DNA of 64,000 nucleotides from Variovorax sp. TBS-050B. Lineage in GTDB: Bacteria; Pseudomonadota; Gammaproteobacteria; Burkholderiales; Burkholderiaceae_C. Positions 1-64,000 of the stretch are shown one piece after another. The position numbers and the translations under genes are program-made. The first letter of the stretch is position 1. Each line of letters opens with the position of its first letter. The notes beneath the pieces are model-generated. The model was not told the DNA's origin and ran no database searches. It was given only the letters and a program-made list of their open reading frames with translations. Where the stretch lies: NCBI RefSeq assembly GCF_029893635.1, contig NZ_JARXYR010000001.1, positions 1 through 64,000 of the forward strand, in the 5' to 3' direction.

Positions 1-9
1 ACTAGCCAT
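1..9 (-). CDS. Possible start of a gene running off the left edge (candidate parB)
   Basis: On the minus strand an ATG at position 9 is preceded by AAGGAG at a normal ribosome-binding distance, so a coding sequence probably starts here and continues left of the window. It would lie downstream of parA in the same direction, where ParB is normally encoded. Only three codons are visible, so the ParB identity is inference from position alone. Confidence 0.35.
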
Positions 10-25
10 TGGAGACTCCTTGGCG

Positions 26-231
26 GTGGAAACCTGGTTTCCACGCGTCCTGCGTGGCCGGAATGCGCGCCTTGCTGATGCAGTGCGGCGCCTGGCGGTG
101 TGGAAACCTGGTTTCCACGGACCAGCCGGGGCTGCGGTGGAAACCTGGTTTCCAGGTGGCGGCTCGGCGGTCGCCCTGCCCTGCCCGGCCGCTGCCGCAC
201 TGCGGGCCGCGGCTGGAAACCTGGTTTCCAC
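26..231. repeat. Four palindromic repeats, candidate parS/centromere cluster
   Basis: The 17-bp core TGGAAACCTGGTTTCCA occurs at 27-43, 101-117, 138-154 and 214-230. At the first two sites it extends to a perfect 19-bp palindrome with a central T (GTGGAAACC-T-GGTTTCCAC); the other two each miss one outer base. Core starts are 74, 37 and 76 bp apart, so close to multiples of 37 bp. All four keep the central T on the same strand. They lie between the end of parA and the probable start of the next gene. Palindromic arrays next to parA are typical of ParB-binding centromeres; operator function or initiator binding are alternatives. Confidence 0.75.
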
Positions 232-270
232 ACAGCACGGCGGCCAGGACCGAAGGATCGTTCATGAGGG

Positions 271-1518
271 TCATTGCGCCTCCGCCTTGTCGGCCCAGCT
301 GCTCACCACGGACTGCTCGACGAGGTCCACGAAAGCGTCGTAGGCGTCGGCGGCACGCTTGTAGGTCTTGGCGGCGCCTTCGTACTTCTGCACGTCGTAG
401 ACGGTCGCGAACTCCGCGGCCTTGTTGCTGGTGACGCTGGTCTTCGGGATCTCCACCGGCAGCGTGTATTCGCCGTAGGTCGCCTGGATCCACTGGCGCA
501 CCGCCGGCGTGGCCGGGTCGCTGGGATCGACGCGGCTGAGCAGCACATGCAGGAAGTCGAAGGCCTTGCCGGCACGCTCGCCGCTCTGCGCGTCGAGGTT
601 GCCGCCGAGGTCGGCGAGCAGCGACCAGAACTGCGCCGACGAGGCGAAGTCCAGCCCGGAAGGCGGGACCGGCACGATGATGCCGTTGGCCGCCCAGAGT
701 CCGTTGATCGTCACGTAGGACAGCGAGGGCGGGGTATCGATGACGATCACGTCGTAGAGATCGCGCACGCTCTCGAGGCCGGCATTGAGCACGTCCCAGA
801 AGCGCGCGCCGGGCTCCTGCATCTGGCGCGCCGGCAGCGCGAACTCCGCGGAGAAGAGGAAGGGCGCTGCGGCCACGAGGTCGAGGCCGTCCCAGTAAGT
901 GGAGCGGATCGCGTAGCGGATGTCGGACTGGCTGCCGTCGCACAGCGGCGCGATGGTCATGTCCTCGCTGATCTCCGCTTCGGGCAGCAGGCCGTGCAGG
1001 GTGGTGAGCGAGCCCTGAGGATCGGTGTCGATCGCGAGCACGCGATGGCCGCGCAGGCTCAAGCCCTGCGCGAGCACCATCGCCGTCGTGGTCTTGGCGA
1101 CCCCGCCCTTGAAGTTGCCGACGGCGATGGTGAAGGCCTTCTTGCCGGCGGGCCGCATCTTGTCGGCGCGGTAGGTGCGGGTCCAGGTGCGCAGTTCCGT
1201 CAGCTCGAAGTTGCGCTTGCCGCCCGCCGGGGTGAGGCGCCCGCTCGGCAGATCGTCCTTGGTGATGCGGTAGGCCACATGGGCCTTGTCCACGCCGCAC
1301 AGCGCAGCGAGCTGCGCGGTAGAGTAGACGGGCGGAATCTTCCTGGCCTCGGGCGCCAGCAGCCGGCCCCGGATCTGCTCGACCATCGAGCCGGCCCGGG
1401 TGGCCAGCGCGGCGATCCGCGGCATGTCGATCCGCGCGCGGGGGGGCGACGCGAGCGGGACGGGGAGGGGGGCCGTGGAAACCTGGTTTCCAGCAGTGGC
1501 AGGGGTGGGCGACGCCAT
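271..1518 (-). CDS. parA: ParA-family partition ATPase
   Basis: This is a plasmid/chromid-type ParA of about 415 residues that would drive segregation together with ParB and a centromere. An N-terminal helix-turn-helix-like region (around STAQLAALCGVDKAHV) precedes the ATPase domain. The deviant Walker A motif KGGVAKTT, the A' motif IDTDPQGS and the IDTPP motif are all present. The ATG at 1518 has AAGG about nine bases upstream. An ATG at 1425 would give 384 residues, closer to where homology seems to begin, and would place a fifth palindrome (1475-1493) in the leader, where it could act as an operator. The reading frame is open upstream to 1584. The ParA call is secure; the start is not. Confidence 0.9.
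   Translation of the reverse strand: MASPTPATAGNQVSTAPLPVPLASPPRARIDMPRIAALATRAGSMVEQIRGRLLAPEARKIPPVYSTAQLAALCGVDKAHVAYRITKDDLPSGRLTPAGGKRNFELTELRTWTRTYRADKMRPAGKKAFTIAVGNFKGGVAKTTTAMVLAQGLSLRGHRVLAIDTDPQGSLTTLHGLLPEAEISEDMTIAPLCDGSQSDIRYAIRSTYWDGLDLVAAAPFLFSAEFALPARQMQEPGARFWDVLNAGLESVRDLYDVIVIDTPPSLSYVTINGLWAANGIIVPVPPSGLDFASSAQFWSLLADLGGNLDAQSGERAGKAFDFLHVLLSRVDPSDPATPAVRQWIQATYGEYTLPVEIPKTSVTSNKAAEFATVYDVQKYEGAAKTYKRAADAYDAFVDLVEQSVVSSWADKAEAQ
1475..1493. repeat. Fifth copy of the partition palindrome
   Basis: The same 17-bp core as in the 26-231 cluster (1476-1492, same orientation) sits at the 5' end of parA, about 1.25 kb from the others. With the long parA start it encodes the odd residues GNQVST; with the short start it is promoter-proximal. 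Either way it is well placed for autoregulation of parA by ParA or ParB. Confidence 0.7.
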
Positions 1519-1584
1519 AGAAAATTGCCTTGTTAGACGGAATCCGGCCATTCTATGAGAATCCGTCGAATGGACAAGAACCAC

Positions 1585-2065
1585 GAAGAATCGTCGCGCA
1601 AAGCACCACGCGATTGTGAGAGTCCTTGGGGACCAAGGTGAGAAGGATTGGGATTTCTGGGCGCGCGAGGTGCCGAAGCGCCACTTGGACAGGCCGGCAG
1701 GGGCGCGCGACGGCGTGCAACCGGGCCCGCCGGGGGGTGCGGGCGCGCTGCCGGCCGCCCAGCCGTGCCGTGGAAGCGCCGCGCCCCTTATCCACTCACG
1801 TCAATTCCCCTCCGTTCGCACATAAAGCGCGCTGGAATCCCCTTCGTTCTCACATTCGATCCCAAAGCTTCTCACACACATTCCCACCGCCGCTCACAGT
1901 TCCAGCGCCAAGTACCTGCCACCATTGAAGAAACCTGACCGTCAATTCTTCAATCTCCCAAGTGTTTCTCTTCAATGACTCAAGACGACCCCGCGTGAAT
2001 CTGTGAATTGACCGTTTCACAAATCCGCTGCATGATGTGAAGCCACAGATCTCCCGAAAGTACCC
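1585..2065. other. Gene-free origin-like region between parA and rep
   Basis: This 480-bp stretch has no convincing gene. It holds a DnaA-box-like TTATCCACT at 1788-1796 (8 of 9 bases). An iteron-like array follows, with CTCAC or CGCAC starting at 1795, 1817, 1849, 1871 and 1893, so spaced 22, 32, 22 and 22 bp. Each step is close to a whole number of helical turns. The motif GTCAATTC occurs at 1800 and 1941 and inverted at 2005-2012. The stretch after about 1925 is less GC-rich than the surroundings and could be the unwinding element and rep promoter. Divergent genes on either side support an origin/promoter role. Confidence 0.6.
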
Positions 2066-3442
2066 ATGGAAGAGGGCGAAGCTCCGCGACCGCCGCCCAA
2101 GCCGCCCGCCGTCTCGGACGAGCAGAGCGTCGCGAAGGCCAACGAGGCCATCGCCATCCGTCCGAAGCGCGGCCGCCTCACGCTGCTGTCGCGGCGCATC
2201 TACAACGCGCTGCTCTACCACTCGCAGAAGCAGGGCGTCGACGAGCCGGTCTACAAGCTCGCGCTGAGCGAACTCATCGGCGACGCACGCTTCAATTCGA
2301 ACAACACCGAGCTGCTCAAGTCCCACCTGCGCGATATGCAGGCCACCACCATCGAATGGTCGACCAGCGGTGCGGGGCTGAAGCGCTGGGTGTCGTCCCA
2401 GCTGCTCGGCACGGTGTCGATCGAGGAGCAGGGCAGGGGACGGCCGTGCACCATCACCTGGCGCTATCCGGAGGAGATCCGCGAGCGCCTGGTCAAGCCG
2501 CACCAGTACACGCGCGTGCTGCTCGAGATCAGCGCCCAGATGCGCAGCTACCCGGCCGCCGTGCTGTACGAGATCGGCGCGCGCTACCTCACGTCGCCGA
2601 GCCGCCTGTCGATGCGCGAGGACGTGCTCTGGTGGGCCGCGGTGCTCACCGGCCGCAGCGACATCACCGAGGTCGACTACCGCTTCCTCAAGCGCGACGT
2701 GATCAGCAAGGCCCTGGCCGAGATCGAGGCGCTGTGCGAGGACTTCAGCCTCGAGCTGATCGAGCACAAGCGCGGCCGGCGCATCGAGGAGATCCAGTTC
2801 CGGGTGGTGCCGAAGATGCAGCAGCGCCTTGGCGCGGCCGACGACCCGAGCCGCAACGTGTTCGACCTCGAGCTGGTGGCCAAGCTCGTCGCGCTCGGCC
2901 TCAAGCAGGAGGAAGCGCAGGATCTGTACGCGACCACCGACGAAGGGCAGCTGCGCGCCACGCTCGACCACGTGGAGCAGCGGCTGCGCAGCCAGGCGCT
3001 GCCGTCGCTGAAGTCGCCGGCGGCGTATTTCAAGGACGCGCTCAAGAAGGGCTATGCGGGAGTCAAGGGCGCGCCCGAGCCGGCCGAGGCCGGCAGCGGC
3101 CTGCCGTCACCCGCGGGCGGGCGGCCCGCCCCGGCGCTCGACAGCCAGGACCGCATGCACCGCATCCGCGAGCTCTGGGACAACGACCGGATGCAGAAGG
3201 CGAGGGCGCTCTACCAGGAGATGCCCGAGGCCATGCAGGCCGAGATGCGCGCGCGCTTCGAGGCCGAGCGGCTGCCGGCGATCGCGGCGCCTATCGCACG
3301 CGCCTGGCGCCGCGACGGGCCCGCGAGCCGCATCGCGGCCACCACCTTCCACCGCTGGCTGGCCCAGGCCACCTGGCCCGAGGAGCCCTCCGACCGCGTG
3401 CTGCTGGACTTCGCGCTGGCCCAGGGCGTGGCGGGGATGTAG
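2066..3442 (+). CDS. Rep_3-family replication initiator
   Basis: A 458-residue replication initiator of the Rep_3 (RepB-like) superfamily, as found on Burkholderiales megaplasmids and second chromosomes. The paired winged-helix domains span roughly residues 35-270, with family-typical stretches such as LTLLSRRIYNALLYH and YEIGARYLTSPSR. The C-terminal third (about 270-458) is helical and less conserved. It should bind repeats in the upstream region, melt the origin and recruit the replisome. It is divergent from parA across the origin-like region, the usual arrangement of such replicons. The ATG at 2066 is the first start after the AT-richer leader. Confidence 0.88.
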   Translation: MEEGEAPRPPPKPPAVSDEQSVAKANEAIAIRPKRGRLTLLSRRIYNALLYHSQKQGVDEPVYKLALSELIGDARFNSNNTELLKSHLRDMQATTIEWSTSGAGLKRWVSSQLLGTVSIEEQGRGRPCTITWRYPEEIRERLVKPHQYTRVLLEISAQMRSYPAAVLYEIGARYLTSPSRLSMREDVLWWAAVLTGRSDITEVDYRFLKRDVISKALAEIEALCEDFSLELIEHKRGRRIEEIQFRVVPKMQQRLGAADDPSRNVFDLELVAKLVALGLKQEEAQDLYATTDEGQLRATLDHVEQRLRSQALPSLKSPAAYFKDALKKGYAGVKGAPEPAEAGSGLPSPAGGRPAPALDSQDRMHRIRELWDNDRMQKARALYQEMPEAMQAEMRARFEAERLPAIAAPIARAWRRDGPASRIAATTFHRWLAQATWPEEPSDRVLLDFALAQGVAGM

Positions 3443-3445
3443 CGC

Positions 3446-3468
3446 TTCGCCGCCGTCCCGGCGGCGAA
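3446..3468. terminator. Strong hairpin after rep
   Basis: TTCGCCGCC and GGCGGCGAA form a perfect 9-bp stem around GTCCC, starting four bases after the rep stop codon. There is no clear U-tract on either strand, so this may be a weak or bidirectional terminator between two convergent genes, or a transcript-stabilising hairpin. Confidence 0.5.
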
Positions 3469-3514
3469 AGGTGAGTGCTTGCTCTTCTAGAGGGCCAGGA
3501 CAGCAGCCACGCCC

Positions 3515-5080
3515 TCAGGCGTAGGCAGCCTGCGGACCGCCGAGCTGGAAGACGCGCACCACCTGCGACAGGCTGCCGGCCTGTTCCTGCAGCGAAGCCG
3601 CCGCGGCGGCCGCCTGCTCGACCAGCGCCGCGTTCTGCTGCGTGACCTGGTCCATCTGCGTGATCGCCTGGTTGATCTGCTCGATGCCCGTGGTCTGCTC
3701 CTGGGTGGCGGCGGTGATCTCGCCCATGATGTCGGTCACGCGCTGGACGCTGGTCACGATCTCCTCCATCGTCCGGCCCGCTTCGGCCACCTGCTGGCTG
3801 CCGGCCTCCACGTTGCCCACGGAATCGTCGATCAGGGCCTTGATCTCCTTGGCGGCCGCGGCCGAGCGCTGCGCCAGGCTGCGGACCTCCGAGGCCACCA
3901 CGGCGAAGCCGCGCCCCTGCTCCCCCGCGCGTGCCGCTTCCACGGCCGCGTTCAGCGCCAGGATGTTGGTCTGGAAGGCGATGCCGTCGATCACGCCGAT
4001 GATGTCGACGATCTTGCGCGACGAGGCATTGATCGAATCCATCGTGCCGACCACCTTGTTCACCACGCTGCCGCCGCGCAGCGCCACTTCCGAGGCCGAG
4101 ACCGCCAGCTGGTTCGCCTGCCGCGCGTTGTCGGCGTTCTGCTTGACGGTCGAGGTCAGCTCCTCCATCGAGGCGGCCGTCTGTTCCAGCGAGCTGGCCT
4201 GCTGCTCGGTGCGCGAGGAGAGGTCCTGGTTGCCCGAGGCGATCTGGCTCGACGCGGTCGCGATGGTGTCGGTGCCGTTGCGCACCTCGCCCACCACCTT
4301 GTGCAGGCTGTCGTTCATCGTCTTCAGCGCGGCGAGCAGCTGGCCGACCTCGTCGCGAGAGTCTGCGCTCACTTGTGCGCTCAGGTCGCCCGCCGCGACC
4401 TTCTGTGCCAGCGCGACCGCGTCGCGCATCGGATGCACGATGCCGACCGTGAGCCGCCACGCGAACAGCGCGCCGAGCAGCACCGCCACGGCCGACAGCA
4501 CGACCAGCATCAGCCGCGCGCTGCGGTGGTTCTGCTGGATCTCCTGCGCCATCACGTCGATCCGTGCACGCTGCGCCTCGGCGATCTGCTGCACCGCATC
4601 CTTGTAGACGACGAGGGCCGCCTGGTACTGCGTGTCGGCGAGCTTGTTGGCGGCGGCCGGGTCGCCGGCCGCCTTGAGCTTGTTGATGGTCCCGAGGTGC
4701 TCGAGCACCAGCTTGCGCGCGTCGGCGACCGCCTGGAACAGCTTGCGCTCCTCGGGCTGGGTGAGCAGCTTGTCCATCTGCTGCTGCACCGGGTTGATCG
4801 AGGCCACGCCCTCGCCGAGGTGCTTCTTGAAATAGGCCTCGTTCTCGGGATCGGTGGCCTTGGCCAGGCCGAAGGAATGGACGATGCTGGGCCCGAGCAG
4901 GTTGGCCCACTTGTTGGCCAGGCGCTCCTTGACCAGCGCCTCCTCGACCATGGCGGAGGTCGACGCCGCCACCGCGTTGAGCCGCAGGATGCCGATGCCG
5001 GCAATGAAGGCCATGAGCAGCAGCATGGCCGCGAAACCGCCGCCGAGGCGGACACCGATCTTGAGATTCCGAAGATTCAT
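3515..5080 (-). CDS. Methyl-accepting chemotaxis protein
   Basis: A 521-residue chemoreceptor. An N-terminal membrane segment (about residues 10-30) leads to a periplasmic four-helix-bundle-type sensor, then a second membrane segment near 190-210, a HAMP region, and the highly conserved signalling hairpin ([20 protein letters not shown]). It transmits periplasmic signals to CheA/CheW. The start at 5080 gives the expected leader plus membrane helix; the open frame upstream to 5320 lacks receptor-like sequence. No che genes are adjacent, so it is probably an orphan receptor feeding a central chemotaxis system. The ligand cannot be predicted. Confidence 0.92.
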
Positions 5081-5346
5081 CGCTTTGCTTTCAGGAAAGA
5101 AGACGCATGGACAGGGGCCCGCAGGGGGCGGGCGTCGCGCGGCCAGGCAACGCAAGGTGCGACATCCGGATATCGGCAGCCGGAACCGAAAACTGAAGTC
5201 CTCATCTGCGGATGCCCCGTGCCGCCGTCTCCGGCCGGTGCGCCGGCGTGGCAGGGGCCGGGCAGCGTTCTGCCGTACCATCGCTCGGCGGAGTCCCCCG
5301 CGGGCCGCCGACGAGAGCAAAGTCGCGGCCGATCCCGAACCGTCCC

Positions 5347-7557
5347 ATGCCGCTCACCAACCCCCAGGCCCTTCTGGCACGGCTCTCCCGGAGGCAGCGG
5401 CGGCTCGCCGGCCTGCTCGTCGCGGCCGATCTGGCGGTGGCGCTGCTGCTGTGGGGGCTGGTCCATTCCGCCCTCGAGTCCTCCAAGCGCTCCTACCACG
5501 ACCAGGCGCGCACGACCGCCGAAGGCCTGGCGGGCGTGGCGCAGGCGAACATCGGCAGCGAACTGAACCTGGCGGACGCCGTCCTTCGCACCACCGTCGA
5601 GGAATTGCAGCGCCTGCAGGCCTCGGGTGCCATGTCGGACGACCTGATCCGCGACCTCCTCGCGCGGCGCCAGAGGCTCATGAAGGGCGCCGAGGCATTC
5701 CGCCTGACGGATGCGCGCGGCATGGTGCGCTGGAGCGCGGCCCAGGCGCCGGACGACGCCCTCGACGTCTCCGACCGTGAATACTTCCAGCGTGCCCGCG
5801 AGGGCGACCGGAGCGCGTCGGTCACGGCCGGCCCCTTGCGATCGAGGGAGACCGGCAACTGGGTGATGGTGTTCGCGCGGCCGGTCTGGTTCGACGACCA
5901 GTTCGGCGGGGTGCTCTACGTGTCCATCCTCGCCGACCGGTTCCAGCAGCTGTTCAGCGGCTACGGCTCCGAGGCGCGCGACGCGATCACGCTGCGCCGC
6001 GATGACCTGCGTCTCGTCGCGCGCCATGCGCCCGGCAGTGCCGTACAGGGCGAGGTGGGCGGCGTCGAGGTGTCGAACGAGCTCAGGCAGATGGTGCGCA
6101 GCCGCCCGCAGAAGGGTGCCTTCGAGTCGCGCGTCGCGCTGGACGGCGAACTTCGCACGACGGCCTACCGGGCGATCGAGGGATGGCCGTTCACGGTCTA
6201 TGCGGGCATCAGCCATGGCCGCTTCCTGCAGGCCTGGACGCGGCAGGCCTGGACGGTCTCGCTGCTGGCGGTGCTGTCCTGGTTGCTGGTCGCGGTGGCC
6301 ACATGGCTGGTGTACCGCGCGAGCCTGCGCCAGACGCAGATCGCGCACGAGCTCGTCGACCAGAGCAAGCGCACCCAGACGCTGCTGCGCATCGCCGGCG
6401 ACGGCATCCACATCGTCAACCACGAGGGCCGGCTGATCGAGATGAGCGACTCGTTCGCCGAGATGCTCGGCTGGTCGCGCCAGGAGCTGCTGGGCCGGCA
6501 CGTCTCCACCTGGGATGCCAACCAGGACGAGGCGCGCATCGCCGCCTGGCTGCGGGGCCTGAAGGACGGCAGCCGGCAGCGCGTCGAGGTCCAGCATCGC
6601 CGCCGCGACGGCAGCATCATCGACGTCGAACTGCAGATGCGCGCCTCCCTGATCGGCGGCGCACTGCTGGTGTTTTCCTCCGGCAGGGACGTCACCCACG
6701 TCAAGCGCCTGCTGCGTGAGCAGAACGCGATGCTCGAGAGCGACCTCGTCGGCATGGCGAAGATCGAGAACCGGACCTTCGCATGGCGCAACGCGGCGTT
6801 CGAGCGGCTGTTCGGCTATGAAACCGGCGAGCTGGCCGGCCAGCCGGTCGCCGTCCTTCACGACAGCGAACACGCGCAGGAGGACCTCTGCGGCCGGATC
6901 GATGCGCTCCCCGAGGGCCGGCAGTTCCGGACGCAGGCGCTCATGCGCAGGAAGGACGGCGAACCCTTGTGGGTCGACCTCGGTGCGGTGCGGCTGTCCG
7001 CCGCGCAGTCGCTGGTGCTGGCGATCGACATCACCGCGGCCAAGGCGGCGCACGAACGGCTGACGCACGCGGCGTTCCATGACGCGCTGACCGGATTGCC
7101 CAATCGCCTCCTGCTGGCCGACCGCCTCGACCGCGCCCTGGCCGGCGCGCGGCGCGATCGGACGCAGGTGGCTGTGTGCTACCTCGACATGGACGGCTTC
7201 AAGCGCATCAACGACACCTACGGCCACGAGGCGGGCGACAAGGCACTGAAGGTGGTGGCCGACCGGCTGCTGACCAACCTGCGACCCGGCGACACCGCGG
7301 CCCGCATCGGCGGCGACGAGTTCGTGCTCGTACTGACCTCCTGGGCCGGCGACGAATGGCGCCAGGTGGTGGAACGCGTGCTCCGCGCACTGGAGCGCCC
7401 GGCCGAACTTTCCGACCATGTCGCGGTCCGTCTCGGCGCCACCGTCGGGGTCGTGCTCGCCACGCCTGAGGACGAGGCTGCCCAGCTGCTCGATCGCGCC
7501 GACCAGGCGATGCTCAAAGGCAAGCGGACGCGCAAGGGCGAGGCGTTCCTCGCCTGA
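5347..7557 (+). CDS. Membrane PAS-GGDEF diguanylate cyclase with extracytoplasmic sensor
   Basis: A protein of 736 residues. A membrane helix at about 20-45 and a second at about 300-322 bracket a periplasmic Cache-type sensor. Two PAS domains follow (about 340-460 and 465-575), then a GGDEF domain (about 580-730). The active-site motif is intact GGDEF near residues 655-659. An RxxD inhibitory site (RPGD) sits exactly five residues before it, so product feedback is expected. No EAL domain is present, so it most likely makes cyclic di-GMP. It is divergent from the chemoreceptor. The ATG at 5347 is the first that leads directly into the membrane segment. Confidence 0.9.
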
Positions 7558-7559
7558 GC

Positions 7560-8075
7560 TCAGACGCTCAGCTTGCGGTGCTCGGCCATGTCGGTCGGCG
7601 GTTCGCCCGTGACCGCGGCCTTGGCCATCTTGTAGAGCTGCACCATCTTGCTGTGGTCCACGTCCCAGTACTCGGCCTCGAGCACCCGCACGGCGAGCAG
7701 CCCCAGGTTCGGATCCGTCGGCCCGGCCGGGAACCAGGCCTTGGCGGCCGTGTTGAAGAGCGCCTCCTTGCGGACCTGGTCGTCGTCGAGCCGGGCCTCG
7801 CCGGAGATCGACACGTAGCTGTCCGCATCGGTGTTGGCATAGGCCAGGTTCACCACCGGATCGCCCGCGACATGGCGCGCGATGTCGCCGTCCTTCGGCA
7901 CGAAGAAGTACAGCGTCGCGACCGTCTCGACCTCGCGGTTCTGCGTCGTCAGCGGGTGGCTGTGCAGCTGGCCGTCGGCATGGCGGTGCGTGAGCATGCC
8001 GTAGCGCGTGTCCTTGATCAGCTCCCAGAGCTTGCGGTGCTCGGCGGTGGTGGCGGCGGTCGTCGGTGTGGGCAT
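7560..8075 (-). CDS. Pyridoxamine 5'-phosphate oxidase-like general stress FMN-binding protein
   Basis: A 171-residue protein of the split-barrel flavin-binding family, resembling general stress protein 26 types. Family-like stretches are YGMLTHRHADGQLHSHPL and LYFFVPKDGDIARHV near the N terminus. Such proteins bind FMN or related cofactors; the substrate is unknown. A good ribosome-binding site (AGGAGT) precedes the ATG at 8075. Its stop lies just beyond the stop of the convergent diguanylate cyclase gene. Confidence 0.8.
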   Translation of the reverse strand: MPTPTTAATTAEHRKLWELIKDTRYGMLTHRHADGQLHSHPLTTQNREVETVATLYFFVPKDGDIARHVAGDPVVNLAYANTDADSYVSISGEARLDDDQVRKEALFNTAAKAWFPAGPTDPNLGLLAVRVLEAEYWDVDHSKMVQLYKMAKAAVTGEPPTDMAEHRKLSV

Positions 8076-8215
8076 GGGGTCACTCCTGATGTCTGGGGAA
8101 TGAACCGACCCTAAGCGTGCGCACGCGGCGGATTTGAGGACAGACGGCGCACGGCCGTGTGGTCTTGCGCCGACAGGCCGTGCGGTGTTCAGCGATCGCC
8201 GCCGGCGCCTTCGGC

Positions 8216-8857
8216 TCAGCCGCGCGTGAACTTCAGATGGACCACGCCCGGTGCCGGCGTCGCCTTCGCCAGCGTGAGGCCGCGCAGGGCATCGGCATGG
8301 TCGAACAGGCGTTCGCCGGCGCCGAGCAGCACGGGCGCCAGATGAAGCTGCATCTCGTCGACCAGGCCGGCGCGCAGGTACTGCCGCGCGGCCTGCGCGC
8401 CGCCGGCCAGCGCCACGTCCTTGCCGTCGGCGGCGCGCCGGGCCTGGGCGAGCGCATGCTCGATGCCTTCCGTGACGAAGACGAAGCGCGTGCCGCCTTC
8501 CATCACCAGCGGTTCGCGCGCGTGATGCGTGAGCACGAACACCGGATGGTGGAACGGCGGATTCGAACCCCACCAGCCATTCCAGGGCGAGGCCGTATTC
8601 CACGGGCCCGGGCCGCCGCCGAACATGTTGCGGCCCATGATGGTCGCGCCGATGTGGCTCAGCTCTTCCTCCATCACCGGCGTGCTCTCGTTCACCACGC
8701 CGCCCTCGAGGCCATGCGGGCGCCGCCACGCCTCGAGCGGAAACACCCACTCGTGCAGCCGTTCGCCGCCGACGCCGAGCGGTTGCTCGAGACTCTGGTC
8801 GGGGCCTGCGACGAAGCCGTCGAGCGACATCGAGATCCTGAAACGAAGCTTGGACAT
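8216..8857 (-). CDS. RibD C-terminal / dihydrofolate reductase-like protein
   Basis: A 213-residue protein of the RibD-C/DHFR-fold family, common as stand-alone stress or resistance-associated reductases. The opening (RFRISMSLDGFVAG), the central GRNMFGGGPGPW and VALAGGAQAARQYL near the NADPH site are typical. AAGGAGA precedes the ATG at 8857. It is probably an NADPH-dependent reductase of unknown substrate; a true folate role is unlikely from family knowledge. Confidence 0.82.
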   Translation of the reverse strand: MSKLRFRISMSLDGFVAGPDQSLEQPLGVGGERLHEWVFPLEAWRRPHGLEGGVVNESTPVMEEELSHIGATIMGRNMFGGGPGPWNTASPWNGWWGSNPPFHHPVFVLTHHAREPLVMEGGTRFVFVTEGIEHALAQARRAADGKDVALAGGAQAARQYLRAGLVDEMQLHLAPVLLGAGERLFDHADALRGLTLAKATPAPGVVHLKFTRG

Positions 8858-8959
8858 GCGGTCTCCTTCGCGGACAAAGGCGGCCAGTCTACGGACAGCA
8901 GTCGGGTGCGGCAATGACCAGATGCGGTTGCGCCTGTCAGGCACGGAGAGAGCGGCGTC

Positions 8960-9616
8960 TCAGCGATCGTTCCGCGGCCGCGCAAGCGCGGCGAGCTTCC
9001 GCCTCGCGCTCTGCAGCAGACCCACGCGTTCGCCGGCGAGCCGCGCCTTGGTGTCGCCGGTCGCGATGATCTCGAAGGCGGCAGGGGAGGCGAGCTTCGC
9101 GATCAGCGCATCGCCCGGCGCCGGCCGCTCGAGCCGCGCGTGCGGGATCACGTGCACCTGCAGATGCCGCAGCAGCGTCTTCGACAGCTTGCGGCAGGCG
9201 GCCGCCATGGCCGCCGCGTCGGGCGTCGACGCGCCGTGCACCACGAGCAGTTCGATGATGTGGTCCTCGTCCTCGCCCAGGATGAAGGCGCGCACTACCG
9301 AATCCTTGAACTTCGAACGCAGCATCGCGCGGATCGGCTCGCCCGCGGCGAAGGACTTGAGCGCGATGCTGCGCAGCTCGCGGTAGAAGACGAAGTCGCG
9401 GTTTGCGCTCACCGTCGCAGGCTGGTCCGCCGCGGCCTTCAGCCGCGTGAGCATGCCGCTCGCGATGAGGTGCTCGAGCGTGCCCTCGACCTCGTCGGGC
9501 GTCAGCTTGGTCTGCCGTACCAGTTCATCGGCCGGGAAAGGATGCTCGGGGGCCGCGTAGACGACCTGCACGATCTTCTGCACGCTCGGGGAAAAGAGAA
9601 AGTCTGCGGCGCTCAA
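8960..9616 (-). CDS. Winged-helix protein with nucleotidyltransferase-like C-terminal region
   Basis: A 218-residue protein. The first 80 residues look like a winged helix (PADELVRQTKLTPDEVEGTLEHLIASGML). The rest (about 90-190) resembles a nucleotidyltransferase fold seen in DNA-binding regulators with an attached MNT-like domain, but a clear catalytic GSxxxG...DxD motif is not visible. It may be a transcription regulator. Function is not recognised with confidence. Confidence 0.6.
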   Translation of the reverse strand: MSAADFLFSPSVQKIVQVVYAAPEHPFPADELVRQTKLTPDEVEGTLEHLIASGMLTRLKAAADQPATVSANRDFVFYRELRSIALKSFAAGEPIRAMLRSKFKDSVVRAFILGEDEDHIIELLVVHGASTPDAAAMAAACRKLSKTLLRHLQVHVIPHARLERPAPGDALIAKLASPAAFEIIATGDTKARLAGERVGLLQSARRKLAALARPRNDR

Positions 9617-9750
9617 CGGGAATCGCTTCGTTCGGATGCTCGGAAGGCCTGGATTATCGGCAGGTCCGCGTTGGCGGCAGCCGTCGTTGGGATGACATGC
9701 TGGCCTGCCGTGCGATGGAGGCGCCGCGCGGGTTGATCGCGCGAAGGGTC

Positions 9751-10704
9751 TTAAGCTCCCTTACCGTTAGTGTATTTTCGAACAGCTGATTGCTGGCGGG
9801 CGTTGCTGTCCCGCATGCGGACCTCCAGCATCGCGAGCAGTGCACGCAGCGCGGCGCTGTTCTGGCGGTGCTGTGTGTAGGCTGCATAGAGCCAGATGTC
9901 GCTGGGCATGAAGTCCTGAAGAACCGGGACCAGGTGCGCGCCTTCCACGTAAGGCTGCGCGAGCAGGTCGGGAACGCATACGGCGCCAATGTCCGCCAGC
10001 GCTGCGCCGATCAGCGCACTGGCGTCGTTGGCGTCCATGCGTCCCCGGATGGGCACGTTGTAGGGTTTGCCGCCGACTTCGAATGTGATCTGCGGCGGCC
10101 CCGCCGTGACCGAGTATGCGAGCACATCATGCTTTCGCATGTCGTCAGGCTGCACCGGAATGCCGCGCCGGGCCCAGTAACGCGGCGTGGCGCAAAGGGT
10201 CAGCCCCATCCGGCGCAGGCGCCGCACGATCAGGTTCTCGTCGCCAATTCGCCCGAACCGCAGGGCGATGTCCACGCCCTCCTCGACCAGATCGATCGTG
10301 CGGTTGCTCAGCTTCAGGTCGACCTGCACGTCGGGATGGCATGTGAGGAAGTCGCCCAGCAGGCGCGGAAATGCGGTCTGGACCATCCCGTGGGGCGCCG
10401 TGATCACCAGGCGGCCGCTGGGGTGCGAGCCGCGTGCCTGCAGTTCGCTGGTGGTCTGCTCGATCATCTCCATCAAGGGCGCACATCGCGCCTGCAGCAG
10501 GCGACCAGCGTCAGTCAGGGAAACCGAACGCGTCGAGCGGTTGAGCAAACGTACATTGAAGCGTGACTCCAGTGTCGCGACGTGCTTGCTCACGCTCGCC
10601 TTCGAGATGCCGAGCCTGCCCGCCGCGCGCGAGAAGCTGCCTTGGAAGGCGACTTCCACGAAAGTCCTGAGAAGCTCGAAACCTTCCATCTTCATCCTGT
10701 CCAT
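9751..10704 (-). CDS. LysR-family regulator at the end of the efflux operon
   Basis: A 317-residue LysR regulator with an N-terminal winged helix (around GSFSRAAGRLGISKASVSKH) and a periplasmic-binding-like effector domain from about residue 95. It starts 37 bp after the stop of the outer-membrane channel gene on the same strand and is probably co-transcribed with the efflux genes. In the comparable Aae aromatic-acid efflux system a LysR protein controls the pump, so this is a likely regulator. Several close ATGs (10704, 10695, 10688) make the exact start uncertain. Confidence 0.85.
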   Translation of the reverse strand: MDRMKMEGFELLRTFVEVAFQGSFSRAAGRLGISKASVSKHVATLESRFNVRLLNRSTRSVSLTDAGRLLQARCAPLMEMIEQTTSELQARGSHPSGRLVITAPHGMVQTAFPRLLGDFLTCHPDVQVDLKLSNRTIDLVEEGVDIALRFGRIGDENLIVRRLRRMGLTLCATPRYWARRGIPVQPDDMRKHDVLAYSVTAGPPQITFEVGGKPYNVPIRGRMDANDASALIGAALADIGAVCVPDLLAQPYVEGAHLVPVLQDFMPSDIWLYAAYTQHRQNSAALRALLAMLEVRMRDSNARQQSAVRKYTNGKGA

Positions 10705-10741
10705 CGCAGCGTGCGGCCTTGTGAATGCGTGCGCTCGGCAC

Positions 10742-12196
10742 TCATCGGGGCGCCGCCGCCGGGCCGTCCTCCCAGCCGCCGCCCAGGGCCATGAAGACCT
10801 CGACTTGACAGGCTGCCAACTGCGCGTCCGAAGCGGCCAGGGCGGCCTCGTGGGAGGCCAATGTGCGCTGGGCGTCCAGGACATCGAGCTGACCAAGCTT
10901 TCCACTGGCCAGCAGCGCGCGCGCATGTTCGGCCACGGTGAGGCTCTGGTCGCGTGCGGCGGTGAGCGCCGCATGGCGGTCGAGCTCGCGGGCGTAGGCG
11001 TCCAGCGCGGTTTCGGCCTCTCGCAACGCAGTCAGCACGGTGCCCTCGAATCGCGCGACAGCCCCGCGAGCCGTTGCTTCGGCCTGGGTGATCCGCGCGT
11101 GCGCGGCCCCGGTGTTGGGAAAGGACCAGCTGATCAGCGGCCCGAGGCTGTAGCTGAAGGTCTCGCGATTGGCGAATCGGGCTAGAAAGCCGGCCGATCC
11201 CGATGACAGGCCCAAGCTCACTTTGGGATAGAGATCGGCCGTCGCGACACCGATCCGCGCCGTGGCGGACGCGAGGCTTCGTTCGGCCTGCCGCACGTCG
11301 GGCCGCCGGGCGAGCAGTGCGGTGCCGTCGCCGACCGGCAGCAGTCCGGCCACGCGCGGAGGCTGCTCGCAACCGCTGACGGCATCGGGAAAGTCGCGCG
11401 GCGCCGCACCCGTGAGCGTGGCGAGCCGGTAGAGCGACTGCCGGCGCCGGGCTTCCAGCGGGGTGATGGCGGCGCGCAGGTTCTCGAGCTGCGCGCGCAC
11501 ACGCGCGGCATCGATGGTGCCGGCCTTGCCCGCGCGCTGCAGCCGCAGCGCAAGCTCAAGTGCTTCCTCCTGCAGGCGCACGGATGCTCGCGCCACGCGC
11601 AACTGCCGACCACTGGCGCACAGCGCGGCATATGTCTGTGCCGTTCCGCCGACAACGGCCACGCGCACCAGGTCCACCGCGGCGCGCGCGGCGCCGGTGT
11701 CGGCTTCGGCGGCTTCGACGGTACGGCGCAGTTGCCCCAGCAGGTCCAGTTGATAGGACACGGCCACGCCCATGCCGTAGCTGTGCCGGCTCGGCGGCGA
11801 ACGGTCCTGCTGCAGCACGGACAAGCCCGTGACATGACCGAAGCTCGGGCCGCCATGGAGGGTGATCGATGGCTGTTCGCTTCCGCGGGCCTCCGCTTCG
11901 AGCGCCGTTGCACGCTCCAAGGTGGCCAGGGCCTGCCGCAGGTCGGTGTTGTGTTCGAAGGCCCGGGCGATCAGGCCGTCGAGTTCGGGGTCCTCGAAGA
12001 GGCGCCACCAGCGCGCGGGCATCTCTGCGTCCGATGTGGCCGCGCCGCCGGAGAGGAAGGGTCCGGTGGACGCAGCCTGCCGGGCGGCGAGCGGAGCCGG
12101 GGCGACGTAGTCGGGGCCTGCGGGGCGGTGCGCGCAGCCACCCAGGAGAGCGCACGCGGCGGTCGCTGCCAGCGCGAAGACGAACGGAAGCTTCAT
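10742..12196 (-). CDS. NodT-family outer-membrane efflux lipoprotein
   Basis: A 484-residue outer-membrane channel of the TolC/NodT class. The signal peptide ends in a lipobox (LLGGC), so it should be a lipoprotein. The two OEP repeats show the usual helix-rich pattern, for example ASATARIGVATADLYPKVSL. The start overlaps the stop of the HlyD-type adaptor gene by four bases (ATGA), indicating translational coupling. It would complete a tripartite pump with the adaptor and the FUSC transporter. Confidence 0.9.
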   Translation of the reverse strand: MKLPFVFALAATAACALLGGCAHRPAGPDYVAPAPLAARQAASTGPFLSGGAATSDAEMPARWWRLFEDPELDGLIARAFEHNTDLRQALATLERATALEAEARGSEQPSITLHGGPSFGHVTGLSVLQQDRSPPSRHSYGMGVAVSYQLDLLGQLRRTVEAAEADTGAARAAVDLVRVAVVGGTAQTYAALCASGRQLRVARASVRLQEEALELALRLQRAGKAGTIDAARVRAQLENLRAAITPLEARRRQSLYRLATLTGAAPRDFPDAVSGCEQPPRVAGLLPVGDGTALLARRPDVRQAERSLASATARIGVATADLYPKVSLGLSSGSAGFLARFANRETFSYSLGPLISWSFPNTGAAHARITQAEATARGAVARFEGTVLTALREAETALDAYARELDRHAALTAARDQSLTVAEHARALLASGKLGQLDVLDAQRTLASHEAALAASDAQLAACQVEVFMALGGGWEDGPAAAPR

Positions 12197-13182
12197 GTCC
12201 GCGGCGCCTGAACGCGAGCGGCAGCCGTGGCGGCGGAACCTCCCCGGGCACCCAGCACCTCGACGGAGACGGTCTGGCCCACGACCAGGTGAACGTCGGC
12301 CGACGGCGGATCCAGCTTCACCCGCACCGGAACGCGCTGCGCCAGCCGCACCCAGTTGAATGTCGGATTCACGGTGGGCAGCAGGTTGGCACCGGTGCTG
12401 CGGTCGCGGTCGCCGATGCCCGCGGCGATGCTGTCGACCTCGCCTTCAAGCGAGGGGCCGTTCATGGCGGTCACGCGCACCCGGTCACCCAGGCGGATGC
12501 GCGACAGCTTGTTTTCCTCGAAGTAGCCCTCGACGTAGATCGAGTCGGCGGCCACAAGCGCCAGCGCGGGGTGGCCAGCCGTTGCATAGGCGCCCTGGCG
12601 CAGATCGAGATTGGTGACGCGTCCCGCCGCGGGCGCGCGCACTTTCGTGCGCTGCACGTTCAGGCGCGCGGTGTCGCGCGCGACCTGCGCCTGGTGCAGC
12701 GCCGTTTCGGCGGCGCGCAGCGCGCCCTTGGCCTGCTCGGCGCGCAGGGCGGACTGTTCGCGCGCTTCCTGCGCGACCAGACTCTGCAGTTCGTCGTTCC
12801 GGCGGCGCTCGCGCTGTGCCTGGGCCAGCGCGATCCGCTGATTGTCGATGGCGATCTGCTGGGCGGCGACTGCGGCCTCGGCCTGCTGCAGGGCCAGCAT
12901 GAAGCGGGCTTCGTCGATCGAGAACAGCAGCTCGCCCGCCACGACCGACTGGTTGTCGCGCACCGCCACGGTGGCCACCATGCCGGACACATCGGGCGCC
13001 ACCTGGACGACATCGGCACGCACCCGGCCGTTGCGGGTCCACGGCGACAGTTCATAGTGGTCCCAGAGTTGCAGGGCGGCCCAGCAGGCGGCCGCAACGA
13101 CCAGCGCAGTCAGCAGCAGGCGCAAAAGGGAAGGGGCCTGGCGTGAGATCCAGGCGGGAAGACGGACGGATTCAGGTTTCAT
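12193..13182 (-). CDS. HlyD/AaeA-type periplasmic adaptor
   Basis: A 329-residue membrane-fusion protein. One N-terminal membrane helix (about 18-40) is followed by a biotinyl-lipoyl-like half (PDVSGMVATVAVRDNQSVVAGELLF), a long coiled coil (about 95-170) and the matching second half (RAPAAGRVTNLDLRQGAYA). It links the inner-membrane FUSC protein to the outer-membrane channel. The length and the DUF1656 neighbour match AaeA of aromatic carboxylate efflux. It lies 28 bp downstream of the DUF1656 gene. Confidence 0.9.
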   Translation of the reverse strand: MKPESVRLPAWISRQAPSLLRLLLTALVVAAACWAALQLWDHYELSPWTRNGRVRADVVQVAPDVSGMVATVAVRDNQSVVAGELLFSIDEARFMLALQQAEAAVAAQQIAIDNQRIALAQAQRERRRNDELQSLVAQEAREQSALRAEQAKGALRAAETALHQAQVARDTARLNVQRTKVRAPAAGRVTNLDLRQGAYATAGHPALALVAADSIYVEGYFEENKLSRIRLGDRVRVTAMNGPSLEGEVDSIAAGIGDRDRSTGANLLPTVNPTFNWVRLAQRVPVRVKLDPPSADVHLVVGQTVSVEVLGARGGSAATAAARVQAPRT

Positions 13183-13210
13183 GGTCGGGGCAGCAGAGCA
13201 GCGAACGCGT

Positions 13211-13417
13211 TCAGACGGAAATGGCAGAGGCCAATCGGATCAAGGCATGGAGCAACAGGACGTACAGGCCCAGATCGAACAGAGGCGGGTGGCATACCCA
13301 CCGGTAGACGCCGAGCAGCGACAGCAGGCGCCGAACCCACCAGGCGCAAGCCATTGCGCCGCCTGCGAACAGGAGCAGGCTGGGGACGTAGACGCCGAAG
13401 AGGCTTGTTTCGATCAT
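13211..13417 (-). CDS. Small inner-membrane DUF1656 (AaeX-like) protein
   Basis: A 68-residue membrane protein with two hydrophobic segments (about 8-28 and 45-65) around a basic loop. The pattern MIETSLFGVYVPSLLLF is typical of DUF1656/AaeX. It sits between FUSC and HlyD genes as in aae operons. Its ATG overlaps the FUSC stop by four bases, so translation is probably coupled. Its role in the pump is not known. Confidence 0.85.
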   Translation of the reverse strand: MIETSLFGVYVPSLLLFAGGAMACAWWVRRLLSLLGVYRWVCHPPLFDLGLYVLLLHALIRLASAISV

Positions 13418-15432
13418 GGTTGCAGGTCGGTAGGCGCTGAAGGAAAGAGATCTCTGCGCAGCCCCACCAGCGCCGTGACTGCGGGCTTGCAAGCGGTGCT
13501 TGCGAGCGAAAGGACCAGCAGCCTGTCGATCTGCGGCAGCAGCGCTTCGTGTCGTGGCGGAAATCCCTTGGCTCGGGCGAGAAAGCTGCGACGGAGATCG
13601 GCCAGCAAGTGGCGCGAGAGCGCGTCGGGCAGCAAGTGCCGATGCCGCTGAAGGACGGAAATGCTGGCGCCGATGCGGAGTTCGCGCAGTGCGAGCCCCG
13701 CCGCAGTGCTGCCTTGTGCTCCGGCGGCGCCAGCCGTGCGCGGAACCAGCAGGGCGATGCGGTCCAGCATGCGGCCGGCGGACGCGCCGTACGAGCGCGC
13801 GCTTGCGGGCCGGGTCGTCATTTCCGCCAGGTCGCGCCAGGTGGCGCTGCGGATGCGCTGCGCGCTCCATTCGCTGCTCACGCTGCGCACGATGGAAGTC
13901 ATGCGCCCTGCAATGAGTGCGCCCGCGATGATGGCCAGCTGGCCCTCGAGAAAGCCGACCCAGTCGGCGCTCCCGACGTCGTGCAGCGCCAGCGTGCCGG
14001 CCACGCCGAAGAACATGCCCAGTGCCGTGAGGCTGCTGGCGGGACGCGCGAGGTAGCCGCCCACGACCAGGAACAAGGGCGCGATGCACAGCATCAGCAT
14101 GACGAAGTCTTGCGCCAGCGGCATGACGCCGAGAACGTAGAAAGCCGACACGGGCAGCGACCACAGCAGGGCGACGAGGAACTTGTGCATGCCCGGCACG
14201 GGGTCGTCCAGCGTGGCGAAGAAGCTGCAGAAGACCGCCGCCGCCATGGCCATCGAGGAGCCTGAGCGCCACCCGCTGAGAATCCACGCCGCGCATGCGG
14301 CGCAGGTGGAAAGCACGACCGTGAAGGCGGAGCGCATCGCCAGGCCTTTGTCCACATGAAGGACGGGCGGGCGTGGCACCGCTCTTCGCCGCAGCGGCAA
14401 CGCGTGGCCGGCGAGGCCGGCGGCGATGTCGGCGCGCAGCGCCCTGCACCGCCGCCATCCCGCGACCAGCGCATCGAAGTGGACGGCCATGTCGATGTGA
14501 AGGGCGCGCACCCAGGACGCGTTCCTCGGGTCCGCGGCATGCGCGTGAAAAGCGATGCGCACGTCGTCCGATGCGCGCGGCGCGTCGGCATCGAGGCAGG
14601 CAGCGCTTCGCGTCATGGCGCGGGCGATGTCGTCGGGCACGCTGCCGGTGGCCTCGCGCAGGGCTTCGAGTCGGTCCTCCAGCGCCGACAGCGAAGGCGT
14701 CAATGCCGCGAGGCGGTCGAGCAGGTCTCTGACGGCGCCCTGGGTCCAGCGCAGGTTGCCGGTGTCGAAAGGCACGTGCGTGGCCGACAGGCGCAGCTGG
14801 GTGATGTCGACCGCAAGCCGCCGCCTGTCCTGCGCCAGCCGTTCGCGGGCCTCCGCGTCGACGCCGGAACCGAGCAGATCGCCCGCCCATCGCCGTACGT
14901 CGCCCAGTGCGCGGTCGATCAGCCCGAGCAGGGAGGGCGCCAGGCCGGCTGGCCAGACAATGCTGTGCACAAGGCTGGCGCACACGATGCCGAGCCCGAT
15001 CTCTTCGGCGCGAGCGATGGCGGTGTCGAACATCGCCGCCGGCGCGTCCACCAGCGGAAAGCCGATCAGTGCGGCGGAGTAGCCTCCCAGCATGAAGGCG
15101 TAGGAGCGCGCGCTGCGGTCCAGCAGCGACAGGTAAAGGCACATGCCCACCCAGAGCGCCAGCGCCAGCGACAGCAGCACCGGCGATGCCGACAGCGAAG
15201 GCACCAGCACCACGGCGGCCGCGCATCCCAGCACCGTGCCCCCCAGCCGGTAGAGCGACTTCGAGCGCACATGCCCGGCAAGGGGATGGGCCACGATGTA
15301 CGCGGTCATCATGGACCAGAAGGGCCGGGGCAGCCCGAAGCGGCTGGACAGGTACAGCGCGAGCATGGCCCCCGCAAAGCTCTTGAGGGAGAAGAGCCAC
15401 TCCTGGCGGGAGAAACAAGGCAGCGCGGTCAT
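13414..15432 (-). CDS. FUSC-family inner-membrane efflux protein (AaeB-like)
   Basis: A 672-residue inner-membrane transporter of the FUSC/aromatic acid exporter family. A first block of membrane helices (about 20-170), a long cytoplasmic region (about 180-345) and a second membrane block (about 350-510) give the usual duplicated layout. The ATG at 15432 follows a G-rich site and starts just before family-like sequence (SRQEWLFSLKSFAGAML); the frame is open further upstream. It is first in the operon with DUF1656, adaptor, channel and LysR genes. By analogy it exports toxic aromatic acids; the substrate here is unproven. Confidence 0.9.
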   Translation of the reverse strand: MTALPCFSRQEWLFSLKSFAGAMLALYLSSRFGLPRPFWSMMTAYIVAHPLAGHVRSKSLYRLGGTVLGCAAAVVLVPSLSASPVLLSLALALWVGMCLYLSLLDRSARSYAFMLGGYSAALIGFPLVDAPAAMFDTAIARAEEIGLGIVCASLVHSIVWPAGLAPSLLGLIDRALGDVRRWAGDLLGSGVDAEARERLAQDRRRLAVDITQLRLSATHVPFDTGNLRWTQGAVRDLLDRLAALTPSLSALEDRLEALREATGSVPDDIARAMTRSAACLDADAPRASDDVRIAFHAHAADPRNASWVRALHIDMAVHFDALVAGWRRCRALRADIAAGLAGHALPLRRRAVPRPPVLHVDKGLAMRSAFTVVLSTCAACAAWILSGWRSGSSMAMAAAVFCSFFATLDDPVPGMHKFLVALLWSLPVSAFYVLGVMPLAQDFVMLMLCIAPLFLVVGGYLARPASSLTALGMFFGVAGTLALHDVGSADWVGFLEGQLAIIAGALIAGRMTSIVRSVSSEWSAQRIRSATWRDLAEMTTRPASARSYGASAGRMLDRIALLVPRTAGAAGAQGSTAAGLALRELRIGASISVLQRHRHLLPDALSRHLLADLRRSFLARAKGFPPRHEALLPQIDRLLVLSLASTACKPAVTALVGLRRDLFPSAPTDLQP

Positions 15433-15568
15433 GCTGCGCCCCCGGCGATCCGGCCCGCTCCGGCCCCGATCGTGTTGCGAATCATTTGCATGCGTCGATG
15501 CTAGAAGCCGGCGGGCAAGACTAAAATTGGAAACTTGGTCAAATGATTTCTTTTTTCGGTCATCCAGC
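15433..15568. promoter_or_regulatory. Divergent promoter region between efflux operon and AraC gene
   Basis: This 136-bp gap separates divergent starts. GGTCA repeats lie at 15537-15541 and 15558-15562, 21 bp apart and so on one face of the helix, as expected for an AraC-family direct-repeat site just upstream of the regulator gene. AATCATTTG near 15479 recurs inverted near 15541-15549. The proteins bound are inferred only. Confidence 0.45.
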
Positions 15569-16375
15569 ATGACGCGTTCAGGTCGCACATCGTCGGGCGC
15601 GAGCCTCGACCTGGACTACGAACCATCGGTGCCCGTCATGGTCCATCGCGTGGATGTCGAGGCGCGCGAGCGGGAGATTCCGGTCCACGCGCACCGGTCG
15701 GGGCAGTTGGTCATGGCGCTGCGCGGCGCCGTCTCCTGCAGCGTCCCCGGTGCGCTTTGGATGGTTCCGCCGCAGGCGGGCGTGTGGATTCCGGGCGGGA
15801 CGCCGCACAGCAATCACGGCACGGCGAACGCCGTGATCTTCTATCTGTTCGTGGCGCCCGATGCTGCGCCGTTGCCTGCCCATTGCTGCACCCTGCGCAT
15901 CAGCCCGATGCTCAGCGAGATGATTCAGTACCTGGCGGGGCAGCCGCTCTCCTACGACGCCGGCGGGCCGACGGCCCGCCTGGCCCATGTGCTGCTCGAC
16001 CAGCTCTGTGCGATGCCGACGGAAGAGATCTCTCTGCCCATGCCGCAGGATGCGCGGCTGAGAAAGGTCTCGCGCGCCATGATGCGGGATCCGTCCGACC
16101 GCCGTACCCAGGCGGACTGGGCCCGCCAGCTGGGCATGAGCGAGCGGACATTGAACAGGCTTTGCACATCGTTGACCGGGCTGAGCTTCGGACGCTGGCG
16201 ACGCCAGTTGCACATGCTGGTCGCGCTCCGGGAGCTATCGGGCGGAGCGACCGTCCAGCAGGTCGCCTACGACCTGGGCTACGAGTCGCCGTCGGCCTTC
16301 ATCACGATGTTCAAGAAGGCCTTTGGCAAGCCGCCTGCCACCTACGTCAACGACCGGCTGCTGGCTGGCGGATGA
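15569..16375 (+). CDS. AraC-family regulator with cupin sensor
   Basis: A 268-residue regulator. An N-terminal cupin-like domain (HAHRSGQLVMALRGAVSC, WIPGGTPHSN) is followed by an AraC two-helix-turn-helix domain from about residue 165, ending in the typical LGYESPSAFITMFKKAFGKPP. It is divergent from the efflux operon and likely controls it in response to a small aromatic ligand. The ATG at 15569 leads straight into the cupin; the frame extends upstream but that part is antisense to the efflux gene. Confidence 0.88.
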   Translation: MTRSGRTSSGASLDLDYEPSVPVMVHRVDVEAREREIPVHAHRSGQLVMALRGAVSCSVPGALWMVPPQAGVWIPGGTPHSNHGTANAVIFYLFVAPDAAPLPAHCCTLRISPMLSEMIQYLAGQPLSYDAGGPTARLAHVLLDQLCAMPTEEISLPMPQDARLRKVSRAMMRDPSDRRTQADWARQLGMSERTLNRLCTSLTGLSFGRWRRQLHMLVALRELSGGATVQQVAYDLGYESPSAFITMFKKAFGKPPATYVNDRLLAGG

Positions 16376-16391
16376 AGCGTGCCCACCGGCC

Positions 16392-17171
16392 TCAGCGATA
16401 GGGGCGGGCATGGGTCACACCGCCGTCGACCACCAGCGTGGCGCCCATCACGTAGTCGCCCGCGCGCGAGGCCAGGAAAATGGCTGCGCCCGCGATGTCG
16501 TCGGATGTGCCGATGCGCCGGGCGGGAATGTGCGCGGACAGCGCCTCTCCGTGGTCGCGGGCGTTGCGGTTCATCTCGGATGGAAATGCCCCCGGTGCAA
16601 TGGCACTGACTGCGATGTTGTCCTGCGCCAGACGCATCGCCATCCGCCGCGTCAGATGAACCAGGCCCGCCTTGCTCGCGACGTAGGAATAGTTCTCCTG
16701 CGGATTGAGCCCGATGCCATCGGTGGACGAGATGTTGATGATCTTTCCCACGCGTGCCTTCGCCGCAGCCCGCAGCGGTCCGGAAAGCGCCTTCGTCAGG
16801 AAGAAGGGCGTTTTCAGGTTCAGATCCATCACCTTGTCCCAGCCGCTTTCGGGGAAGGTGTCGAAGTCTTCTCCCCAGGCCGCGCCGGCGTTGTTGACCA
16901 GGATGTCCAGCGTCGGCTCGTGCCGGGCGTAGGCCTCGGCCAAGGCCCGGCAGCCGGCCGTCGTGGAGACGTCGTGCGGCAGCGATACGCAATGGCCGGT
17001 GCTGGCGAGTTCCTGCGCGGCCCGGTCGCACGCCGCGGCTTTTCGCGCGCTGATGTAGACGCGCGCGCCGCGCTCCAGAAACCCCTCGGCGATCATGCGG
17101 CCGATGCCACGCGAGCCGCCGGTGATGAGCGCCGTGCGGCCCCGCAGCGAGAAAAGATCCTCGGCACTCAT
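16392..17171 (-). CDS. Short-chain dehydrogenase/reductase
   Basis: A 259-residue classical SDR. It has the nucleotide-binding TGGSRGIG motif, the NNAG motif, and an active-site Ser (NISSTDG) with Tyr and Lys (YSYVASKAG), so an active NAD(P)H-dependent oxidoreductase is expected. The start overlaps the stop of the PrpF-family gene by four bases, indicating one transcript. The sequence resembles sugar- or acyl-type SDRs acting in catabolism; the substrate is unknown. Confidence 0.88.
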   Translation of the reverse strand: MSAEDLFSLRGRTALITGGSRGIGRMIAEGFLERGARVYISARKAAACDRAAQELASTGHCVSLPHDVSTTAGCRALAEAYARHEPTLDILVNNAGAAWGEDFDTFPESGWDKVMDLNLKTPFFLTKALSGPLRAAAKARVGKIINISSTDGIGLNPQENYSYVASKAGLVHLTRRMAMRLAQDNIAVSAIAPGAFPSEMNRNARDHGEALSAHIPARRIGTSDDIAGAAIFLASRAGDYVMGATLVVDGGVTHARPYR

Positions 17172-18362
17172 GGCAAGGCCGCCGCCGTGGTGTTCACGCG
17201 CGGGGAGAGGTCCGGGCCGGTCGCTTCGAGACGCGATCGCCGCACATACGCCGTGCCGTCGAGCAATCGCCGCGCGGTGCGCGTGAAGTGCACTTCGCGG
17301 ACCGTCCATCCGTTCTCGCCCGCGCGCTCGACGTTCGCGAAGATCTTGAGCACCCCGCTCGGATGACCGATGCGGATGCGCGCCGGTCCGGCATGCGTGC
17401 CGCGCGCTTCGGCCGGAACCGTCCCCGCAATCTGCGCCGCCACGGAAAGGCAGACCGAGCCGCCGCCGGGGAACGCCTTGTGCATCGCCCCGCCGTTGAG
17501 CACCATGCGCGCCACGAAGTCCACCTCCGACGACTGCACCACGCGGTCACCGGCAATGGTTCGATAGTCCTGCGCTTCGCTGATCAGGATCTGGTAGGGC
17601 GTCAGAGTTCCCGACGATGGCAGTCCGCAGCGTTCGACGGCCCAGCGCCGCACCTCTTCGGCCATCTCGTAGATGTCGGGGCCGAGCTGTCCGGGAAGCT
17701 CCGTGCCGGTGATGCCTAGATCGACCGCGCGGATGAACACGCACGCCGTGCCGACATCGACCACCGAGACCGGGATCGAACGGCCGAGCTTCGAGACGCG
17801 GACCCAATCGCGCGCCTGCCCCGTGGGCAACAGCTTGCCGGTGGTCGAGCCGCTGGTGTCCGAGTAATCCAGCGCGACCTCTGCGCCGGTGCCGGGCACG
17901 CCATCCACTTCGCTGTCGCCCTCGACGCGCGGCTCGCCATCGGCGCACTGCACGGCCATCCGGAGGATCCTTCCCGTGTTGGTGTTGTGCACCCGAACGT
18001 GGGGTGACCGGTTCCTGCACGGGAATCAGCTTCTGCTGCAACGCATAGACCCCCGTGGCCGAGGAAATGTTGCCGCAGACGATCTCGTAGCTCACGGTGG
18101 GCTGATCGATGCCGATCTGCACGAAGGTGTAGTCGATGTCCGCGTCCGGGCGCGACGGCGGTCCGATGATGGCGCACTTGCTGGTCAGGATGTCGGCGCC
18201 GCCGAGGCCATCGATCTGACGCACATCGGGACTGCCGAACAACGCCAGCAGAAACCGCAGGCGCGCCTCGTGATCGGCGGGAACATCCTGCTGCGAGAGA
18301 AACACTGCCTTGCTGGTGCCACCACGCATCAGGGTGACCGGGACGCGAACTTGTTCTTTCAT
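17168..18362 (-). pseudogene. PrpF-family isomerase gene, split by a frameshift
   Basis: PrpF-like proteins isomerise methylaconitate, oxalomesaconate and similar unsaturated acids. The N-terminal part (LMRGGTSKAVF, IDGLGGADILTSKCAIIG) is in one frame from 18362 to about 18010. The C-terminal part (VHNTNTGRILR, PGGGSVCLSVAA) continues in another frame to 17168. Removing one C from a run of four at about 18002-18006 would restore VTHVRVHNTNTG and a normal protein of about 400 residues. Both halves are otherwise intact, so this is either a recent inactivating mutation or a sequencing error. An upstream ATG at 18377 is also possible. It is followed by an overlapping SDR gene. Confidence 0.82.
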
Positions 18363-18416
18363 CGGCTCAGTATGCATGGCCGTCCGCGAGTGGTCCTTTC
18401 AGTATTTCTCGCTTCT

Positions 18417-18460
18417 CTTTAGCAGGACTGCATGTTCTGCACGCTTTAGCGTGGCTAAAG
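18417..18460. promoter_or_regulatory. Inverted repeats between divergent operons
   Basis: CTTTAGC (18444-18450) and GCTAAAG (18454-18460) form a perfect 7-3-7 inverted repeat. Another CTTTAGC lies at 18417-18423, and GCAGGAC/GTTCTGC (18422-18428 and 18434-18440) form a second, nearly perfect repeat between them. The cluster lies between the start of the PrpF-family gene (minus) and the DUF35 gene (plus), so it is a good operator candidate controlling both operons. The regulator is unknown; the LysR encoded at 23916-24788 is one candidate. Confidence 0.55.
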
Positions 18461-18550
18461 AATGCCGAACATAAATCCAGTGACCGCGGGCGCACGGGTC
18501 CCGATACTTCCTGGCGCTGTGGCGAACTCCACGCGAACAGGAGACACCTT

Positions 18551-18907
18551 TTGAAGATCATCAAGCGAACGGAATCCCCCTTCCGTGAAACCCCCGGCGG
18601 CATGCTGCTTGTCGCGACGAGCGTGGCAGGTCAGCCACCCCAGTTCCCGCCGATCGAATTCGTTCACAACGACCAGACGGTCGAAGCGATCGAACTCGGG
18701 CCGACGGGCTCCCTCTACAGCTTCACCATCGTTCATCCCGGCAAGGAAAAGCAGCCCTACGGCCTGGCCATGGTCGACTTCGGGCCCGGCGTGCGTGCCT
18801 TCGGGCGGCTGCTGCTCGGCGCGCGAGCGCCAGCCATCGGGAGCCGCCTGCGGGTGGTGCCTTTCGCGCTGCCGGACGGCACGCCCGACTATGCCTTCCA
18901 GGAGTGA
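18551..18907 (+). CDS. OB-fold DUF35-like protein, partner of the thiolase
   Basis: A 118-residue protein matching the OB-fold part of DUF35 (LYSFTIVHPG, YGLAMVDFGPGVRAFGRLLL). DUF35 proteins usually carry an N-terminal zinc ribbon and bind thiolase-like proteins, forming acyl-CoA-processing complexes. Here the protein has no cysteine at all, so the zinc ribbon is absent or degenerate. The start is TTG at 18551 with GGAGA upstream. It lies six bases before the thiolase gene, so the pair is clearly coupled. Confidence 0.75.
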   Translation: MKIIKRTESPFRETPGGMLLVATSVAGQPPQFPPIEFVHNDQTVEAIELGPTGSLYSFTIVHPGKEKQPYGLAMVDFGPGVRAFGRLLLGARAPAIGSRLRVVPFALPDGTPDYAFQE

Positions 18908-18913
18908 TGCGTC

Positions 18914-20050
18914 ATGAAGCAACCATTGATCACCGGCGTCGGCATCACGGACTTCGGCCGCTTTCCCGAACTGACCGAGGAGGCCATGGCGCAGGCGGCC
19001 ATTCTTGAAGCCCTGGCCGACGCGGGCACGCAGCTCTCCGAGGTGCAGGCGTTCTACTGCGGCAACGCGCTCGGAGCCATGCTGGCCGGACAACGTGCAT
19101 TGCGCGCACTGCATGTCGGCGGCGGCGCGGTCTACAACGTGGACAACGCCTGTTCCAGCGGCGCCACGGCGCTGAACCTCGCGCTGCAGGCGCTCAAGGT
19201 CGGCCAGTACGACACCGTGCTGGTATTCGGCATGGACCACCTGAGCAGCCTCGGCGGCGGGCCGCTGCAGCTCAGCCAGAACGACTGGAACAACAGGCGC
19301 GGCATGATCATGCCCGCCCTGTACGCGATGCGCGCCAGGCGGTACATGCACGACCACGGCCTCACACTGGAGACGCTGGCGGACATCTCCGTCAAGAACC
19401 GAAAGCACGGGGCCTTGAATCCCATCGCCAAGTTCGCAAAGCTGGCGAGCCGCGAGGAGGTGCTGGCGTCCCGCCCCGTGGCCGAGCCGCTCACGCTGCT
19501 CCAGTGCTGCCCGGCCGTGGTCGACGGGGCGGCAGCCCTCGTGCTCAGCACCAAGCCGTCCAAGGGCGTCGCCAGGCCGGTTCGCGTGCTGGCATCGGTG
19601 GTGCAGTCCGGCCTGTTCGAGACCGCGCCGGTCGACATGACCGAGGCGGAGATCACGGCGCGTGCCGCCCGGCTGGCCTATGAGCAGGCGGGCATCGGTC
19701 CGCAGGATCTCAGCCTGCTGGAAGTGCACGACGCGTTCACCATTTCCGAACTGCTCTATTACGAGGCCCTGGGTCTCTGCCGCCGTGGCGATGCGGCGAG
19801 TCTGCTGCAAAGCGGCGCGACCGCGCTGGGCGGGCGTGTGCCGGTCAACCCGAGTGGCGGCCTTATCGCCAAGGGGCATCCTCCGGGGGCGACGGGCGTC
19901 GCACAGGTGGTGGAGGTGTGCGAGCAACTGCAAGGCCGGGCCGGCGCGCGGCAGGTGCAGGGCGCGCGCATCGGCCTCACGCAGGTGACGGGCGGTGGGA
20001 TCTGGGGCGTGGACCACGCCGCCTGCGCGATCAACATTCTTTCGCTTTGA
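18914..20050 (+). CDS. Thiolase-family acyl-CoA acyltransferase (SCP2-thiolase-like)
   Basis: A 378-residue thiolase. The nucleophilic Cys is in NACSSGATALN (about residue 79), the conserved His in GHPPGATG near 320, and HDAF near 276. The usual second catalytic CxG motif near the C terminus reads TGGGIWG, as in SCP2-type thiolases that pair with DUF35 proteins. It likely cleaves a beta-ketoacyl-CoA or catalyses an aldol/retro-aldol step. Neighbouring SDR, CoA-transferase and hydratase genes fit a CoA-dependent degradation route. Confidence 0.85.
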   Translation: MKQPLITGVGITDFGRFPELTEEAMAQAAILEALADAGTQLSEVQAFYCGNALGAMLAGQRALRALHVGGGAVYNVDNACSSGATALNLALQALKVGQYDTVLVFGMDHLSSLGGGPLQLSQNDWNNRRGMIMPALYAMRARRYMHDHGLTLETLADISVKNRKHGALNPIAKFAKLASREEVLASRPVAEPLTLLQCCPAVVDGAAALVLSTKPSKGVARPVRVLASVVQSGLFETAPVDMTEAEITARAARLAYEQAGIGPQDLSLLEVHDAFTISELLYYEALGLCRRGDAASLLQSGATALGGRVPVNPSGGLIAKGHPPGATGVAQVVEVCEQLQGRAGARQVQGARIGLTQVTGGGIWGVDHAACAINILSL

Positions 20051-20061
20051 GCGCTACCAGC

Positions 20062-20841
20062 ATGAACCAGACAACTACAACCGCACCCGCGTCGCTGCAA
20101 GGCCTCGTGGCCGTCGTGACCGGCGGCGCCAAGGGCATCGGCTTCGGCATTGCGCGCGAGCTCGCGGAGGCGGGATGCCGCATCGCCCTGTGGGACTTCG
20201 ACGAAGCCGCCCTGCGGGAGGCCGAGGAAACCCTTTCCAGCGAAGGCGTCGACGTGAAGACCTTCAAGGTCGATGTCAGCGCGGTGGAAGAGGTGGAGGC
20301 GGCGGTGGCGCGGCTCCTGGCATCCCACGCGCGCATCGACATCCTGGTCAACAACGCGGGCATCGGCGGCGACAGGCTGGTCTCCAAGATGGATCTCGCG
20401 TTCTGGCGCCGGGTGATCGAGGTCAATCTCGACTCCCAGTTCATCTGCGCCAAGGCGGTCCTGCCGCAGATGGCGGAGAACCGGTTCGGACGCATCATCA
20501 ACATCGGCTCCCGCGCATGGCTGGGCAATCGCGGGCAGGCCGCCTACGCCGCTTCCAAGGGCGCCGTGGTGAGCCTGACACGTTCGCTGGCGCTCGAATA
20601 CGCGCGCAAGGGCATCACCGTGAACGCCATTGCGCCGGGCATCGTGGAGACGCCGCTGTTCGAGACGCTGACCGACGAGGTCCGGCAGAACCTCCACAAG
20701 ACCGTGCCGATGGAGCGCATCGGGCAGCCGCAGGACATCGGCCGCGCCGTCCGGTTCTTCGCGGAACCCGGCTCGAGCTACGTCACGGGACAGCTTCTGT
20801 ACGTCTGCGGCGGGCGCAGCCTCGGCGGGCCGTCGGTCTAG
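20062..20841 (+). CDS. Short-chain dehydrogenase/reductase (FabG-like)
   Basis: A 259-residue classical SDR with TGGAKGIGFG for NAD(P) binding, NNAG, and the Ser (NIGSRAW), Tyr and Lys (YAASKGA) catalytic set. It begins 11 bases after the thiolase stop. In this operon it probably oxidises a hydroxyacyl-CoA or alcohol intermediate before thiolytic cleavage; that role is inference from neighbours. Confidence 0.88.
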   Translation: MNQTTTTAPASLQGLVAVVTGGAKGIGFGIARELAEAGCRIALWDFDEAALREAEETLSSEGVDVKTFKVDVSAVEEVEAAVARLLASHARIDILVNNAGIGGDRLVSKMDLAFWRRVIEVNLDSQFICAKAVLPQMAENRFGRIINIGSRAWLGNRGQAAYAASKGAVVSLTRSLALEYARKGITVNAIAPGIVETPLFETLTDEVRQNLHKTVPMERIGQPQDIGRAVRFFAEPGSSYVTGQLLYVCGGRSLGGPSV

Positions 20842-20886
20842 CGACGCAACGCGCTCCATGGACAACCCAACAATGCCGAAGGTCGC

Positions 20887-22077
20887 ATGCTCGCCAATGC
20901 CTTGAGCGGTTTGAAAGTGATCGACTTCACCCAGGTGATGGCCGGGCCGACCTGCACGCTATGCCTGGCCGATCTGGGCGCCGACGTGGTGAAGGTCGAA
21001 GCGCCCGCGGGCGATCTCTCGCGCGCCCTCTCGCCCTGGCTGCATGGCGAGGGTGTCGCCTTCCTGGCGCTCAACCGCAACAAGCGAAGCATCGTGCTGG
21101 ACCTCAAGCAGCCGGACCACCAGCAGGCGGCGCGGGCGCTGATCGCGCAGGCCGATGTCCTGGTGGAGAGCTTCCGGCCCGGCGTGATGGCGCGCTTCGG
21201 GCTGGACTACGCCGCAGTGTCCGCCGGCAACCCGCGTCTCATCTACTGCTCGGTCTCGGCATACGGCCAGCACGGCGCCAGCAAGGATCTGCCGGGTGTC
21301 GACGGCGTGCTGCAAGCCGTGAGCGGCCTGATGAGCGTGACCGGCGCGCGCGATGGAGAGCCGTGCAAGGTCCCGGTGCCGGTGGTCGACCTGATCACGG
21401 GGTCGCTGGCGACCATCTCGGTTCTGGCCGCCCTCGCGGACCGGCAACGCACGGGCCTCGGGCAGCACGTCGAAGCCAGCATGTTCGCCAGTGCGATCGC
21501 GCTTCAGCACGTGAGTTTCGCGTCCTACTTCGCGGACGGCCAAGTGCCCGGACCGCAAGGACATGCCGCACCGTACTCGACGCCGAACGAGGCCCTGCGC
21601 TGTGCCGACGGGTGGATCATGGTGGCGGCCTATCACCCTGCACGGTGGCAGGCCCTGTGCGCGGCCATCGGTGCGCCGGAGCTGGCGTCCGATCCGCGCT
21701 TCGCCGACAACAGGCGCCGGTTGCAGCACCGCGAGGCGCTGCTGGGCCTGCTCGAGGCGCGCATGCTTGCGCACCCCCGCGCCTTCTGGCTGCAGAAGTT
21801 CTCGGCGGTGGACATCATCTGCGGCCCCATCAACAACTATGCCGAGGTGGCGCAGTCCGCGCCCTTCCTCGAAGCGGCACTCGCAGAGAAGCTGCAGCAC
21901 CCGGTCGCCGGGCCGCTGACGTTGCCGCGCAGCGTGATCGGCGCGGTCGGCGAGCGGCCCCGTGCGCGCCGGGCGGCCCCGACGCTGGGTCAGCACACCC
22001 GCGAGATCCTGGCCGAACTCGGCATGCCACCCGGGAACGTCGACGCCTTGGCCGCCGCCAGCCCTGCCCAGAACTGA
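20887..22077 (+). CDS. CaiB/BaiF family III CoA-transferase
   Basis: A 396-residue family III CoA-transferase. The N-terminal [24 protein letters not shown] and the VVKVEAP motif are typical, and the catalytic Asp that forms the acyl anhydride is D168 in VVDLITG. It would activate a carboxylic acid by moving CoA from a donor such as succinyl- or acetyl-CoA. It lies between the SDR and the enoyl-CoA hydratase genes and likely performs the activation step of this operon. Confidence 0.9.
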
Positions 22078-22090
22078 AGCTGAAAAACCC

Positions 22091-22867
22091 ATGCCCATCG
22101 TCAAGACAATCCACAACGGCGTCGCCGTCGTCACCCTGGACCGGCCCGAAGCCATGAACTCCATCGACCCGGAGTCCAACGAGCAGCTGCTCGAGATCTG
22201 GGACGAGGTGTCGAACAGCGAGGAGATCCGGGTGCTCGTCCTCACGGGTGCGGGCGAGCGCGCCTTCTGTACGGGGGCGGACCTCAAGAAGACGATGCCG
22301 CCCGCCGACAGCGCAGCCCGGCAGGTCTTCCGCGCCGGCACCCGGCATTTCAACTTCGGCACGCTGCAGACCGACAAGCCCGTCATCGCTGCGATCAACG
22401 GCTACGCCCTCGGCGGCGGGCTGGAACTGGCGTTGCTGGCGGACATCCGCATCTGCTCCGAGAACGCCCAGTTCGGCCTGCCGGAGGTGCGGGTCGGCAG
22501 CATCCCCGGCGCCGGCGGCACGCAGCGCCTGATCCGCGCGGTGGGCCAGTCGGACGCGATGTGGATGCTTCTGACAGGCGAGCGCATCGACGCCGCAGAA
22601 GCGCTGCGGATCGGGCTGGTCAGCAAGGTGGTTCCCTTCGCCGCGTTGCGGGAAACAGCCATCCGCCTCGCGGGCGTGATGGCGGCGAACGCTCCGTTGG
22701 CGATGACCGCCGCCAAGCGCCTCGCGATGGACGGAAGGGAACTGCCGCTGGCCGGCGGGCTGGCACTGGAACGCCAGGCCTTCGGGCTGCTCAGGGACAG
22801 CGAGGACCGGCTGGAGGGGCGCCGCGCCTTCGCCGAGAAGCGCGCCCCCGTGTTTCGAGGCCGCTGA
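22091..22867 (+). CDS. Enoyl-CoA hydratase/isomerase
   Basis: A 258-residue crotonase-family protein. Oxyanion-hole segments (AFCTGADL and ALGGGLELA) are intact. Both glutamates of classical hydratases are present, one in GGGLELA (about E112) and one in LPEVRVG (about E132), spaced 20 residues as usual, so hydration of an enoyl-CoA is plausible. It starts 13 bases after the CoA-transferase gene and belongs to the same operon. Confidence 0.9.
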
Positions 22868-22932
22868 ATGTCGCGCGCGCGTCGACGATTCGGACCCGGC
22901 ATGAGCTCGCCGTATTCGTCCTGGAGCATTGC

Positions 22933-23919
22933 ATGAAGAAGCGGCCCCTGAAGGTCTGGCTGCATCGGCTTGTGCTCGTCGCTGCCGCAGCGGTCGCTGC
23001 ATCGGCGGCCGTCGCGCAGCAAACCGGCCGTCCGCCCGCCCGGATCCTGGTGGGCTTCTCGCCCGGCGGAACGCTCGACGTCGTGACGCGTGCGCTTGCG
23101 GAGCAGTTGCATGACCCGCTCAGCCGTCCGGTGGTGGTGGAGAACAAGCCCGGCGCCGGCGGGAAGCTCGCGATCGATGCGCTGCGTGCCGCGCCTGCCG
23201 ATGGCAGTGTGGCCATGCTGTGCCCCGACTTCCTGGTTTCGATCTACCCATTCGTCTTCAACAAGCTTGCCTACGACCCGGAGCGGGACATCCTGCCGGT
23301 CTCGACGGTGGTCGAGTTCCCGATGGCACTGGCCGTGCCGTCGTCGTCGCCCGTCCGGACCTTCGGCGAATACGCCCAATGGGTGCGTGCACATCCGGAA
23401 AGGGCGAACTTCGGGCATGCCGCATCGGGCGGGCCGACGCATTTCCTCGGATTGCGGATCGCCAGCATCATCGGGACACCGCTGCAGGACATCCCGTTTC
23501 AGGGCGCAGCCCCGATGATCGTGAACCTGGCGGGTGCGAACGTCGCCGCAGGCACGTCGACCGTCGGGGACTTCGCGCAGCACCACCACGCCGGCAAGCT
23601 GCGCGTGCTGGCGGTCACCTCCGCGCAACGCTCGCCGCTCCTGCCGGAGGTGCCGACCTTCGGCGAGCTCGGCCGGAAAGAGCTCACCGCCGTCGGCGTG
23701 CTGTCCATCTGCCTTCCGCCGGGCACGCCTTCGGCGGTCGTCTCCGAATGGAGCAGCGCCGTGCGCAAGGCGGCTGCAAGCGCGCAGTTCGCGGGCAAGG
23801 TGCGGACGCTCGGCTTCGTCAACACGGGAAGCTCCCCGGCCGATGCGCGCGCCAGGTTCGGGGAGATGCGCAGGTTCTGGGAGCCGGTGGTCAGAGCCTC
23901 GGGATTCAAGGCCGACTAG
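22933..23919 (+). CDS. Bug-family periplasmic solute-binding protein
   Basis: A 328-residue TctC/Bug-type binding protein with an N-terminal signal peptide (cleaved around AVAQQ, residue 35). Typical motifs are ILVGFSPGG, VVVENKPGAGG and the aspartate-rich domain interface. Such proteins bind carboxylates and may work with TctAB permeases; none is encoded here, so it is an orphan receptor as is common in Burkholderiales. It ends the CoA operon and meets the LysR gene tail to tail, overlapping by four bases. Confidence 0.88.
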   Translation: MKKRPLKVWLHRLVLVAAAAVAASAAVAQQTGRPPARILVGFSPGGTLDVVTRALAEQLHDPLSRPVVVENKPGAGGKLAIDALRAAPADGSVAMLCPDFLVSIYPFVFNKLAYDPERDILPVSTVVEFPMALAVPSSSPVRTFGEYAQWVRAHPERANFGHAASGGPTHFLGLRIASIIGTPLQDIPFQGAAPMIVNLAGANVAAGTSTVGDFAQHHHAGKLRVLAVTSAQRSPLLPEVPTFGELGRKELTAVGVLSICLPPGTPSAVVSEWSSAVRKAAASAQFAGKVRTLGFVNTGSSPADARARFGEMRRFWEPVVRASGFKAD

Positions 23920-24788
23920 CGCACGGAACGGATCCAGTCTCGAAACAGCCGCACGGGGGCCGCCGCCGCCTTCATGGGGTCGCAGACGAGGTAATAACCG
24001 CGTTCCGTCCTCGCGATGTGGTCCGCCGCAACAACGAGCCGACCGGCGCGCAGATCCTGCTCCACGTAGGCCCGCTGGGCCATCGCGACGCCCAGGCCAT
24101 CGGCTGCGGCCTGGTAGCACAACGCGGCATTCGCCAGCGTGATGCCGCGCAGATGCGACGGATTCGTCAGCCCGGCGGATTCGAACCAGAGCGGCCAGGC
24201 CTGCGGTCGCAGCATGGAGTGCAGCAGGCCGGCCTGCAGCAGATCCTCGGGCGCCCGCACTTGCCCGGCCAGGCCGGGGGCGCAGACGGGCAGCAGCTCG
24301 TCGTCGAAGAGGTGGTCCAGTTCGACGTCTGCCCACTCGCCGATGCCGTGGCGGATAGCGCAGTCGGCGCCTTCCAGCCGGACATCGTCGGCGAGGGCGA
24401 TCGTCGCGATCTCCAGCGCAATGTCCGGATGACGTGCATGGAAGCCCTGCAGGCGAGGAACCAGCCAGCGGATCGCCAGGCTGGGTGTCACCTTGAGGCG
24501 AAGCCGTTTCTCGCCCTGGGTGTCGGCCACATCGTCGAGCGCGTCGTGCAGGCGATCGAAAGCATCCGAGACGCGGTGCGCAAGTCGTTCGCCGACCGCC
24601 GTGAGCTCGATCTCGCGGCCGGAGCGCTGGAACAGCTGCACGCCGAGCCCGGTCTCGAGCTGCTTGATCTGCTGACTCACGGCGCCCGGCGTGACGTGAA
24701 GCAACAGGGCGGCGCGCGTCACCCCTCGCGCCCGGTACACGGCGTCGAACACCCGCAGCGGACTCAGGAGGGCGCGCAGGTTCTGCAT
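23916..24788 (-). CDS. LysR-family regulator (GcvA-like)
   Basis: A 290-residue LysR regulator of the GcvA type. The winged helix covers residues 1-65 (RARGVTRAALLLHVTPGAVSQQIKQ) and the effector domain follows from about 95. It lies between the CoA operon, which it meets tail to tail, and the ABC importer genes upstream. It could control either; the inverted repeats at 18417-18460 are a possible target. Confidence 0.87.
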   Translation of the reverse strand: MQNLRALLSPLRVFDAVYRARGVTRAALLLHVTPGAVSQQIKQLETGLGVQLFQRSGREIELTAVGERLAHRVSDAFDRLHDALDDVADTQGEKRLRLKVTPSLAIRWLVPRLQGFHARHPDIALEIATIALADDVRLEGADCAIRHGIGEWADVELDHLFDDELLPVCAPGLAGQVRAPEDLLQAGLLHSMLRPQAWPLWFESAGLTNPSHLRGITLANAALCYQAAADGLGVAMAQRAYVEQDLRAGRLVVAADHIARTERGYYLVCDPMKAAAAPVRLFRDWIRSVR

Positions 24789-24834
24789 GACAGGCGAGGC
24801 CGGGCGGACTCAGCGCTGGCCGCGGGGCTCGGCT

Positions 24835-25563
24835 TCAGCATTTCTGGATGCCGATGGTGCGGTTCAGAAGCTCCTCTTCGTCGCGCAGCGCCGCTGCCGG
24901 GCCCGCGTAGGCGGCGATGCCGCGCTCCAGCACGATGACGTTCGTGGAGAAGTCGAGAACCACGTCCACGTGCTGCTCCACGAGGACGCAGCCGACACCG
25001 AGCTGCTCGCTCATGCGAACGATGGCGTCCATCAGCTCCTCGCGCACCATCGGGGCCAGGCCCTCCAGCGGCTCGTCGAGCAGCAGGACGCGCGGCTGCC
25101 CGACGAGTGCGCGCGCCACGGACAGCATCTGCTGCTCGCCGCCCGACAGCTGCGTGCCGCCGTTTCGCCGCCGCTCCTTGAGCCGGGGAAACAGCGCATA
25201 GATCGGCGGCAGGGCCGCGGCGGCCGAGCGCCCCTGCAGGCCCGACAGCAGGTTCTCTTCCACCGTCAGCGAGGGAAAGATGTCGCGGCTCTGCGGCACG
25301 TAGCCGAGGCCGGCCCGCGCGCGCGCATGCGTGCTGGCGCCGCCGATGTCGTTGCCGCCGAAGTGGATGCGACCCTGCATCAGATCGGCCAGCCCCATCG
25401 CGGTGGCGAGCGTGGTCGTCTTGCCGGCGCCGTTGCGCCCGATCAGCCCGAGGCGCTCGCCTTCGCGCACGCTGAAGCTGAGATGCTCGACGACGGGCAC
25501 GCCGCCGTAGCCGGTCGTGACATCGTCGAACCGGAGTTCAATGGGGCGTTGAGGCATGGCCAT
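24835..25563 (-). CDS. Branched-chain-type ABC importer ATPase (LivF-like)
   Basis: A 242-residue LivF-type ATPase. Walker A (GRNGAGKTTT), Q-loop (YVPQSRDIFP), signature LSGGEQQ and Walker B (VLLLDEP) are intact. The gene starts inside the end of the LivG gene and is the last of the long pyridine-degradation transcript. The importer is likely for picolinate or a related acid, judged by context. An alternative ATG lies at 25557. Confidence 0.9.
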   Translation of the reverse strand: MAMPQRPIELRFDDVTTGYGGVPVVEHLSFSVREGERLGLIGRNGAGKTTTLATAMGLADLMQGRIHFGGNDIGGASTHARARAGLGYVPQSRDIFPSLTVEENLLSGLQGRSAAAALPPIYALFPRLKERRRNGGTQLSGGEQQMLSVARALVGQPRVLLLDEPLEGLAPMVREELMDAIVRMSEQLGVGCVLVEQHVDVVLDFSTNVIVLERGIAAYAGPAAALRDEEELLNRTIGIQKC

Positions 25564-26302
25564 CCCGTCCGAAGTAGATCTGTTTGACTTGGGCGTTGGC
25601 GGCGACTTCCCGCGGCGAACCTTCGACCAGCACCGCACCGGCCACGAGGACGATGATGTGGGAGGCGAACCGGAACACCAGGTCCATGTCGTGCTCGATG
25701 AGCAGGACGGACAGTTCCTTCGGCAGACGCCCGATGGCGTCCATGATGCGGCCGCCTTCCCCTTGCGGGACGCCCGCGCCGGGCTCGTCCAGCAGCAGCA
25801 CCCGGGGCTTCATCGCGAGCGCCAGGGCGATCTCCGCAAGTCGCTGTTCGCCGAGCGCCAGCTGTCCCACCACCCGGTTCGCATAGGGATGCAACCCCAG
25901 CATGTCGAGCGTCTCGCAGACCTCGTCGCGGACGCGCGCGGAACGCGACGGCGAGGGCCACCACTGCATCGAAGCCCGCAGCCGCTGCAGCACCGCCACC
26001 TTCACGTTGTCCGCCACCGTCATCTCCTTGAACAGGCGGCTGATCTGGAACGTGCGAACGATGCCGCTGCGCACGCGTGCGTACTGCGGCAGCTGGACGA
26101 TCGGACGGCCGTCCAGCCGGATGTCGCCGGATTGCGGGCGCATCGCCCCGCTCAGCAGGTTGACCAGCGTCGTCTTGCCGGCGCCGTTCGGGCCGATCAG
26201 CGCCGTTCGGGCACCCTCCGGAAGGGACAGCGTGACGTTCTGCGTGACGGCCAGGCCGCCGAAGGAGTGGCAGAGGTCGTGGGTCTGCAGTCGGGGTGTC
26301 AT
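25538..26302 (-). CDS. Branched-chain-type ABC importer ATPase (LivG-like)
   Basis: A 254-residue LivG-type ATPase with Walker A (GPNGAGKTTL), a signature-region LALGEQRLAEIA in place of the usual LSGGQ (normal for LivG, which often reads LSYGQQ or LALGEQ), and Walker B (VLLLDEPGAG). The start overlaps the stop of the LivM gene. It pairs with the LivF-like ATPase in the nucleotide-binding heterodimer. Confidence 0.9.
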   Translation of the reverse strand: MTPRLQTHDLCHSFGGLAVTQNVTLSLPEGARTALIGPNGAGKTTLVNLLSGAMRPQSGDIRLDGRPIVQLPQYARVRSGIVRTFQISRLFKEMTVADNVKVAVLQRLRASMQWWPSPSRSARVRDEVCETLDMLGLHPYANRVVGQLALGEQRLAEIALALAMKPRVLLLDEPGAGVPQGEGGRIMDAIGRLPKELSVLLIEHDMDLVFRFASHIIVLVAGAVLVEGSPREVAANAQVKQIYFGRDGHASTPH

Positions 26303-27315
26303 CGGCCGCCTCCATGGCCCGCGAGCCGCCTGGCGTGCGCCGCGGCCCGGTCCAGAAGGCCGATCAGACCTTCGGGCAGGACGATGAGTACGACGATCAG
26401 CATCGAACCGATGAAGAACAGCCAGTGGTACGGGTTCAGTGTCGATGCGATGTGGTGGATGCTCATGTACGCGACGGTGCCGAGCACCGCGCCCGCCAGG
26501 CGGCGCGTGCCGCCCAGAACGATCATGACGACCACGCCCGCGGACGTCGCGAAATCCAGCATGAAGAGATTGGCCACCTTGCTGGTCTGTGCCGTCAATG
26601 CGCCGGCCAGCCCCGCCACGACGCCGCCGACGGTGTAGACGGCCAGCAGGTGCAGGTACACGCGCCCGCCCAGCGCCTGGACGCGTCCGGGGTCCTGCCG
26701 TATCGCCCTGGCCGTCAGGCCGAAGGGCGATTCGACCAGATGACGCACGAGGAAGTACACCAGCACCAGGGCGCCCAGGGCGTAGAAGTAGCCGGTGCGG
26801 CCCAGGAAGTTGAATTCCCAGACGCCGAACAGGGGCGCGATGTCGAAGCCCGCGAGACCGTCGTCGCCGCCGGTGAGCCATCTGGCCCAGTTGGCGAGCT
26901 CGAGCAGCAGCTGGGCCACGGCGATGGTGAGCATGACCAGCGTGAGCTTGGTCGAGCGCAGCATCACGGCGCCGCTCAGCAGCGCGATCGCGCCGCCGCC
27001 CAGGCCGCCGAGCAGCAGGCCGACGATCGGATCGGCGGTCAGATACAGCGCGGTCCAGCCCGCGACGTAGGCACCGGCGCCGTACAGCGCGGCCTGGCCG
27101 AGGGTCGCGATGCCTGCCTGGCCGAGCACGAGGCTCAGCGACAGTGCAAAGATGGACATCGTCGCCATGTTGGTCAGCAAGCCGAGGTCGTGCGGGAACA
27201 GCACGAAGGCCAGCAGCCCCGCTAGCGTCAGCACGATCTCGCCTCGCAACTGCGTCCATGGGCGCAGGCGGGAGGGCACGGCAGCCACCGCGATGGGCGG
27301 ACTCACCGCGCTCAT
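26299..27315 (-). CDS. Branched-chain-type ABC importer permease (LivM-like)
   Basis: A 338-residue membrane protein with about nine to ten hydrophobic segments and the LivM cytoplasmic motif region (SPFGLTARAIRQDPGRVQALG) near residues 205-225. The start overlaps the stop of the LivH gene by four bases. Expected to form the translocation channel with the LivH-like permease. Confidence 0.9.
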   Translation of the reverse strand: MSAVSPPIAVAAVPSRLRPWTQLRGEIVLTLAGLLAFVLFPHDLGLLTNMATMSIFALSLSLVLGQAGIATLGQAALYGAGAYVAGWTALYLTADPIVGLLLGGLGGGAIALLSGAVMLRSTKLTLVMLTIAVAQLLLELANWARWLTGGDDGLAGFDIAPLFGVWEFNFLGRTGYFYALGALVLVYFLVRHLVESPFGLTARAIRQDPGRVQALGGRVYLHLLAVYTVGGVVAGLAGALTAQTSKVANLFMLDFATSAGVVVMIVLGGTRRLAGAVLGTVAYMSIHHIASTLNPYHWLFFIGSMLIVVLIVLPEGLIGLLDRAAAHARRLAGHGGGR

Positions 27316-28181
27316 GCCCGTCTCCCGAACAGCCCCTGCGGCCGGATCAGCAAGACGATGATCATCGTCAGAAAGAACGCAGCCGAGGCGAGCTGCGGAA
27401 CCATGTATTTCATCGAGGTCTCCACGATGCCGAGCAGCAACGCTGCGAAGAACGAACCGAACAGATTTCCGTTGCCTCCCACGGCGACGACCGCCAGGAG
27501 GATCACCAGGTATTTGGAGGCGTAGGTCGGCTCCATCGGCAGCAGCTCCGCGCCGGCGATGCCGCCCAGCGCCGCGAGCGCGGCACCGATCGCGAAGGTG
27601 GCTGCATAGATCCTTGTCGTGTCGATGCCGATGGCCCGGGCGATCGGCGCGTTGTCGACGGCGGCGCGCACCCGGATGCCGAAGGACGACCGGTCCACGG
27701 TCAGCCACAGAACGGCGACGACCAGGAGCCCGCAGGCGACGACGATGAGCCGGTGCCGGGGGATGGCGCGAAATCCCAGGTCCACCGAGCCGCTGAACGC
27801 CTCGGGCAGCGCGACGGATGTCACCGACGATCCGAACATCAGGTTGACCGCGGCCGTCGCGACGAACATCAGGCCGATGGTCACCAGCATCTGGTCGAGA
27901 TCCTCGCGCCCGTAGAAGCGGCGCAGAAGGACGCGCTCGAACAGCACCGCGACGAGGGCCACGGCGGCGATCGCGAGCACGAAGCCCAGCCCGATCGGCA
28001 CGCCCAGGCGCTGCGGAAGGCTGGCTGCGAGAAACCCGCCGAGCATCGCGAAGGCGCCATGGGCCAGATTCACCACCCGCATCAGACCCATGGTCATCGA
28101 CAGGCCGACGGTGACCATGAACAGGATCATGGCGTAGGCGGTCCCGTCGATCAGAATGCTGCTGAGAAGCGCAACAGACAT
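27312..28181 (-). CDS. Branched-chain-type ABC importer permease (LivH-like)
   Basis: A 289-residue permease opening with hydrophobic helices and the family-typical GLMRVVNLAHGAFAMLGGF, and carrying the conserved SSFGIRVRAAVDNAPIARAIG segment. It starts 15 bases after the solute-binding protein gene. Forms the membrane channel with the LivM-like protein. Confidence 0.9.
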   Translation of the reverse strand: MSVALLSSILIDGTAYAMILFMVTVGLSMTMGLMRVVNLAHGAFAMLGGFLAASLPQRLGVPIGLGFVLAIAAVALVAVLFERVLLRRFYGREDLDQMLVTIGLMFVATAAVNLMFGSSVTSVALPEAFSGSVDLGFRAIPRHRLIVVACGLLVVAVLWLTVDRSSFGIRVRAAVDNAPIARAIGIDTTRIYAATFAIGAALAALGGIAGAELLPMEPTYASKYLVILLAVVAVGGNGNLFGSFFAALLLGIVETSMKYMVPQLASAAFFLTMIIVLLIRPQGLFGRRA

Positions 28182-28196
28182 GCTGCAGTCTCCGCC

Positions 28197-29375
28197 TTAC
28201 TTCGACGCGTTCTGGATGCGGCCGTAGTCGGGTTGCATCTCGAAGGTTCGGAACTCCCGATTGACGAACCGGCCGGACGGATCCTTCTCGACCACGCGCA
28301 TGTAGACGTTCTGCACGAACTCGCGCGAGACCGGGTCGATCTTCACCGGGCCGCGCGGGCTTTCCCAGGAAAAGCCCCTGGCAGCGGCGAGCGCCCTGGC
28401 GCCGTCGCGTTTGCCGTCCGTCGCCTTGACCATGTGATAGATCACATGCAGTCCGTCGAACGCATTCGCGAGCTGGACGGTGGGAATGGCCCTGGGCGCC
28501 ACGTCGGCCAGAGCCTTGACGACCGCATTGTTCAGCGGCGAGTTGTGCGACGCCGAATAGAACATCCCGGTCTCGATCCCGAGCAGCTCGGGCCCGATCG
28601 CGCGCAGCTGATCCTCGTCGGTCTCGCCCGTGCCCAGGAAGCGTACGCCCGCGGCCCTCAGCCCCGCTTCGTTGTAGGCCTTGATCATGGCGTAGGTGGC
28701 CGGGCCGCCGGGGCCGAAGACGTAGAGGGCGTCGGGCTTGAGCGCCTTGACGCGCTGCATCAGCGGCCCGAAATCCGTGGTCTTCAGCGGCGCACGAATG
28801 GCTTCGAGCAGCTTGCCACCGCCGCCGACGAAGGCGGTGGTGAACGCCTTCTCGGCATCGAGGCCGGGGCCGAAGTCGCTGACCAGCGTCACGACATTCC
28901 GCACGTTCTTCTCCAGCGCGTACTTGGCCACGGGGACCGCCATCTGCGGCAGGGTGTACGAGGTGCGCAGCAGGTAGTCCGACCGCTCGAGCAGCGACGA
29001 CGTCGATGCATTGAAGACCACGACGGGCAACTTCGCCTCCTGCGCGAGCGCTGCGACGGCCAGGGTGTCGGGCGTGAAGTAGAGGCCCGCGATGTACTGG
29101 GCGCCTTCCTTGATGACGAGCTCCTGCGCCAGTGCCTTGGCTTGTGCGGGGTTGATCTCCGGCAGGTCGCGGAAGATGACCTCGATCGTGTGTCCGCCCA
29201 CCGTGGTGCCGTTGAGCTTCTGGTAGGCCCTGGTCGCACCCTCCCACGTTTGGCCGACCGCGGAGAACGGTCCGGACATGGGTGCGATCACACCCACCTT
29301 GATGACGTCGGCGCGGCTTTGGAATGCCAGCGCCGCGAGCGAGACCGCCATCGCGGCCATGAGTTTGAGGGTCAT
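28197..29375 (-). CDS. Periplasmic substrate-binding protein of the ABC importer (LivK-like)
   Basis: A 392-residue type I periplasmic binding protein. The N-terminal signal peptide (KLMAAMAVSLAALAFQSRA) is followed directly by VIKVGVIAPMSGPFSAVGQ, the standard start of the mature domain. GGAG lies ahead of the ATG at 29375. An 88-bp gap separates it from the upstream nicF-type gene, the largest in this operon. By context the ligand is likely picolinate or a related pyridine acid; similar receptors bind aromatic acids. Confidence 0.88.
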   Translation of the reverse strand: MTLKLMAAMAVSLAALAFQSRADVIKVGVIAPMSGPFSAVGQTWEGATRAYQKLNGTTVGGHTIEVIFRDLPEINPAQAKALAQELVIKEGAQYIAGLYFTPDTLAVAALAQEAKLPVVVFNASTSSLLERSDYLLRTSYTLPQMAVPVAKYALEKNVRNVVTLVSDFGPGLDAEKAFTTAFVGGGGKLLEAIRAPLKTTDFGPLMQRVKALKPDALYVFGPGGPATYAMIKAYNEAGLRAAGVRFLGTGETDEDQLRAIGPELLGIETGMFYSASHNSPLNNAVVKALADVAPRAIPTVQLANAFDGLHVIYHMVKATDGKRDGARALAAARGFSWESPRGPVKIDPVSREFVQNVYMRVVEKDPSGRFVNREFRTFEMQPDYGRIQNASK

Positions 29376-29463
29376 CTTCTTCTCCAGGTTGAGGGTCGCG
29401 CTCACGGCATGCGCCCGAGCCTTGACGGAAAGGGAACGGAAATCGTGGGTGAATGGGTCGGCG

Positions 29464-30105
29464 TCAGGCCGGGGTACCGTGCCGCTGCGCGGCCGTCGCT
29501 TCCAGGGCGGCGTCGCGGGGCAGCAGGGTCGCGTACTTCTGGTTCATGTCGAACAGGTTGGCCTCGTGCGCCTGCAGCGATCGGTCGCCCACGCAGTCCG
29601 TGACGACGAGGGGGCGGAAGCCGTGGCACATGGCATCCACCACGCTGGCACGCACGCAGCCGCTGGTCGTGCATCCCGCAATCAGCAGGGTCTGCACGCC
29701 GCGTTGAGACAACCAGCCCGCCAGCGACGTGCCGAAGAAGGCCGAAGGATGGATCTTGCGCAGCACCAGTTCGCCGTGCTCGGGCTGGAGCTGCGGAACG
29801 ATCTGGCTTTGCGGCGCGTCCTCGCGCAGCGCGAGGATGGGCGGCACCTTGAGCGCGAAGATGTTGGCGTCGGCGCCGTCGTCCTGGTACACGACCCGCG
29901 TGTGCGCGATCGGCCATCGACGCGCGCGCGCCGCAGCCAGAAGACCGCGCGTACATTCGATCGCCGCATCGATGTTGCCGCCACCGAACGTGAGCGGATC
30001 GGCGAAGCCATTGACGAAGTCGATGATCAGCAGGCCGTACGGCGCCTTGGGCGCAACGGTGTTGCCGAAGCCCTGCTTGCGGTAGATGTCCGGCTCGGTG
30101 CTCAT
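29464..30105 (-). CDS. nicF: Maleamate amidohydrolase (NicF type)
   Basis: A 213-residue isochorismatase-like hydrolase. The catalytic Asp (LIIDFVNGF), Lys (RKIHPSAFFG) and Cys (GCTTSGCVRAS) are all present, and these segments match NicF and N-carbamoylsarcosine amidases. NicF turns maleamate into maleate and ammonia. Its gene overlaps the stop of the nicX-type gene by four bases, and a NicD-type deformylase is in the same cluster, so maleamate is by far the likeliest substrate. Confidence 0.85.
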   Translation of the reverse strand: MSTEPDIYRKQGFGNTVAPKAPYGLLIIDFVNGFADPLTFGGGNIDAAIECTRGLLAAARARRWPIAHTRVVYQDDGADANIFALKVPPILALREDAPQSQIVPQLQPEHGELVLRKIHPSAFFGTSLAGWLSQRGVQTLLIAGCTTSGCVRASVVDAMCHGFRPLVVTDCVGDRSLQAHEANLFDMNQKYATLLPRDAALEATAAQRHGTPA

Positions 30106-31145
30106 TGGAAGGCCTCGTCGATGACCTTGCCATCGCGAACCACGACGACGTCGTCGAGCTTCACCGTGCAGTTGCGCAGCGGAATGTCGAGGTGGCAGGG
30201 CGTGGTGCGCGGGCCGCCGGCCTCGTTGTTCGGGCCCAGCGAGAACAGGAAGTTGCCCTCGAACGCACGCGCGTCCTGGCCGGAGGTCGCTTCGCGGTCC
30301 ATCAGCGACAAGGTATGCCAGTAGCAGCGCGGCTGCATGCCCCAGCCGATGTGGGCGATGGCGTAGGCCTCCGGATCCTTGTAGGCCTCCATGAACTCGC
30401 GCAGCAGGGCGGCGTCGACGTCGCCCTCGATGCTGCGCACGAAGCCTTCGCGCAGGTTCAGCGTGATCCTGTCCGAGGCATAGTTCTTCTGCGGCAGCAG
30501 GATGTCGCCACGGTCGATCACGATCGTGCCGTCGCTGCCGCCCTCGTTGGCGAAGGTGAAGAGGAAGCCGCTCGGCCAGTGATCCCAGCGCCCGGGTTCC
30601 TCGCAGAAGCCGTACTCGCTGATGGTCGGGAAATCGCCGAGCTGGAACGTCACGTCGGTCCCGGCCGGCGAGGTCACGTGCATTCGCCTGGCGGCCTTGA
30701 GCAGCCTCGATGCAGCCAGCACGCGTTGGCGGTCGGCCTCGGTCGGCACCGCCCGCACGAGCACCTCGGGCGGCTCCACCGCCAGGAGAATCTTCGTTCC
30801 CGACTCGAGAATCTCCATCTGCTCCGGCGAGAACAGCAGCAGCATCAGGTCCAGCACGAGGTCGCTGTTCTTCATCGCCGCGAGTGCGACCGGGTTGTTG
30901 GTCAGGGGCGTCTCGCCCAGGTAGTTCATCAGGTCGCGGCTCGGGGCCTTCTCCGCGTTGATGGGCTGCAGCTCGATCCTGGTGACGACCGCGCCGGCGG
31001 CCTGCGCCGCGATCGTCGCGGTCTGCAGCGTCTGAGGATGCGTATGGGGGCCGCACAGGATCGAGACCTTCTGTCCGGGCTCCACCTTGCTGAGCTTCAG
31101 GACCTCGTCCCACGCCTTGACCATCTGGTAATCGCTGACTGGCAT
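30102..31145 (-). CDS. nicX: 2,5-dihydroxypyridine 5,6-dioxygenase (NicX type)
   Basis: A 347-residue iron-dependent ring-cleavage dioxygenase. Remembered NicX sequence matches along its length: ILLAVEPPEVL, EYGFCEEPGRWDHWPSGFLF, YAIAHIGWGMQPR and TPCHLDIPLRNC. The His of HIGWG and the His and Asp of HLD correspond to the metal ligands of NicX. The enzyme opens 2,5-dihydroxypyridine to N-formylmaleamate, the shared step of nicotinate and picolinate breakdown. The fold is related to M29 aminopeptidases, which is a likely misannotation. Confidence 0.9.
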   Translation of the reverse strand: MPVSDYQMVKAWDEVLKLSKVEPGQKVSILCGPHTHPQTLQTATIAAQAAGAVVTRIELQPINAEKAPSRDLMNYLGETPLTNNPVALAAMKNSDLVLDLMLLLFSPEQMEILESGTKILLAVEPPEVLVRAVPTEADRQRVLAASRLLKAARRMHVTSPAGTDVTFQLGDFPTISEYGFCEEPGRWDHWPSGFLFTFANEGGSDGTIVIDRGDILLPQKNYASDRITLNLREGFVRSIEGDVDAALLREFMEAYKDPEAYAIAHIGWGMQPRCYWHTLSLMDREATSGQDARAFEGNFLFSLGPNNEAGGPRTTPCHLDIPLRNCTVKLDDVVVVRDGKVIDEAFQ

Positions 31146-31168
31146 TCTTCGTCCTTTGGTGTGAAGTG

Positions 31169-32164
31169 TTAGATCTGCAGCAGCGCAAGGTCTTGCGGGC
31201 TGCCCAGCTTGAAGAGCCGGCGGGCGTTGCCGTGGCACACCTGCGCACGGGTTCGCTCGTCGAGCGGCGCCTGCTCGATGAAGGTGCAGGCCTCGGCAGT
31301 GGACTCGTAGGGGTAGTCCACCGAGAAGAGCACGGCATGCGCGCCCAGTTCGCCGATGGCGCCCAGCAATGCCGGTGCGGAGCACACGCCGGACGTGGTG
31401 ATCAGGATGTTGCTGCCGATGTACTCGCTGGGCCTGCGCGCGAGCTTGATGCCCGTCGGGTATGCGGCGAAGCGGCTGTCGATGCGCCAGCGCTGGTACG
31501 GCAGGGCCTCGCCCATGTGGCCCAGCAGCAGGGTCAGCTTCGGGAAACGGTCGAACACGCCGCCGAACAGCAGACGCAGTGCATGCCCGGCCGTCTCCAC
31601 GCCCCATCCCCACGCAGCGCCTTGCAGCACCGGCATGCCTTCCAGCAGCGCGGGCGGCTGGCTGAACGCGTTGGGGTGCAGGTAGATCGGCACGCCGAGC
31701 GCCTGTGCGCGCTCCCAGAAGACATCGAATTCGCTGCCTTCGTAGTAGCGCCCCAGGGTGTGGCCGTTGACCATCGCGCCCTTGAAGCCATGCTCGACGA
31801 CGGTGCGTTCCAGTTCCCTGGCCGCCGCCGCCGGATCCTGCAGCGCCACGTGGGCGAAGGCGCCGAACCGTTGCGGATGGCGCGCCACGCGCTCGGCGAG
31901 GAACTCGTTGTTCTCGCGTGCGCGGCGGACGGCGGCGGCGCCGTCCACCTCGGCCTGCACGCCGGGCATCGTCTGCGACAGCACCGCATACTCGATGTTT
32001 CCCGCGTCCATTGCGGCCAGCCGCTGGTCGTCGAAGTCGCTGAGCCGGGCATTGAGCCTGGCGACGAAGTCGGGCGGCAGCACCCGCGTGTACTTGGCCG
32101 CGTACACGTCGAAGCCGGGGGCGGAGAAGTGCTCTTCGAGCGCGATCTTGGGGGTTTTATTCAT
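31169..32164 (-). CDS. Amidohydrolase-family nonoxidative decarboxylase (3,6-dihydroxypicolinate decarboxylase candidate)
   Basis: A 331-residue amidohydrolase-2 protein. The N-terminal IALEEHF gives the Glu and His metal ligands of gamma-resorcylate-type decarboxylases; IYLHPNAF supplies another His and LFSVDYPYE the catalytic Asp. Such enzymes remove carboxyl groups from hydroxyaromatic acids. In the picolinate pathway described in Alcaligenes faecalis, a decarboxylase of this family makes 2,5-dihydroxypyridine from 3,6-dihydroxypicolinate. Its position just upstream of the nicX-type gene fits that step. The exact substrate is inference. Confidence 0.82.
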   Translation of the reverse strand: MNKTPKIALEEHFSAPGFDVYAAKYTRVLPPDFVARLNARLSDFDDQRLAAMDAGNIEYAVLSQTMPGVQAEVDGAAAVRRARENNEFLAERVARHPQRFGAFAHVALQDPAAAARELERTVVEHGFKGAMVNGHTLGRYYEGSEFDVFWERAQALGVPIYLHPNAFSQPPALLEGMPVLQGAAWGWGVETAGHALRLLFGGVFDRFPKLTLLLGHMGEALPYQRWRIDSRFAAYPTGIKLARRPSEYIGSNILITTSGVCSAPALLGAIGELGAHAVLFSVDYPYESTAEACTFIEQAPLDERTRAQVCHGNARRLFKLGSPQDLALLQI

Positions 32165-32182
32165 GCTTTGCCTTCCGTGGAT

Positions 32183-32698
32183 TCAGACCGGGTACGCCAG
32201 GGCTGTGTCGAGAATTTCCGTGTCGTGCACCACTTCGCGGCTGGCAATGAGCAGCCGCTCGCCTTCGCGCACGAAATGGTCGTGGTAGATGCCCGCCAGA
32301 TGCACGGTGGTGGGCCCTTCGACCAGGGTCTGCATCAGGATGAAGGGCGTCTGCGCGCTGATCGTCCGGTCCGTCTCCTGCAGCACACGCGTGATCCCGA
32401 GCACATGCAGCATGTGCCGCGGCGCGAACATCTGCGAGTGCGCGACGGCCAGCGCACGGTCGGTGATCATGTCCAGTCCCTCGCAGTAGACGAGTCCCAC
32501 GGGCATGTCCAGCAGCGCGTTCTGGCGCGAGGTGATCCGGTACGTCGCTTCCTTGCTGAAGAAGTCGGGCCAGCGCTCGACGTCGTTGGCGTCGAGGGCG
32601 GCGCAGTACTCGGCATGAAAGGCGTCGATCTCGGCGCGCAGCTCGGCCGCGCGATGCGGCGCGACCGCGGTTCTGGCGTAGGCAAGCCGCTCCTTCAT
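32183..32698 (-). CDS. Rieske oxygenase small (beta) subunit
   Basis: A 171-residue protein of the ring-hydroxylating dioxygenase beta family (NTF2-like fold), with typical EIDAFHAEYCAALDANDVERW and an ending rich in beta strands. It has no redox centre and stabilises the alpha subunit hexamer. Its ATG overlaps the alpha-subunit stop by four bases, so the two are coupled. Confidence 0.87.
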   Translation of the reverse strand: MKERLAYARTAVAPHRAAELRAEIDAFHAEYCAALDANDVERWPDFFSKEATYRITSRQNALLDMPVGLVYCEGLDMITDRALAVAHSQMFAPRHMLHVLGITRVLQETDRTISAQTPFILMQTLVEGPTTVHLAGIYHDHFVREGERLLIASREVVHDTEILDTALAYPV

Positions 32699-34005
32699 GC
32701 CGCCTTCTCCGCGACACGGATGTCCATGACTTCCCGGTAGTACTGGTAGAGCGATCGGATGCACGACTCCGAGATCAGGTTGCGCGCCGTGCCCTGGTGG
32801 CCTGCGTCGAGCTTGACGACGTTGTTGTCCGTGGACGAATTGCGGATGCCTTCCTGCACGAACTTCAGCGCCTCGTTGTCTTCCAGGCCGAGGAAGCCGG
32901 ACGGCCCCATCAGGTTGCCCTGACGGAGGCGATGCCGCGTCATCTCCGGCGTGTCGTCCTCGTAGCCGAACATGGTCCACTGCATCACCATGCTGTTCGG
33001 GCCGTTCGGGATGATCTGGCGCACCCCCATCGTGTTCATCTGGCGCTGGACGATCAGGTTCGGCCACATCGTCATCATGTTGGCCGACCAGGGCGAGTCG
33101 AACTCGCGCACGTAGTCCAGGAAGCGCTCGTCCCGCAGCCTGAGGCTGTCGCTGAAGGACCGCATCTCCGCCTTGTCGTCGGCGGCCACGGTGGCATAGA
33201 TCTCGTCGGGCTTGGCCGAGGCCATGTAGCCGTGGCGGCCATGTTCCTTGTCCGCGAAGACGATCGACTTGATGCCTGGCACGAGAAGGCCGAACACCAC
33301 GAGGAACGAGTGCAGCAGCGTCGCGTGGTACGGATCCTTGAGGTTCTCGTGGTACATCTTCCAGTTGCACGGAAGCTCGTTGCGGCAGTAGCCCAGGATC
33401 TTGAGCTTCTTGCCCGAGAAGGGGACGTCGAACTCCTCGACGATCTCCTTGGTCATGTACGCCTCCAGCGGCGGCGTCTTGTCGGAGTAGGTGGCGAACA
33501 CCACGCCGTTGCGCGTGGCCACGCGCAACTGGCGGGTGCCGTGTTCGGCGTTCCTGAAGTCCGGCGGCATGCCGCCGACCTTGTTGATGCCGCGCTTGAA
33601 CGGAACGCCCTGCAGGTTGCCCTTGAGGTCATACGACCACTGGTGATAGGGGCAGACGAACTCCTTGGTGTTGCCGTGGCTGGCGCGACAGAACTCGGCG
33701 CCGCGGTGGGCGCAGCGGTTCTCGAAGACGGAGATCGTGTGGTCCTCTGCGCGAACGATCACCACGGCCGTGGCGCCGACGTAGCCGCGCTTGTAGTCGC
33801 CGGGGTTCGGAATCTCTGCTTCCAGAGCGACGAAGTTCCAGGTCTCTCCCCGGAAGATGCGTTCGATCTCCTGGTCATAGATGGCCTGGCTGGTGTAGAC
33901 CCAGTCCGGGATGTTGTTCAGTGCGTCGGCGGGCCAGACACACTGCGCCAGGGGCGGGTTCTTTCGGGCATTCGTGATCCCGATGACCGCCTGCGATTGA
34001 TACAT
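32695..34005 (-). CDS. Rieske oxygenase large (alpha) subunit, candidate 6-hydroxypicolinate hydroxylase
   Basis: A 436-residue catalytic subunit. The Rieske 2Fe-2S ligands are CAH at one end and CPYH at the other. The mononuclear iron site is DPYHATLLH (His-His with an expected later Asp). With the beta subunit, ferredoxin and reductase genes beside it this is a complete three-component system. In the described picolinate pathway a four-component enzyme hydroxylates 6-hydroxypicolinate at C3; this operon has exactly four such genes. Salicylate- or anthranilate-type substrates cannot be excluded by sequence. Confidence 0.88.
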   Translation of the reverse strand: MYQSQAVIGITNARKNPPLAQCVWPADALNNIPDWVYTSQAIYDQEIERIFRGETWNFVALEAEIPNPGDYKRGYVGATAVVIVRAEDHTISVFENRCAHRGAEFCRASHGNTKEFVCPYHQWSYDLKGNLQGVPFKRGINKVGGMPPDFRNAEHGTRQLRVATRNGVVFATYSDKTPPLEAYMTKEIVEEFDVPFSGKKLKILGYCRNELPCNWKMYHENLKDPYHATLLHSFLVVFGLLVPGIKSIVFADKEHGRHGYMASAKPDEIYATVAADDKAEMRSFSDSLRLRDERFLDYVREFDSPWSANMMTMWPNLIVQRQMNTMGVRQIIPNGPNSMVMQWTMFGYEDDTPEMTRHRLRQGNLMGPSGFLGLEDNEALKFVQEGIRNSSTDNNVVKLDAGHQGTARNLISESCIRSLYQYYREVMDIRVAEKAA

Positions 34006-34030
34006 GGAAGCTCCTTGGCTCTGAGAGGGG

Positions 34031-35284
34031 TTAAACGGTGGAAGCGGCGCCGGCCCGCATCTGCCGGACCCAGGCGCGCAGGTTCGTGGCGTCCTGCCGG
34101 AAGTCGTCGAACTCGAGGGGTTGCCCCTGTTCGAAGAGCGGACGAAGCGCTCGCAGATCGGCGCCCGCGTTGACGGCGACGCCGTGCAGCGGAACGCCGT
34201 CGCGGTGGCCGATCCACAGCGACTTGCCGCCGGCCGGGTCGCCCCGGCGCACATATGCGAGATCGGGGGCGGGCAGGCCGAGCACCTGGATGTTGTGGGG
34301 TCCCTGGTCGGTCCAGAACCAGGGCACGGCCGGCGTCGGAACGGGCGCACCGAGCATGGCGGCGGCGGCGGTGCGTGCCTGCTCGTTCGCGTTCTGCCAG
34401 GATTCCATGCGTGTGGGCCCCGCCTGGCCGGGACGCTGCTGGCTGGTGCAGTCGCCACAGGCGAACACGCGTTCGTCGCTCGTGCGGCACAGCGCGTCAA
34501 CCAGAATGCCGCCGCCTGCCGCAATCTGCAGACCCGCGTCGCGGGCCAATCCGTCATTGGGCGAAAGACCGATGGCGACGACGACCTCGTCCACCGCCAG
34601 GTCCCCGGCATCGGTGGCCAGGCGGATGCGGCCGCCGGGCAGGCTCTGGAGGCCGCCGAGCGAGGTTCCGAGCATGAGCCGCGCACCTGCCTGCCGCAAT
34701 CCGGACGCCAGCCATGCCGATGCCTCGGGGGGCAGAAAGCGATCGAGCAGGGAGGTGGCGCGTTCGAGCACGGTCACCGTCGCTCCCGCTGCCAGTGCGG
34801 CGTTCGCAATCTCGAGGCCGAGGAAGCCGCCGCCCAGGACCGCGACCTGCGGCCTGTGCTGGAGGGCGGCGCGCAGCCGCCGCGCGTCATCGAGGGTGCG
34901 GACATGGTGCACGTGGGGCGTTCCGGCCGGCGCGCAGGCCAGCGTATTCGCCTCCCCACCCGTGGCGATGAGGCACATGTCGTACCCGATCACCTCGCCG
35001 CCGGCCAGGCGAACCTGCCGCCTCGAAAGATTCAGCGCGCTCGCTTCGCTGCTGCGGCGCAGATCGATGTCGCCGAGCGCCCACGCCTCTTGCGCGACGA
35101 CGTCGAGGATGGGCTCTTCGGCCGCGACCAGAACGGCCTTGGACAGGGGCGGCCGCTCGTACGGCCTGTGGCGCTCCCGTCCCAGCATCGTGATGCGGCC
35201 GCGATGGCCGTGTTCGCGCAGCGCCTGTGCCGCGACGGCCGCCGCCTGGCCGGCGCCGATGATGAGCACGTCCGGTGACGTCAT
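34031..35284 (-). CDS. FAD-dependent ferredoxin reductase of the Rieske oxygenase
   Basis: A 417-residue flavoprotein of the pyridine nucleotide-disulfide family. FAD-binding (VLIIGAGQAAAVAAQAL) and NAD-binding (VAVLGGGFLGLEIANAA) Rossmann motifs are intact, as is the second FAD motif ERVFACGDCTS. It passes electrons from NAD(P)H to the adjacent Rieske ferredoxin. Its start overlaps the ferredoxin stop by four bases. Confidence 0.9.
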   Translation of the reverse strand: MTSPDVLIIGAGQAAAVAAQALREHGHRGRITMLGRERHRPYERPPLSKAVLVAAEEPILDVVAQEAWALGDIDLRRSSEASALNLSRRQVRLAGGEVIGYDMCLIATGGEANTLACAPAGTPHVHHVRTLDDARRLRAALQHRPQVAVLGGGFLGLEIANAALAAGATVTVLERATSLLDRFLPPEASAWLASGLRQAGARLMLGTSLGGLQSLPGGRIRLATDAGDLAVDEVVVAIGLSPNDGLARDAGLQIAAGGGILVDALCRTSDERVFACGDCTSQQRPGQAGPTRMESWQNANEQARTAAAAMLGAPVPTPAVPWFWTDQGPHNIQVLGLPAPDLAYVRRGDPAGGKSLWIGHRDGVPLHGVAVNAGADLRALRPLFEQGQPLEFDDFRQDATNLRAWVRQMRAGAASTV

Positions 35285-35598
35285 TTGCCGGCCGGCGACA
35301 GCACGTAGATGTCGTCGCCCTCCCGCTTCACGGCATGGATGCGCAGGTCCACCGTGACCGGCGCGCACATCGCCTTGCCCGTGCGAATGTCGAAGCGCCC
35401 CTGGTGCAGAGGGCATTCGACGCAGCCGTCCTCGACGTAGCCCTCCGACAGCAGCGCCGTGGCATGCGTGCACATGCTGTCCGTGGCGAAGAACTCGTCG
35501 TCGATGCGAAACAGCGCGACGCCGTGGCCGCCGACATTGACGGTCTTGGCTTCATCGTTGCTCAGCTCCCGGGCCGAGGCGACCTTGATCCAGTCCAT
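35281..35598 (-). CDS. Rieske-type ferredoxin
   Basis: A 105-residue electron carrier with the Rieske motif C-T-H at about 43-45 and C-P-L-H about 62-65. It carries electrons from the reductase to the oxygenase. It is first in the minus-strand operon and starts 34 bp downstream of an operator-like palindrome, so it is probably the promoter-proximal gene of an approximately 10.8-kb transcript ending at 24835. Confidence 0.9.
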   Translation of the reverse strand: MDWIKVASARELSNDEAKTVNVGGHGVALFRIDDEFFATDSMCTHATALLSEGYVEDGCVECPLHQGRFDIRTGKAMCAPVTVDLRIHAVKREGDDIYVLSPAGK

Positions 35599-35632
35599 CG
35601 TTCCATCCTGTAGATCTTGAGGCATACAAGTA

Positions 35633-35646
35633 GTCAGTGTACTGAC
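35633..35646. promoter_or_regulatory. Operator candidate 1 of the pyridine-degradation cluster
   Basis: GTCAGT-GT-ACTGAC is a perfect 6-2-6 inverted repeat 35 bp upstream of the ferredoxin start. Almost the same site recurs upstream of the divergent operon. The symmetry and spacing suit a MarR-type dimer, and a MarR gene lies in the cluster. From memory, sites bound by the picolinate regulator PicR are described as TCAG-N4-CT-like, which this matches; that recollection could not be checked. Confidence 0.65.
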
Positions 35647-35770
35647 ATAAATAGGGAAATGTCTTGTGTTTTTTTGTGCGGGTTTGTACGGTGCCGTGGC
35701 GCACCAGAATGGATTTTCGAATCCACTGTCTATGCATCAAAGCAGCGCATTTCCATTGGGGAAACGCACC

Positions 35771-35863
35771 ATGATCGAGAAAGTGGCGGCGTTGATTGCC
35801 GCGTTGGAAAAAATCGGCTTTCCATGCGCCGAGCGCGCGCGTACACTTATGACAGTTAACTGA
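35771..35863 (+). CDS. Possible 30-residue peptide in the divergent promoter region
   Basis: An ATG at 35771 with GGGG about nine bases upstream opens a 30-codon frame encoding a helix-prone peptide (MIEKVAALIAALEKIGFP). It lies between the two divergent operons and its stop falls inside operator candidate 2. It could be a leader peptide or chance. No homology is known to me. Confidence 0.25.
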   Translation: MIEKVAALIAALEKIGFPCAERARTLMTVN

Positions 35864-35864
35864 C
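35851..35864. promoter_or_regulatory. Operator candidate 2 of the pyridine-degradation cluster
   Basis: GACAGT-TA-ACTGAC differs from operator candidate 1 by one base in the half-sites and by the two spacer bases. It lies 134 bp upstream of the molybdenum hydroxylase large subunit. The pair suggests that one regulator controls both divergent operons. Confidence 0.62.
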
Positions 35865-35997
35865 TTAATCGCGAGGCATGGGCCCGGCGGCTCACCCTGG
35901 ATCGACACGCTGTGTGCACATCGGCGTCATGATTCATGCGTCGAACAGCCGAAGCGGTGCAGTCCGGTACGAGGACACCAGAAGGAGAAGCAAACGC

Positions 35998-38379
35998 ATG
36001 GACCACGCAGACATCCCGCAGAGACTGTTGAAGCGCGAGGGCATCGGCGCCCGGGTACCCCGCAAGGAGGACGCGCGCCATCTGGTGGGCAAGGGGAATT
36101 TCGTGGGCGACTTCGTGCTGCCGGGCCTTCAGGAGGTCGCGTTCCTCCGGAGTCCTCTGGCGCACGCTGCCATTACGGGCGTCGAGATTCCCGAAGCCCT
36201 CGCCGGAAAGGTGTTCCTGCGCGAGATGATGTTGGACGCGGCAGACATCGGTTCACCTTCCTCGCTGCCCACCTACCAGTACTCGGCCTTGCCGCCGTTG
36301 GCCTCGGGCAAGGTTCGCCACGTGGGAGAGGCCATCGCCATGGCTGTTGCGCCGACGCGCGCTGTGGCGGAGGACCTGCTGGAGGAAGTGCAGGTCTCGT
36401 ATGACGAACTGCCCGTCTACCACGGCGCCGAGTCCGCGCTCGCCGCCACGGGAGAGTTCATGCACCCCGGTTGGAAGGACAACGTGTTCCTCACGCTGCG
36501 GGCCAATCGCGACTTCGAGGAGCTTGCCGCGAAGGCCGAGGTGAAGGTCAGCCGCACGGTCGAGCTGTCACGCCAGTGCATCGTGCCGCTGGAGGGGAAG
36601 TCGGTCCTGGCGTACTGGGATTTCCAGGCCGATCAACTGGTGGTCGTCAGTGCGACGCAGGTCCCGCATCTGCTGCGCGTGGGAATCGCCCAGCACCTGT
36701 CGATGAACGAGGAAGCCGTGCGCGTCGTGTCGCCGGACGTCGGCGGCGCCTTCGGCTACAAGGGGCAGCTCTACCCCGAAGACCTGTGCGTGGCCTGGCT
36801 GGCCAAGACGTACCGCACGCCGTTCCGCTACCTCGAGGATCGACGCGAGCACCTGATCGTCGGGGCCAACACGCGGCAGCATCACTATCGGCTCACGGCC
36901 TATGCGGACCGCACCGGACGGCTCCTGGCGCTGGATGCCGTCATCACCATCGACGGCGGCGCCTATTCCTACTATCCCTTCTTCGTCGGCCTGGAGCCTG
37001 GCCAGGCGATCGGCAACCTGCCGGGCCCCTACAGCTTCCGCGGCTATCGCTGCGAGACCGTGTGCGTCGCGACCAACAAGCCCGGGTTCATGGCCTATCG
37101 CGGCGTCGCGCGCACCGGCGTCTGCTTCGCGATCGAACTCCTCATGGACGCCGTGGCGCGCGAGGTGGGGCGCGAGCCTTGGCAGGTCCGGATGGAGAAC
37201 CTGGTGCCGGCCGCTGCCATGCCCTATGTCAATGTGGCCAACAAGCACTTCGACAGCGGCGACTTTCCGGCCAGCCTGCGGCGCGCGGTGGAGATGATCG
37301 GACTGGAGGCCGTGCGCGAGCGACAGGCGCGCGGAGAGGCGGACGGGCGCCTGATCGGCTTCGGCACCGCCACCTACACCGAGCAGTCCGCCCACGGCAC
37401 GACGGTGTTCGCCAACTGGGGCTTGCCGGTGGTGCCCGGCTTCGACCAGGCGGTGGTCAGGATGACCGCGGATGGCGGACTCGAGGTGCGCGTCGGCGTG
37501 CACTCGCACGGCCAGGGCATGGAGACCAGCTTCGCGCAGATCGCGAACGACGTGCTCGGGATTCCGGTGGCAAGAATCCGGGTGGTGCATGGCGACACCG
37601 CGCTCACCCCGTTCTCCTCCGGCACCTATGCGTCGCGCGCCACGGTCATGTCGGGAGGCGCCATCTCGGTCGCGTGCAAGGAGCTGCTGCCGCGCATCCG
37701 GTCGATCGCGGCCTACCTCATGGGCGTGGATGCGCAGGCCGTCGCGTTGATCGAAGGGCGCGCCGTGGCCGGCGACAGGTCGATCCCGCTCTCGGAAGTC
37801 GGGCGCGCGTGGTACCTCACGCCGCAGGACCTGCCGGCCGACGTTCATCTCGGCGGCCTCGAGGTGTCGCGTGCGTACAAGCCCAACGTCGATACCGGCA
37901 CCTTCACCTATGCGACGCATGCGGTGGTGGTGGCCGTCGACACCGAGACGGGCGAGGTCGAGATTCTCGACTACGTCGTCGTCGAGGACTGCGGCACCAT
38001 GGTCAACCCGATGATCGTGGAGGGGCAGACGATCGGCGGCATCGCGCAGGGCATCGGCACCGCGATGTACGAGGAGAGCCCTTACGACGACCAGGGCCAG
38101 CCGCTGGCCTCCACGCTGGCGGACTACATCCTGCCGGGCGCCACGGAAGTGCCGCGCATCCGCATCGAACACTTCGAGACACCGTCGCCGCACACCGAGT
38201 TCGGCGCCAAGGGGGTGGGCGAGGGCGGTGCGATCGCGCCGCCGGCGGTGATCTTCAATGCCGTGAACGACGCCTTGCGCGGCACCGGCGCCGCCGAGGT
38301 ACTGATGACGCCGCTGACGCCGCGCCGTTTGCTCGCAGCCTTCGAGGGTGCGAAGCACCCACAGGAGCACGCCCGATGA
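35998..38379 (+). CDS. Molybdopterin-binding large subunit of a hydroxylase (picolinate 6-hydroxylase candidate)
   Basis: A 793-residue large subunit of the xanthine dehydrogenase/CoxL family. The molybdopterin-site regions are seen (DVGGAFGYKGQLYPED, FMAYRGVARTGVCF), and the catalytic Glu is in GVGEGGAIAPP near the C terminus. Such enzymes hydroxylate N-heterocycles with water. In the described picolinate route a three-component dehydrogenase makes 6-hydroxypicolinate. The large-medium-small gene order resembles CO-dehydrogenase-type hydroxylases. An AGGAG ribosome-binding site precedes the ATG at 35998. Confidence 0.9.
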   Translation: MDHADIPQRLLKREGIGARVPRKEDARHLVGKGNFVGDFVLPGLQEVAFLRSPLAHAAITGVEIPEALAGKVFLREMMLDAADIGSPSSLPTYQYSALPPLASGKVRHVGEAIAMAVAPTRAVAEDLLEEVQVSYDELPVYHGAESALAATGEFMHPGWKDNVFLTLRANRDFEELAAKAEVKVSRTVELSRQCIVPLEGKSVLAYWDFQADQLVVVSATQVPHLLRVGIAQHLSMNEEAVRVVSPDVGGAFGYKGQLYPEDLCVAWLAKTYRTPFRYLEDRREHLIVGANTRQHHYRLTAYADRTGRLLALDAVITIDGGAYSYYPFFVGLEPGQAIGNLPGPYSFRGYRCETVCVATNKPGFMAYRGVARTGVCFAIELLMDAVAREVGREPWQVRMENLVPAAAMPYVNVANKHFDSGDFPASLRRAVEMIGLEAVRERQARGEADGRLIGFGTATYTEQSAHGTTVFANWGLPVVPGFDQAVVRMTADGGLEVRVGVHSHGQGMETSFAQIANDVLGIPVARIRVVHGDTALTPFSSGTYASRATVMSGGAISVACKELLPRIRSIAAYLMGVDAQAVALIEGRAVAGDRSIPLSEVGRAWYLTPQDLPADVHLGGLEVSRAYKPNVDTGTFTYATHAVVVAVDTETGEVEILDYVVVEDCGTMVNPMIVEGQTIGGIAQGIGTAMYEESPYDDQGQPLASTLADYILPGATEVPRIRIEHFETPSPHTEFGAKGVGEGGAIAPPAVIFNAVNDALRGTGAAEVLMTPLTPRRLLAAFEGAKHPQEHAR

Positions 38380-39227
38380 AAGCGGCAAAGTTCGGATACA
38401 CGCGCGTCCTCGAAGTGAACGAGGCGATCGCAGCGCTGGCGGCCGGCGGTGGCGCGACCAAGGCCATGAGCGGGAGCCAGTCTCTCGGCCCGATGCTCAA
38501 CCTGAGGCTGGCGCGGCCCGCGCAGGTGGTCGACGTCGCGCACATCCCCGGGCTTCGCACCGTCAGCCGCAAGGCGGGCTGGGTCGAGATCGGCGCCGCC
38601 GTCACCCATGCCGAGATCGAGGATGGCGTGCACCCGCCGCTGGCGCAGCATCCCATGCGCCAGGTCGCGCGCGGCATCGCCTACCGCGCGATCCGCACCC
38701 GAGGCACCGTCGGTGGCAGCCTCGCGCATGCCGATCCCGCGGCCGACTGGGTGGTGACGCTCGCGGCGCTCGGTGCGCGCCTGGTGGTCGGGTCGCCGCG
38801 GGGCGAGCGCACGATCGAGGCCGACGCGTTCATGCTCGGCGCCTACACGACGGTGCTCGCGTCCGATGAACTGATCGTCTCCATTGCCGTGCCTGCGGAG
38901 ACCCCCGCCACGCGCTGGGGCTACCACAAGGTCTGCCGCAAGCCGGGCGAGTTTGCGGAGGCCAGCGCGGCCGTGTACTTCGATGCCTCGCGCCAGCGCG
39001 CGCGCATCGTCCTGGGCGCCGCCGATGGTCCTCCCCTTCTGCTGCAGGCACTCGCGGACGAGATCGCGCGCCGGGGCGCGCCCGCGGCCGGCCGTGCGTC
39101 ACTGCAATCGGCGGTACAGGCCGCGCTTCCCGAGCGGGACGCCATCGACCAGAAGCGTTTCACGGCCTGCGTGGAGCGCGCACTCGAACACGCCGGCGTC
39201 TTCGCCGGTCCCGAACAAGCGGAGTAG
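38376..39227 (+). CDS. FAD-binding medium subunit of the molybdenum hydroxylase
   Basis: A 283-residue CoxM-type subunit. FAD-binding segments are seen as AMSGSQSLGPMLNLRLARP near 30-50 and TRGTVGGSLAHADPAADW near 110. It transfers electrons from the 2Fe-2S clusters to an acceptor. The ATG overlaps the large-subunit stop by four bases. Confidence 0.9.
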   Translation: MKAAKFGYTRVLEVNEAIAALAAGGGATKAMSGSQSLGPMLNLRLARPAQVVDVAHIPGLRTVSRKAGWVEIGAAVTHAEIEDGVHPPLAQHPMRQVARGIAYRAIRTRGTVGGSLAHADPAADWVVTLAALGARLVVGSPRGERTIEADAFMLGAYTTVLASDELIVSIAVPAETPATRWGYHKVCRKPGEFAEASAAVYFDASRQRARIVLGAADGPPLLLQALADEIARRGAPAAGRASLQSAVQAALPERDAIDQKRFTACVERALEHAGVFAGPEQAE

Positions 39228-39232
39228 AAGAC

Positions 39233-40444
39233 TTGGAACCGATTTCCATTCATGTGAACGGCCGCAGTTTCAGCCGGCAGGCGGAGCCCAGGACGCATCT
39301 TGGCGACTTCCTGCGCGACGAGCTCCGGCTGACGGGCACGCACCTCGGCTGCGAACACGGCGTCTGCGGCGCCTGCACGGTGCTCGTCGACGGCGAGCCC
39401 ACGCGCGCGTGCATCACGTTCGCCGTGGCATGCGAGGGCCGCGAGATCACCACCATCGAGGGCTACGACGATGACGCGGTGATGCAATGCCTGCGGCAGG
39501 CGTTCACGCGCCACCACGCGTTGCAGTGCGGCTTCTGCACCCCGGGGATGCTCGCCACGGCGCGCGACATCGTGCTTCGCCTGCCGGAAGCTGACGAAGC
39601 GCGCGTGCGCCTCGAGCTCTCCGGAAATCTGTGCCGCTGCACCGGCTACCAGGGCATCGTGGATGCGATCCTGGACGTGTTGCAGCAGCAGCGCGCCAAC
39701 CCGGACGTGCAGTTCGAGCAACTGCGCCAGAGAGCGGGCGCGCCGCGAACGGCCGCGACGGCGCGTGTCACGGCAGCGCGGCAGGCCGAACCGTCCCTTC
39801 CATCGCCCGGCAAGCCGGCGGCATCCGATACGGCCGCGGACATGGCGGAAGTCGATCCGGTGGCGATGGCCAGGGCCAAGGCGAAAGGCAACGCGATCGA
39901 AGTCCATTTCGATGTGCCGCATCCCGTCGACCGGGTCTGGGATTTCATGGGCGACCTGCCTGCGGTGGCGTCCTGCCTGCCCGGCGCGACCATCGACACG
40001 CACGAGGGAGAAAGAGTCAAGGGCAGCATCGCGATCAAGTTCGGCCCGATGTCGGCCGCCTTCGCCGGCGCCGCGCGGCTGGAACGCGACGATGCCGCCC
40101 GGCGCGCCGTGCTTCGGGGGGCGGGCCAGGACAGCCTGAGCAAGTCGCGCACCCAGGGCGACATCAGCTATCGGCTCGAAGCACTGTCGGCTGGCAACAC
40201 CCGGGTCCACGTGGACATGGTCTACGCGCTGCAGGGTCCGCTCGCGCAATTTTCCCGCTCGGGGCTGGTCAAGGACTTCGTGCGCCGCATGGTGGCCGAC
40301 TTCGGCAGGCAGATCACCCGCAGACTGGACGGGCAAGCCGCGCCGGTCGACGCGCCGCAAGCCACGGTCTCCGTCGCCGCAGTGATGTGGGGTGTGCTCT
40401 GGGGCCGCATCCGTGGCTGGTTCGGCAGGCCCCCACGGGCGTAA
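39233..40444 (+). CDS. 2Fe-2S small subunit fused to a CoxG-like SRPBCC domain
   Basis: A 403-residue fusion. Residues 1-155 are a typical small subunit: plant-type cluster CEHGVCGACTV and second cluster CGFCTPGM with CRCTGY. A proline/alanine-rich linker (about 160-205) leads to a SRPBCC/CoxG domain (about 215-350). The tail (about 375-403) is hydrophobic then basic, with VSVAAVMWGVLWGRIRGWFG. CoxG in CO dehydrogenase systems is membrane-associated and linked to quinone reduction, so the fused domain may anchor the hydroxylase or deliver electrons to quinone. Start is TTG at 39233, five bases after the medium subunit. Small subunits are usually 150-170 residues. Confidence 0.85.
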   Translation: MEPISIHVNGRSFSRQAEPRTHLGDFLRDELRLTGTHLGCEHGVCGACTVLVDGEPTRACITFAVACEGREITTIEGYDDDAVMQCLRQAFTRHHALQCGFCTPGMLATARDIVLRLPEADEARVRLELSGNLCRCTGYQGIVDAILDVLQQQRANPDVQFEQLRQRAGAPRTAATARVTAARQAEPSLPSPGKPAASDTAADMAEVDPVAMARAKAKGNAIEVHFDVPHPVDRVWDFMGDLPAVASCLPGATIDTHEGERVKGSIAIKFGPMSAAFAGAARLERDDAARRAVLRGAGQDSLSKSRTQGDISYRLEALSAGNTRVHVDMVYALQGPLAQFSRSGLVKDFVRRMVADFGRQITRRLDGQAAPVDAPQATVSVAAVMWGVLWGRIRGWFGRPPRA

Positions 40445-40459
40445 CAACTCGGAGTCGCA

Positions 40460-41266
40460 ATGAGTTCCTTTCTTCATGGCTATCACGTGCGCGCCAACGG
40501 GGTGCGGCTGCACCTCCTGCGCTACGGCGGCCAGGGCCCGCGCATGCTCCTGCTGCCGGGCATCACGAGCCCGGCGGTCACCTGGGGTTTCGTCGCCGGG
40601 CGATTGGCTCGCCACTTCGACGTTCATGTCCTGGACTTCCGCGGACGCGGCCTGTCGTCCAGCGCGCCCGGGATGGACGCAAGCCTCGACGCCATGGCGG
40701 CCGACGTGCTCGATCTGATGGAGGTCCAGGGATGGTCGTCCGTCACGCTGCTGGGTCATTCGATGGGCGCGCGCGTGGCGATCCGTGCCGCCGCGCGCGA
40801 CGCCGGGCGCATCGGCAGGCTGCTGCTGGTCGACCCCCCGGTGTCCGGCCCGGGCCGCCGCGCCTATCCCGTGCCGCTGCCCTGGTACGTGGACTCCATC
40901 CGGATGGCGGTCCATGGCATCACGGCCGACGCGCTTCGCCCTTACGCGCCGAGCTGGACCGACGAACAACTGCAGCTGCGGGCCGAGTGGCTCCACACCT
41001 GCAGCGAGGAGGCCGTCATCCAGGCCCATGCCGGCTTCCACGACGACGACATCCACGCCGATCTGGCGAAACTGCAGACACCCGGGCTCCTCATGACGGC
41101 GGGCCAGGGTGGTGTGGTGCTGGCGGAAGACCTCGCGGAGATCGGGGCGCTCGCGCCATGCCTGCAGCAATGCACGGTGCCAGGCGCCGGTCACATGATC
41201 CCGTGGGACGACGAGGAAGGCTTCCACCGCGTGCTGGGCGCTTATCTGAAGGTCGACCTGCCGTAG
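40460..41266 (+). CDS. nicD: N-formylmaleamate deformylase (NicD type)
   Basis: A 268-residue alpha/beta hydrolase. It matches remembered NicD sequence in long stretches: GITSPAVTWGFVAGRL, LLGHSMGAR (nucleophile Ser), VDPPVSGPGRRAYPVPLPWY and GAGHMIPWDD (catalytic His). NicD removes the formyl group from N-formylmaleamate to give maleamate. It follows the hydroxylase genes by 15 bases. Its substrate is the product of the NicX-type enzyme on the opposite strand, which ties the two operons together. Confidence 0.88.
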   Translation: MSSFLHGYHVRANGVRLHLLRYGGQGPRMLLLPGITSPAVTWGFVAGRLARHFDVHVLDFRGRGLSSSAPGMDASLDAMAADVLDLMEVQGWSSVTLLGHSMGARVAIRAAARDAGRIGRLLLVDPPVSGPGRRAYPVPLPWYVDSIRMAVHGITADALRPYAPSWTDEQLQLRAEWLHTCSEEAVIQAHAGFHDDDIHADLAKLQTPGLLMTAGQGGVVLAEDLAEIGALAPCLQQCTVPGAGHMIPWDDEEGFHRVLGAYLKVDLP

Positions 41267-41346
41267 CGGCGCCGCAGGCACAGTTGGCCCATTCACGCAG
41301 GGGGCAGCCGATACACTCGCCGGCTGACACTATTGGCGATCTCGAG

Positions 41347-41886
41347 ATGATGACGAAGCGTTCTCCCGCCCGGAAGAAGAAGACGGTCGGCGCAACAGAG
41401 CCGGAAGCGGCAAAGCCCCCGGGCTCCGAACCTTTCAACCCGCTGCGCGAAGTCATGTGGCGGCGTCCGGGCTTCCTGATCCGTCGGCTGACCCAGATCG
41501 GCCAGGCGATCTTTTTCGATCTGTGCAAGTCCGAGAGCATCACGCCGCTGCAGGTCGGCATGCTGACGGCGTTGTCGATGAACCCCTGGCTCGACCAGAA
41601 GGCGATCGGCAGGGAGCTGTCCCTGGACCGGACGACGACGGCGGAAGTGCTCAAGCGCCTGGCCGACAAGGGGCTCGTGGAAACGCGCGTCAATCCGGAC
41701 GATCGTCGATCCAGACTTTCGGTGATCACCAAGGACGGCCTGAACCTGATCAACGACCTGCAGGAAAGCATCCATCGATCGCAGGAGCTGCTGATCGAAC
41801 CGCTGTCTCCCGAGGATCGCGCCGTCTTCATGAAACTGCTGGCCCAGCTCGTGGACGCCCACGAGAAGATGGAGAAGCGGGAATAG
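41347..41886 (+). CDS. MarR-family regulator (NicR/PicR-like)
   Basis: A 179-residue MarR protein with the winged helix at about 75-135 (QKAIGRELSLDRTTTAEVLKRL and NPDDRRSRLSV). A basic N-terminal extension (KRSPARKKKT) precedes it. NicR and PicR, regulators of nicotinate and picolinate breakdown, belong to this family and act as repressors released by pathway intermediates. It lies 80 bp after nicD in the same direction and is the obvious candidate to bind the palindromes at 35633 and 35851. Confidence 0.86.
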   Translation: MMTKRSPARKKKTVGATEPEAAKPPGSEPFNPLREVMWRRPGFLIRRLTQIGQAIFFDLCKSESITPLQVGMLTALSMNPWLDQKAIGRELSLDRTTTAEVLKRLADKGLVETRVNPDDRRSRLSVITKDGLNLINDLQESIHRSQELLIEPLSPEDRAVFMKLLAQLVDAHEKMEKRE

Positions 41887-41992
41887 TCCGTCGGGGTTCA
41901 CACCGAGCGGCGTGTTGCGGTTTGGACGCGCCTTGTTCCGCGCCAGCCCTATTTTTCAATGACACCGGAGCTGCTTTGAAAGCAAGACTGTG

Positions 41993-43783
41993 ATGGGTTA
42001 CGTTGCGCCCCTGAAAGACATGCTGTTCGACATCGAACACCTGGCCAACATCGGCGAGATCGCCAGGCTGCCCGGCTTCGAGGACGCCGGCCTCGAAACC
42101 GCGCAGGCGGTGCTGGAGGAATGCGCGCGCTTCAACCAGGACGTGGTCGCGCCGCTGAACGTGGCGGGCGACCGCGAACCCTCGTCGTTCAAGGACGGCG
42201 CCGTCACCACCACCAAGGGCTTCAAGGAAGCCTTCGCGCAGTACGTGGCGGGCGGCTGGCAGGGCCTTCAGCATCCGGCGGACTTCGGCGGCCAGGGCCT
42301 GCCCAAGACCATCGGCGCGGCCTGCGGCGAGATGCTCAACTCGGCCAACATGAGCTTCGCGCTCTGCCCGCTCTTGAGCGACGGCGCCATCGAGGCGCTG
42401 CTCACCGCGGGCTCCGACGAGCTCAAGGCCACCTACCTCGAGAAGCTCGTGAGCGGCCAGTGGACCGGCACGATGAACCTCACCGAGCCGCAGGCCGGCA
42501 GCGACCTCGCGCTGGTGCGCAGCCGCGCCGAGCCGCAGCCCGACGGCAGCTACAAGGTCTTCGGCACCAAGATCTTCATCACCTACGGCGAGCACGACAT
42601 GGCCGAGAACATCGTGCACCTCGTGCTCGCGCGCGTGACCGGCGCGCCCGAGGGCGTGAAGGGCATCAGCCTGTTCGTGGTGCCGAAGTTCCTGGTCAAC
42701 GCCGACGGCTCCCTCGGCGCGCGCAACGACGTGCACTGCGTGAGCATCGAGCACAAGATGGGCATCAAGGCCTCGCCGACCGCGGTGCTGCAGTACGGCG
42801 ACCACGGGGGCGCCGTGGGCTACCTCGTCGGCCAGGAGAACCGCGGCCTCGAGTACATGTTCATCATGATGAACTCGGCCCGCTATGCGGTCGGCATGCA
42901 GGGCATCGCGATCGCCGAGCGCGCCTACCAGCACGCCGTGGCCTATGCCAAGGACCGCGTGCAGAGCCGCCCGGTCGACGGCTCGATGAACGCCAGCGCG
43001 CCCATCATCCACCACCCGGACGTCAAGCGCATGCTCATGACCATGCGCGCCTACACCGAAGGCTGCCGCGCCATGGCCTCGGTGGCCGCCGCCGCCTACG
43101 ACGCCGCGCACCACCATCCCGACGCCGAGACGCGCAAGCAGAACCAGGCCTTCTACGAATTCATGGTGCCGCTCGTGAAGGGCTACAGCACCGAGATGAG
43201 CCTGGAGGTCACCTCGCTGGGCGTGCAGGTGCACGGCGGCATGGGCTTCATCGAGGAGACCGGCGCCGCGCAGTACTACCGCGACGCCAAGATCCTCACG
43301 ATCTACGAAGGCACCACCGCGATCCAGGCCAACGACCTGGTCGGGCGCAAGACCGCGCGCGACGGCGGCCAGACCGCGAAGGCGATCGCGGCGCAGATCG
43401 AGACCACCGAGGTCGAGCTCTCGCGGCTCGACGATCCGGCCGCGGCCGCGATGCACCGGCGCCTGAAGGCCGCGCGCGAGGCCTTCCTCGAGGTGGTGGA
43501 CTTCGTCGCGGGCCAGACCAAGGCGTCGCCCAACGCAGTGTTCGCGGGCAGCGTGCCCTACCTGATGCTCGCGGGCAACCTGGTGGCCGGCTGGCAGCTC
43601 GCGCGCTCGCTGATCATCGCGCGCGAACTCGCCTCGCGCAGTGTCGACACCGACTTCATGCAGGCCAAGATCGCGACTGCGCGCTTCTATGCCGAGCACA
43701 TCCTGAACAAGGCGCCGGGCCTGCGCGACAGCATCGTCGACGGCGCCGAGAGCGTGACGGGGCTGGCGCTCGAGGCCTTCTGA
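41993..43783 (+). CDS. Acyl-CoA dehydrogenase (large, about 600 residues)
   Basis: A 596-residue flavoprotein of the long acyl-CoA dehydrogenase class with an extra C-terminal domain, as in DmdC-like enzymes. The FAD and substrate-site segments GTMNLTEPQAGSDLA, VHGGMGFIEE and the catalytic region YEGTTAIQANDLVGRK are clear. It probably introduces a double bond into a medium or branched acyl-CoA. It stands alone, with 171 bp before the next gene, and is not obviously tied to the pyridine cluster. Confidence 0.9.
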   Translation: MGYVAPLKDMLFDIEHLANIGEIARLPGFEDAGLETAQAVLEECARFNQDVVAPLNVAGDREPSSFKDGAVTTTKGFKEAFAQYVAGGWQGLQHPADFGGQGLPKTIGAACGEMLNSANMSFALCPLLSDGAIEALLTAGSDELKATYLEKLVSGQWTGTMNLTEPQAGSDLALVRSRAEPQPDGSYKVFGTKIFITYGEHDMAENIVHLVLARVTGAPEGVKGISLFVVPKFLVNADGSLGARNDVHCVSIEHKMGIKASPTAVLQYGDHGGAVGYLVGQENRGLEYMFIMMNSARYAVGMQGIAIAERAYQHAVAYAKDRVQSRPVDGSMNASAPIIHHPDVKRMLMTMRAYTEGCRAMASVAAAAYDAAHHHPDAETRKQNQAFYEFMVPLVKGYSTEMSLEVTSLGVQVHGGMGFIEETGAAQYYRDAKILTIYEGTTAIQANDLVGRKTARDGGQTAKAIAAQIETTEVELSRLDDPAAAAMHRRLKAAREAFLEVVDFVAGQTKASPNAVFAGSVPYLMLAGNLVAGWQLARSLIIARELASRSVDTDFMQAKIATARFYAEHILNKAPGLRDSIVDGAESVTGLALEAF

Positions 43784-43954
43784 CCGCAAACCCTGCCGCG
43801 GTCCACGGCAGACCGCATCTCGCGGCCTGTTGGCCGACGGCGCAATGCGCGGGCATGCCGTTTGCCGGTGGATGGTTCGAACCCGTCCGGCGCCTTCTGA
43901 CCGATACTCCGTCGATGAGGACAGCCGCGCCGCGGCACGTCATCCAAGGGGCCT

Positions 43955-46900
43955 ATGAACACCGCCGTCGAACCTGTCCCGGACCCCGAAGAGGATCCCG
44001 ATCTCGTGCGCAGCACCCTGCGCTTTCCGGTGGTCGGCATCGGCGCGTCCGCGGGCGGTCTGCCCGCGGTGACGCGGCTGCTGGAGCAGCTGCCGTCCGA
44101 CACCGGCATGGCCTTCGTCGTCGTGCTCCACCTCGCGCCCGACACGCCGAGCATGGCCGGTGCGATCTTCCAGCATGCCACGCGCATGCCGGTGTCCGAA
44201 GTCGCCGACGAACTGCCCATCGAAGCGAACCACGTCTACGTCATTCCCCCCGGCCGTGCGCTGGCCATGAGCGACGGGCACCTGCGGCTCGGCAGCCTCG
44301 AGCGGGTGTTCGCCCGCCGCGACGCGATCGACCAGTTCTTCCGCAGCCTCGGCGAGGTGCACAGGGAGCGTGCGATCGCCATCGTGCTCTCCGGCGCAGG
44401 CTCGGACGGGGCCGAGGGCCTGAAGCGCGTGAAGGAACGCGGCGGCGTGACGCTGGTGCAAAGCCCCGCCGACGCCGAGCACGATGCGATGCCGCTCAAC
44501 GCCATCGCCGGCGGCAGCGCGGACTTCGTGCTGCCCGTCGCCGACATGGCCCAGAAGCTGATCGAGCTCTGGGACAACGCCCGCCGGATCGAGCTGCCGG
44601 GCCCGCCCGAGGACGCGAGGGTCGAGCCTTCGCCCACGCCGGAAGCCGCGCAGGACGCCGAAGAGGCGCTGCGGGACGTGATGCGGATCCTGCGCGAGCG
44701 CACGGGCCACGACTTCTCGCACTACAAGCGCGCCACCCTGCTGCGCCGCATCGAGCGGCGCATGCAGGTCACGCGCCAGGCCACGCTGCCCGCGTACGCC
44801 GAGTTCCTCTCGAAGAACGCGCAGGAGGCGACGCTGCTGCTGCAGGACGTGCTGATCAGCGTCACCAACTTCTTTCGCGACCGCTCCGCTTTCGAGGCGC
44901 TGGAACGCGCGATCATGAGCGACGTCTTCGGCGCCCAGTCCCCTGCGGACCGCGTGCGCGCTTGGGTCGCCGGCTGCGCGACCGGCGAAGAGGCCTATTC
45001 GGTCGCGATGCTGCTGCTCGAGCACGCGGGCAGCGCCGGCACGCTCAAGGGCATCCAGGTCTTCGCCACCGACGTGGACGAGCGGGCGCTCGCGGTCGCC
45101 CGCGCGGGGCTGTACGCCGATGCGATCGCCACCGACGTGCCGCCGAGCCGGCTGCGGCAGTTCTTCGACCGCCAGCCGGGCCAGTACCTCGTTTCCAGGA
45201 CGCTGCGCGAGCGCGTGACCTTCTCGGTGCACGACCTGCTGCGCGACCCGCCTTTTTCGCCGCTCGATCTGGTGTGCTGCCGCAACCTGCTGATCTACCT
45301 CGACCGCGCCGCGCAGCGCCAGCTGCTCGAGACCTTCCATTTCGCGCTGCGCCCCGGCGGCCTGCTGTTCCTCGGCAGTGCCGAGACGGCCGACGCCGCA
45401 CCCGAGCATTTCACGATCGTCGACAGGAAGCACCGCATCTACCGGGCCAGTGCGGCGTCGGTCGAGCGCCGGGTGCCGAGCGCGCTGAGCGAACCGCTGG
45501 CCTTCCTGGCGCCTTCCGCGGGCGCCAGCACCTCGATGCGCAAGGAGCTGATCGAGGGCATGCGGGCGCAGCTGAAGACGACAAAGAGCGGCGCCGCGGC
45601 GGTGGTCGACCATCAGCTGCGGGTGGTCTACCTGTCGGAGCAGGCCACCCGCTACCTGCAGTTGAACAGCGGCGAACTGTCGGCGCACCTGCTCCATCTG
45701 GTGCTGCCCGAACTGCGGCTGGCGCTGCGCGCGGCCATCGCGCATGCCGAGCAGACCGGCCAGCCGGTCCAGGCGCGGCCGGTCCGGCTGCAGCACGGCG
45801 AACGGAACTCGGTCGTCAACATGACGGTCCGGCCCGTGGAGCACGTGCGGCATGCGCAGGCGGTCAAGGGGTGGTTGACGGTGATCTTCGAAGAAGTGGA
45901 ATCGGAGCTTGCGCAGGAGGCATCCTCCGCCGACCTGGCGCTCCAATCCGAAAGCGACCTCGTCGATCTGCATGCGCAGCTGAGGGCGGTGATCAGCGAG
46001 TCCGACAGCTCCAGCGAGGCGCTGCGCGCCTCGAACGAAGAGCTGCAGTCGGTCAACGAGGAACTGCGCTCGACCACCGAGGAACTGGAGACGAGCAAGG
46101 AGGAACTGCAGTCGGTCAACGAGGAACTGACCACGGTCAACTACGACCTGAAGCTGCATCTCGAGGCCAGCGCCAAGGCCAATGACGACCTGCAGAACTT
46201 CCTGCTGGCGAGCGAGATCGCGACGATCTTCGTCGACCGCGGCATGCGCATCCAGCGCTTCACGCCGAAGGTGGCGGACATCTTCAACGTGCTCGCCACG
46301 GACGTGACGCGGCCGCTGTTCGACATCACGCACCGGCTCCACTACCCGCAGATGGAGGCCGATGCGCGCGACGCCTTCGAGTCGCTGCGGCCGATCGAGC
46401 GCGAGGTCGAGAGCATCGACGGCCGCTGGTTCCTCGCGCGGGTGCTGCCCTATCGCAGCAGCCAGCATCGCATCGAGGGCGTGGTGCTCAACTTCGTCGA
46501 CGTCACCTCGCGCCACCGCGCCGAGGAGACCGTGCGCGCGGGCGAGGAGCGGCTGCGCCTGCTGTTCGACTCGATCGCGGACTACGTCATCATCCTGCTC
46601 GACCAGCACGGCGCCATCCGCCGCTGGAACAAGGGCGCCGAGCGTGCGCTGGGCTACACCGAAGCCGAGGTGCTCGGCAGGTCCGGCGACATCATCTTCA
46701 CCCCGGAGGACGTCGCCGCGGGCGCGCCGGACGACGAGCGGCGCAGGGCGCGCGAGGTGGGCCGTGCCGAGGACGAGCGCTGGCATCTGCGCAAGGACGG
46801 CAGCCGGGTGTATTTCAGCGGCGTGCTGGTGCCGCTGGCCGGCGGCGCGGAGCAGGGCTACGCCAAGATCGCGCGCGACCTGACGCAGGCCCGGCTGGCG

Positions 46901-48076
46901 GAGCAGGAGCGCAATGCGCTGCTGGCCACCGAGCAGTCGTTGCGCATGCAGCTGCAGGACGCGGACCGGCTGAAGGACGAGTTCCTCGCCGTGCTGTCGC
47001 ACGAACTGAAGAACCCGCTGAACCTGATCGCCCTCAGCGCCGAGATGCTGGCGCTGCGCCCCGAAGCGCAGTCCGGCGACCTGAAGCGCATCGCCCGCAC
47101 CATCGCCGACAGCGTGAAGAGCCAGGCGCAGCTGATCGACGACCTGCTGGACCTCTCGCGCGTGCAGACCGGCAAGCTGACCCTGAATCGGCAGGAGGTG
47201 CATTGCGACGGCCTGGTCGAGCGGATCGTCGGCGCCGTGCAGGCCGATGCCAGGGGGCGCGGCATCGCGCTCACGCTGCGCGTCGAGCCGGGCGAGTACC
47301 GCCTGCATGCCGATCCGGTGCGCATGGAGCAGATCGTCTGGAACCTCATCAGCAACGCGCTCAAGTTCACGCCCGCGGGCGGCAGCGTGGAAGTCGGCCT
47401 GCGCGGCGATGAGGCGATGGTGCGCATCGAGGTGCGCGACACCGGCGAGGGCATCAAGCCCGATTTCCTGCCGCTCATCTTCGAGATGTTCCAGCAGCAG
47501 GGCGGCACGCGCCCAACCACACGCGGAAAGGGCGGCCTCGGCATCGGTCTGGCGGTCGTCCACCGGCTGGTGGAGGCCCATGGCGGCAAGGTCGAGGCCG
47601 CGTCCGCCGGCCCGGGCCAGGGCGCCACCTTCACCGTGGTGCTGCCGCGCCCGGCCGCGCCGTCGGCGGCGGCCAGTGCCGACGCCGAGCGCCCGGCGCT
47701 GCAGGGCCTGCGCATGCTGCTGGTCGAGGACGACCCCGACACGCTGAACGCGCTGGGCATGCTGCTGCGGGTCAAGGGCGCGCTGGTGACCGCGGCCGCC
47801 AGCGCCGAGGAGGCGCTGGAGCGCGCGGGCGCCGAGCGCTTCGAGCTGATCGTCTCCGACATCGCGATGCCGAACATGGACGGCTACACGCTGCTCGCCC
47901 GGCTGCGCGAGGCCGGTTTGCGCGACGTGCCCGCCATCGCGCTGACCGGCTTCGCGCGGCCCGGGGACCGCGCGCGCGCACTGGCCGCGGGCTTCAACGA
48001 CCATGTCGCGAAACCGTTCCAGTACGACGCCTTCATGCGCGTCGTCTCGCGGCTGCTGGGCGACCGGCGCGTCTGA
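43955..48076 (+). CDS. CheB/CheR fusion hybrid histidine kinase
   Basis: A 1373-residue multi-domain protein. Order: CheB methylesterase (about 25-205, GIGASAGGL and the Asp region AGSDGAEGL), CheR methyltransferase (about 230-490, VAGCATGEEAYSVAML), a coiled-coil with repeated EELQS/EELRS (about 680-745), two PAS domains (about 745-975), HisKA with phospho-acceptor His in LSHELKNP near 1016, HATPase, and a C-terminal receiver (about 1248-1373) with Asp in IVSDIAMPNMDGY. It combines receptor modification and signalling in one chain. No CheA/CheW is near, so its partners are elsewhere. Confidence 0.92.
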   Translation: MNTAVEPVPDPEEDPDLVRSTLRFPVVGIGASAGGLPAVTRLLEQLPSDTGMAFVVVLHLAPDTPSMAGAIFQHATRMPVSEVADELPIEANHVYVIPPGRALAMSDGHLRLGSLERVFARRDAIDQFFRSLGEVHRERAIAIVLSGAGSDGAEGLKRVKERGGVTLVQSPADAEHDAMPLNAIAGGSADFVLPVADMAQKLIELWDNARRIELPGPPEDARVEPSPTPEAAQDAEEALRDVMRILRERTGHDFSHYKRATLLRRIERRMQVTRQATLPAYAEFLSKNAQEATLLLQDVLISVTNFFRDRSAFEALERAIMSDVFGAQSPADRVRAWVAGCATGEEAYSVAMLLLEHAGSAGTLKGIQVFATDVDERALAVARAGLYADAIATDVPPSRLRQFFDRQPGQYLVSRTLRERVTFSVHDLLRDPPFSPLDLVCCRNLLIYLDRAAQRQLLETFHFALRPGGLLFLGSAETADAAPEHFTIVDRKHRIYRASAASVERRVPSALSEPLAFLAPSAGASTSMRKELIEGMRAQLKTTKSGAAAVVDHQLRVVYLSEQATRYLQLNSGELSAHLLHLVLPELRLALRAAIAHAEQTGQPVQARPVRLQHGERNSVVNMTVRPVEHVRHAQAVKGWLTVIFEEVESELAQEASSADLALQSESDLVDLHAQLRAVISESDSSSEALRASNEELQSVNEELRSTTEELETSKEELQSVNEELTTVNYDLKLHLEASAKANDDLQNFLLASEIATIFVDRGMRIQRFTPKVADIFNVLATDVTRPLFDITHRLHYPQMEADARDAFESLRPIEREVESIDGRWFLARVLPYRSSQHRIEGVVLNFVDVTSRHRAEETVRAGEERLRLLFDSIADYVIILLDQHGAIRRWNKGAERALGYTEAEVLGRSGDIIFTPEDVAAGAPDDERRRAREVGRAEDERWHLRKDGSRVYFSGVLVPLAGGAEQGYAKIARDLTQARLAEQERNALLATEQSLRMQLQDADRLKDEFLAVLSHELKNPLNLIALSAEMLALRPEAQSGDLKRIARTIADSVKSQAQLIDDLLDLSRVQTGKLTLNRQEVHCDGLVERIVGAVQADARGRGIALTLRVEPGEYRLHADPVRMEQIVWNLISNALKFTPAGGSVEVGLRGDEAMVRIEVRDTGEGIKPDFLPLIFEMFQQQGGTRPTTRGKGGLGIGLAVVHRLVEAHGGKVEAASAGPGQGATFTVVLPRPAAPSAAASADAERPALQGLRMLLVEDDPDTLNALGMLLRVKGALVTAAASAEEALERAGAERFELIVSDIAMPNMDGYTLLARLREAGLRDVPAIALTGFARPGDRARALAAGFNDHVAKPFQYDAFMRVVSRLLGDRRV

Positions 48077-49439
48077 ATCCCTGCGCCGGTCGCACGCGGC
48101 CGGCGGCCGCCGCGCCCAGCGCCAGCGCGGCGCCACCCGCGAGCAGCAGCCCCGCGAGCTGGCCGAGCGGCCTGGGCGCCGGAGCGGGCGATGGACTGAA
48201 GCGCGGCTGCGCGGCGAAGTCCTGCGCGCCGAAGCGCCGGTCGTCGAACAGGTAGGGGTAGTAGAAGCTGCGCAGCCGGGTGTGGAATTCCGTGATGCGG
48301 TCCTGGTAGGCGAGCTGCGCCTCAAGGTCGGTCCGGGCCTGCCGGTGCAGCGCGGCCTGCACCGCGACACCCGGCAGCAGCCATCCGATCCGCGCCGTCC
48401 AGCGCTGGCGCGACAGCAGGCTCTCGCGGTAGGCGGCCACCTGGGCCGCGACGCTTTCGTCGCCGAGCTGCTGGAAGGCGTAGTACCACTTCCAGTGGAA
48501 GCCCGCGGGCAGCGGCGCCGTGCCACGCCACTGCGGGTGCGAACGGAAGAAGGCCTCCATCGTCGCTTCGCGCGGCAGATCCCAGGCGCCGTGCACCGCC
48601 TGGCGCTGCGCCAGCATCAGCGCCACGCCCTGGTGCACCGGCACGGCGCGCGCGAGCACGGCGTTGGCGAGCGTCGGCAGGATCAGCGTCAGCACGACCC
48701 AGCAACCCATGAGCGCGGTGGCGTTGGCGGCGGAGCTTCCGTGGCGCGTCGCGACGATCAGCGCCAGGCCGCTCCAGACAGCGAGGTATGCGGCCGTGAC
48801 CAGCAGCACGGTCGCGACGGCCGCGGCCGGCGTTCCGCTCGCCAGCGCGGCGGCCAGCACCGGCAGCGCCAGGCAGCCGAAGACCAGCGCCATGCGCAGG
48901 CCCGCGCGGCGCAGCCACAGGCGGCGGCCGGCACCGGGCATGGCGAGCAGGGTGCCGAGCCGGCCCGCGCGGCGTTCGCCCGACACCAGGTCGTGGAGCA
49001 GCGCGATGAGGAACAGCGGCGCGAGGTAGACCAGCACGAACGCGAAGTCGAAGCGGCCGGCCAGTGCCAGCTCGGGGTTGAAGGTCTCGCCCTCGTGCAG
49101 CTGCGCCTGCAGCGCGAGCGCGCGCACCCGCAGCACGTAGGGCGCGGCGTCGCGCAGCCCGAGCGCGAGGAAGGCGGTGGGCGACGGATCGTCCCACGTC
49201 GCATGAAAGGTGTAGTAGGCGGCCGAACCGGCGTCGCCGCCGTCGGCGTATTTGCGCGCCTGCGCGGCGAGGTCCTGCTGCTGCAGTCCGGCCAGGCGCT
49301 CGATGGTCCGGCGCTGGCTTTCGACCTCGCGCATGCCCGAAAGCACCGCCAGCGCCGACAGCAGCGCCAGCAGCGCGAGCGCGGCGACCGCGAGCCTGGC
49401 GCGCCGCAGAAGACGCAGTTCATGGGCGAGCCAGCTCAT
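48033..49439 (-). CDS. ABC permease with DUF3526 domain (first copy)
   Basis: A 468-residue ABC-2-type permease with a DUF3526-like region. An N-terminal membrane helix, a soluble periplasmic portion (about 40-145) and a cluster of five to six membrane helices (about 150-290) precede a last periplasmic stretch and a final helix. Its final 44 bases overlap the end of the convergent hybrid-kinase gene. Its start overlaps the second permease stop by four bases. With the ATPase it forms a transporter half-pair. Confidence 0.82.
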   Translation of the reverse strand: MSWLAHELRLLRRARLAVAALALLALLSALAVLSGMREVESQRRTIERLAGLQQQDLAAQARKYADGGDAGSAAYYTFHATWDDPSPTAFLALGLRDAAPYVLRVRALALQAQLHEGETFNPELALAGRFDFAFVLVYLAPLFLIALLHDLVSGERRAGRLGTLLAMPGAGRRLWLRRAGLRMALVFGCLALPVLAAALASGTPAAAVATVLLVTAAYLAVWSGLALIVATRHGSSAANATALMGCWVVLTLILPTLANAVLARAVPVHQGVALMLAQRQAVHGAWDLPREATMEAFFRSHPQWRGTAPLPAGFHWKWYYAFQQLGDESVAAQVAAYRESLLSRQRWTARIGWLLPGVAVQAALHRQARTDLEAQLAYQDRITEFHTRLRSFYYPYLFDDRRFGAQDFAAQPRFSPSPAPAPRPLGQLAGLLLAGGAALALGAAAAGRVRPAQGFRRAGRPAAARRRA

Positions 49440-50863
49440 CGCGCGACCCTCCCGAGGCGGCGCGTCGCCAGCGTCAACAGGCCGGCGAGCAGGCCCAGCC
49501 ACAGCAGCAGCACGCCCGCGGCGGGCATCGCCCGGCGCAGCGCCTCGGCGGGCGGCGCGGCCTGGAAGCGGAACTCGGCGACGCCGTGCCAGTGCGCGTG
49601 GCTGATGCGGCTGTCGCGGCTCGAGCGGTCGCCCGCGAAGCTGAGCTTCTCGGCCTGCAGCCGGTTGAGCGCCTGTACCAGGCGGTAGCGATGGTCCTCG
49701 GCCTGCTCGACGAAGCGGCGGTAGCCGTGCAGGTCGGTGCCCGCGGCGGCCATCGACAGCCGCCGCAGCGCGATCACCGGGCTGAGCAGCGCGAAGGCAT
49801 CGACGCGGCGCAGCTGCGCGGCCTGGCGCTCGAAGTTCGCATCGGCGTATCGATCGAACAGCGCGCTGGTGAGCCGTTCGCCTTCCATGCCGAGCAGGCC
49901 CTTGTAGTTGACGGGCAGGTCTTCGACGCGCGAGACGCCGTACTGCGCGAGCACCTTCCGGCGGAAGCCGGCGAAGTAGGGATCGTCGGGATCGTGGCTG
50001 TCGCCGAGCGCGGCCAGGTCGCGCGCCACCGCGATGTCGGTCTCGAAGCGCGTGGGCAGCGCCAGCGCCGAGGCCGCGAGTTCGGGCGCGAGCCGGGGCA
50101 CGAGCACCACGCCCACGGCCCAGAGCGCGAGCAGCGTCACCAGCGCATCGCGCCCGCGCGCGAAGCACGCCGAAAGCCCGACCACGCCTACCACCCAGAT
50201 CAGCAGCCAGACGCCGTAGCCCGCCGCCAGCGCGAGGGCCAGGCCGGCCGGCGCCGGCGTGGCGGCGCCGATCCACAGCAGCGCCAGCAGTGCGGGAAGC
50301 AGCGCCGCGGCCGCCACGCCGCCCAGCGCGAGCAGCTTGCCCGCGACGATCTGCCGCGGCCGGACCCCTTGCGCGAGCAGCACGCGCAGCGTGCCCGATT
50401 CGCGCTCGCGCGCCAGCGCCGCATGGCCGACGAAGACGAGCAGCAGCGGCGCGAGCACCTGCAGCACGAAGGCCGGGGTGAGCTGGCCGAAGCGCAGCAG
50501 CAGCGACGACTGCCGCACGTCGCCGAAGTTGGCGCTGTTCTGCCGGTGCCCCTCGAGAAAGAGCGTGTGGCCGGTGTAGGCATCCACGCCGGGATCGAAG
50601 GCGGCGAGCGGGTTGAGGGGGCGGAACACGAAGTGCCCGTAGTGCACCATGCGGTGCGGATGGCGGTCGGGCTGGGCCTCGAACTCGTGGTCGACCTGCG
50701 CCTGGTGGCGTGTGCGTTCGGCATCGGTCGCGCGGCGCTGTTCCCATGCGGTGAAGGCGGCGACCGCCGTGAGCAGCAGCAGCAGCGCCAGCCCGAGCAC
50801 CGCGACGCGGTCGCGCCGCAGCAGGCGCCATTCCTCGCGCGCGATGTGCAGCGCGGCGCTCAC
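49436..50863 (-). CDS. ABC permease with DUF3526 domain (second copy)
   Basis: A 475-residue permease of the same build as its downstream neighbour: N-terminal helix (about 18-40), a soluble loop with TGHTLFLEGHRQN, then membrane helices (about 125-275), a soluble part and a last helix near 450. The two are distant paralogs. The start overlaps the ATPase stop by four bases. Direction of transport is uncertain, but ABC-2-like permeases usually export. Confidence 0.82.
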   Translation of the reverse strand: MSAALHIAREEWRLLRRDRVAVLGLALLLLLTAVAAFTAWEQRRATDAERTRHQAQVDHEFEAQPDRHPHRMVHYGHFVFRPLNPLAAFDPGVDAYTGHTLFLEGHRQNSANFGDVRQSSLLLRFGQLTPAFVLQVLAPLLLVFVGHAALARERESGTLRVLLAQGVRPRQIVAGKLLALGGVAAAALLPALLALLWIGAATPAPAGLALALAAGYGVWLLIWVVGVVGLSACFARGRDALVTLLALWAVGVVLVPRLAPELAASALALPTRFETDIAVARDLAALGDSHDPDDPYFAGFRRKVLAQYGVSRVEDLPVNYKGLLGMEGERLTSALFDRYADANFERQAAQLRRVDAFALLSPVIALRRLSMAAAGTDLHGYRRFVEQAEDHRYRLVQALNRLQAEKLSFAGDRSSRDSRISHAHWHGVAEFRFQAAPPAEALRRAMPAAGVLLLWLGLLAGLLTLATRRLGRVAR

Positions 50864-51618
50864 GGCTGCACCTCCTGCCCGGCGTAGCGGCGGTGCAGGG
50901 CCCGCACGTCGAAGCGTTCGGCGCCTGCGGCGGCGACTTCCTCGATGAGCCGCCCGCGTTCGATGAAGCCGATGCGGTCGGCCACGTCTGCCGCGCCGAG
51001 CAGGTCGTGCGTGACCATGAGCACGGCCACGCCCTGCGCGCGCAGCAGTCCGAGGAGGCGGCTGAACTCGGCCGCGGCCTGCGGATCGAGCCCCGAGGTG
51101 GGCTCGTCGAGCAGCAGCGCCGGCACCCGTCGCGCGAGCGCCAGCGCGATCGAGACCTTCTGGCGCATGCCCTTCGAGAATCCCGACACGCGCCGCCCGT
51201 GCGCGGCCGCATCCAGGCCGGCGCTCGCCAGCGCCGCATCGATGGCCGGTGCATCCGCGGGCTGGCCCGCGAGGTGCAGCAGGTAGGCCACGTTCTCGCG
51301 CGCGCTGAGGTGCTCGTAGAGCGCCACGTTCTCGGGTATGTAGGCGAGCTGGCGACGCGCGGCGGTGGGGTCGGCCACCGGGTCGGTGCCGTTCACGCGC
51401 ACGCGGCCGCGCGCGGGCTCGACGAAGCCGAGGAACAGGCTCAGCGTGGTGGTCTTGCCGGCGCCGTTGGCGCCCAGCAGCGCGTAGATCTCGCCGGCCT
51501 CGACCCTGAGGTCCAGGCCGTCCAGGATGGTGCGGGCGCCATAGCCGGCAACCACGCCGCTGGCCTCCAGCGCGGGATGGCGCGCGCGCTGCGGCGGTGC
51601 GGAATCGGTGGGGTTCAT
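50860..51618 (-). CDS. ABC transporter ATPase
   Basis: A 252-residue ATPase of the CcmA/ABC-2 type. Walker A is GANGAGKTTT, the signature reads SGFSKGMRQK (as in drug- and copper-type exporters), and Walker B is LLLDEPTSGLD. It lies 19 bp after the TonB-dependent receptor gene and overlaps the permease genes, so the four genes form one operon. Confidence 0.9.
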   Translation of the reverse strand: MNPTDSAPPQRARHPALEASGVVAGYGARTILDGLDLRVEAGEIYALLGANGAGKTTTLSLFLGFVEPARGRVRVNGTDPVADPTAARRQLAYIPENVALYEHLSARENVAYLLHLAGQPADAPAIDAALASAGLDAAAHGRRVSGFSKGMRQKVSIALALARRVPALLLDEPTSGLDPQAAAEFSRLLGLLRAQGVAVLMVTHDLLGAADVADRIGFIERGRLIEEVAAAGAERFDVRALHRRYAGQEVQP

Positions 51619-51637
51619 CGTCGTCTTCTCCTTGCGT

Positions 51638-53788
51638 TCAGAACCGGGCCTGCAGGCCGAGGGTGATGCTGCGCGCGGTGCCGGGCGTGACCCAGACGCG
51701 GCTGTAGGAGCTCGCGTAGTAGGTCCTGTCGAACAGGTTGTCCACGTCGAGCGTGAGGCGCAGCGCGGGGCTGAAGCGCCAGTAGGCGACCAGCTTGGCC
51801 GTGGTGTAGCCGGGCAGGTCGAAGGCCGGCGTGCCGGCACCGGCTTCGGCCTGCGTGCGGGCCTGGCCCAGCCGCCTGCCGACGTGGGTGATGCCGCCGC
51901 CGATGCCATAGCGCTGGCCGTTGGCCAGGGCGTCCTCGTAGACCGCCAGCACGCTGCCGTTGACCTTCGGCACGTTGAGCAGGCGTCCGCCGACCTCGAG
52001 GCTGTGGTCCCTGGCGATCTCCACGTCGTTCAACACCAGGCTCGCATTGACGCGCCAGTGCTTCGTGACCTGGCCGGCGAAGTCGAGCTCCAGGCCGCGG
52101 CTGCGGATCTCGCCGGCCGCGACCGAGTAGCCGGTGTTCACGGGGTCGGAGGTCAGCACGTTGCGCTTGCGGATGTCGAACAGCGCGGCCGTGGCGCCGA
52201 TGCGCTGGTCGGCGCTTTCCCATTTGGCGCCGAGCTCCAGCGCGCGGCCGGTCTCGGGCCGGAAGCTGTTGGCGGCGAAGTCCGAGCCCACGTTCGGCCG
52301 GAACGAGCGGCCCGCGTTCGCATAGAAGGTCCACTGCGGCGTCGGCAGCCAGCTCACCCCGATGCGCGGCGAGGTGGCCGACGGGTCCTGGCTCGCCGTG
52401 GTGCCGGTGCGGCGGTTGCGCAGCGACTGGCGGTAGTTGTCCACGCGCACGCCGGCGACCAGGCGCCATTCGGGTGCCAGCCGGATCGCGTCCTGCACGT
52501 AGAACGCGGTGCCGCGCTGGTGTTCGAGCGTGTCGGTGTTGGCGCCCGGCACCGGCTGGACCTGCCCGTAGACCGGGTTGTAGATGTTGATGGCATAGGG
52601 CCGCGCGGCGCTGGGATTGGCGCGCAGCATCACCGAATCCATCGCGAAGCGGAAGCTCTCCGCGCCGAAGAGCAGCTCGTGCGCGATGGCGCCCGTCTGC
52701 ACCTTGCCCTGCAGCTCCACCTGCAGGGCCGTGTCGTGCGAATCGAAGCCGCGGTAGCGCCGCTGGCGCGTCAGGTTGCCGTTCGCCTGCAGCGCGTGCG
52801 CTTCGGTGGCGAAGCCCTCGATCGAGGTCTCGCGGTAGGACAGGCCGATCCGGCTGCGCCAGTCGGCGTTCCATTCGTGCGACAGCACGAACTGGTGCGT
52901 GTGGTTCTCCACGGTCACGTCGCCGTCGGCCGGCTCGCCCAGGAAGCGGCTGCGCGGGATCGCGCCGAGCCGGTTGTCGACCGCGACCACGCCGCGGTCG
53001 AGCGGCGTCCGGTGCCGCAGCACCTCGCCCGTGTAGTCGAGCAGCGTGTCGCGGCCGAGCTTCCATGCGAAGGCGGGCGCGATCACGCGGCGTTCGGAGC
53101 GCACATGGTCCCGGAAGCTGTCGCGGTCCTCCACCGCCGCGTTGAGCCGGTAGGCGAAGTTTTCCCCGACCGGTCCCGTGCTGTCGAATGCACCGCGGCG
53201 CAGGCCATGGCTGCCGGCATAGCCTTCGACCGAATGCGCGGCCTTCCACAGCGGCCGCTTGGAGACGATGTTCAGCGTGCCACCGGGCTCGCTGCTGCCG
53301 TAGAGCGCCGCGGCGGTGCCCTTGAGGAACTCGATGCGCTCGACGCCCGCGAGGTCGCGCGGGGCGTTGAAGCCGCGGTTCGACGAGAAGCCGTTGAGCA
53401 GCGTGGCCATGCCGGTGCTCTCGTTGCCCGGCAGGCCGCGGATCGCGATGTTGTCCCAGAGGCCGCCGAAGTTGTTCTGGCGCGAAACGCCGCCGACGTA
53501 GTCGAGCACGTCGTCGAGCCGGGTGGCGCCCAGGTCGTCGATGGCCTGGCGCGTGACGATGCGCACCGATTGCGGCAGCTCGCGCAGCGGCAGCTCGGTC
53601 TTGGCGCCCGCCGCGTCGTCGGCGTGGTAGGCGCCCGATTCGGTGCGGCCGATGACCTCGATGGTCGACAGTTCGGCCGCGGCCGGCGCCCCTGTCGATT
53701 GGGCGAAGACGGGGCCGGCGAACAGCGCTGCCAGCGCGACGGCCAGGGGAAGGGGCGCACCGGGCGCGGGACGTTGGATGGGGGTCAT
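51638..53788 (-). CDS. TonB-dependent siderophore-type receptor
   Basis: A 716-residue outer-membrane receptor. A signal peptide (cleaved near AQS, about residue 30) is followed by a TonB-box-like STIEVIG, a plug domain (LPQSVRIVTRQAIDD, NIAIRGLPGN) and a 22-strand-type barrel ending in the aromatic terminus LGLQARF, as required for outer-membrane assembly. It resembles ferric-siderophore receptors. It sits between a DUF2946 gene and ABC genes on one strand. No AT-rich Fur box is visible upstream, so iron control is not supported by the sequence. Confidence 0.9.
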   Translation of the reverse strand: MTPIQRPAPGAPLPLAVALAALFAGPVFAQSTGAPAAAELSTIEVIGRTESGAYHADDAAGAKTELPLRELPQSVRIVTRQAIDDLGATRLDDVLDYVGGVSRQNNFGGLWDNIAIRGLPGNESTGMATLLNGFSSNRGFNAPRDLAGVERIEFLKGTAAALYGSSEPGGTLNIVSKRPLWKAAHSVEGYAGSHGLRRGAFDSTGPVGENFAYRLNAAVEDRDSFRDHVRSERRVIAPAFAWKLGRDTLLDYTGEVLRHRTPLDRGVVAVDNRLGAIPRSRFLGEPADGDVTVENHTHQFVLSHEWNADWRSRIGLSYRETSIEGFATEAHALQANGNLTRQRRYRGFDSHDTALQVELQGKVQTGAIAHELLFGAESFRFAMDSVMLRANPSAARPYAINIYNPVYGQVQPVPGANTDTLEHQRGTAFYVQDAIRLAPEWRLVAGVRVDNYRQSLRNRRTGTTASQDPSATSPRIGVSWLPTPQWTFYANAGRSFRPNVGSDFAANSFRPETGRALELGAKWESADQRIGATAALFDIRKRNVLTSDPVNTGYSVAAGEIRSRGLELDFAGQVTKHWRVNASLVLNDVEIARDHSLEVGGRLLNVPKVNGSVLAVYEDALANGQRYGIGGGITHVGRRLGQARTQAEAGAGTPAFDLPGYTTAKLVAYWRFSPALRLTLDVDNLFDRTYYASSYSRVWVTPGTARSITLGLQARF

Positions 53789-53902
53789 GAGCCGACTCGA
53801 AGAGAAAAGGGAAGGGCGTGGCGGCGCGCGGCGAATGCCCGGCGCGCAGCGACCCGGGCGCACGGTTCATGCCGGGCCGCGGGACGGGACTGGAAGCGAA
53901 GG

Positions 53903-53921
53903 CCCCGCCGCAGCGGCGGGG
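53903..53921 (-). terminator. Hairpin between DUF2946 gene and receptor gene
   Basis: CCCCGCCG and CGGCGGGG form a perfect 8-bp stem around CAG, immediately after the DUF2946 stop codon on the minus strand. There is no run of T after it, so it may attenuate read-through or protect the upstream message rather than terminate fully. Confidence 0.4.
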
Positions 53922-53922
53922 T

Positions 53923-54279
53923 TCAGGCGATGGCGCGGGGCGGGTCGCGCGCGGCGAAGGGCCAGCGGCACGGGTCGGGGACGAATGCCTCCCGTGCCTG
54001 CGGCCGCGGCAGCTCGGCCCGCGGCACCGCGATGACCGCGGCCGCCAGCGAGGCCGGCGCGTTGCCGAGTTGCGCATAGGCGAGGCACCAGGCGCAGGCG
54101 GCGTGGACCTCGCTGCCGTGCTCCGCGTCCATGGCCTCGTCGGCCGCGGGCGCGCCTGCAAGCGCCGCCACGGCCTGCTGCTGGTGCGCCGCCTGGTGGG
54201 CAGGCATGCCGATGACCGTGTGGAAGAACACGGCCAGCAGCAGCAGTCGGATCAGGGCGTGGCGCAGGAGCGATGGCAT
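53923..54279 (-). CDS. Small DUF2946-like periplasmic/membrane protein
   Basis: A 118-residue protein starting with a hydrophobic helix (ALIRLLLLAVFFHTVIG), then His-rich AHQAAHQQQ and ACAWCLAY, and a proline/arginine-rich end. This pattern is typical of DUF2946, often found beside TonB receptors and metal genes. A metal-related role is inferred from His and Cys content and neighbours. It probably heads the operon with the receptor and ABC genes, unless the hairpin after it separates them. Confidence 0.7.
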   Translation of the reverse strand: MPSLLRHALIRLLLLAVFFHTVIGMPAHQAAHQQQAVAALAGAPAADEAMDAEHGSEVHAACAWCLAYAQLGNAPASLAAAVIAVPRAELPRPQAREAFVPDPCRWPFAARDPPRAIA

Positions 54280-54426
54280 GGCGGGGGCCTGGAATGATAC
54301 CGGCGAGGTCGCCGGCGCCCGACCGGGGCGCCCGTTTCGCGGGGAGGTGGCGGATTGATCGGATCGGCACCGAGAACGACTGCCGCCGCACGGTCCCTCG
54401 AGGGCGCGCTGCCTAGACTGGGTCCC

Positions 54427-55053
54427 ATGATCACCATTCACCATCTGGGCCGCTCCCAGTCCGAGCGCATCGTGTGGCTCTGCGAGGAGCTGGGGCTGCG
54501 CTACCGGCTCGTGCGCTACGAGCGCGATCCCGTCACGCAGCTGGCGCCGCCCGCGCTGCAGGCCGTGCATCCGCTCGGCGCCGCGCCGGTCATCGAGGAC
54601 GGCGGGCTGAAGCTCGCCGAATCGGCGGCCATCGTCGAATACATCATCGCCAGGCACGGCGGCGGGCGCCTGAAGCTGGCGGCCGAGCATCCCGACTTCG
54701 CGCAGTTCCTGTACTGGTTCCATTTCTCCAACGGCAACCTGCAGCCGGCGATCGGCCGCGCGATGTTCATGGACCGGGCGCAGCTGCCGGCCGGCCATCC
54801 GGTGCAGGCGGCGGTGCAGGGGCGGCTCGCGCGCGTCGTCGAGGCCGTGGAGACCCGGCTGGGCGAGGCGCCCTATCTCGCCGGTGCGGCGTTCACCGCG
54901 GCCGACGTGATGACGGTGGTGTCGTTCACCACCATGCGCTTCTTCCTGCCGATCGACCTCGGGCCGCGTCCGAACATCCGGGCCTATCTGCAGCGGATCG
55001 GCGAACGGCCCGCCTACCGCCGCGCGATGGCCGCGAGCGATCCGCAGCGATAG
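54427..55053 (+). CDS. Glutathione S-transferase family protein
   Basis: A 208-residue GST-fold protein. The N-terminal thioredoxin-like half has the glutathione-site segment GAAPVIEDGGLKLAESAAIVEYI; the C-terminal helical half includes FTAADVMTV, the conserved N-capping Asp region. It likely conjugates or reduces electrophiles; the substrate is unknown. It is divergent from the DUF2946 gene and followed after 10 bases by an AraC-type regulator. Confidence 0.88.
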   Translation: MITIHHLGRSQSERIVWLCEELGLRYRLVRYERDPVTQLAPPALQAVHPLGAAPVIEDGGLKLAESAAIVEYIIARHGGGRLKLAAEHPDFAQFLYWFHFSNGNLQPAIGRAMFMDRAQLPAGHPVQAAVQGRLARVVEAVETRLGEAPYLAGAAFTAADVMTVVSFTTMRFFLPIDLGPRPNIRAYLQRIGERPAYRRAMAASDPQR

Positions 55054-55063
55054 ACTGCCCGGC

Positions 55064-55972
55064 GTGCATTTCGAGGCGCCCGGAACCGACCCGAACGCAA
55101 GCGGCTGGCCGGCCGACCCTGCCGCGCTGGCGCGGGAACTTCACGTCCGGCCCGGGGTGGGCGCGGCCGCGCGCGTGCTCCAGTCGAGCAGCCTGCAGAT
55201 CCTGCGCATGCAGGTCGCGCATCCGGTGCTCATCCTCGTCGCCCATGGCGTCAAGGAGGTGCGACCGGCGCGGGGCACGCCGGTGCGCGCGCGGCCGGGC
55301 CAGGCGATCGCGCTCGCCGGCAACCAGGCGGTGGACTTCCTGAACAGCGTCGCGCCGGGCACCCGCTACGACGCGCGCTGGCTGGTGTTCGACCCGTCGC
55401 TGCTCGACGACGCCTACTGGCGCGGCCAGGCCGCGGCCCTCCTCGTTCCGGGGCGGGCGCCGGCGCCGGCTCGCCTGCTCCCGCAGGTGCCCGACACCCT
55501 GGCGGCCGCCTTCGCGCGGGCTTCGGAGACACTGGCGCTCGACCCGCCGATACCGGCCGCGGTGGCGCGCCAGCGCATGCTGGAGGTGATGCACTGGCTG
55601 CTGGAGGAGGGCGTCGTGCTGCACAGCCAGCCGTGCAGGCCGAGCGTCTCCGCGCAGGTCCGCGCGCTGATCGCGGGCGGCCTCGAGGCCGAATGGACGG
55701 CGGATCGCGTCGCGCGCGAATTGGCGATGTCTGCCGCGACCTTCCGGCGCCGGCTCGCCGCGGAGGCGACCACCTTCGCGCAACTGCTGGTGGATGCCAG
55801 GATGTCCGCCGCGCTGATCCTGCTGCAGGCCACCGCCCGGCCGGTGGCGGAGATCGCCGCCCAAGTCGGCTATGCCTCGCCGTCGCGCTTCGCGGTGCGC
55901 TTTCGCGAGCGCTTCGGCTTCGCGCCGACCGCGGTGCGGGGCCACGGAAGGCAACGCGCGGCCCGCCCCTGA
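55064..55972 (+). CDS. AraC-family transcription regulator
   Basis: A 302-residue regulator with a variable N-terminal sensor (about 30-180) and a C-terminal AraC domain (about 205-295) ending IAAQVGYASPSRFAVRFRERFGFAPT. It starts with GTG at 55064, ten bases after the GST gene, so the two may be co-transcribed. The effector is unknown. Confidence 0.85.
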   Translation: MHFEAPGTDPNASGWPADPAALARELHVRPGVGAAARVLQSSSLQILRMQVAHPVLILVAHGVKEVRPARGTPVRARPGQAIALAGNQAVDFLNSVAPGTRYDARWLVFDPSLLDDAYWRGQAAALLVPGRAPAPARLLPQVPDTLAAAFARASETLALDPPIPAAVARQRMLEVMHWLLEEGVVLHSQPCRPSVSAQVRALIAGGLEAEWTADRVARELAMSAATFRRRLAAEATTFAQLLVDARMSAALILLQATARPVAEIAAQVGYASPSRFAVRFRERFGFAPTAVRGHGRQRAARP

Positions 55973-56030
55973 ACGGCCTGCCGCGCGGCGGTGATCACCG
56001 CCGCGACGCACGGGGATCGCGGCCGATGCG

Positions 56031-57710
56031 ATGATGAGGGCCATGCGCGCGCATCGCGCCTCGAGCGAGACCGCCGATATTCCCAAAGGGCCCCCGCCTT
56101 CGATGAGAAAAAACGCCTCTCCCGTCACGCCAGCCGAGACGCCGCCGGACAGCGCCTTCGGTCCATGGTCGGCGAACGACCCGACCGCCCTGGCGCGCAA
56201 GACCGACAGGCAGCGAAGCCGCGTCATCGCGGGGACCACCCTGTTCGTCGTCTTCGTGTGCCTCGCCTTGCTGGTCATGAACGCATGGCTCATCGTCCGC
56301 GCGCGCACGGCCGAGGACGAGCAGATCGCGCGCGCGAACACCAACCTCGCACGCGCGGTCAGCCAGCAGATCGAGAGCACCGTGGTGCTGGCCGAGCACA
56401 TCCTCTCGGGCATCGTCTTCGAACTCGAGCGCGCGGACATCACGCCGGACACGCTGCAGCGCCTGCAACCGGTGCTCGTGAACCATGCGACTGAGGTCCA
56501 GGCGATCAAGGGACTCTTCATCTACGACGCGGAGGGCCGCTGGCTGGTCCACTCCGAAGCCTACGCGGCCGGCAACCGCAACAACTCGGACCGCGCGTAC
56601 TTCATCCAGCACCGCGACAGTCCCAGCACGCGCACGCTGATCAGCGCCCCGATCGTGAGCCGCTCGTCCGGCGAGTGGGTGATCCCGGTCTCCCGAAGGA
56701 TCAACGACCCGGACGGCAACTTCGCCGGGGTCGTGCTGGTCACGCTCAGCGTCAGGCATCTGCTGGACCTGCTCGAGCGCTTCCAGATCGGCGAGCAGGG
56801 CGCGATCGCGCTGTTCCGGAGCGACCAGCTCCTGGTGCGCCGCCCCTTCAAGGAGGCCGACCTCGGAAAGCGCACCCCGGGCTCGCCGCTGCAGCAGCGC
56901 TTCCAGGCCGCGCGTTCGGGCACGGTCGAGGGGCGTTCCTCCATCGACGGCGTGAAGCGGATCATCAGCTTCGAGCACCTGCCGGACTATCCGCTGCTCG
57001 TGACCGTCGCCGTCGGCAAGGACGAGGCGCTGCAGGAATGGAAGTCGGCCTCGATCTACCAGACGAGCTGGGTGGTCCTGCTCTGCCTGGTGATCGGCGT
57101 GGCGGGGCGCTACCTGGTCCGCTCGATGCGCAAGCGGCTGGTGGCCGAGCTGCACCTGCGCAGTGCCCGGGACGCGCTGACGGAAGCCAACGAGCGCCTG
57201 GAGCATCTGGCGCAGGAAGACGGGCTCACCGGCCTGGCCAACCGCCGCGCCTTCGATGCGCGCCTGCTGCAGAACTTCGAGCAGGCGAAGGCGAGCCGGA
57301 CGCCGCTGGCCGTGGTGATGGTCGACGTCGACGAGTTCAAGAAGTACAACGATCTGTACGGCCACCTCGAAGGCGACGAATGCCTGCGGCAGGTCGCGCG
57401 GGCGCTGCGCACCGCGGTGTGGCGCGCGGGCGATCTGGCCGCGCGCTACGGCGGCGAGGAGATGGTGCTGCTGCTGCCTGCGACCGATGCCGAGGGCGCG
57501 CACGAGGTCGCGCAGCGGGTGCGGCTGGCCGTCTTCGACCTGCGGATTCCGCATGCGGCCTCGGCGCTGGGCACCGTCTCCGTCAGCCTCGGCGTGGCGG
57601 CCTGGGTTCCCGAGCCCGACAGCACGCCCTTCGAACTTCTGCGGGCCGCGGACGAGGCGCTCTACGTCGCCAAGCAGGAAGGGCGCAATGCCGTGAGGGT
57701 GCACGCCTGA
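56031..57710 (+). CDS. Membrane diguanylate cyclase with Cache sensor
   Basis: A protein of up to 559 residues. Membrane helices near 68-90 and 343-365 flank a double-Cache periplasmic sensor (family-like GRNNSDRAYF); a GGDEF domain covers about 390-555. The active-site motif is GGEEM and a RxxD feedback site (RAGD) lies five residues before it. It should make cyclic di-GMP in response to an outside ligand. Several ATGs (56031, 56034, 56043, 56103) are possible; the first 25 residues are doubtful. Confidence 0.88.
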   Translation: MMRAMRAHRASSETADIPKGPPPSMRKNASPVTPAETPPDSAFGPWSANDPTALARKTDRQRSRVIAGTTLFVVFVCLALLVMNAWLIVRARTAEDEQIARANTNLARAVSQQIESTVVLAEHILSGIVFELERADITPDTLQRLQPVLVNHATEVQAIKGLFIYDAEGRWLVHSEAYAAGNRNNSDRAYFIQHRDSPSTRTLISAPIVSRSSGEWVIPVSRRINDPDGNFAGVVLVTLSVRHLLDLLERFQIGEQGAIALFRSDQLLVRRPFKEADLGKRTPGSPLQQRFQAARSGTVEGRSSIDGVKRIISFEHLPDYPLLVTVAVGKDEALQEWKSASIYQTSWVVLLCLVIGVAGRYLVRSMRKRLVAELHLRSARDALTEANERLEHLAQEDGLTGLANRRAFDARLLQNFEQAKASRTPLAVVMVDVDEFKKYNDLYGHLEGDECLRQVARALRTAVWRAGDLAARYGGEEMVLLLPATDAEGAHEVAQRVRLAVFDLRIPHAASALGTVSVSLGVAAWVPEPDSTPFELLRAADEALYVAKQEGRNAVRVHA

Positions 57711-57740
57711 CGCATCGGCGCGCGGCGCGGTGCCGGCATT

Positions 57741-58928
57741 TCAGCGGTCGATCCGGCGGTAGGAGGCCGGCGAGAAGCGCAGGCACAGCATCAGGAGCAG
57801 GACGGCCCCGGCCAGCATCGCGATCCATGCCTCCACGAGGTCCGAGAACCGGTCGCGCAGCATGCCCGCGAGCAGCGGCATCAGGCTCGCGATGACGTAG
57901 CCGCCGCCCTGCACGAAGGCGGCGAGCGCGCCGGCCTCCGCCGGATCGTCGATGTGGTCCAGCGTCACGATCAGCGACAGCGGGAACAGCGCGCCGATGC
58001 CCGCGCCCAGCAGGAGGCAGGCGGGCAGCGCCAGCGACGCGGGCGCGGCGATCAGGCAGGCCAGGCCGGCGATCAGCAGGGCGAGCACCGCGAGCAGCGG
58101 CCCGCGGCGGTCCGGAAAGCGGCCGATCCAGGCCGACACGGCCAGGCCCGCGGCCACCTCGGTCAGCGTCAGCCCGCCGAGCAGCAGTCCGGCCGCGGAC
58201 GGCGACCAGCCCAGGCTGGTGTAGAACGGCGGCAGCCATGCCAGCACCAGCGTGTACGCGCCCGTGCCGATGCCGAAGAACGCCATCAGCTCCCAGGCGC
58301 GCAGGTTGCGCCGGAAGCTGCGGCGCGGCGCCGGGGCGGCGGCGAAGGCGGCGGGCGCAGGCAGGGCCGCCGCCCGCGTGGCCCAGAGCCACAGCGGCAG
58401 CGCGAACAGGGCAGGAAGCGCCCAGACGGCGAGGGCCGCCGGCCAGCCCCAGCGCGCCGAGAGCCCGGCCGCCGACGCCGCGGCGATCGCGGCGCCCGCC
58501 ATGATGCCGGTGGTGTAGAGCGCGATGAGCGCGCCCGCGTTCGCGCCGAACCGGCGCTTGATGAAGGCCGGCAGCAGCGTCTGCACCAGCGCGATGCCCA
58601 CGCCCGCGGCCAGCGCTGTGAGCAACAGCCCATGGCGTCCCGTGGCGCCGAGGCGCGCGGCACTGGCCGTGCAGACCAGGGCCATGCCCAGGCCGACGCC
58701 GCCGCGTTCGCCCAGCCAGCCGGCGAGCTGCCGCCCTCCGAGCGCGCAGAGGCCCATCACCAGCACCGGCCAGGTGGTCAGCAGGCCGAGCCCGGTGTGC
58801 GACAGCCCCGTCGCCGCCTCGATGCTGTCCAGCAGCGGCCCGATGGCCGCGAGCGCCGGGCGCAGGTTGAGCGCCAGGCCCACGACGGCGGCGCCGAGCA
58901 CCCACCTCTGACAACGAACGCGATGCAT
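57741..58928 (-). CDS. MFS transporter of the CynX/NimT type
   Basis: A 395-residue inner-membrane carrier with about twelve hydrophobic segments. The opening (VVGLALNLRPALAAIGPLLDSI) is typical of the CynX/NimT cyanate/nitroimidazole transporter group. It is divergent from a MarR gene and probably under its control. Substrate unknown; efflux is suggested by the MarR pairing. Confidence 0.87.
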   Translation of the reverse strand: MHRVRCQRWVLGAAVVGLALNLRPALAAIGPLLDSIEAATGLSHTGLGLLTTWPVLVMGLCALGGRQLAGWLGERGGVGLGMALVCTASAARLGATGRHGLLLTALAAGVGIALVQTLLPAFIKRRFGANAGALIALYTTGIMAGAAIAAASAAGLSARWGWPAALAVWALPALFALPLWLWATRAAALPAPAAFAAAPAPRRSFRRNLRAWELMAFFGIGTGAYTLVLAWLPPFYTSLGWSPSAAGLLLGGLTLTEVAAGLAVSAWIGRFPDRRGPLLAVLALLIAGLACLIAAPASLALPACLLLGAGIGALFPLSLIVTLDHIDDPAEAGALAAFVQGGGYVIASLMPLLAGMLRDRFSDLVEAWIAMLAGAVLLLMLCLRFSPASYRRIDR

Positions 58929-58952
58929 CGATCTATCTCTCTATAAAGTATC

Positions 58953-58962
58953 TTGATATCAA
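58953..58962. promoter_or_regulatory. MarR-type operator candidate
   Basis: TTGATATCAA is a perfect palindrome in an AT-rich island within the divergent gap between the MFS (start 58928) and MarR (start 59039) genes. Flanking bases extend partial symmetry. Sites of this kind are common for MarR/SlyA-type dimers, so both genes may be controlled from here. Confidence 0.55.
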
Positions 58963-59038
58963 ATCATATGTGCGACACTGCAGGCCACGCAAGCAGTTAA
59001 CATTCACGGCAGATCAAGTAACTTCATGCAGAGACACC

Positions 59039-59545
59039 ATGTCGGATCGAGCCCAACGCGCGGAAGAGGAGTGGAAGCGGGAGCGCCCCGATGTGGACGC
59101 CAGGGTCATGGCGCTGGTGGGCCGCCTGCTGGAAGCGGCGCACCTGCTGGAGCGCGACTGGTTCCCGCCCCTGGCGGCGCAGTTCGAGCTGCACCAGGGG
59201 GAGTTCGACGTGATCGCCACCCTGCGCCGCTCGGGCAAGCCCTATGCGCTCACGCCGACCGAGCTCTACGGAGGCCTGATGCTGTCGTCCGGCGCCATGA
59301 CCAGCCGGCTGGACCGGCTCGAGCGCAAGGGGCTGATCGAGCGCGGTCCCGCGCCCGGCGACCGGCGCAGCATCCTGGTGAGGCTCACGCCGGCCGGCCT
59401 CGCGCTCATCGACAGGATGCTGCCGCTGCACGTCGCGAACGAGCAGCGTGCCCTGGCATCGCTGAGCCAGAAGGACCAGAAGCAGCTCGGCGAACTGCTG
59501 ACCCGGCTGGTCGCGGGCCTGCGCAAGCCGCCCCCGGCCGAGTGA
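59039..59545 (+). CDS. MarR-family regulator
   Basis: A 168-residue MarR protein with the winged helix at about 70-130 (TELYGGLMLSSGAMTSRLDRL and PGDRRSILVRLT). It is divergent from the MFS transporter gene, the standard layout for a repressor of an efflux carrier. Its ligand is unknown. Confidence 0.87.
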   Translation: MSDRAQRAEEEWKRERPDVDARVMALVGRLLEAAHLLERDWFPPLAAQFELHQGEFDVIATLRRSGKPYALTPTELYGGLMLSSGAMTSRLDRLERKGLIERGPAPGDRRSILVRLTPAGLALIDRMLPLHVANEQRALASLSQKDQKQLGELLTRLVAGLRKPPPAE

Positions 59546-59565
59546 GGCCGGCGGCGGCGCGCGCT

Positions 59566-60693
59566 TCAGTCGGCCGCCTGCCGCAGCGCCGCGCCCACGC
59601 CCTCGAGCGCCGCGGCGAGTTCGGCGTTCGTCGCCAGGCCGAAGCCGAGGCGGAACACGCGGGGCTCGTCGCCGAACCACGTGCCCGGCGCCAGCCGGAT
59701 GCCGCGTTCCTGCAGCGCGGCCTGGAAGCGTTGCGGCGCATCGTCGTCGTCGTACACCGCCGGCTTCAGCCGCACGCAGCACAGCGCGCCCGCATCGGGG
59801 CGCACCCATTCGAGTTCGGCGGCATGGCGTCCGATCCAGGCCTCGAGCGTCTGCAGGTTGTGCGCGAGATGCCGCCGCCGCGCACCCACGATGTGCTCGC
59901 CCTGCCGCAGCACCGCGAGCGCCATGCGCTCGTCGAGCGGCGAGCACGAGATCACGGTGTTGAACTTCGCCGTCACCAGCGACTGCCGCAGGACGGGGTC
60001 GCGCGTGATCGCCCAGCCGATGCGCAGCCCCGCGGCGCCATGGCACTTGGAGAGCGAAGCCACCGTGACCACGCGCGGACCCGCCGCGCTGGCGCTCGGC
60101 ATCGTGCGGTTGTCGCCGTAGGCCGCCTCGCGGTAGGTCTCGTCGACCACCAGCCAGGCATCCGGCGCATGCGTGCGCATCAGCTCGGCCACCTCGCGCA
60201 GCGTCGACGCGGGGATCGCGACGCCCGAGGGGTTCTGCGGCGACGCCAGGCTGACGATGCGGGTCTTCGGCGTCAGCAGCGCGCGCAGCGCCTCGGGGTC
60301 GAGCCGGTAGCCGTCGTCGAAGCGCAGCGGCAGCGGGCGCACCGTCGCGCCGACCGCGCCGAGCGTGTTGCGCGCGAGCGGAAAGGCGGGTTCCGCGATC
60401 ACCGCCTCGTCGCCGGGGCCGCAGAGCGTGAAGGCGAGCAGGAACAGCGCATGCATGCCGCCGACGGTGACGACCACGTCCTCGGCGCTCACGCGGTGCC
60501 GCGCGGCGATCAGCGCGCGCAGCTCGGCGTCGCCGGCCGCGCTGCCGTAGTTCAGCGGCAGGTCGGCGAGCTCGGCCATGTCCCGGCCGAACAGCTCGCC
60601 GAGCCGCAGGCTCGGTCCCACGCTTTCGGCCAGGTCGTGGCGCGGTGCGCTCGCCACCAGCGAGATGATGTCGTTGCTCGGAAATCGCTCCAT
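59566..60693 (-). CDS. PLP-dependent class I/II aminotransferase
   Basis: A 375-residue fold-type I aminotransferase. The conserved SPQNPSG, the VDETYREAAYGD segment and the PLP lysine region (SLSKCHGAAGLRIGW) are intact. It converts an amino acid or amine of unknown identity. It is divergent from a MocR-type regulator gene, which may control it, across a gap of 106 bp. Confidence 0.88.
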   Translation of the reverse strand: MERFPSNDIISLVASAPRHDLAESVGPSLRLGELFGRDMAELADLPLNYGSAAGDAELRALIAARHRVSAEDVVVTVGGMHALFLLAFTLCGPGDEAVIAEPAFPLARNTLGAVGATVRPLPLRFDDGYRLDPEALRALLTPKTRIVSLASPQNPSGVAIPASTLREVAELMRTHAPDAWLVVDETYREAAYGDNRTMPSASAAGPRVVTVASLSKCHGAAGLRIGWAITRDPVLRQSLVTAKFNTVISCSPLDERMALAVLRQGEHIVGARRRHLAHNLQTLEAWIGRHAAELEWVRPDAGALCCVRLKPAVYDDDDAPQRFQAALQERGIRLAPGTWFGDEPRVFRLGFGLATNAELAAALEGVGAALRQAAD

Positions 60694-60799
60694 GGCGCGC
60701 TTTGCATTCCTTCTTGTGTGCCAGCGGCCAATGGTGCAAGCTTGCGGCCGAAGATAACAGCCACAGTTTTCTGAAATTCCAACCAGTACAGTTGAGGCC

Positions 60800-62263
60800 A
60801 TGACGCTCGAGACCCATGCCGCGGCCGATGCCGACCCGCAGCCCGCCGGGCGCTTCCGCTACGAGGCGCTGGCCGATTTCATCGCCGGCCTGGTGAAGGC
60901 CGGGACGCTGCCGGCCGGCAGCCGCGCGCCGTCGCTGCGCGAGATCAGCACGCAGCACCGCACGAGCCTGAGCACCGCGGTGCAGGCCTACCGGCTGCTC
61001 GAGGACCGCGGCGTGCTCGAGGCGCGGCCGCAGTCGGGCTACTACGTCGCGCGCGCGGCCGCGGCGCTGCCGCTGCCCGCGCCCACGCGACCGCCGCTGC
61101 GCCCGGCCAAGGTCGCGGTGTCGGGGCTGATGCTGCAACTGCTCGAGAACGCGTCGAACGAGGCCTATGTGCCGCTGGGCTGCGCCATCCCGAGCCCGCG
61201 CATCCTCGCCTCGCCGAAGCTCGACCGCATCCTCGCGCGCACCGCGCGCACCAAGGGCGCGCAGCTCAACAACTATTCGCCGCCCAGGGGCGAGCCCGCG
61301 CTGCGCAGCGAGATCGCGCGCCGCGCCATGCGCTTCGGCCAGGCGCTGCCGCCCGACGGCATCGCGATCACCTGCGGCTGCACCGAAGCGCTCGCGCTCG
61401 CGCTCGACGCGGTCACCGAGCCGGGTGACGCGGTCGCGATCGAATCGCCCACCTACTTCGGCCTGCTGCAGGTGCTGCGCATGCGCGGCCTGCGGGCGGT
61501 GGAGCTGCCCACCGATGCCGCCACCGGCGTGGTGGTCGACGCGCTGCGCGACGTGCTCGCCGCCGGCCGGGTGCGCGCCTGCGTGCTGGCGTCGAGCTTC
61601 CAGAATCCGATGGGCTTCACGATGCCGCGCGCCAACCGCCTCGCGGTGCTGCGCCTGCTCGCGAAGCACCGCGTGCCGCTGATCGAGGACGACGTCTACG
61701 GCGACATCCATTTCGGCGAGGAACGGCCGGTGCCGTTCAGCGCGCTCGACCGCCACGACAACACCATCTACTGCGGCTCGTTCTCGAAGACCCTGGCCCC
61801 GGGCTATCGCATCGGCTGGATCGTGCCGGGGCGTCACATGGCGCGGGTGCTCGAGAGCAAGTTCGCCTCGACGCTGGCCACCCCGGTGCTGACGCAGGTC
61901 GCGCTCGCCGAATTCCTGTCGAGCGGCGAGTACGACCGCCACCTGCGTCGACTGCGGCGCGAGTTCGCCGACACGCTGGAACGCATGTCGCGCGTGATCG
62001 AGCAGGCCTTCCCACCGGGCACCAAGATCTCGCGGCCCGCGGGCAACTTCGTGCTCTGGGTCGAACTGCCCCGGCCGGTCGACACGCGCGCGCTGTTCGG
62101 CCAGGCGCTGAAGAAGGGCGTGTGCTTCGCGCCCGGCGTGGTGTTCTCGGCCAGCGGGCGCTACGCCCACTGCATGCGCCTGAGCGGCGGCCATGGCTGG
62201 GACGCGGGCGTCGAGAAGGGCCTGCGCGCGCTGGGCGCGCTCGCGACCAGGGCGCTGCGCTGA
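60800..62263 (+). CDS. MocR-type regulator: winged helix fused to aminotransferase fold
   Basis: A 487-residue protein. A GntR-like winged helix covers residues 1-85 (APSLREISTQHRTSLSTAVQAY). The rest is an aminotransferase-fold domain with NNYSPPRGEPALR, a PLP lysine in GSFSKTLAPGYRIGW, and QNPMGFTM. MocR proteins usually sense PLP or an amino acid and control the divergent gene, here an aminotransferase. ACAGTT at 60763 and 60788 (25 bp apart) in the gap may be part of its direct-repeat site. A true aminotransferase role is also possible. Confidence 0.87.
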   Translation: MTLETHAAADADPQPAGRFRYEALADFIAGLVKAGTLPAGSRAPSLREISTQHRTSLSTAVQAYRLLEDRGVLEARPQSGYYVARAAAALPLPAPTRPPLRPAKVAVSGLMLQLLENASNEAYVPLGCAIPSPRILASPKLDRILARTARTKGAQLNNYSPPRGEPALRSEIARRAMRFGQALPPDGIAITCGCTEALALALDAVTEPGDAVAIESPTYFGLLQVLRMRGLRAVELPTDAATGVVVDALRDVLAAGRVRACVLASSFQNPMGFTMPRANRLAVLRLLAKHRVPLIEDDVYGDIHFGEERPVPFSALDRHDNTIYCGSFSKTLAPGYRIGWIVPGRHMARVLESKFASTLATPVLTQVALAEFLSSGEYDRHLRRLRREFADTLERMSRVIEQAFPPGTKISRPAGNFVLWVELPRPVDTRALFGQALKKGVCFAPGVVFSASGRYAHCMRLSGGHGWDAGVEKGLRALGALATRALR

Positions 62264-62377
62264 AGCCTGGCAGGCGCCGCGCCAGGGCCGCGGTCATCCT
62301 GCGACCTTTGTCACGGATTCGCCATGGATGTTTGTTAACACCACCGCAGGGCTCCAAGGCAGATTTACATTCGCCGC

Positions 62378-62605
62378 ATGAGTAAAGAAGTTTGCCTTTT
62401 CGCCGGTGCCGAGCTGATCGCAGAGATCGGCGCGGTGCAGCGGCGCGTGGCGGTGGGCGACTGCATCGCGGTGCGCGTCCTGCACGGCGACGGCCTGCTC
62501 GAGGACGTGCTGCTCGGCGGAAACGACGCGGAGCAGCAGGCGGCGCTGGCACTTCTGCACCGCACGATCCGCGCGGACCGCCGCGCCGAGGGTCTGCCGG
62601 CCTGA
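62378..62605 (+). CDS. Hypothetical 75-residue protein
   Basis: A small open frame encoding MSKEVCLFAGAEL followed by alternating beta-like (VAVGDCIAVRVLHG) and helical (DAEQQAALALLHRTI) stretches. No clear ribosome-binding site is close to the ATG at 62378. Codon composition looks coding. I do not recognise a family. Confidence 0.55.
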   Translation: MSKEVCLFAGAELIAEIGAVQRRVAVGDCIAVRVLHGDGLLEDVLLGGNDAEQQAALALLHRTIRADRRAEGLPA

Positions 62606-62636
62606 GTCCCCGCGCGGACCGCGTCGGGCGCTCTGC

Positions 62637-62821
62637 TACAATCGCGCCTCGCCCAGACCATCTGGGCGTTGCCTGGCCAGGCAAGCTGAATCTCACACCA
62701 GCGCGTCGAAGTCATACGACGAGAAAAACAACAATGACTTCCGCAAACGAATCTTTGCCGTAGCGTGGACCGCGTAAGAGTTCACGACCACATTCCAAAG
62801 CCCGCCTCGCGCGGGCTTTTT
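62637..62821 (+). ncRNA. Candidate structured small RNA or leader with terminator
   Basis: A TACAAT -10-like box (62637-62642) is followed by three hairpins: 62650-62668 (8-bp stem, loop CCA), 62669-62684 (perfect palindrome TTGCCTGGCCAGGCAA) and 62704-62721. An A-rich stretch and a 9-codon frame (62734-62763, MTSANESLP) come next, then a strong terminator. Nothing downstream is joined to it, so it is either a free-standing RNA of about 170 nt or a tiny peptide-coding message. No family was recognised. Confidence 0.5.
62797..62821 (+). terminator. Rho-independent terminator
   Basis: AAAGCCCGC and GCGGGCTTT form a 9-bp stem around CTCGC, and the transcript then ends in a run of T (62817-62821). 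This is a textbook intrinsic terminator for the candidate small RNA. Confidence 0.85.
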
Positions 62822-62944
62822 CATGCCTGCGATGTCGCCGGCCGCGACAAGGCGGCGGCCGACACCGGCATGCGCGGCAAACCTGCCGGTATGCGCCCCG
62901 CACGCTCGAAAAATCGGTCGCTCCACCCCCACAAGGAGACGGCG

Positions 62945-63151
62945 ATGACCAGCCCCAAGCCCGCACAGAACCCCGACCCGTCCCGCGCGCCGGATGAAGC
63001 CAAGCGCCCCTTGCCGCTCGAAGCCGAGGTCCGCGCGACCGACCTCGAAACGCCGGACCCCGACGAGGAAGAAGCCGCCGCGGCGGACACGGAAGCACGA
63101 CCGGGCAAGGGCGAGAACGCCCCCGGCTTCCTGAAGGACGCGAAGCGCTGA
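62945..63151 (+). CDS. Small acidic, proline-rich hypothetical protein
   Basis: A 68-residue protein with a good AAGGAG site before the ATG at 62945. It is rich in Pro, Glu, Asp and Ala (ETPDPDEEEAAAADTEA), ends in basic LKDAKR, and looks disordered. No domain or cysteine is seen. Function unknown. The neighbouring groEL gene runs toward it from the other strand. Confidence 0.6.
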   Translation: MTSPKPAQNPDPSRAPDEAKRPLPLEAEVRATDLETPDPDEEEAAAADTEARPGKGENAPGFLKDAKR

Positions 63152-63160
63152 TCGCGCCAC

Positions 63161-63191
63161 AAAAAAAGCGGCGTCCCGCGAGGGACGCCGC
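63161..63191 (-). terminator. Rho-independent terminator of groEL
   Basis: GCGGCGTCCC and GGGACGCCGC form a perfect 10-bp stem with loop GCGA (63168-63191). Seven A bases precede it on the plus strand, so on the minus strand the hairpin is followed by seven T bases. This is a strong terminator placed 27 bp after the groEL stop. Confidence 0.9.
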
Positions 63192-63217
63192 CTGGCCTTG
63201 GAGAAAAGTGCGGGGAC

Positions 63218-64000
<783 letters not shown>

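Follow-up and report, generated by a model that had tools for sequence, protein, structure and literature searches.

A gene cluster at positions 24835 to 41886 of a 64,000-nucleotide stretch of Variovorax sp. TBS-050B (hereafter the window) probably serves the catabolism of picolinate, combining LivKHMGF uptake with a PicA-PicF route to maleate and repression of both operons by PicR. Picolinate is a chelator and a product of the tryptophan pathway. The pathway itself is already known; the type of the importer and the missing last enzyme are the new details.

In the proposed route the LivKHMGF ABC importer would bring picolinate into the cell, where the molybdenum hydroxylase PicA would convert it to 6-hydroxypicolinate. 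The four-component Rieske oxygenase PicB would yield 3,6-dihydroxypicolinate, PicC would decarboxylate it to 2,5-dihydroxypyridine, and PicD would open the ring to N-formylmaleamate, from which PicE would take off formate and PicF ammonia, leaving maleate. PicR is proposed to repress both divergent operons by way of the CAGTnnACTG palindromes at the two promoters, and importer and enzymes would then be induced together.

Layout and distribution of the cluster

All genes named in the original prediction were found, and by Pfam matches and start-site choice the pic and liv gene set forms two divergent operons, 399 bp apart. The minus-strand operon (35598 down to 24835) encodes Rieske ferredoxin, ferredoxin reductase, oxygenase alpha and beta subunits, an amidohydrolase_2 decarboxylase, a NicX-type dioxygenase, an isochorismatase-type NicF and proteins of the LivK, LivH, LivM, LivG and LivF types; the plus-strand operon (35998..41886) encodes the large, FAD and 2Fe-2S subunits of a molybdenum hydroxylase, an alpha/beta hydrolase and a MarR regulator. 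At the outer limits given in the original prediction, 24835 and 41886, livF and the MarR gene end exactly. Gaps within the operons range from -26 to +25 bp, with the exceptions of livK-picF (88 bp) and picE-picR (80 bp).

Gene content and order are identical on three annotated Variovorax plasmids, two of which carry one extra MFS gene after livF, between livF and lysR. Four more Variovorax loci and one from Noviherbaspirillum also contain the whole gene set. This recurrence indicates that the cluster is not a chance assembly. The 600-kb contig bearing it is probably a secondary replicon.

Because the gene caller missed or mis-called some genes (e.g., picC in locus L022), locus counts are based on tblastn. 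One gene family among the calls, 'u3', was rejected, since it turned out to be the large PicA subunit gene read in antisense. No Rfam family matched the window at gathering scores and no tRNA was found in it. Scans delivered 1 promoter site (1.6 expected) and 7 terminator-like sites (6.8 expected); being near expectation, they say little.

Enzymes of the predicted pathway

The comparison set consists of 46 pic loci, 39 of them outside the close group, with 80 loci searched. The pic loci were selected by their oxygenase alpha subunit (60-75% identity outside the close group), hence its presence in 46/46.

The three-subunit molybdenum hydroxylase of a pic cluster, PicA, was recognized by Pfam on the plus strand. 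The molybdopterin large subunit (35998..38379; PF02738, PF20256) has quinoline 2-oxidoreductase (1t3q) as its best PDB match and is followed by the FAD subunit (38376..39227; PF00941) and the 2Fe-2S subunit (39233..40444; PF00111, PF01799), which bears a C-terminal CoxG fusion (PF06240). The large subunit is matched in 41 of the 46 pic loci, with 63-72% identity in 27 of the 39 outside the close group; a few matches at 32-33% represent a different hydroxylase. Among the 80 loci searched, 33 have any match to the 2Fe-2S/CoxG protein, and in 28 of these it spans both parts. The fusion and the lack of a maleate isomerase gene had both been overlooked in the original prediction.

PicB is present with all four genes of a four-component Rieske monooxygenase on the minus strand: ferredoxin (35281..35598; PF00355), ferredoxin reductase (34031..35284; PF07992, PF14759), oxygenase alpha (32695..34005; PF00355, PF00848; best PDB match salicylate 5-hydroxylase, 7c8z) and oxygenase beta (32183..32698; PF13577/PF00866). 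Reductase, ferredoxin and beta subunit are matched in 44, 44 and 42 of the 46 pic loci, respectively.

The picC gene (31169..32164, minus strand; PF04909), of the 3,6-dihydroxypicolinate decarboxylase type, finds matches of 53-66% identity in all 39 pic loci outside the close group; the best solved match is gamma-resorcylate decarboxylase. In a quick tree the protein clusters with pic-locus proteins, and five outgroup rows separate from them (SH-aLRT 99). Residues H163 and H216, described as essential in PicC of Bordetella bronchiseptica RB50 (PMC10142695), are kept in 54/54 rows; as these include the outgroup, they indicate a working family member and not a particular substrate. Since the PicC group of the window shares no more than about 60-70% identity with the group holding the canonical PicC type, its substrate may be shifted.

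PicD (30102..31145, minus strand), of the 2,5-dihydroxypyridine 5,6-dioxygenase (NicX) type, has NicX (7cn3, E 1.9e-120) as its sole PDB sequence match. It holds all NicX iron ligands (H265, S302, H318 and D320) together with the substrate residues, and E177, H189, H265, S302, H318 and D320 are conserved in 45/45 rows. Position 105 is F in 45/45 rows, versus H105 in NicX, whose H105F variant is reported to remain active (PMC7910607). PicE (40460..41266, plus strand; PF00561) is an alpha/beta hydrolase of the N-formylmaleamate deformylase type, and PicF (29464..30105, minus strand; PF00857; best PDB match 3ot4/3uao, E 2.5e-89) is of the maleamate amidohydrolase (NicF) type; both are assigned at family level, with matches in 40/46 and 44/46 loci, respectively.

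According to the published description (PMC10142695), the pic clusters of Alcaligenes faecalis JQ135 and B. bronchiseptica RB50 comprise the same PicA-PicF set and a MarR-type PicR, in agreement with the predicted likeness in enzyme classes to A. faecalis. The Variovorax cluster differs in that its picB operon closes with the LivKHMGF importer genes and in that picA faces picB. With the nicotinate nic cluster (Pseudomonas putida type) it has the lower half, NicX, NicD and NicF, in common. The nic cluster is defined by a NicC-type FAD monooxygenase and a NicA/NicB hydroxylase with cytochrome domains; in their place Variovorax has a Rieske oxygenase and a decarboxylase. As had been predicted, Pfam found neither a NicC-type monooxygenase nor cytochrome-bearing hydroxylase domains among the scanned cluster ORFs, and a nicotinate cluster was set aside.

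The pathway was expected to be complete, but it ends at maleate. In neither the window nor the genome was an ortholog found of maleate isomerase (PicG/NicE; best matches 31% and 29%), the enzyme that would complete the pathway from picolinate to fumarate. By its description in PMC10142695 the JQ135 cluster likewise has no picG inside, whereas RB50 has picG between picC and picE. A search of the Variovorax genome with PF17645 delivered two members with 24-25% identity to a pic-linked maleate isomerase protein. Both lack the first of two cysteines common to three pic-linked proteins, which we take to be catalytic; with this and the low identity they were set aside. An aconitase/LeuC-family maleate hydratase was also set aside, since the five stretches found (two full length, three partial) are probably the usual housekeeping genes. 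The cluster makes testable what replaces maleate isomerase.

Regulator and promoter palindromes

The last gene of the plus-strand operon, picR (41347..41886, start by choice; PF12802), encodes a MarR-type regulator. The window contains exactly two copies of the palindrome CAGTNNACTG (CAGTnnACTG), each inside the 399-bp divergent region: CAGTGTACTG on the picB side (35635..35644), in a block conserved among relatives, and CAGTTAACTG on the picA side (35853..35862), degenerate in relatives L022, L023, L067, L024, L106 and L107. Of the 46 pic loci, 26 carry the palindrome upstream of pic genes; no exact copy lies upstream of a pic gene in the other 20, including L024 of the window's own group. 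Across the 46 loci, 50 of 57 copies of CAGTNNACTG lie at most 300 bp upstream of pic genes, with 3.3 expected if uniform. Among the tested patterns only the full palindrome stands out, through its position rather than its number; TCAGN4CT, reportedly the PicR motif of the literature, shows no enrichment (19 copies in the window versus 22.9 expected). With a MarR gene present and a palindrome common to pic loci, the latter is a candidate PicR operator; whether pic promoters in different lineages are marked by one palindrome can be tested with this cluster.

Enzyme orthology, conserved catalytic residues and the common palindrome bear out the predicted picolinate assignment; judged from these sequence features, a pathway of the pic type with enzymes orthologous to those of other pic clusters is well supported.

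The importer and alternative explanations

The importer genes lie on the minus strand: livF (24835..25563) and livG (25538..26302) for ATPases (PF00005), livM (26299..27315) and livH (27312..28181) for permeases (PF02653), and livK (28197..29375) for a substrate-binding protein of the aromatic-acid-binding subgroup; the starts of livF, livG and livM were chosen. Two permeases, two ATPases and a binding protein from the RPA0985/RPB_2270 subgroup make this a putative aromatic-acid-binding importer of the HAAT ABC type. LivK lies within 1.8 kb of PicC in all seven Variovorax genomes with PicC at at least 87% identity, and by this linkage the importer belongs with the cluster.

Rhodopseudomonas palustris RPA0985 and RPB_2270 share the fold of LivK at 48-49% identity. 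The nearest solved relatives of LivK are Rhodopseudomonas proteins and contain benzene acids; three of four structure titles name a hydroxybenzoic-type acid. RPA0985 is described as binding 4-hydroxybenzoate (PMC3223731), and a word search of that binding survey for 'picolin', 'nicotin' and 'pyridine' gave 0 hits. Unlike the aromatic-acid importers of R. palustris (RPA0985, RPB_2270; CouPSTU), Variovorax LivK is linked to pyridine-acid genes, which makes testable a possible move of an ABC importer of a hydroxybenzoate-binding subgroup to a pyridine acid. In the open-licence literature no report of a picolinate ABC importer was found; the JQ135 papers lie outside this scope, so this is no proof of absence.

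A quite unlikely alternative is that the substrate is a different pyridine carboxylic acid whose breakdown converges on 2,5-dihydroxypyridine; examples are quinolinate, dipicolinate, 3- or 5-hydroxypicolinate and alkylpicolinates such as fusaric acid. The PicC group does branch separately and shares about 60-70% identity with the other pic group, and Variovorax genome G005 has both PicC types (87% and 65%), which would be redundant if the function were the same. However, the upper-pathway enzymes are orthologous to pic as a set (large PicA subunit 63-72% in 27/39, PicB alpha 60-75%), and the promoter palindrome is common to pic loci. Positions 10742-15588 hold an efflux set of the FUSC (fusaric-acid-resistance) family, but V. 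paradoxus VAI-C has no annotated FUSC gene within 14 kb of its match. Action on a benzene analogue (salicylate-like acids) is extremely improbable: the best solved matches of oxygenase and PicC are salicylate 5-hydroxylase and gamma-resorcylate decarboxylase, but the lower half, a NicX-type ring cleavage with all ligands followed by a NicF type, led to this pathway being set aside, and for NicX a strong specificity towards 2,5-dihydroxypyridine is reported (PMC7910607).

LivKHMGF could also be merely co-transcribed and carry something else, such as hydroxybenzoate, another aromatic acid or 6-hydroxypicolinate, which appears rather unlikely. The hydroxybenzoate-type acids in the solved relatives would fit such a cargo, as would a 64% LivK paralog in Variovorax G023 that adjoins a different Rieske oxygenase, a reductase and a MarR gene, and the MFS gene between livF and lysR on two Variovorax plasmids. 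Against it stand the livK-picC linkage in 7/7 genomes, with no LivK match near the 65% picC type in 2/2 (at E 1e-40, scoring at most 31 candidates per genome), and the operon-like spacing, with no terminator-like site found in the 88-bp livK-picF gap (scan totals near expectation). The different transporters in other pic clusters also speak against it.

The importer had been predicted to be an added feature. This holds in so far as its type is particular here, but other pic clusters carry transporters too: TRAP, MFS, NMT1-type ABC or another ABC in other pic lineages, and picT is named beside picB in the literature (PMC10142695). With other transporter families in other lineages the pathway appears conserved and the importer swapped, which suggests that a catabolic pathway can retain its enzymes while exchanging its importer. 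In R. palustris, ABC and TRAP (TarPQM) importers are described as serving one set of aromatic acids (PMC3610893). Tentatively, LivKHMGF may be a dedicated high-affinity picolinate importer and an exchangeable pic module, with maleate used by an enzyme unrelated by descent to maleate isomerase, as in two of six relatives. The importer sorts counted as exchangeable modules are ABC of three sorts, TRAP and MFS.

Organization and assignment of the pic gene cluster

The cluster (24835-41886) consists of two divergent operons with tightly packed genes, as determined by Pfam searches of the ORFs and by start-site choice, and has the gene set and the divergent arrangement of the original prediction. 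The minus-strand operon encodes a ferredoxin, a ferredoxin reductase, the alpha and beta subunits of a Rieske oxygenase and a PicC-type decarboxylase, followed by a NicX-type dioxygenase, a NicF-type amidohydrolase and the ABC importer genes livK, livH, livM, livG and livF. The plus-strand operon encodes the large, FAD and 2Fe-2S subunits of a Mo hydroxylase, together with a NicD-type hydrolase and a MarR regulator. Two flanking genes lie outside the system as counted: a LysR gene (23916-24788), 46 bp past livF, and an acyl-CoA dehydrogenase gene, 103 bp past the MarR gene.

Enzyme orthology, residues and a promoter element identify the locus as a predicted pic (picolinate degradation) cluster, which agrees with the original assignment; we infer the reactions, uptake and regulation in the strain. 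A genome scan with a PicC alignment retained the best 80 loci (L numbers) of 535 relatives, 46 of which were taken as pic-positive with the oxygenase alpha subunit matching at 55% or more. Some of the 34 loci left out were lost solely through a short contig or flank end, e.g. L037 and L053 of Bordetella, where both picA and picC match. A close group (L021-L026, L067) makes up seven of the 46 loci. In the 39 others the oxygenase alpha subunit (60-75%, by selection) and PicC (53-66%) are always present, PicD occurs in 36 (41-71%), PicE in 35 (51-62%), PicF in 37 (39-73%) and the PicA large subunit in 34 (32-72%; 27 of these 63-72%), the matches of just 32-33% in L038 and L047 representing a different hydroxylase. 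B. ansorpii, which carries pic genes according to PMC10142695, corresponds to L053 (PicC 65%, PicA large subunit 69%). A quick PicC tree separates 49 pic-side rows, the window included, from five outgroup rows (SH-aLRT 99), and groups the window with Variovorax and Noviherbaspirillum (100), then with Ramlibacter (98); long branches were flagged, L038 and the outgroup among them.

L038, L047 and L056 have, near picB and picC, a Mo hydroxylase of another kind, which matches the PicA large subunit at 32-33% and has a separate 2Fe-2S subunit; L056 contains both kinds. Such loci may feed a different upper substrate into the same lower pathway. The Variovorax genome G005 contains two PicC types, at C1:1646275 and C1:4464238: the 65% type adjoins a maleate-isomerase-type gene with no LivK match nearby, the 87% type is accompanied by LivK.

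Conserved residues and promoter palindrome

In PicC of B. bronchiseptica RB50 the alanine mutants of H163 and H216 lost all activity (PMC10142695). Both residues have the same positions in the window protein and are invariant in 54/54 rows; because the five outgroup rows keep them too, they indicate an intact decarboxylase, not its substrate. The iron ligands H265, S302, H318 and D320 and the substrate residues L104, E177 and H189 described for NicX (PMC7910607) are all retained in 45/45 PicD rows. Replacing NicX histidine 105 by alanine abolishes activity, the H105F variant is still active (PMC7910607), and all 45 PicD rows have phenylalanine at this position. This pattern is compatible with a 2,5-dihydroxypyridine dioxygenase and sets PicD apart as a separate branch. 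The PicA 2Fe-2S subunit carries a CoxG domain at its C-terminal end (Pfam). Since one match spans 2Fe-2S and CoxG in 28 of the 33 loci with any match (80 searched), the predicted fusion is a general PicA trait, not peculiar to the window. We would guess that the domain ties the hydroxylase to the membrane, as CoxG is said to do for CO dehydrogenase.

The MarR protein PicR of A. faecalis JQ135 is reportedly a repressor of the pic genes. Alignment of the divergent region from the window and seven relatives reveals one conserved block near each promoter. The window (64 kb) contains two copies of the operator-like palindrome CAGTNNACTG, at 35635-35644 and 35853-35862, both inside the 399-bp divergent region; 0.61 copies are expected and 16 of 100 shuffles reached two, so that the place is telling, not the number. 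Among 57 exact copies in the 46 pic loci, 50 lie no more than 300 bp upstream of a pic gene and clear of pic coding regions, where an even spread, a simple control with base composition left out, predicts 3.3. At least one such upstream copy is found in 26 loci and none in 20. Within the window's own group, L021, L022, L023 and L067 have one exact copy each, on the picB side, and L024 has none.

Maleate isomerase and importer types

By place and family, the protein at L028:11007-11759 (PF17645) is taken to be the maleate isomerase PicG. Its family is matched at 60% or more in 28 of the 46 pic loci; all seven close-group loci lack such a match. No ortholog was detected in the window or in its genome (99.98% complete), where the two best matches, one at 31% (partial length) and one at 29%, both lack the first of two cysteines common to three pic-linked proteins. 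In this strain the pathway as encoded would therefore end at maleate, unless another enzyme takes over, and the earlier description of it as complete-looking is not supported. Among seven Variovorax genomes with the cluster, G005, G007, G014 and G015 have an isomerase match of 64-86% somewhere in the genome; at E 1e-20 no match was obtained in G000, G009 or G020. The missing last enzyme is a new feature of the window cluster, as is its importer type.

For the importer survey, recurrent neighbors were clustered and a representative from each of ten families was scanned; the loci were then searched for these and further ones. TRAP components (DctP, DctM or both) occur in Alcaligenaceae, Polaromonas, Rhodobacterales and one Alcanivorax. 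In most Alcaligenaceae loci the DctP binding-protein gene is the sole TRAP component within the stretch covered. The DctP gene of Alcaligenaceae is divergent to picB and fits, and may be, the picT of PMC10142695. MFS genes are found in pic loci of Paraburkholderia, Caballeronia and their relatives. Cupriavidus (permeases and ATPases 28-40% to the window's) and Bradyrhizobium have a second HAAT-type binding protein plus MFS, and Ramlibacter has an NMT1-type binding protein with ATPase and DctP genes. L056 has two further binding-protein types, L027 a HAAT set as well, and two Variovorax plasmids an additional MFS gene past livF, which the window lacks. Importer labels, assigned by hand to 41 of the 46 loci (five without label, a few with more than one type), change 5 times on the PicC tree (minimum 4, shuffled mean 21.6); descent alone clusters labels. 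At L105 (G023:C54:254000-273900) a 64% LivK importer set adjoins another Rieske oxygenase, a reductase and a MarR gene, with a TIR-domain protein gene nearby.

Replicon and neighborhood

The 600,856-base contig that starts with the window is probably a secondary replicon, as a ParA-type ATPase (271-1584) and a Rep_3-type initiator (2066-3442) form its likely replication and partition region. Close copies of the cluster are present on four Variovorax plasmid records (DNA identity 83-87%, query coverage 86-95%).

Genes for an outer-membrane efflux protein, an HlyD-type protein and a FUSC (fusaric acid resistance family) protein are located at 10742-15588, about 9 kb from the pic cluster. Fusaric acid is an alkylpicolinate. 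V. paradoxus VAI-C has no annotated FUSC gene within 14 kb of its match to the cluster. The region 17168-23919 encodes a PrpF-type protein, an OB-fold protein, a thiolase, an SDR, a CoA transferase, an enoyl-CoA hydratase and a Bug-type binding protein, in a gene order kept next to the pic cluster of VAI-C. A single open frame of 1373 aa at 43955-48076 combines CheB, CheR, PAS, histidine kinase and receiver domains.
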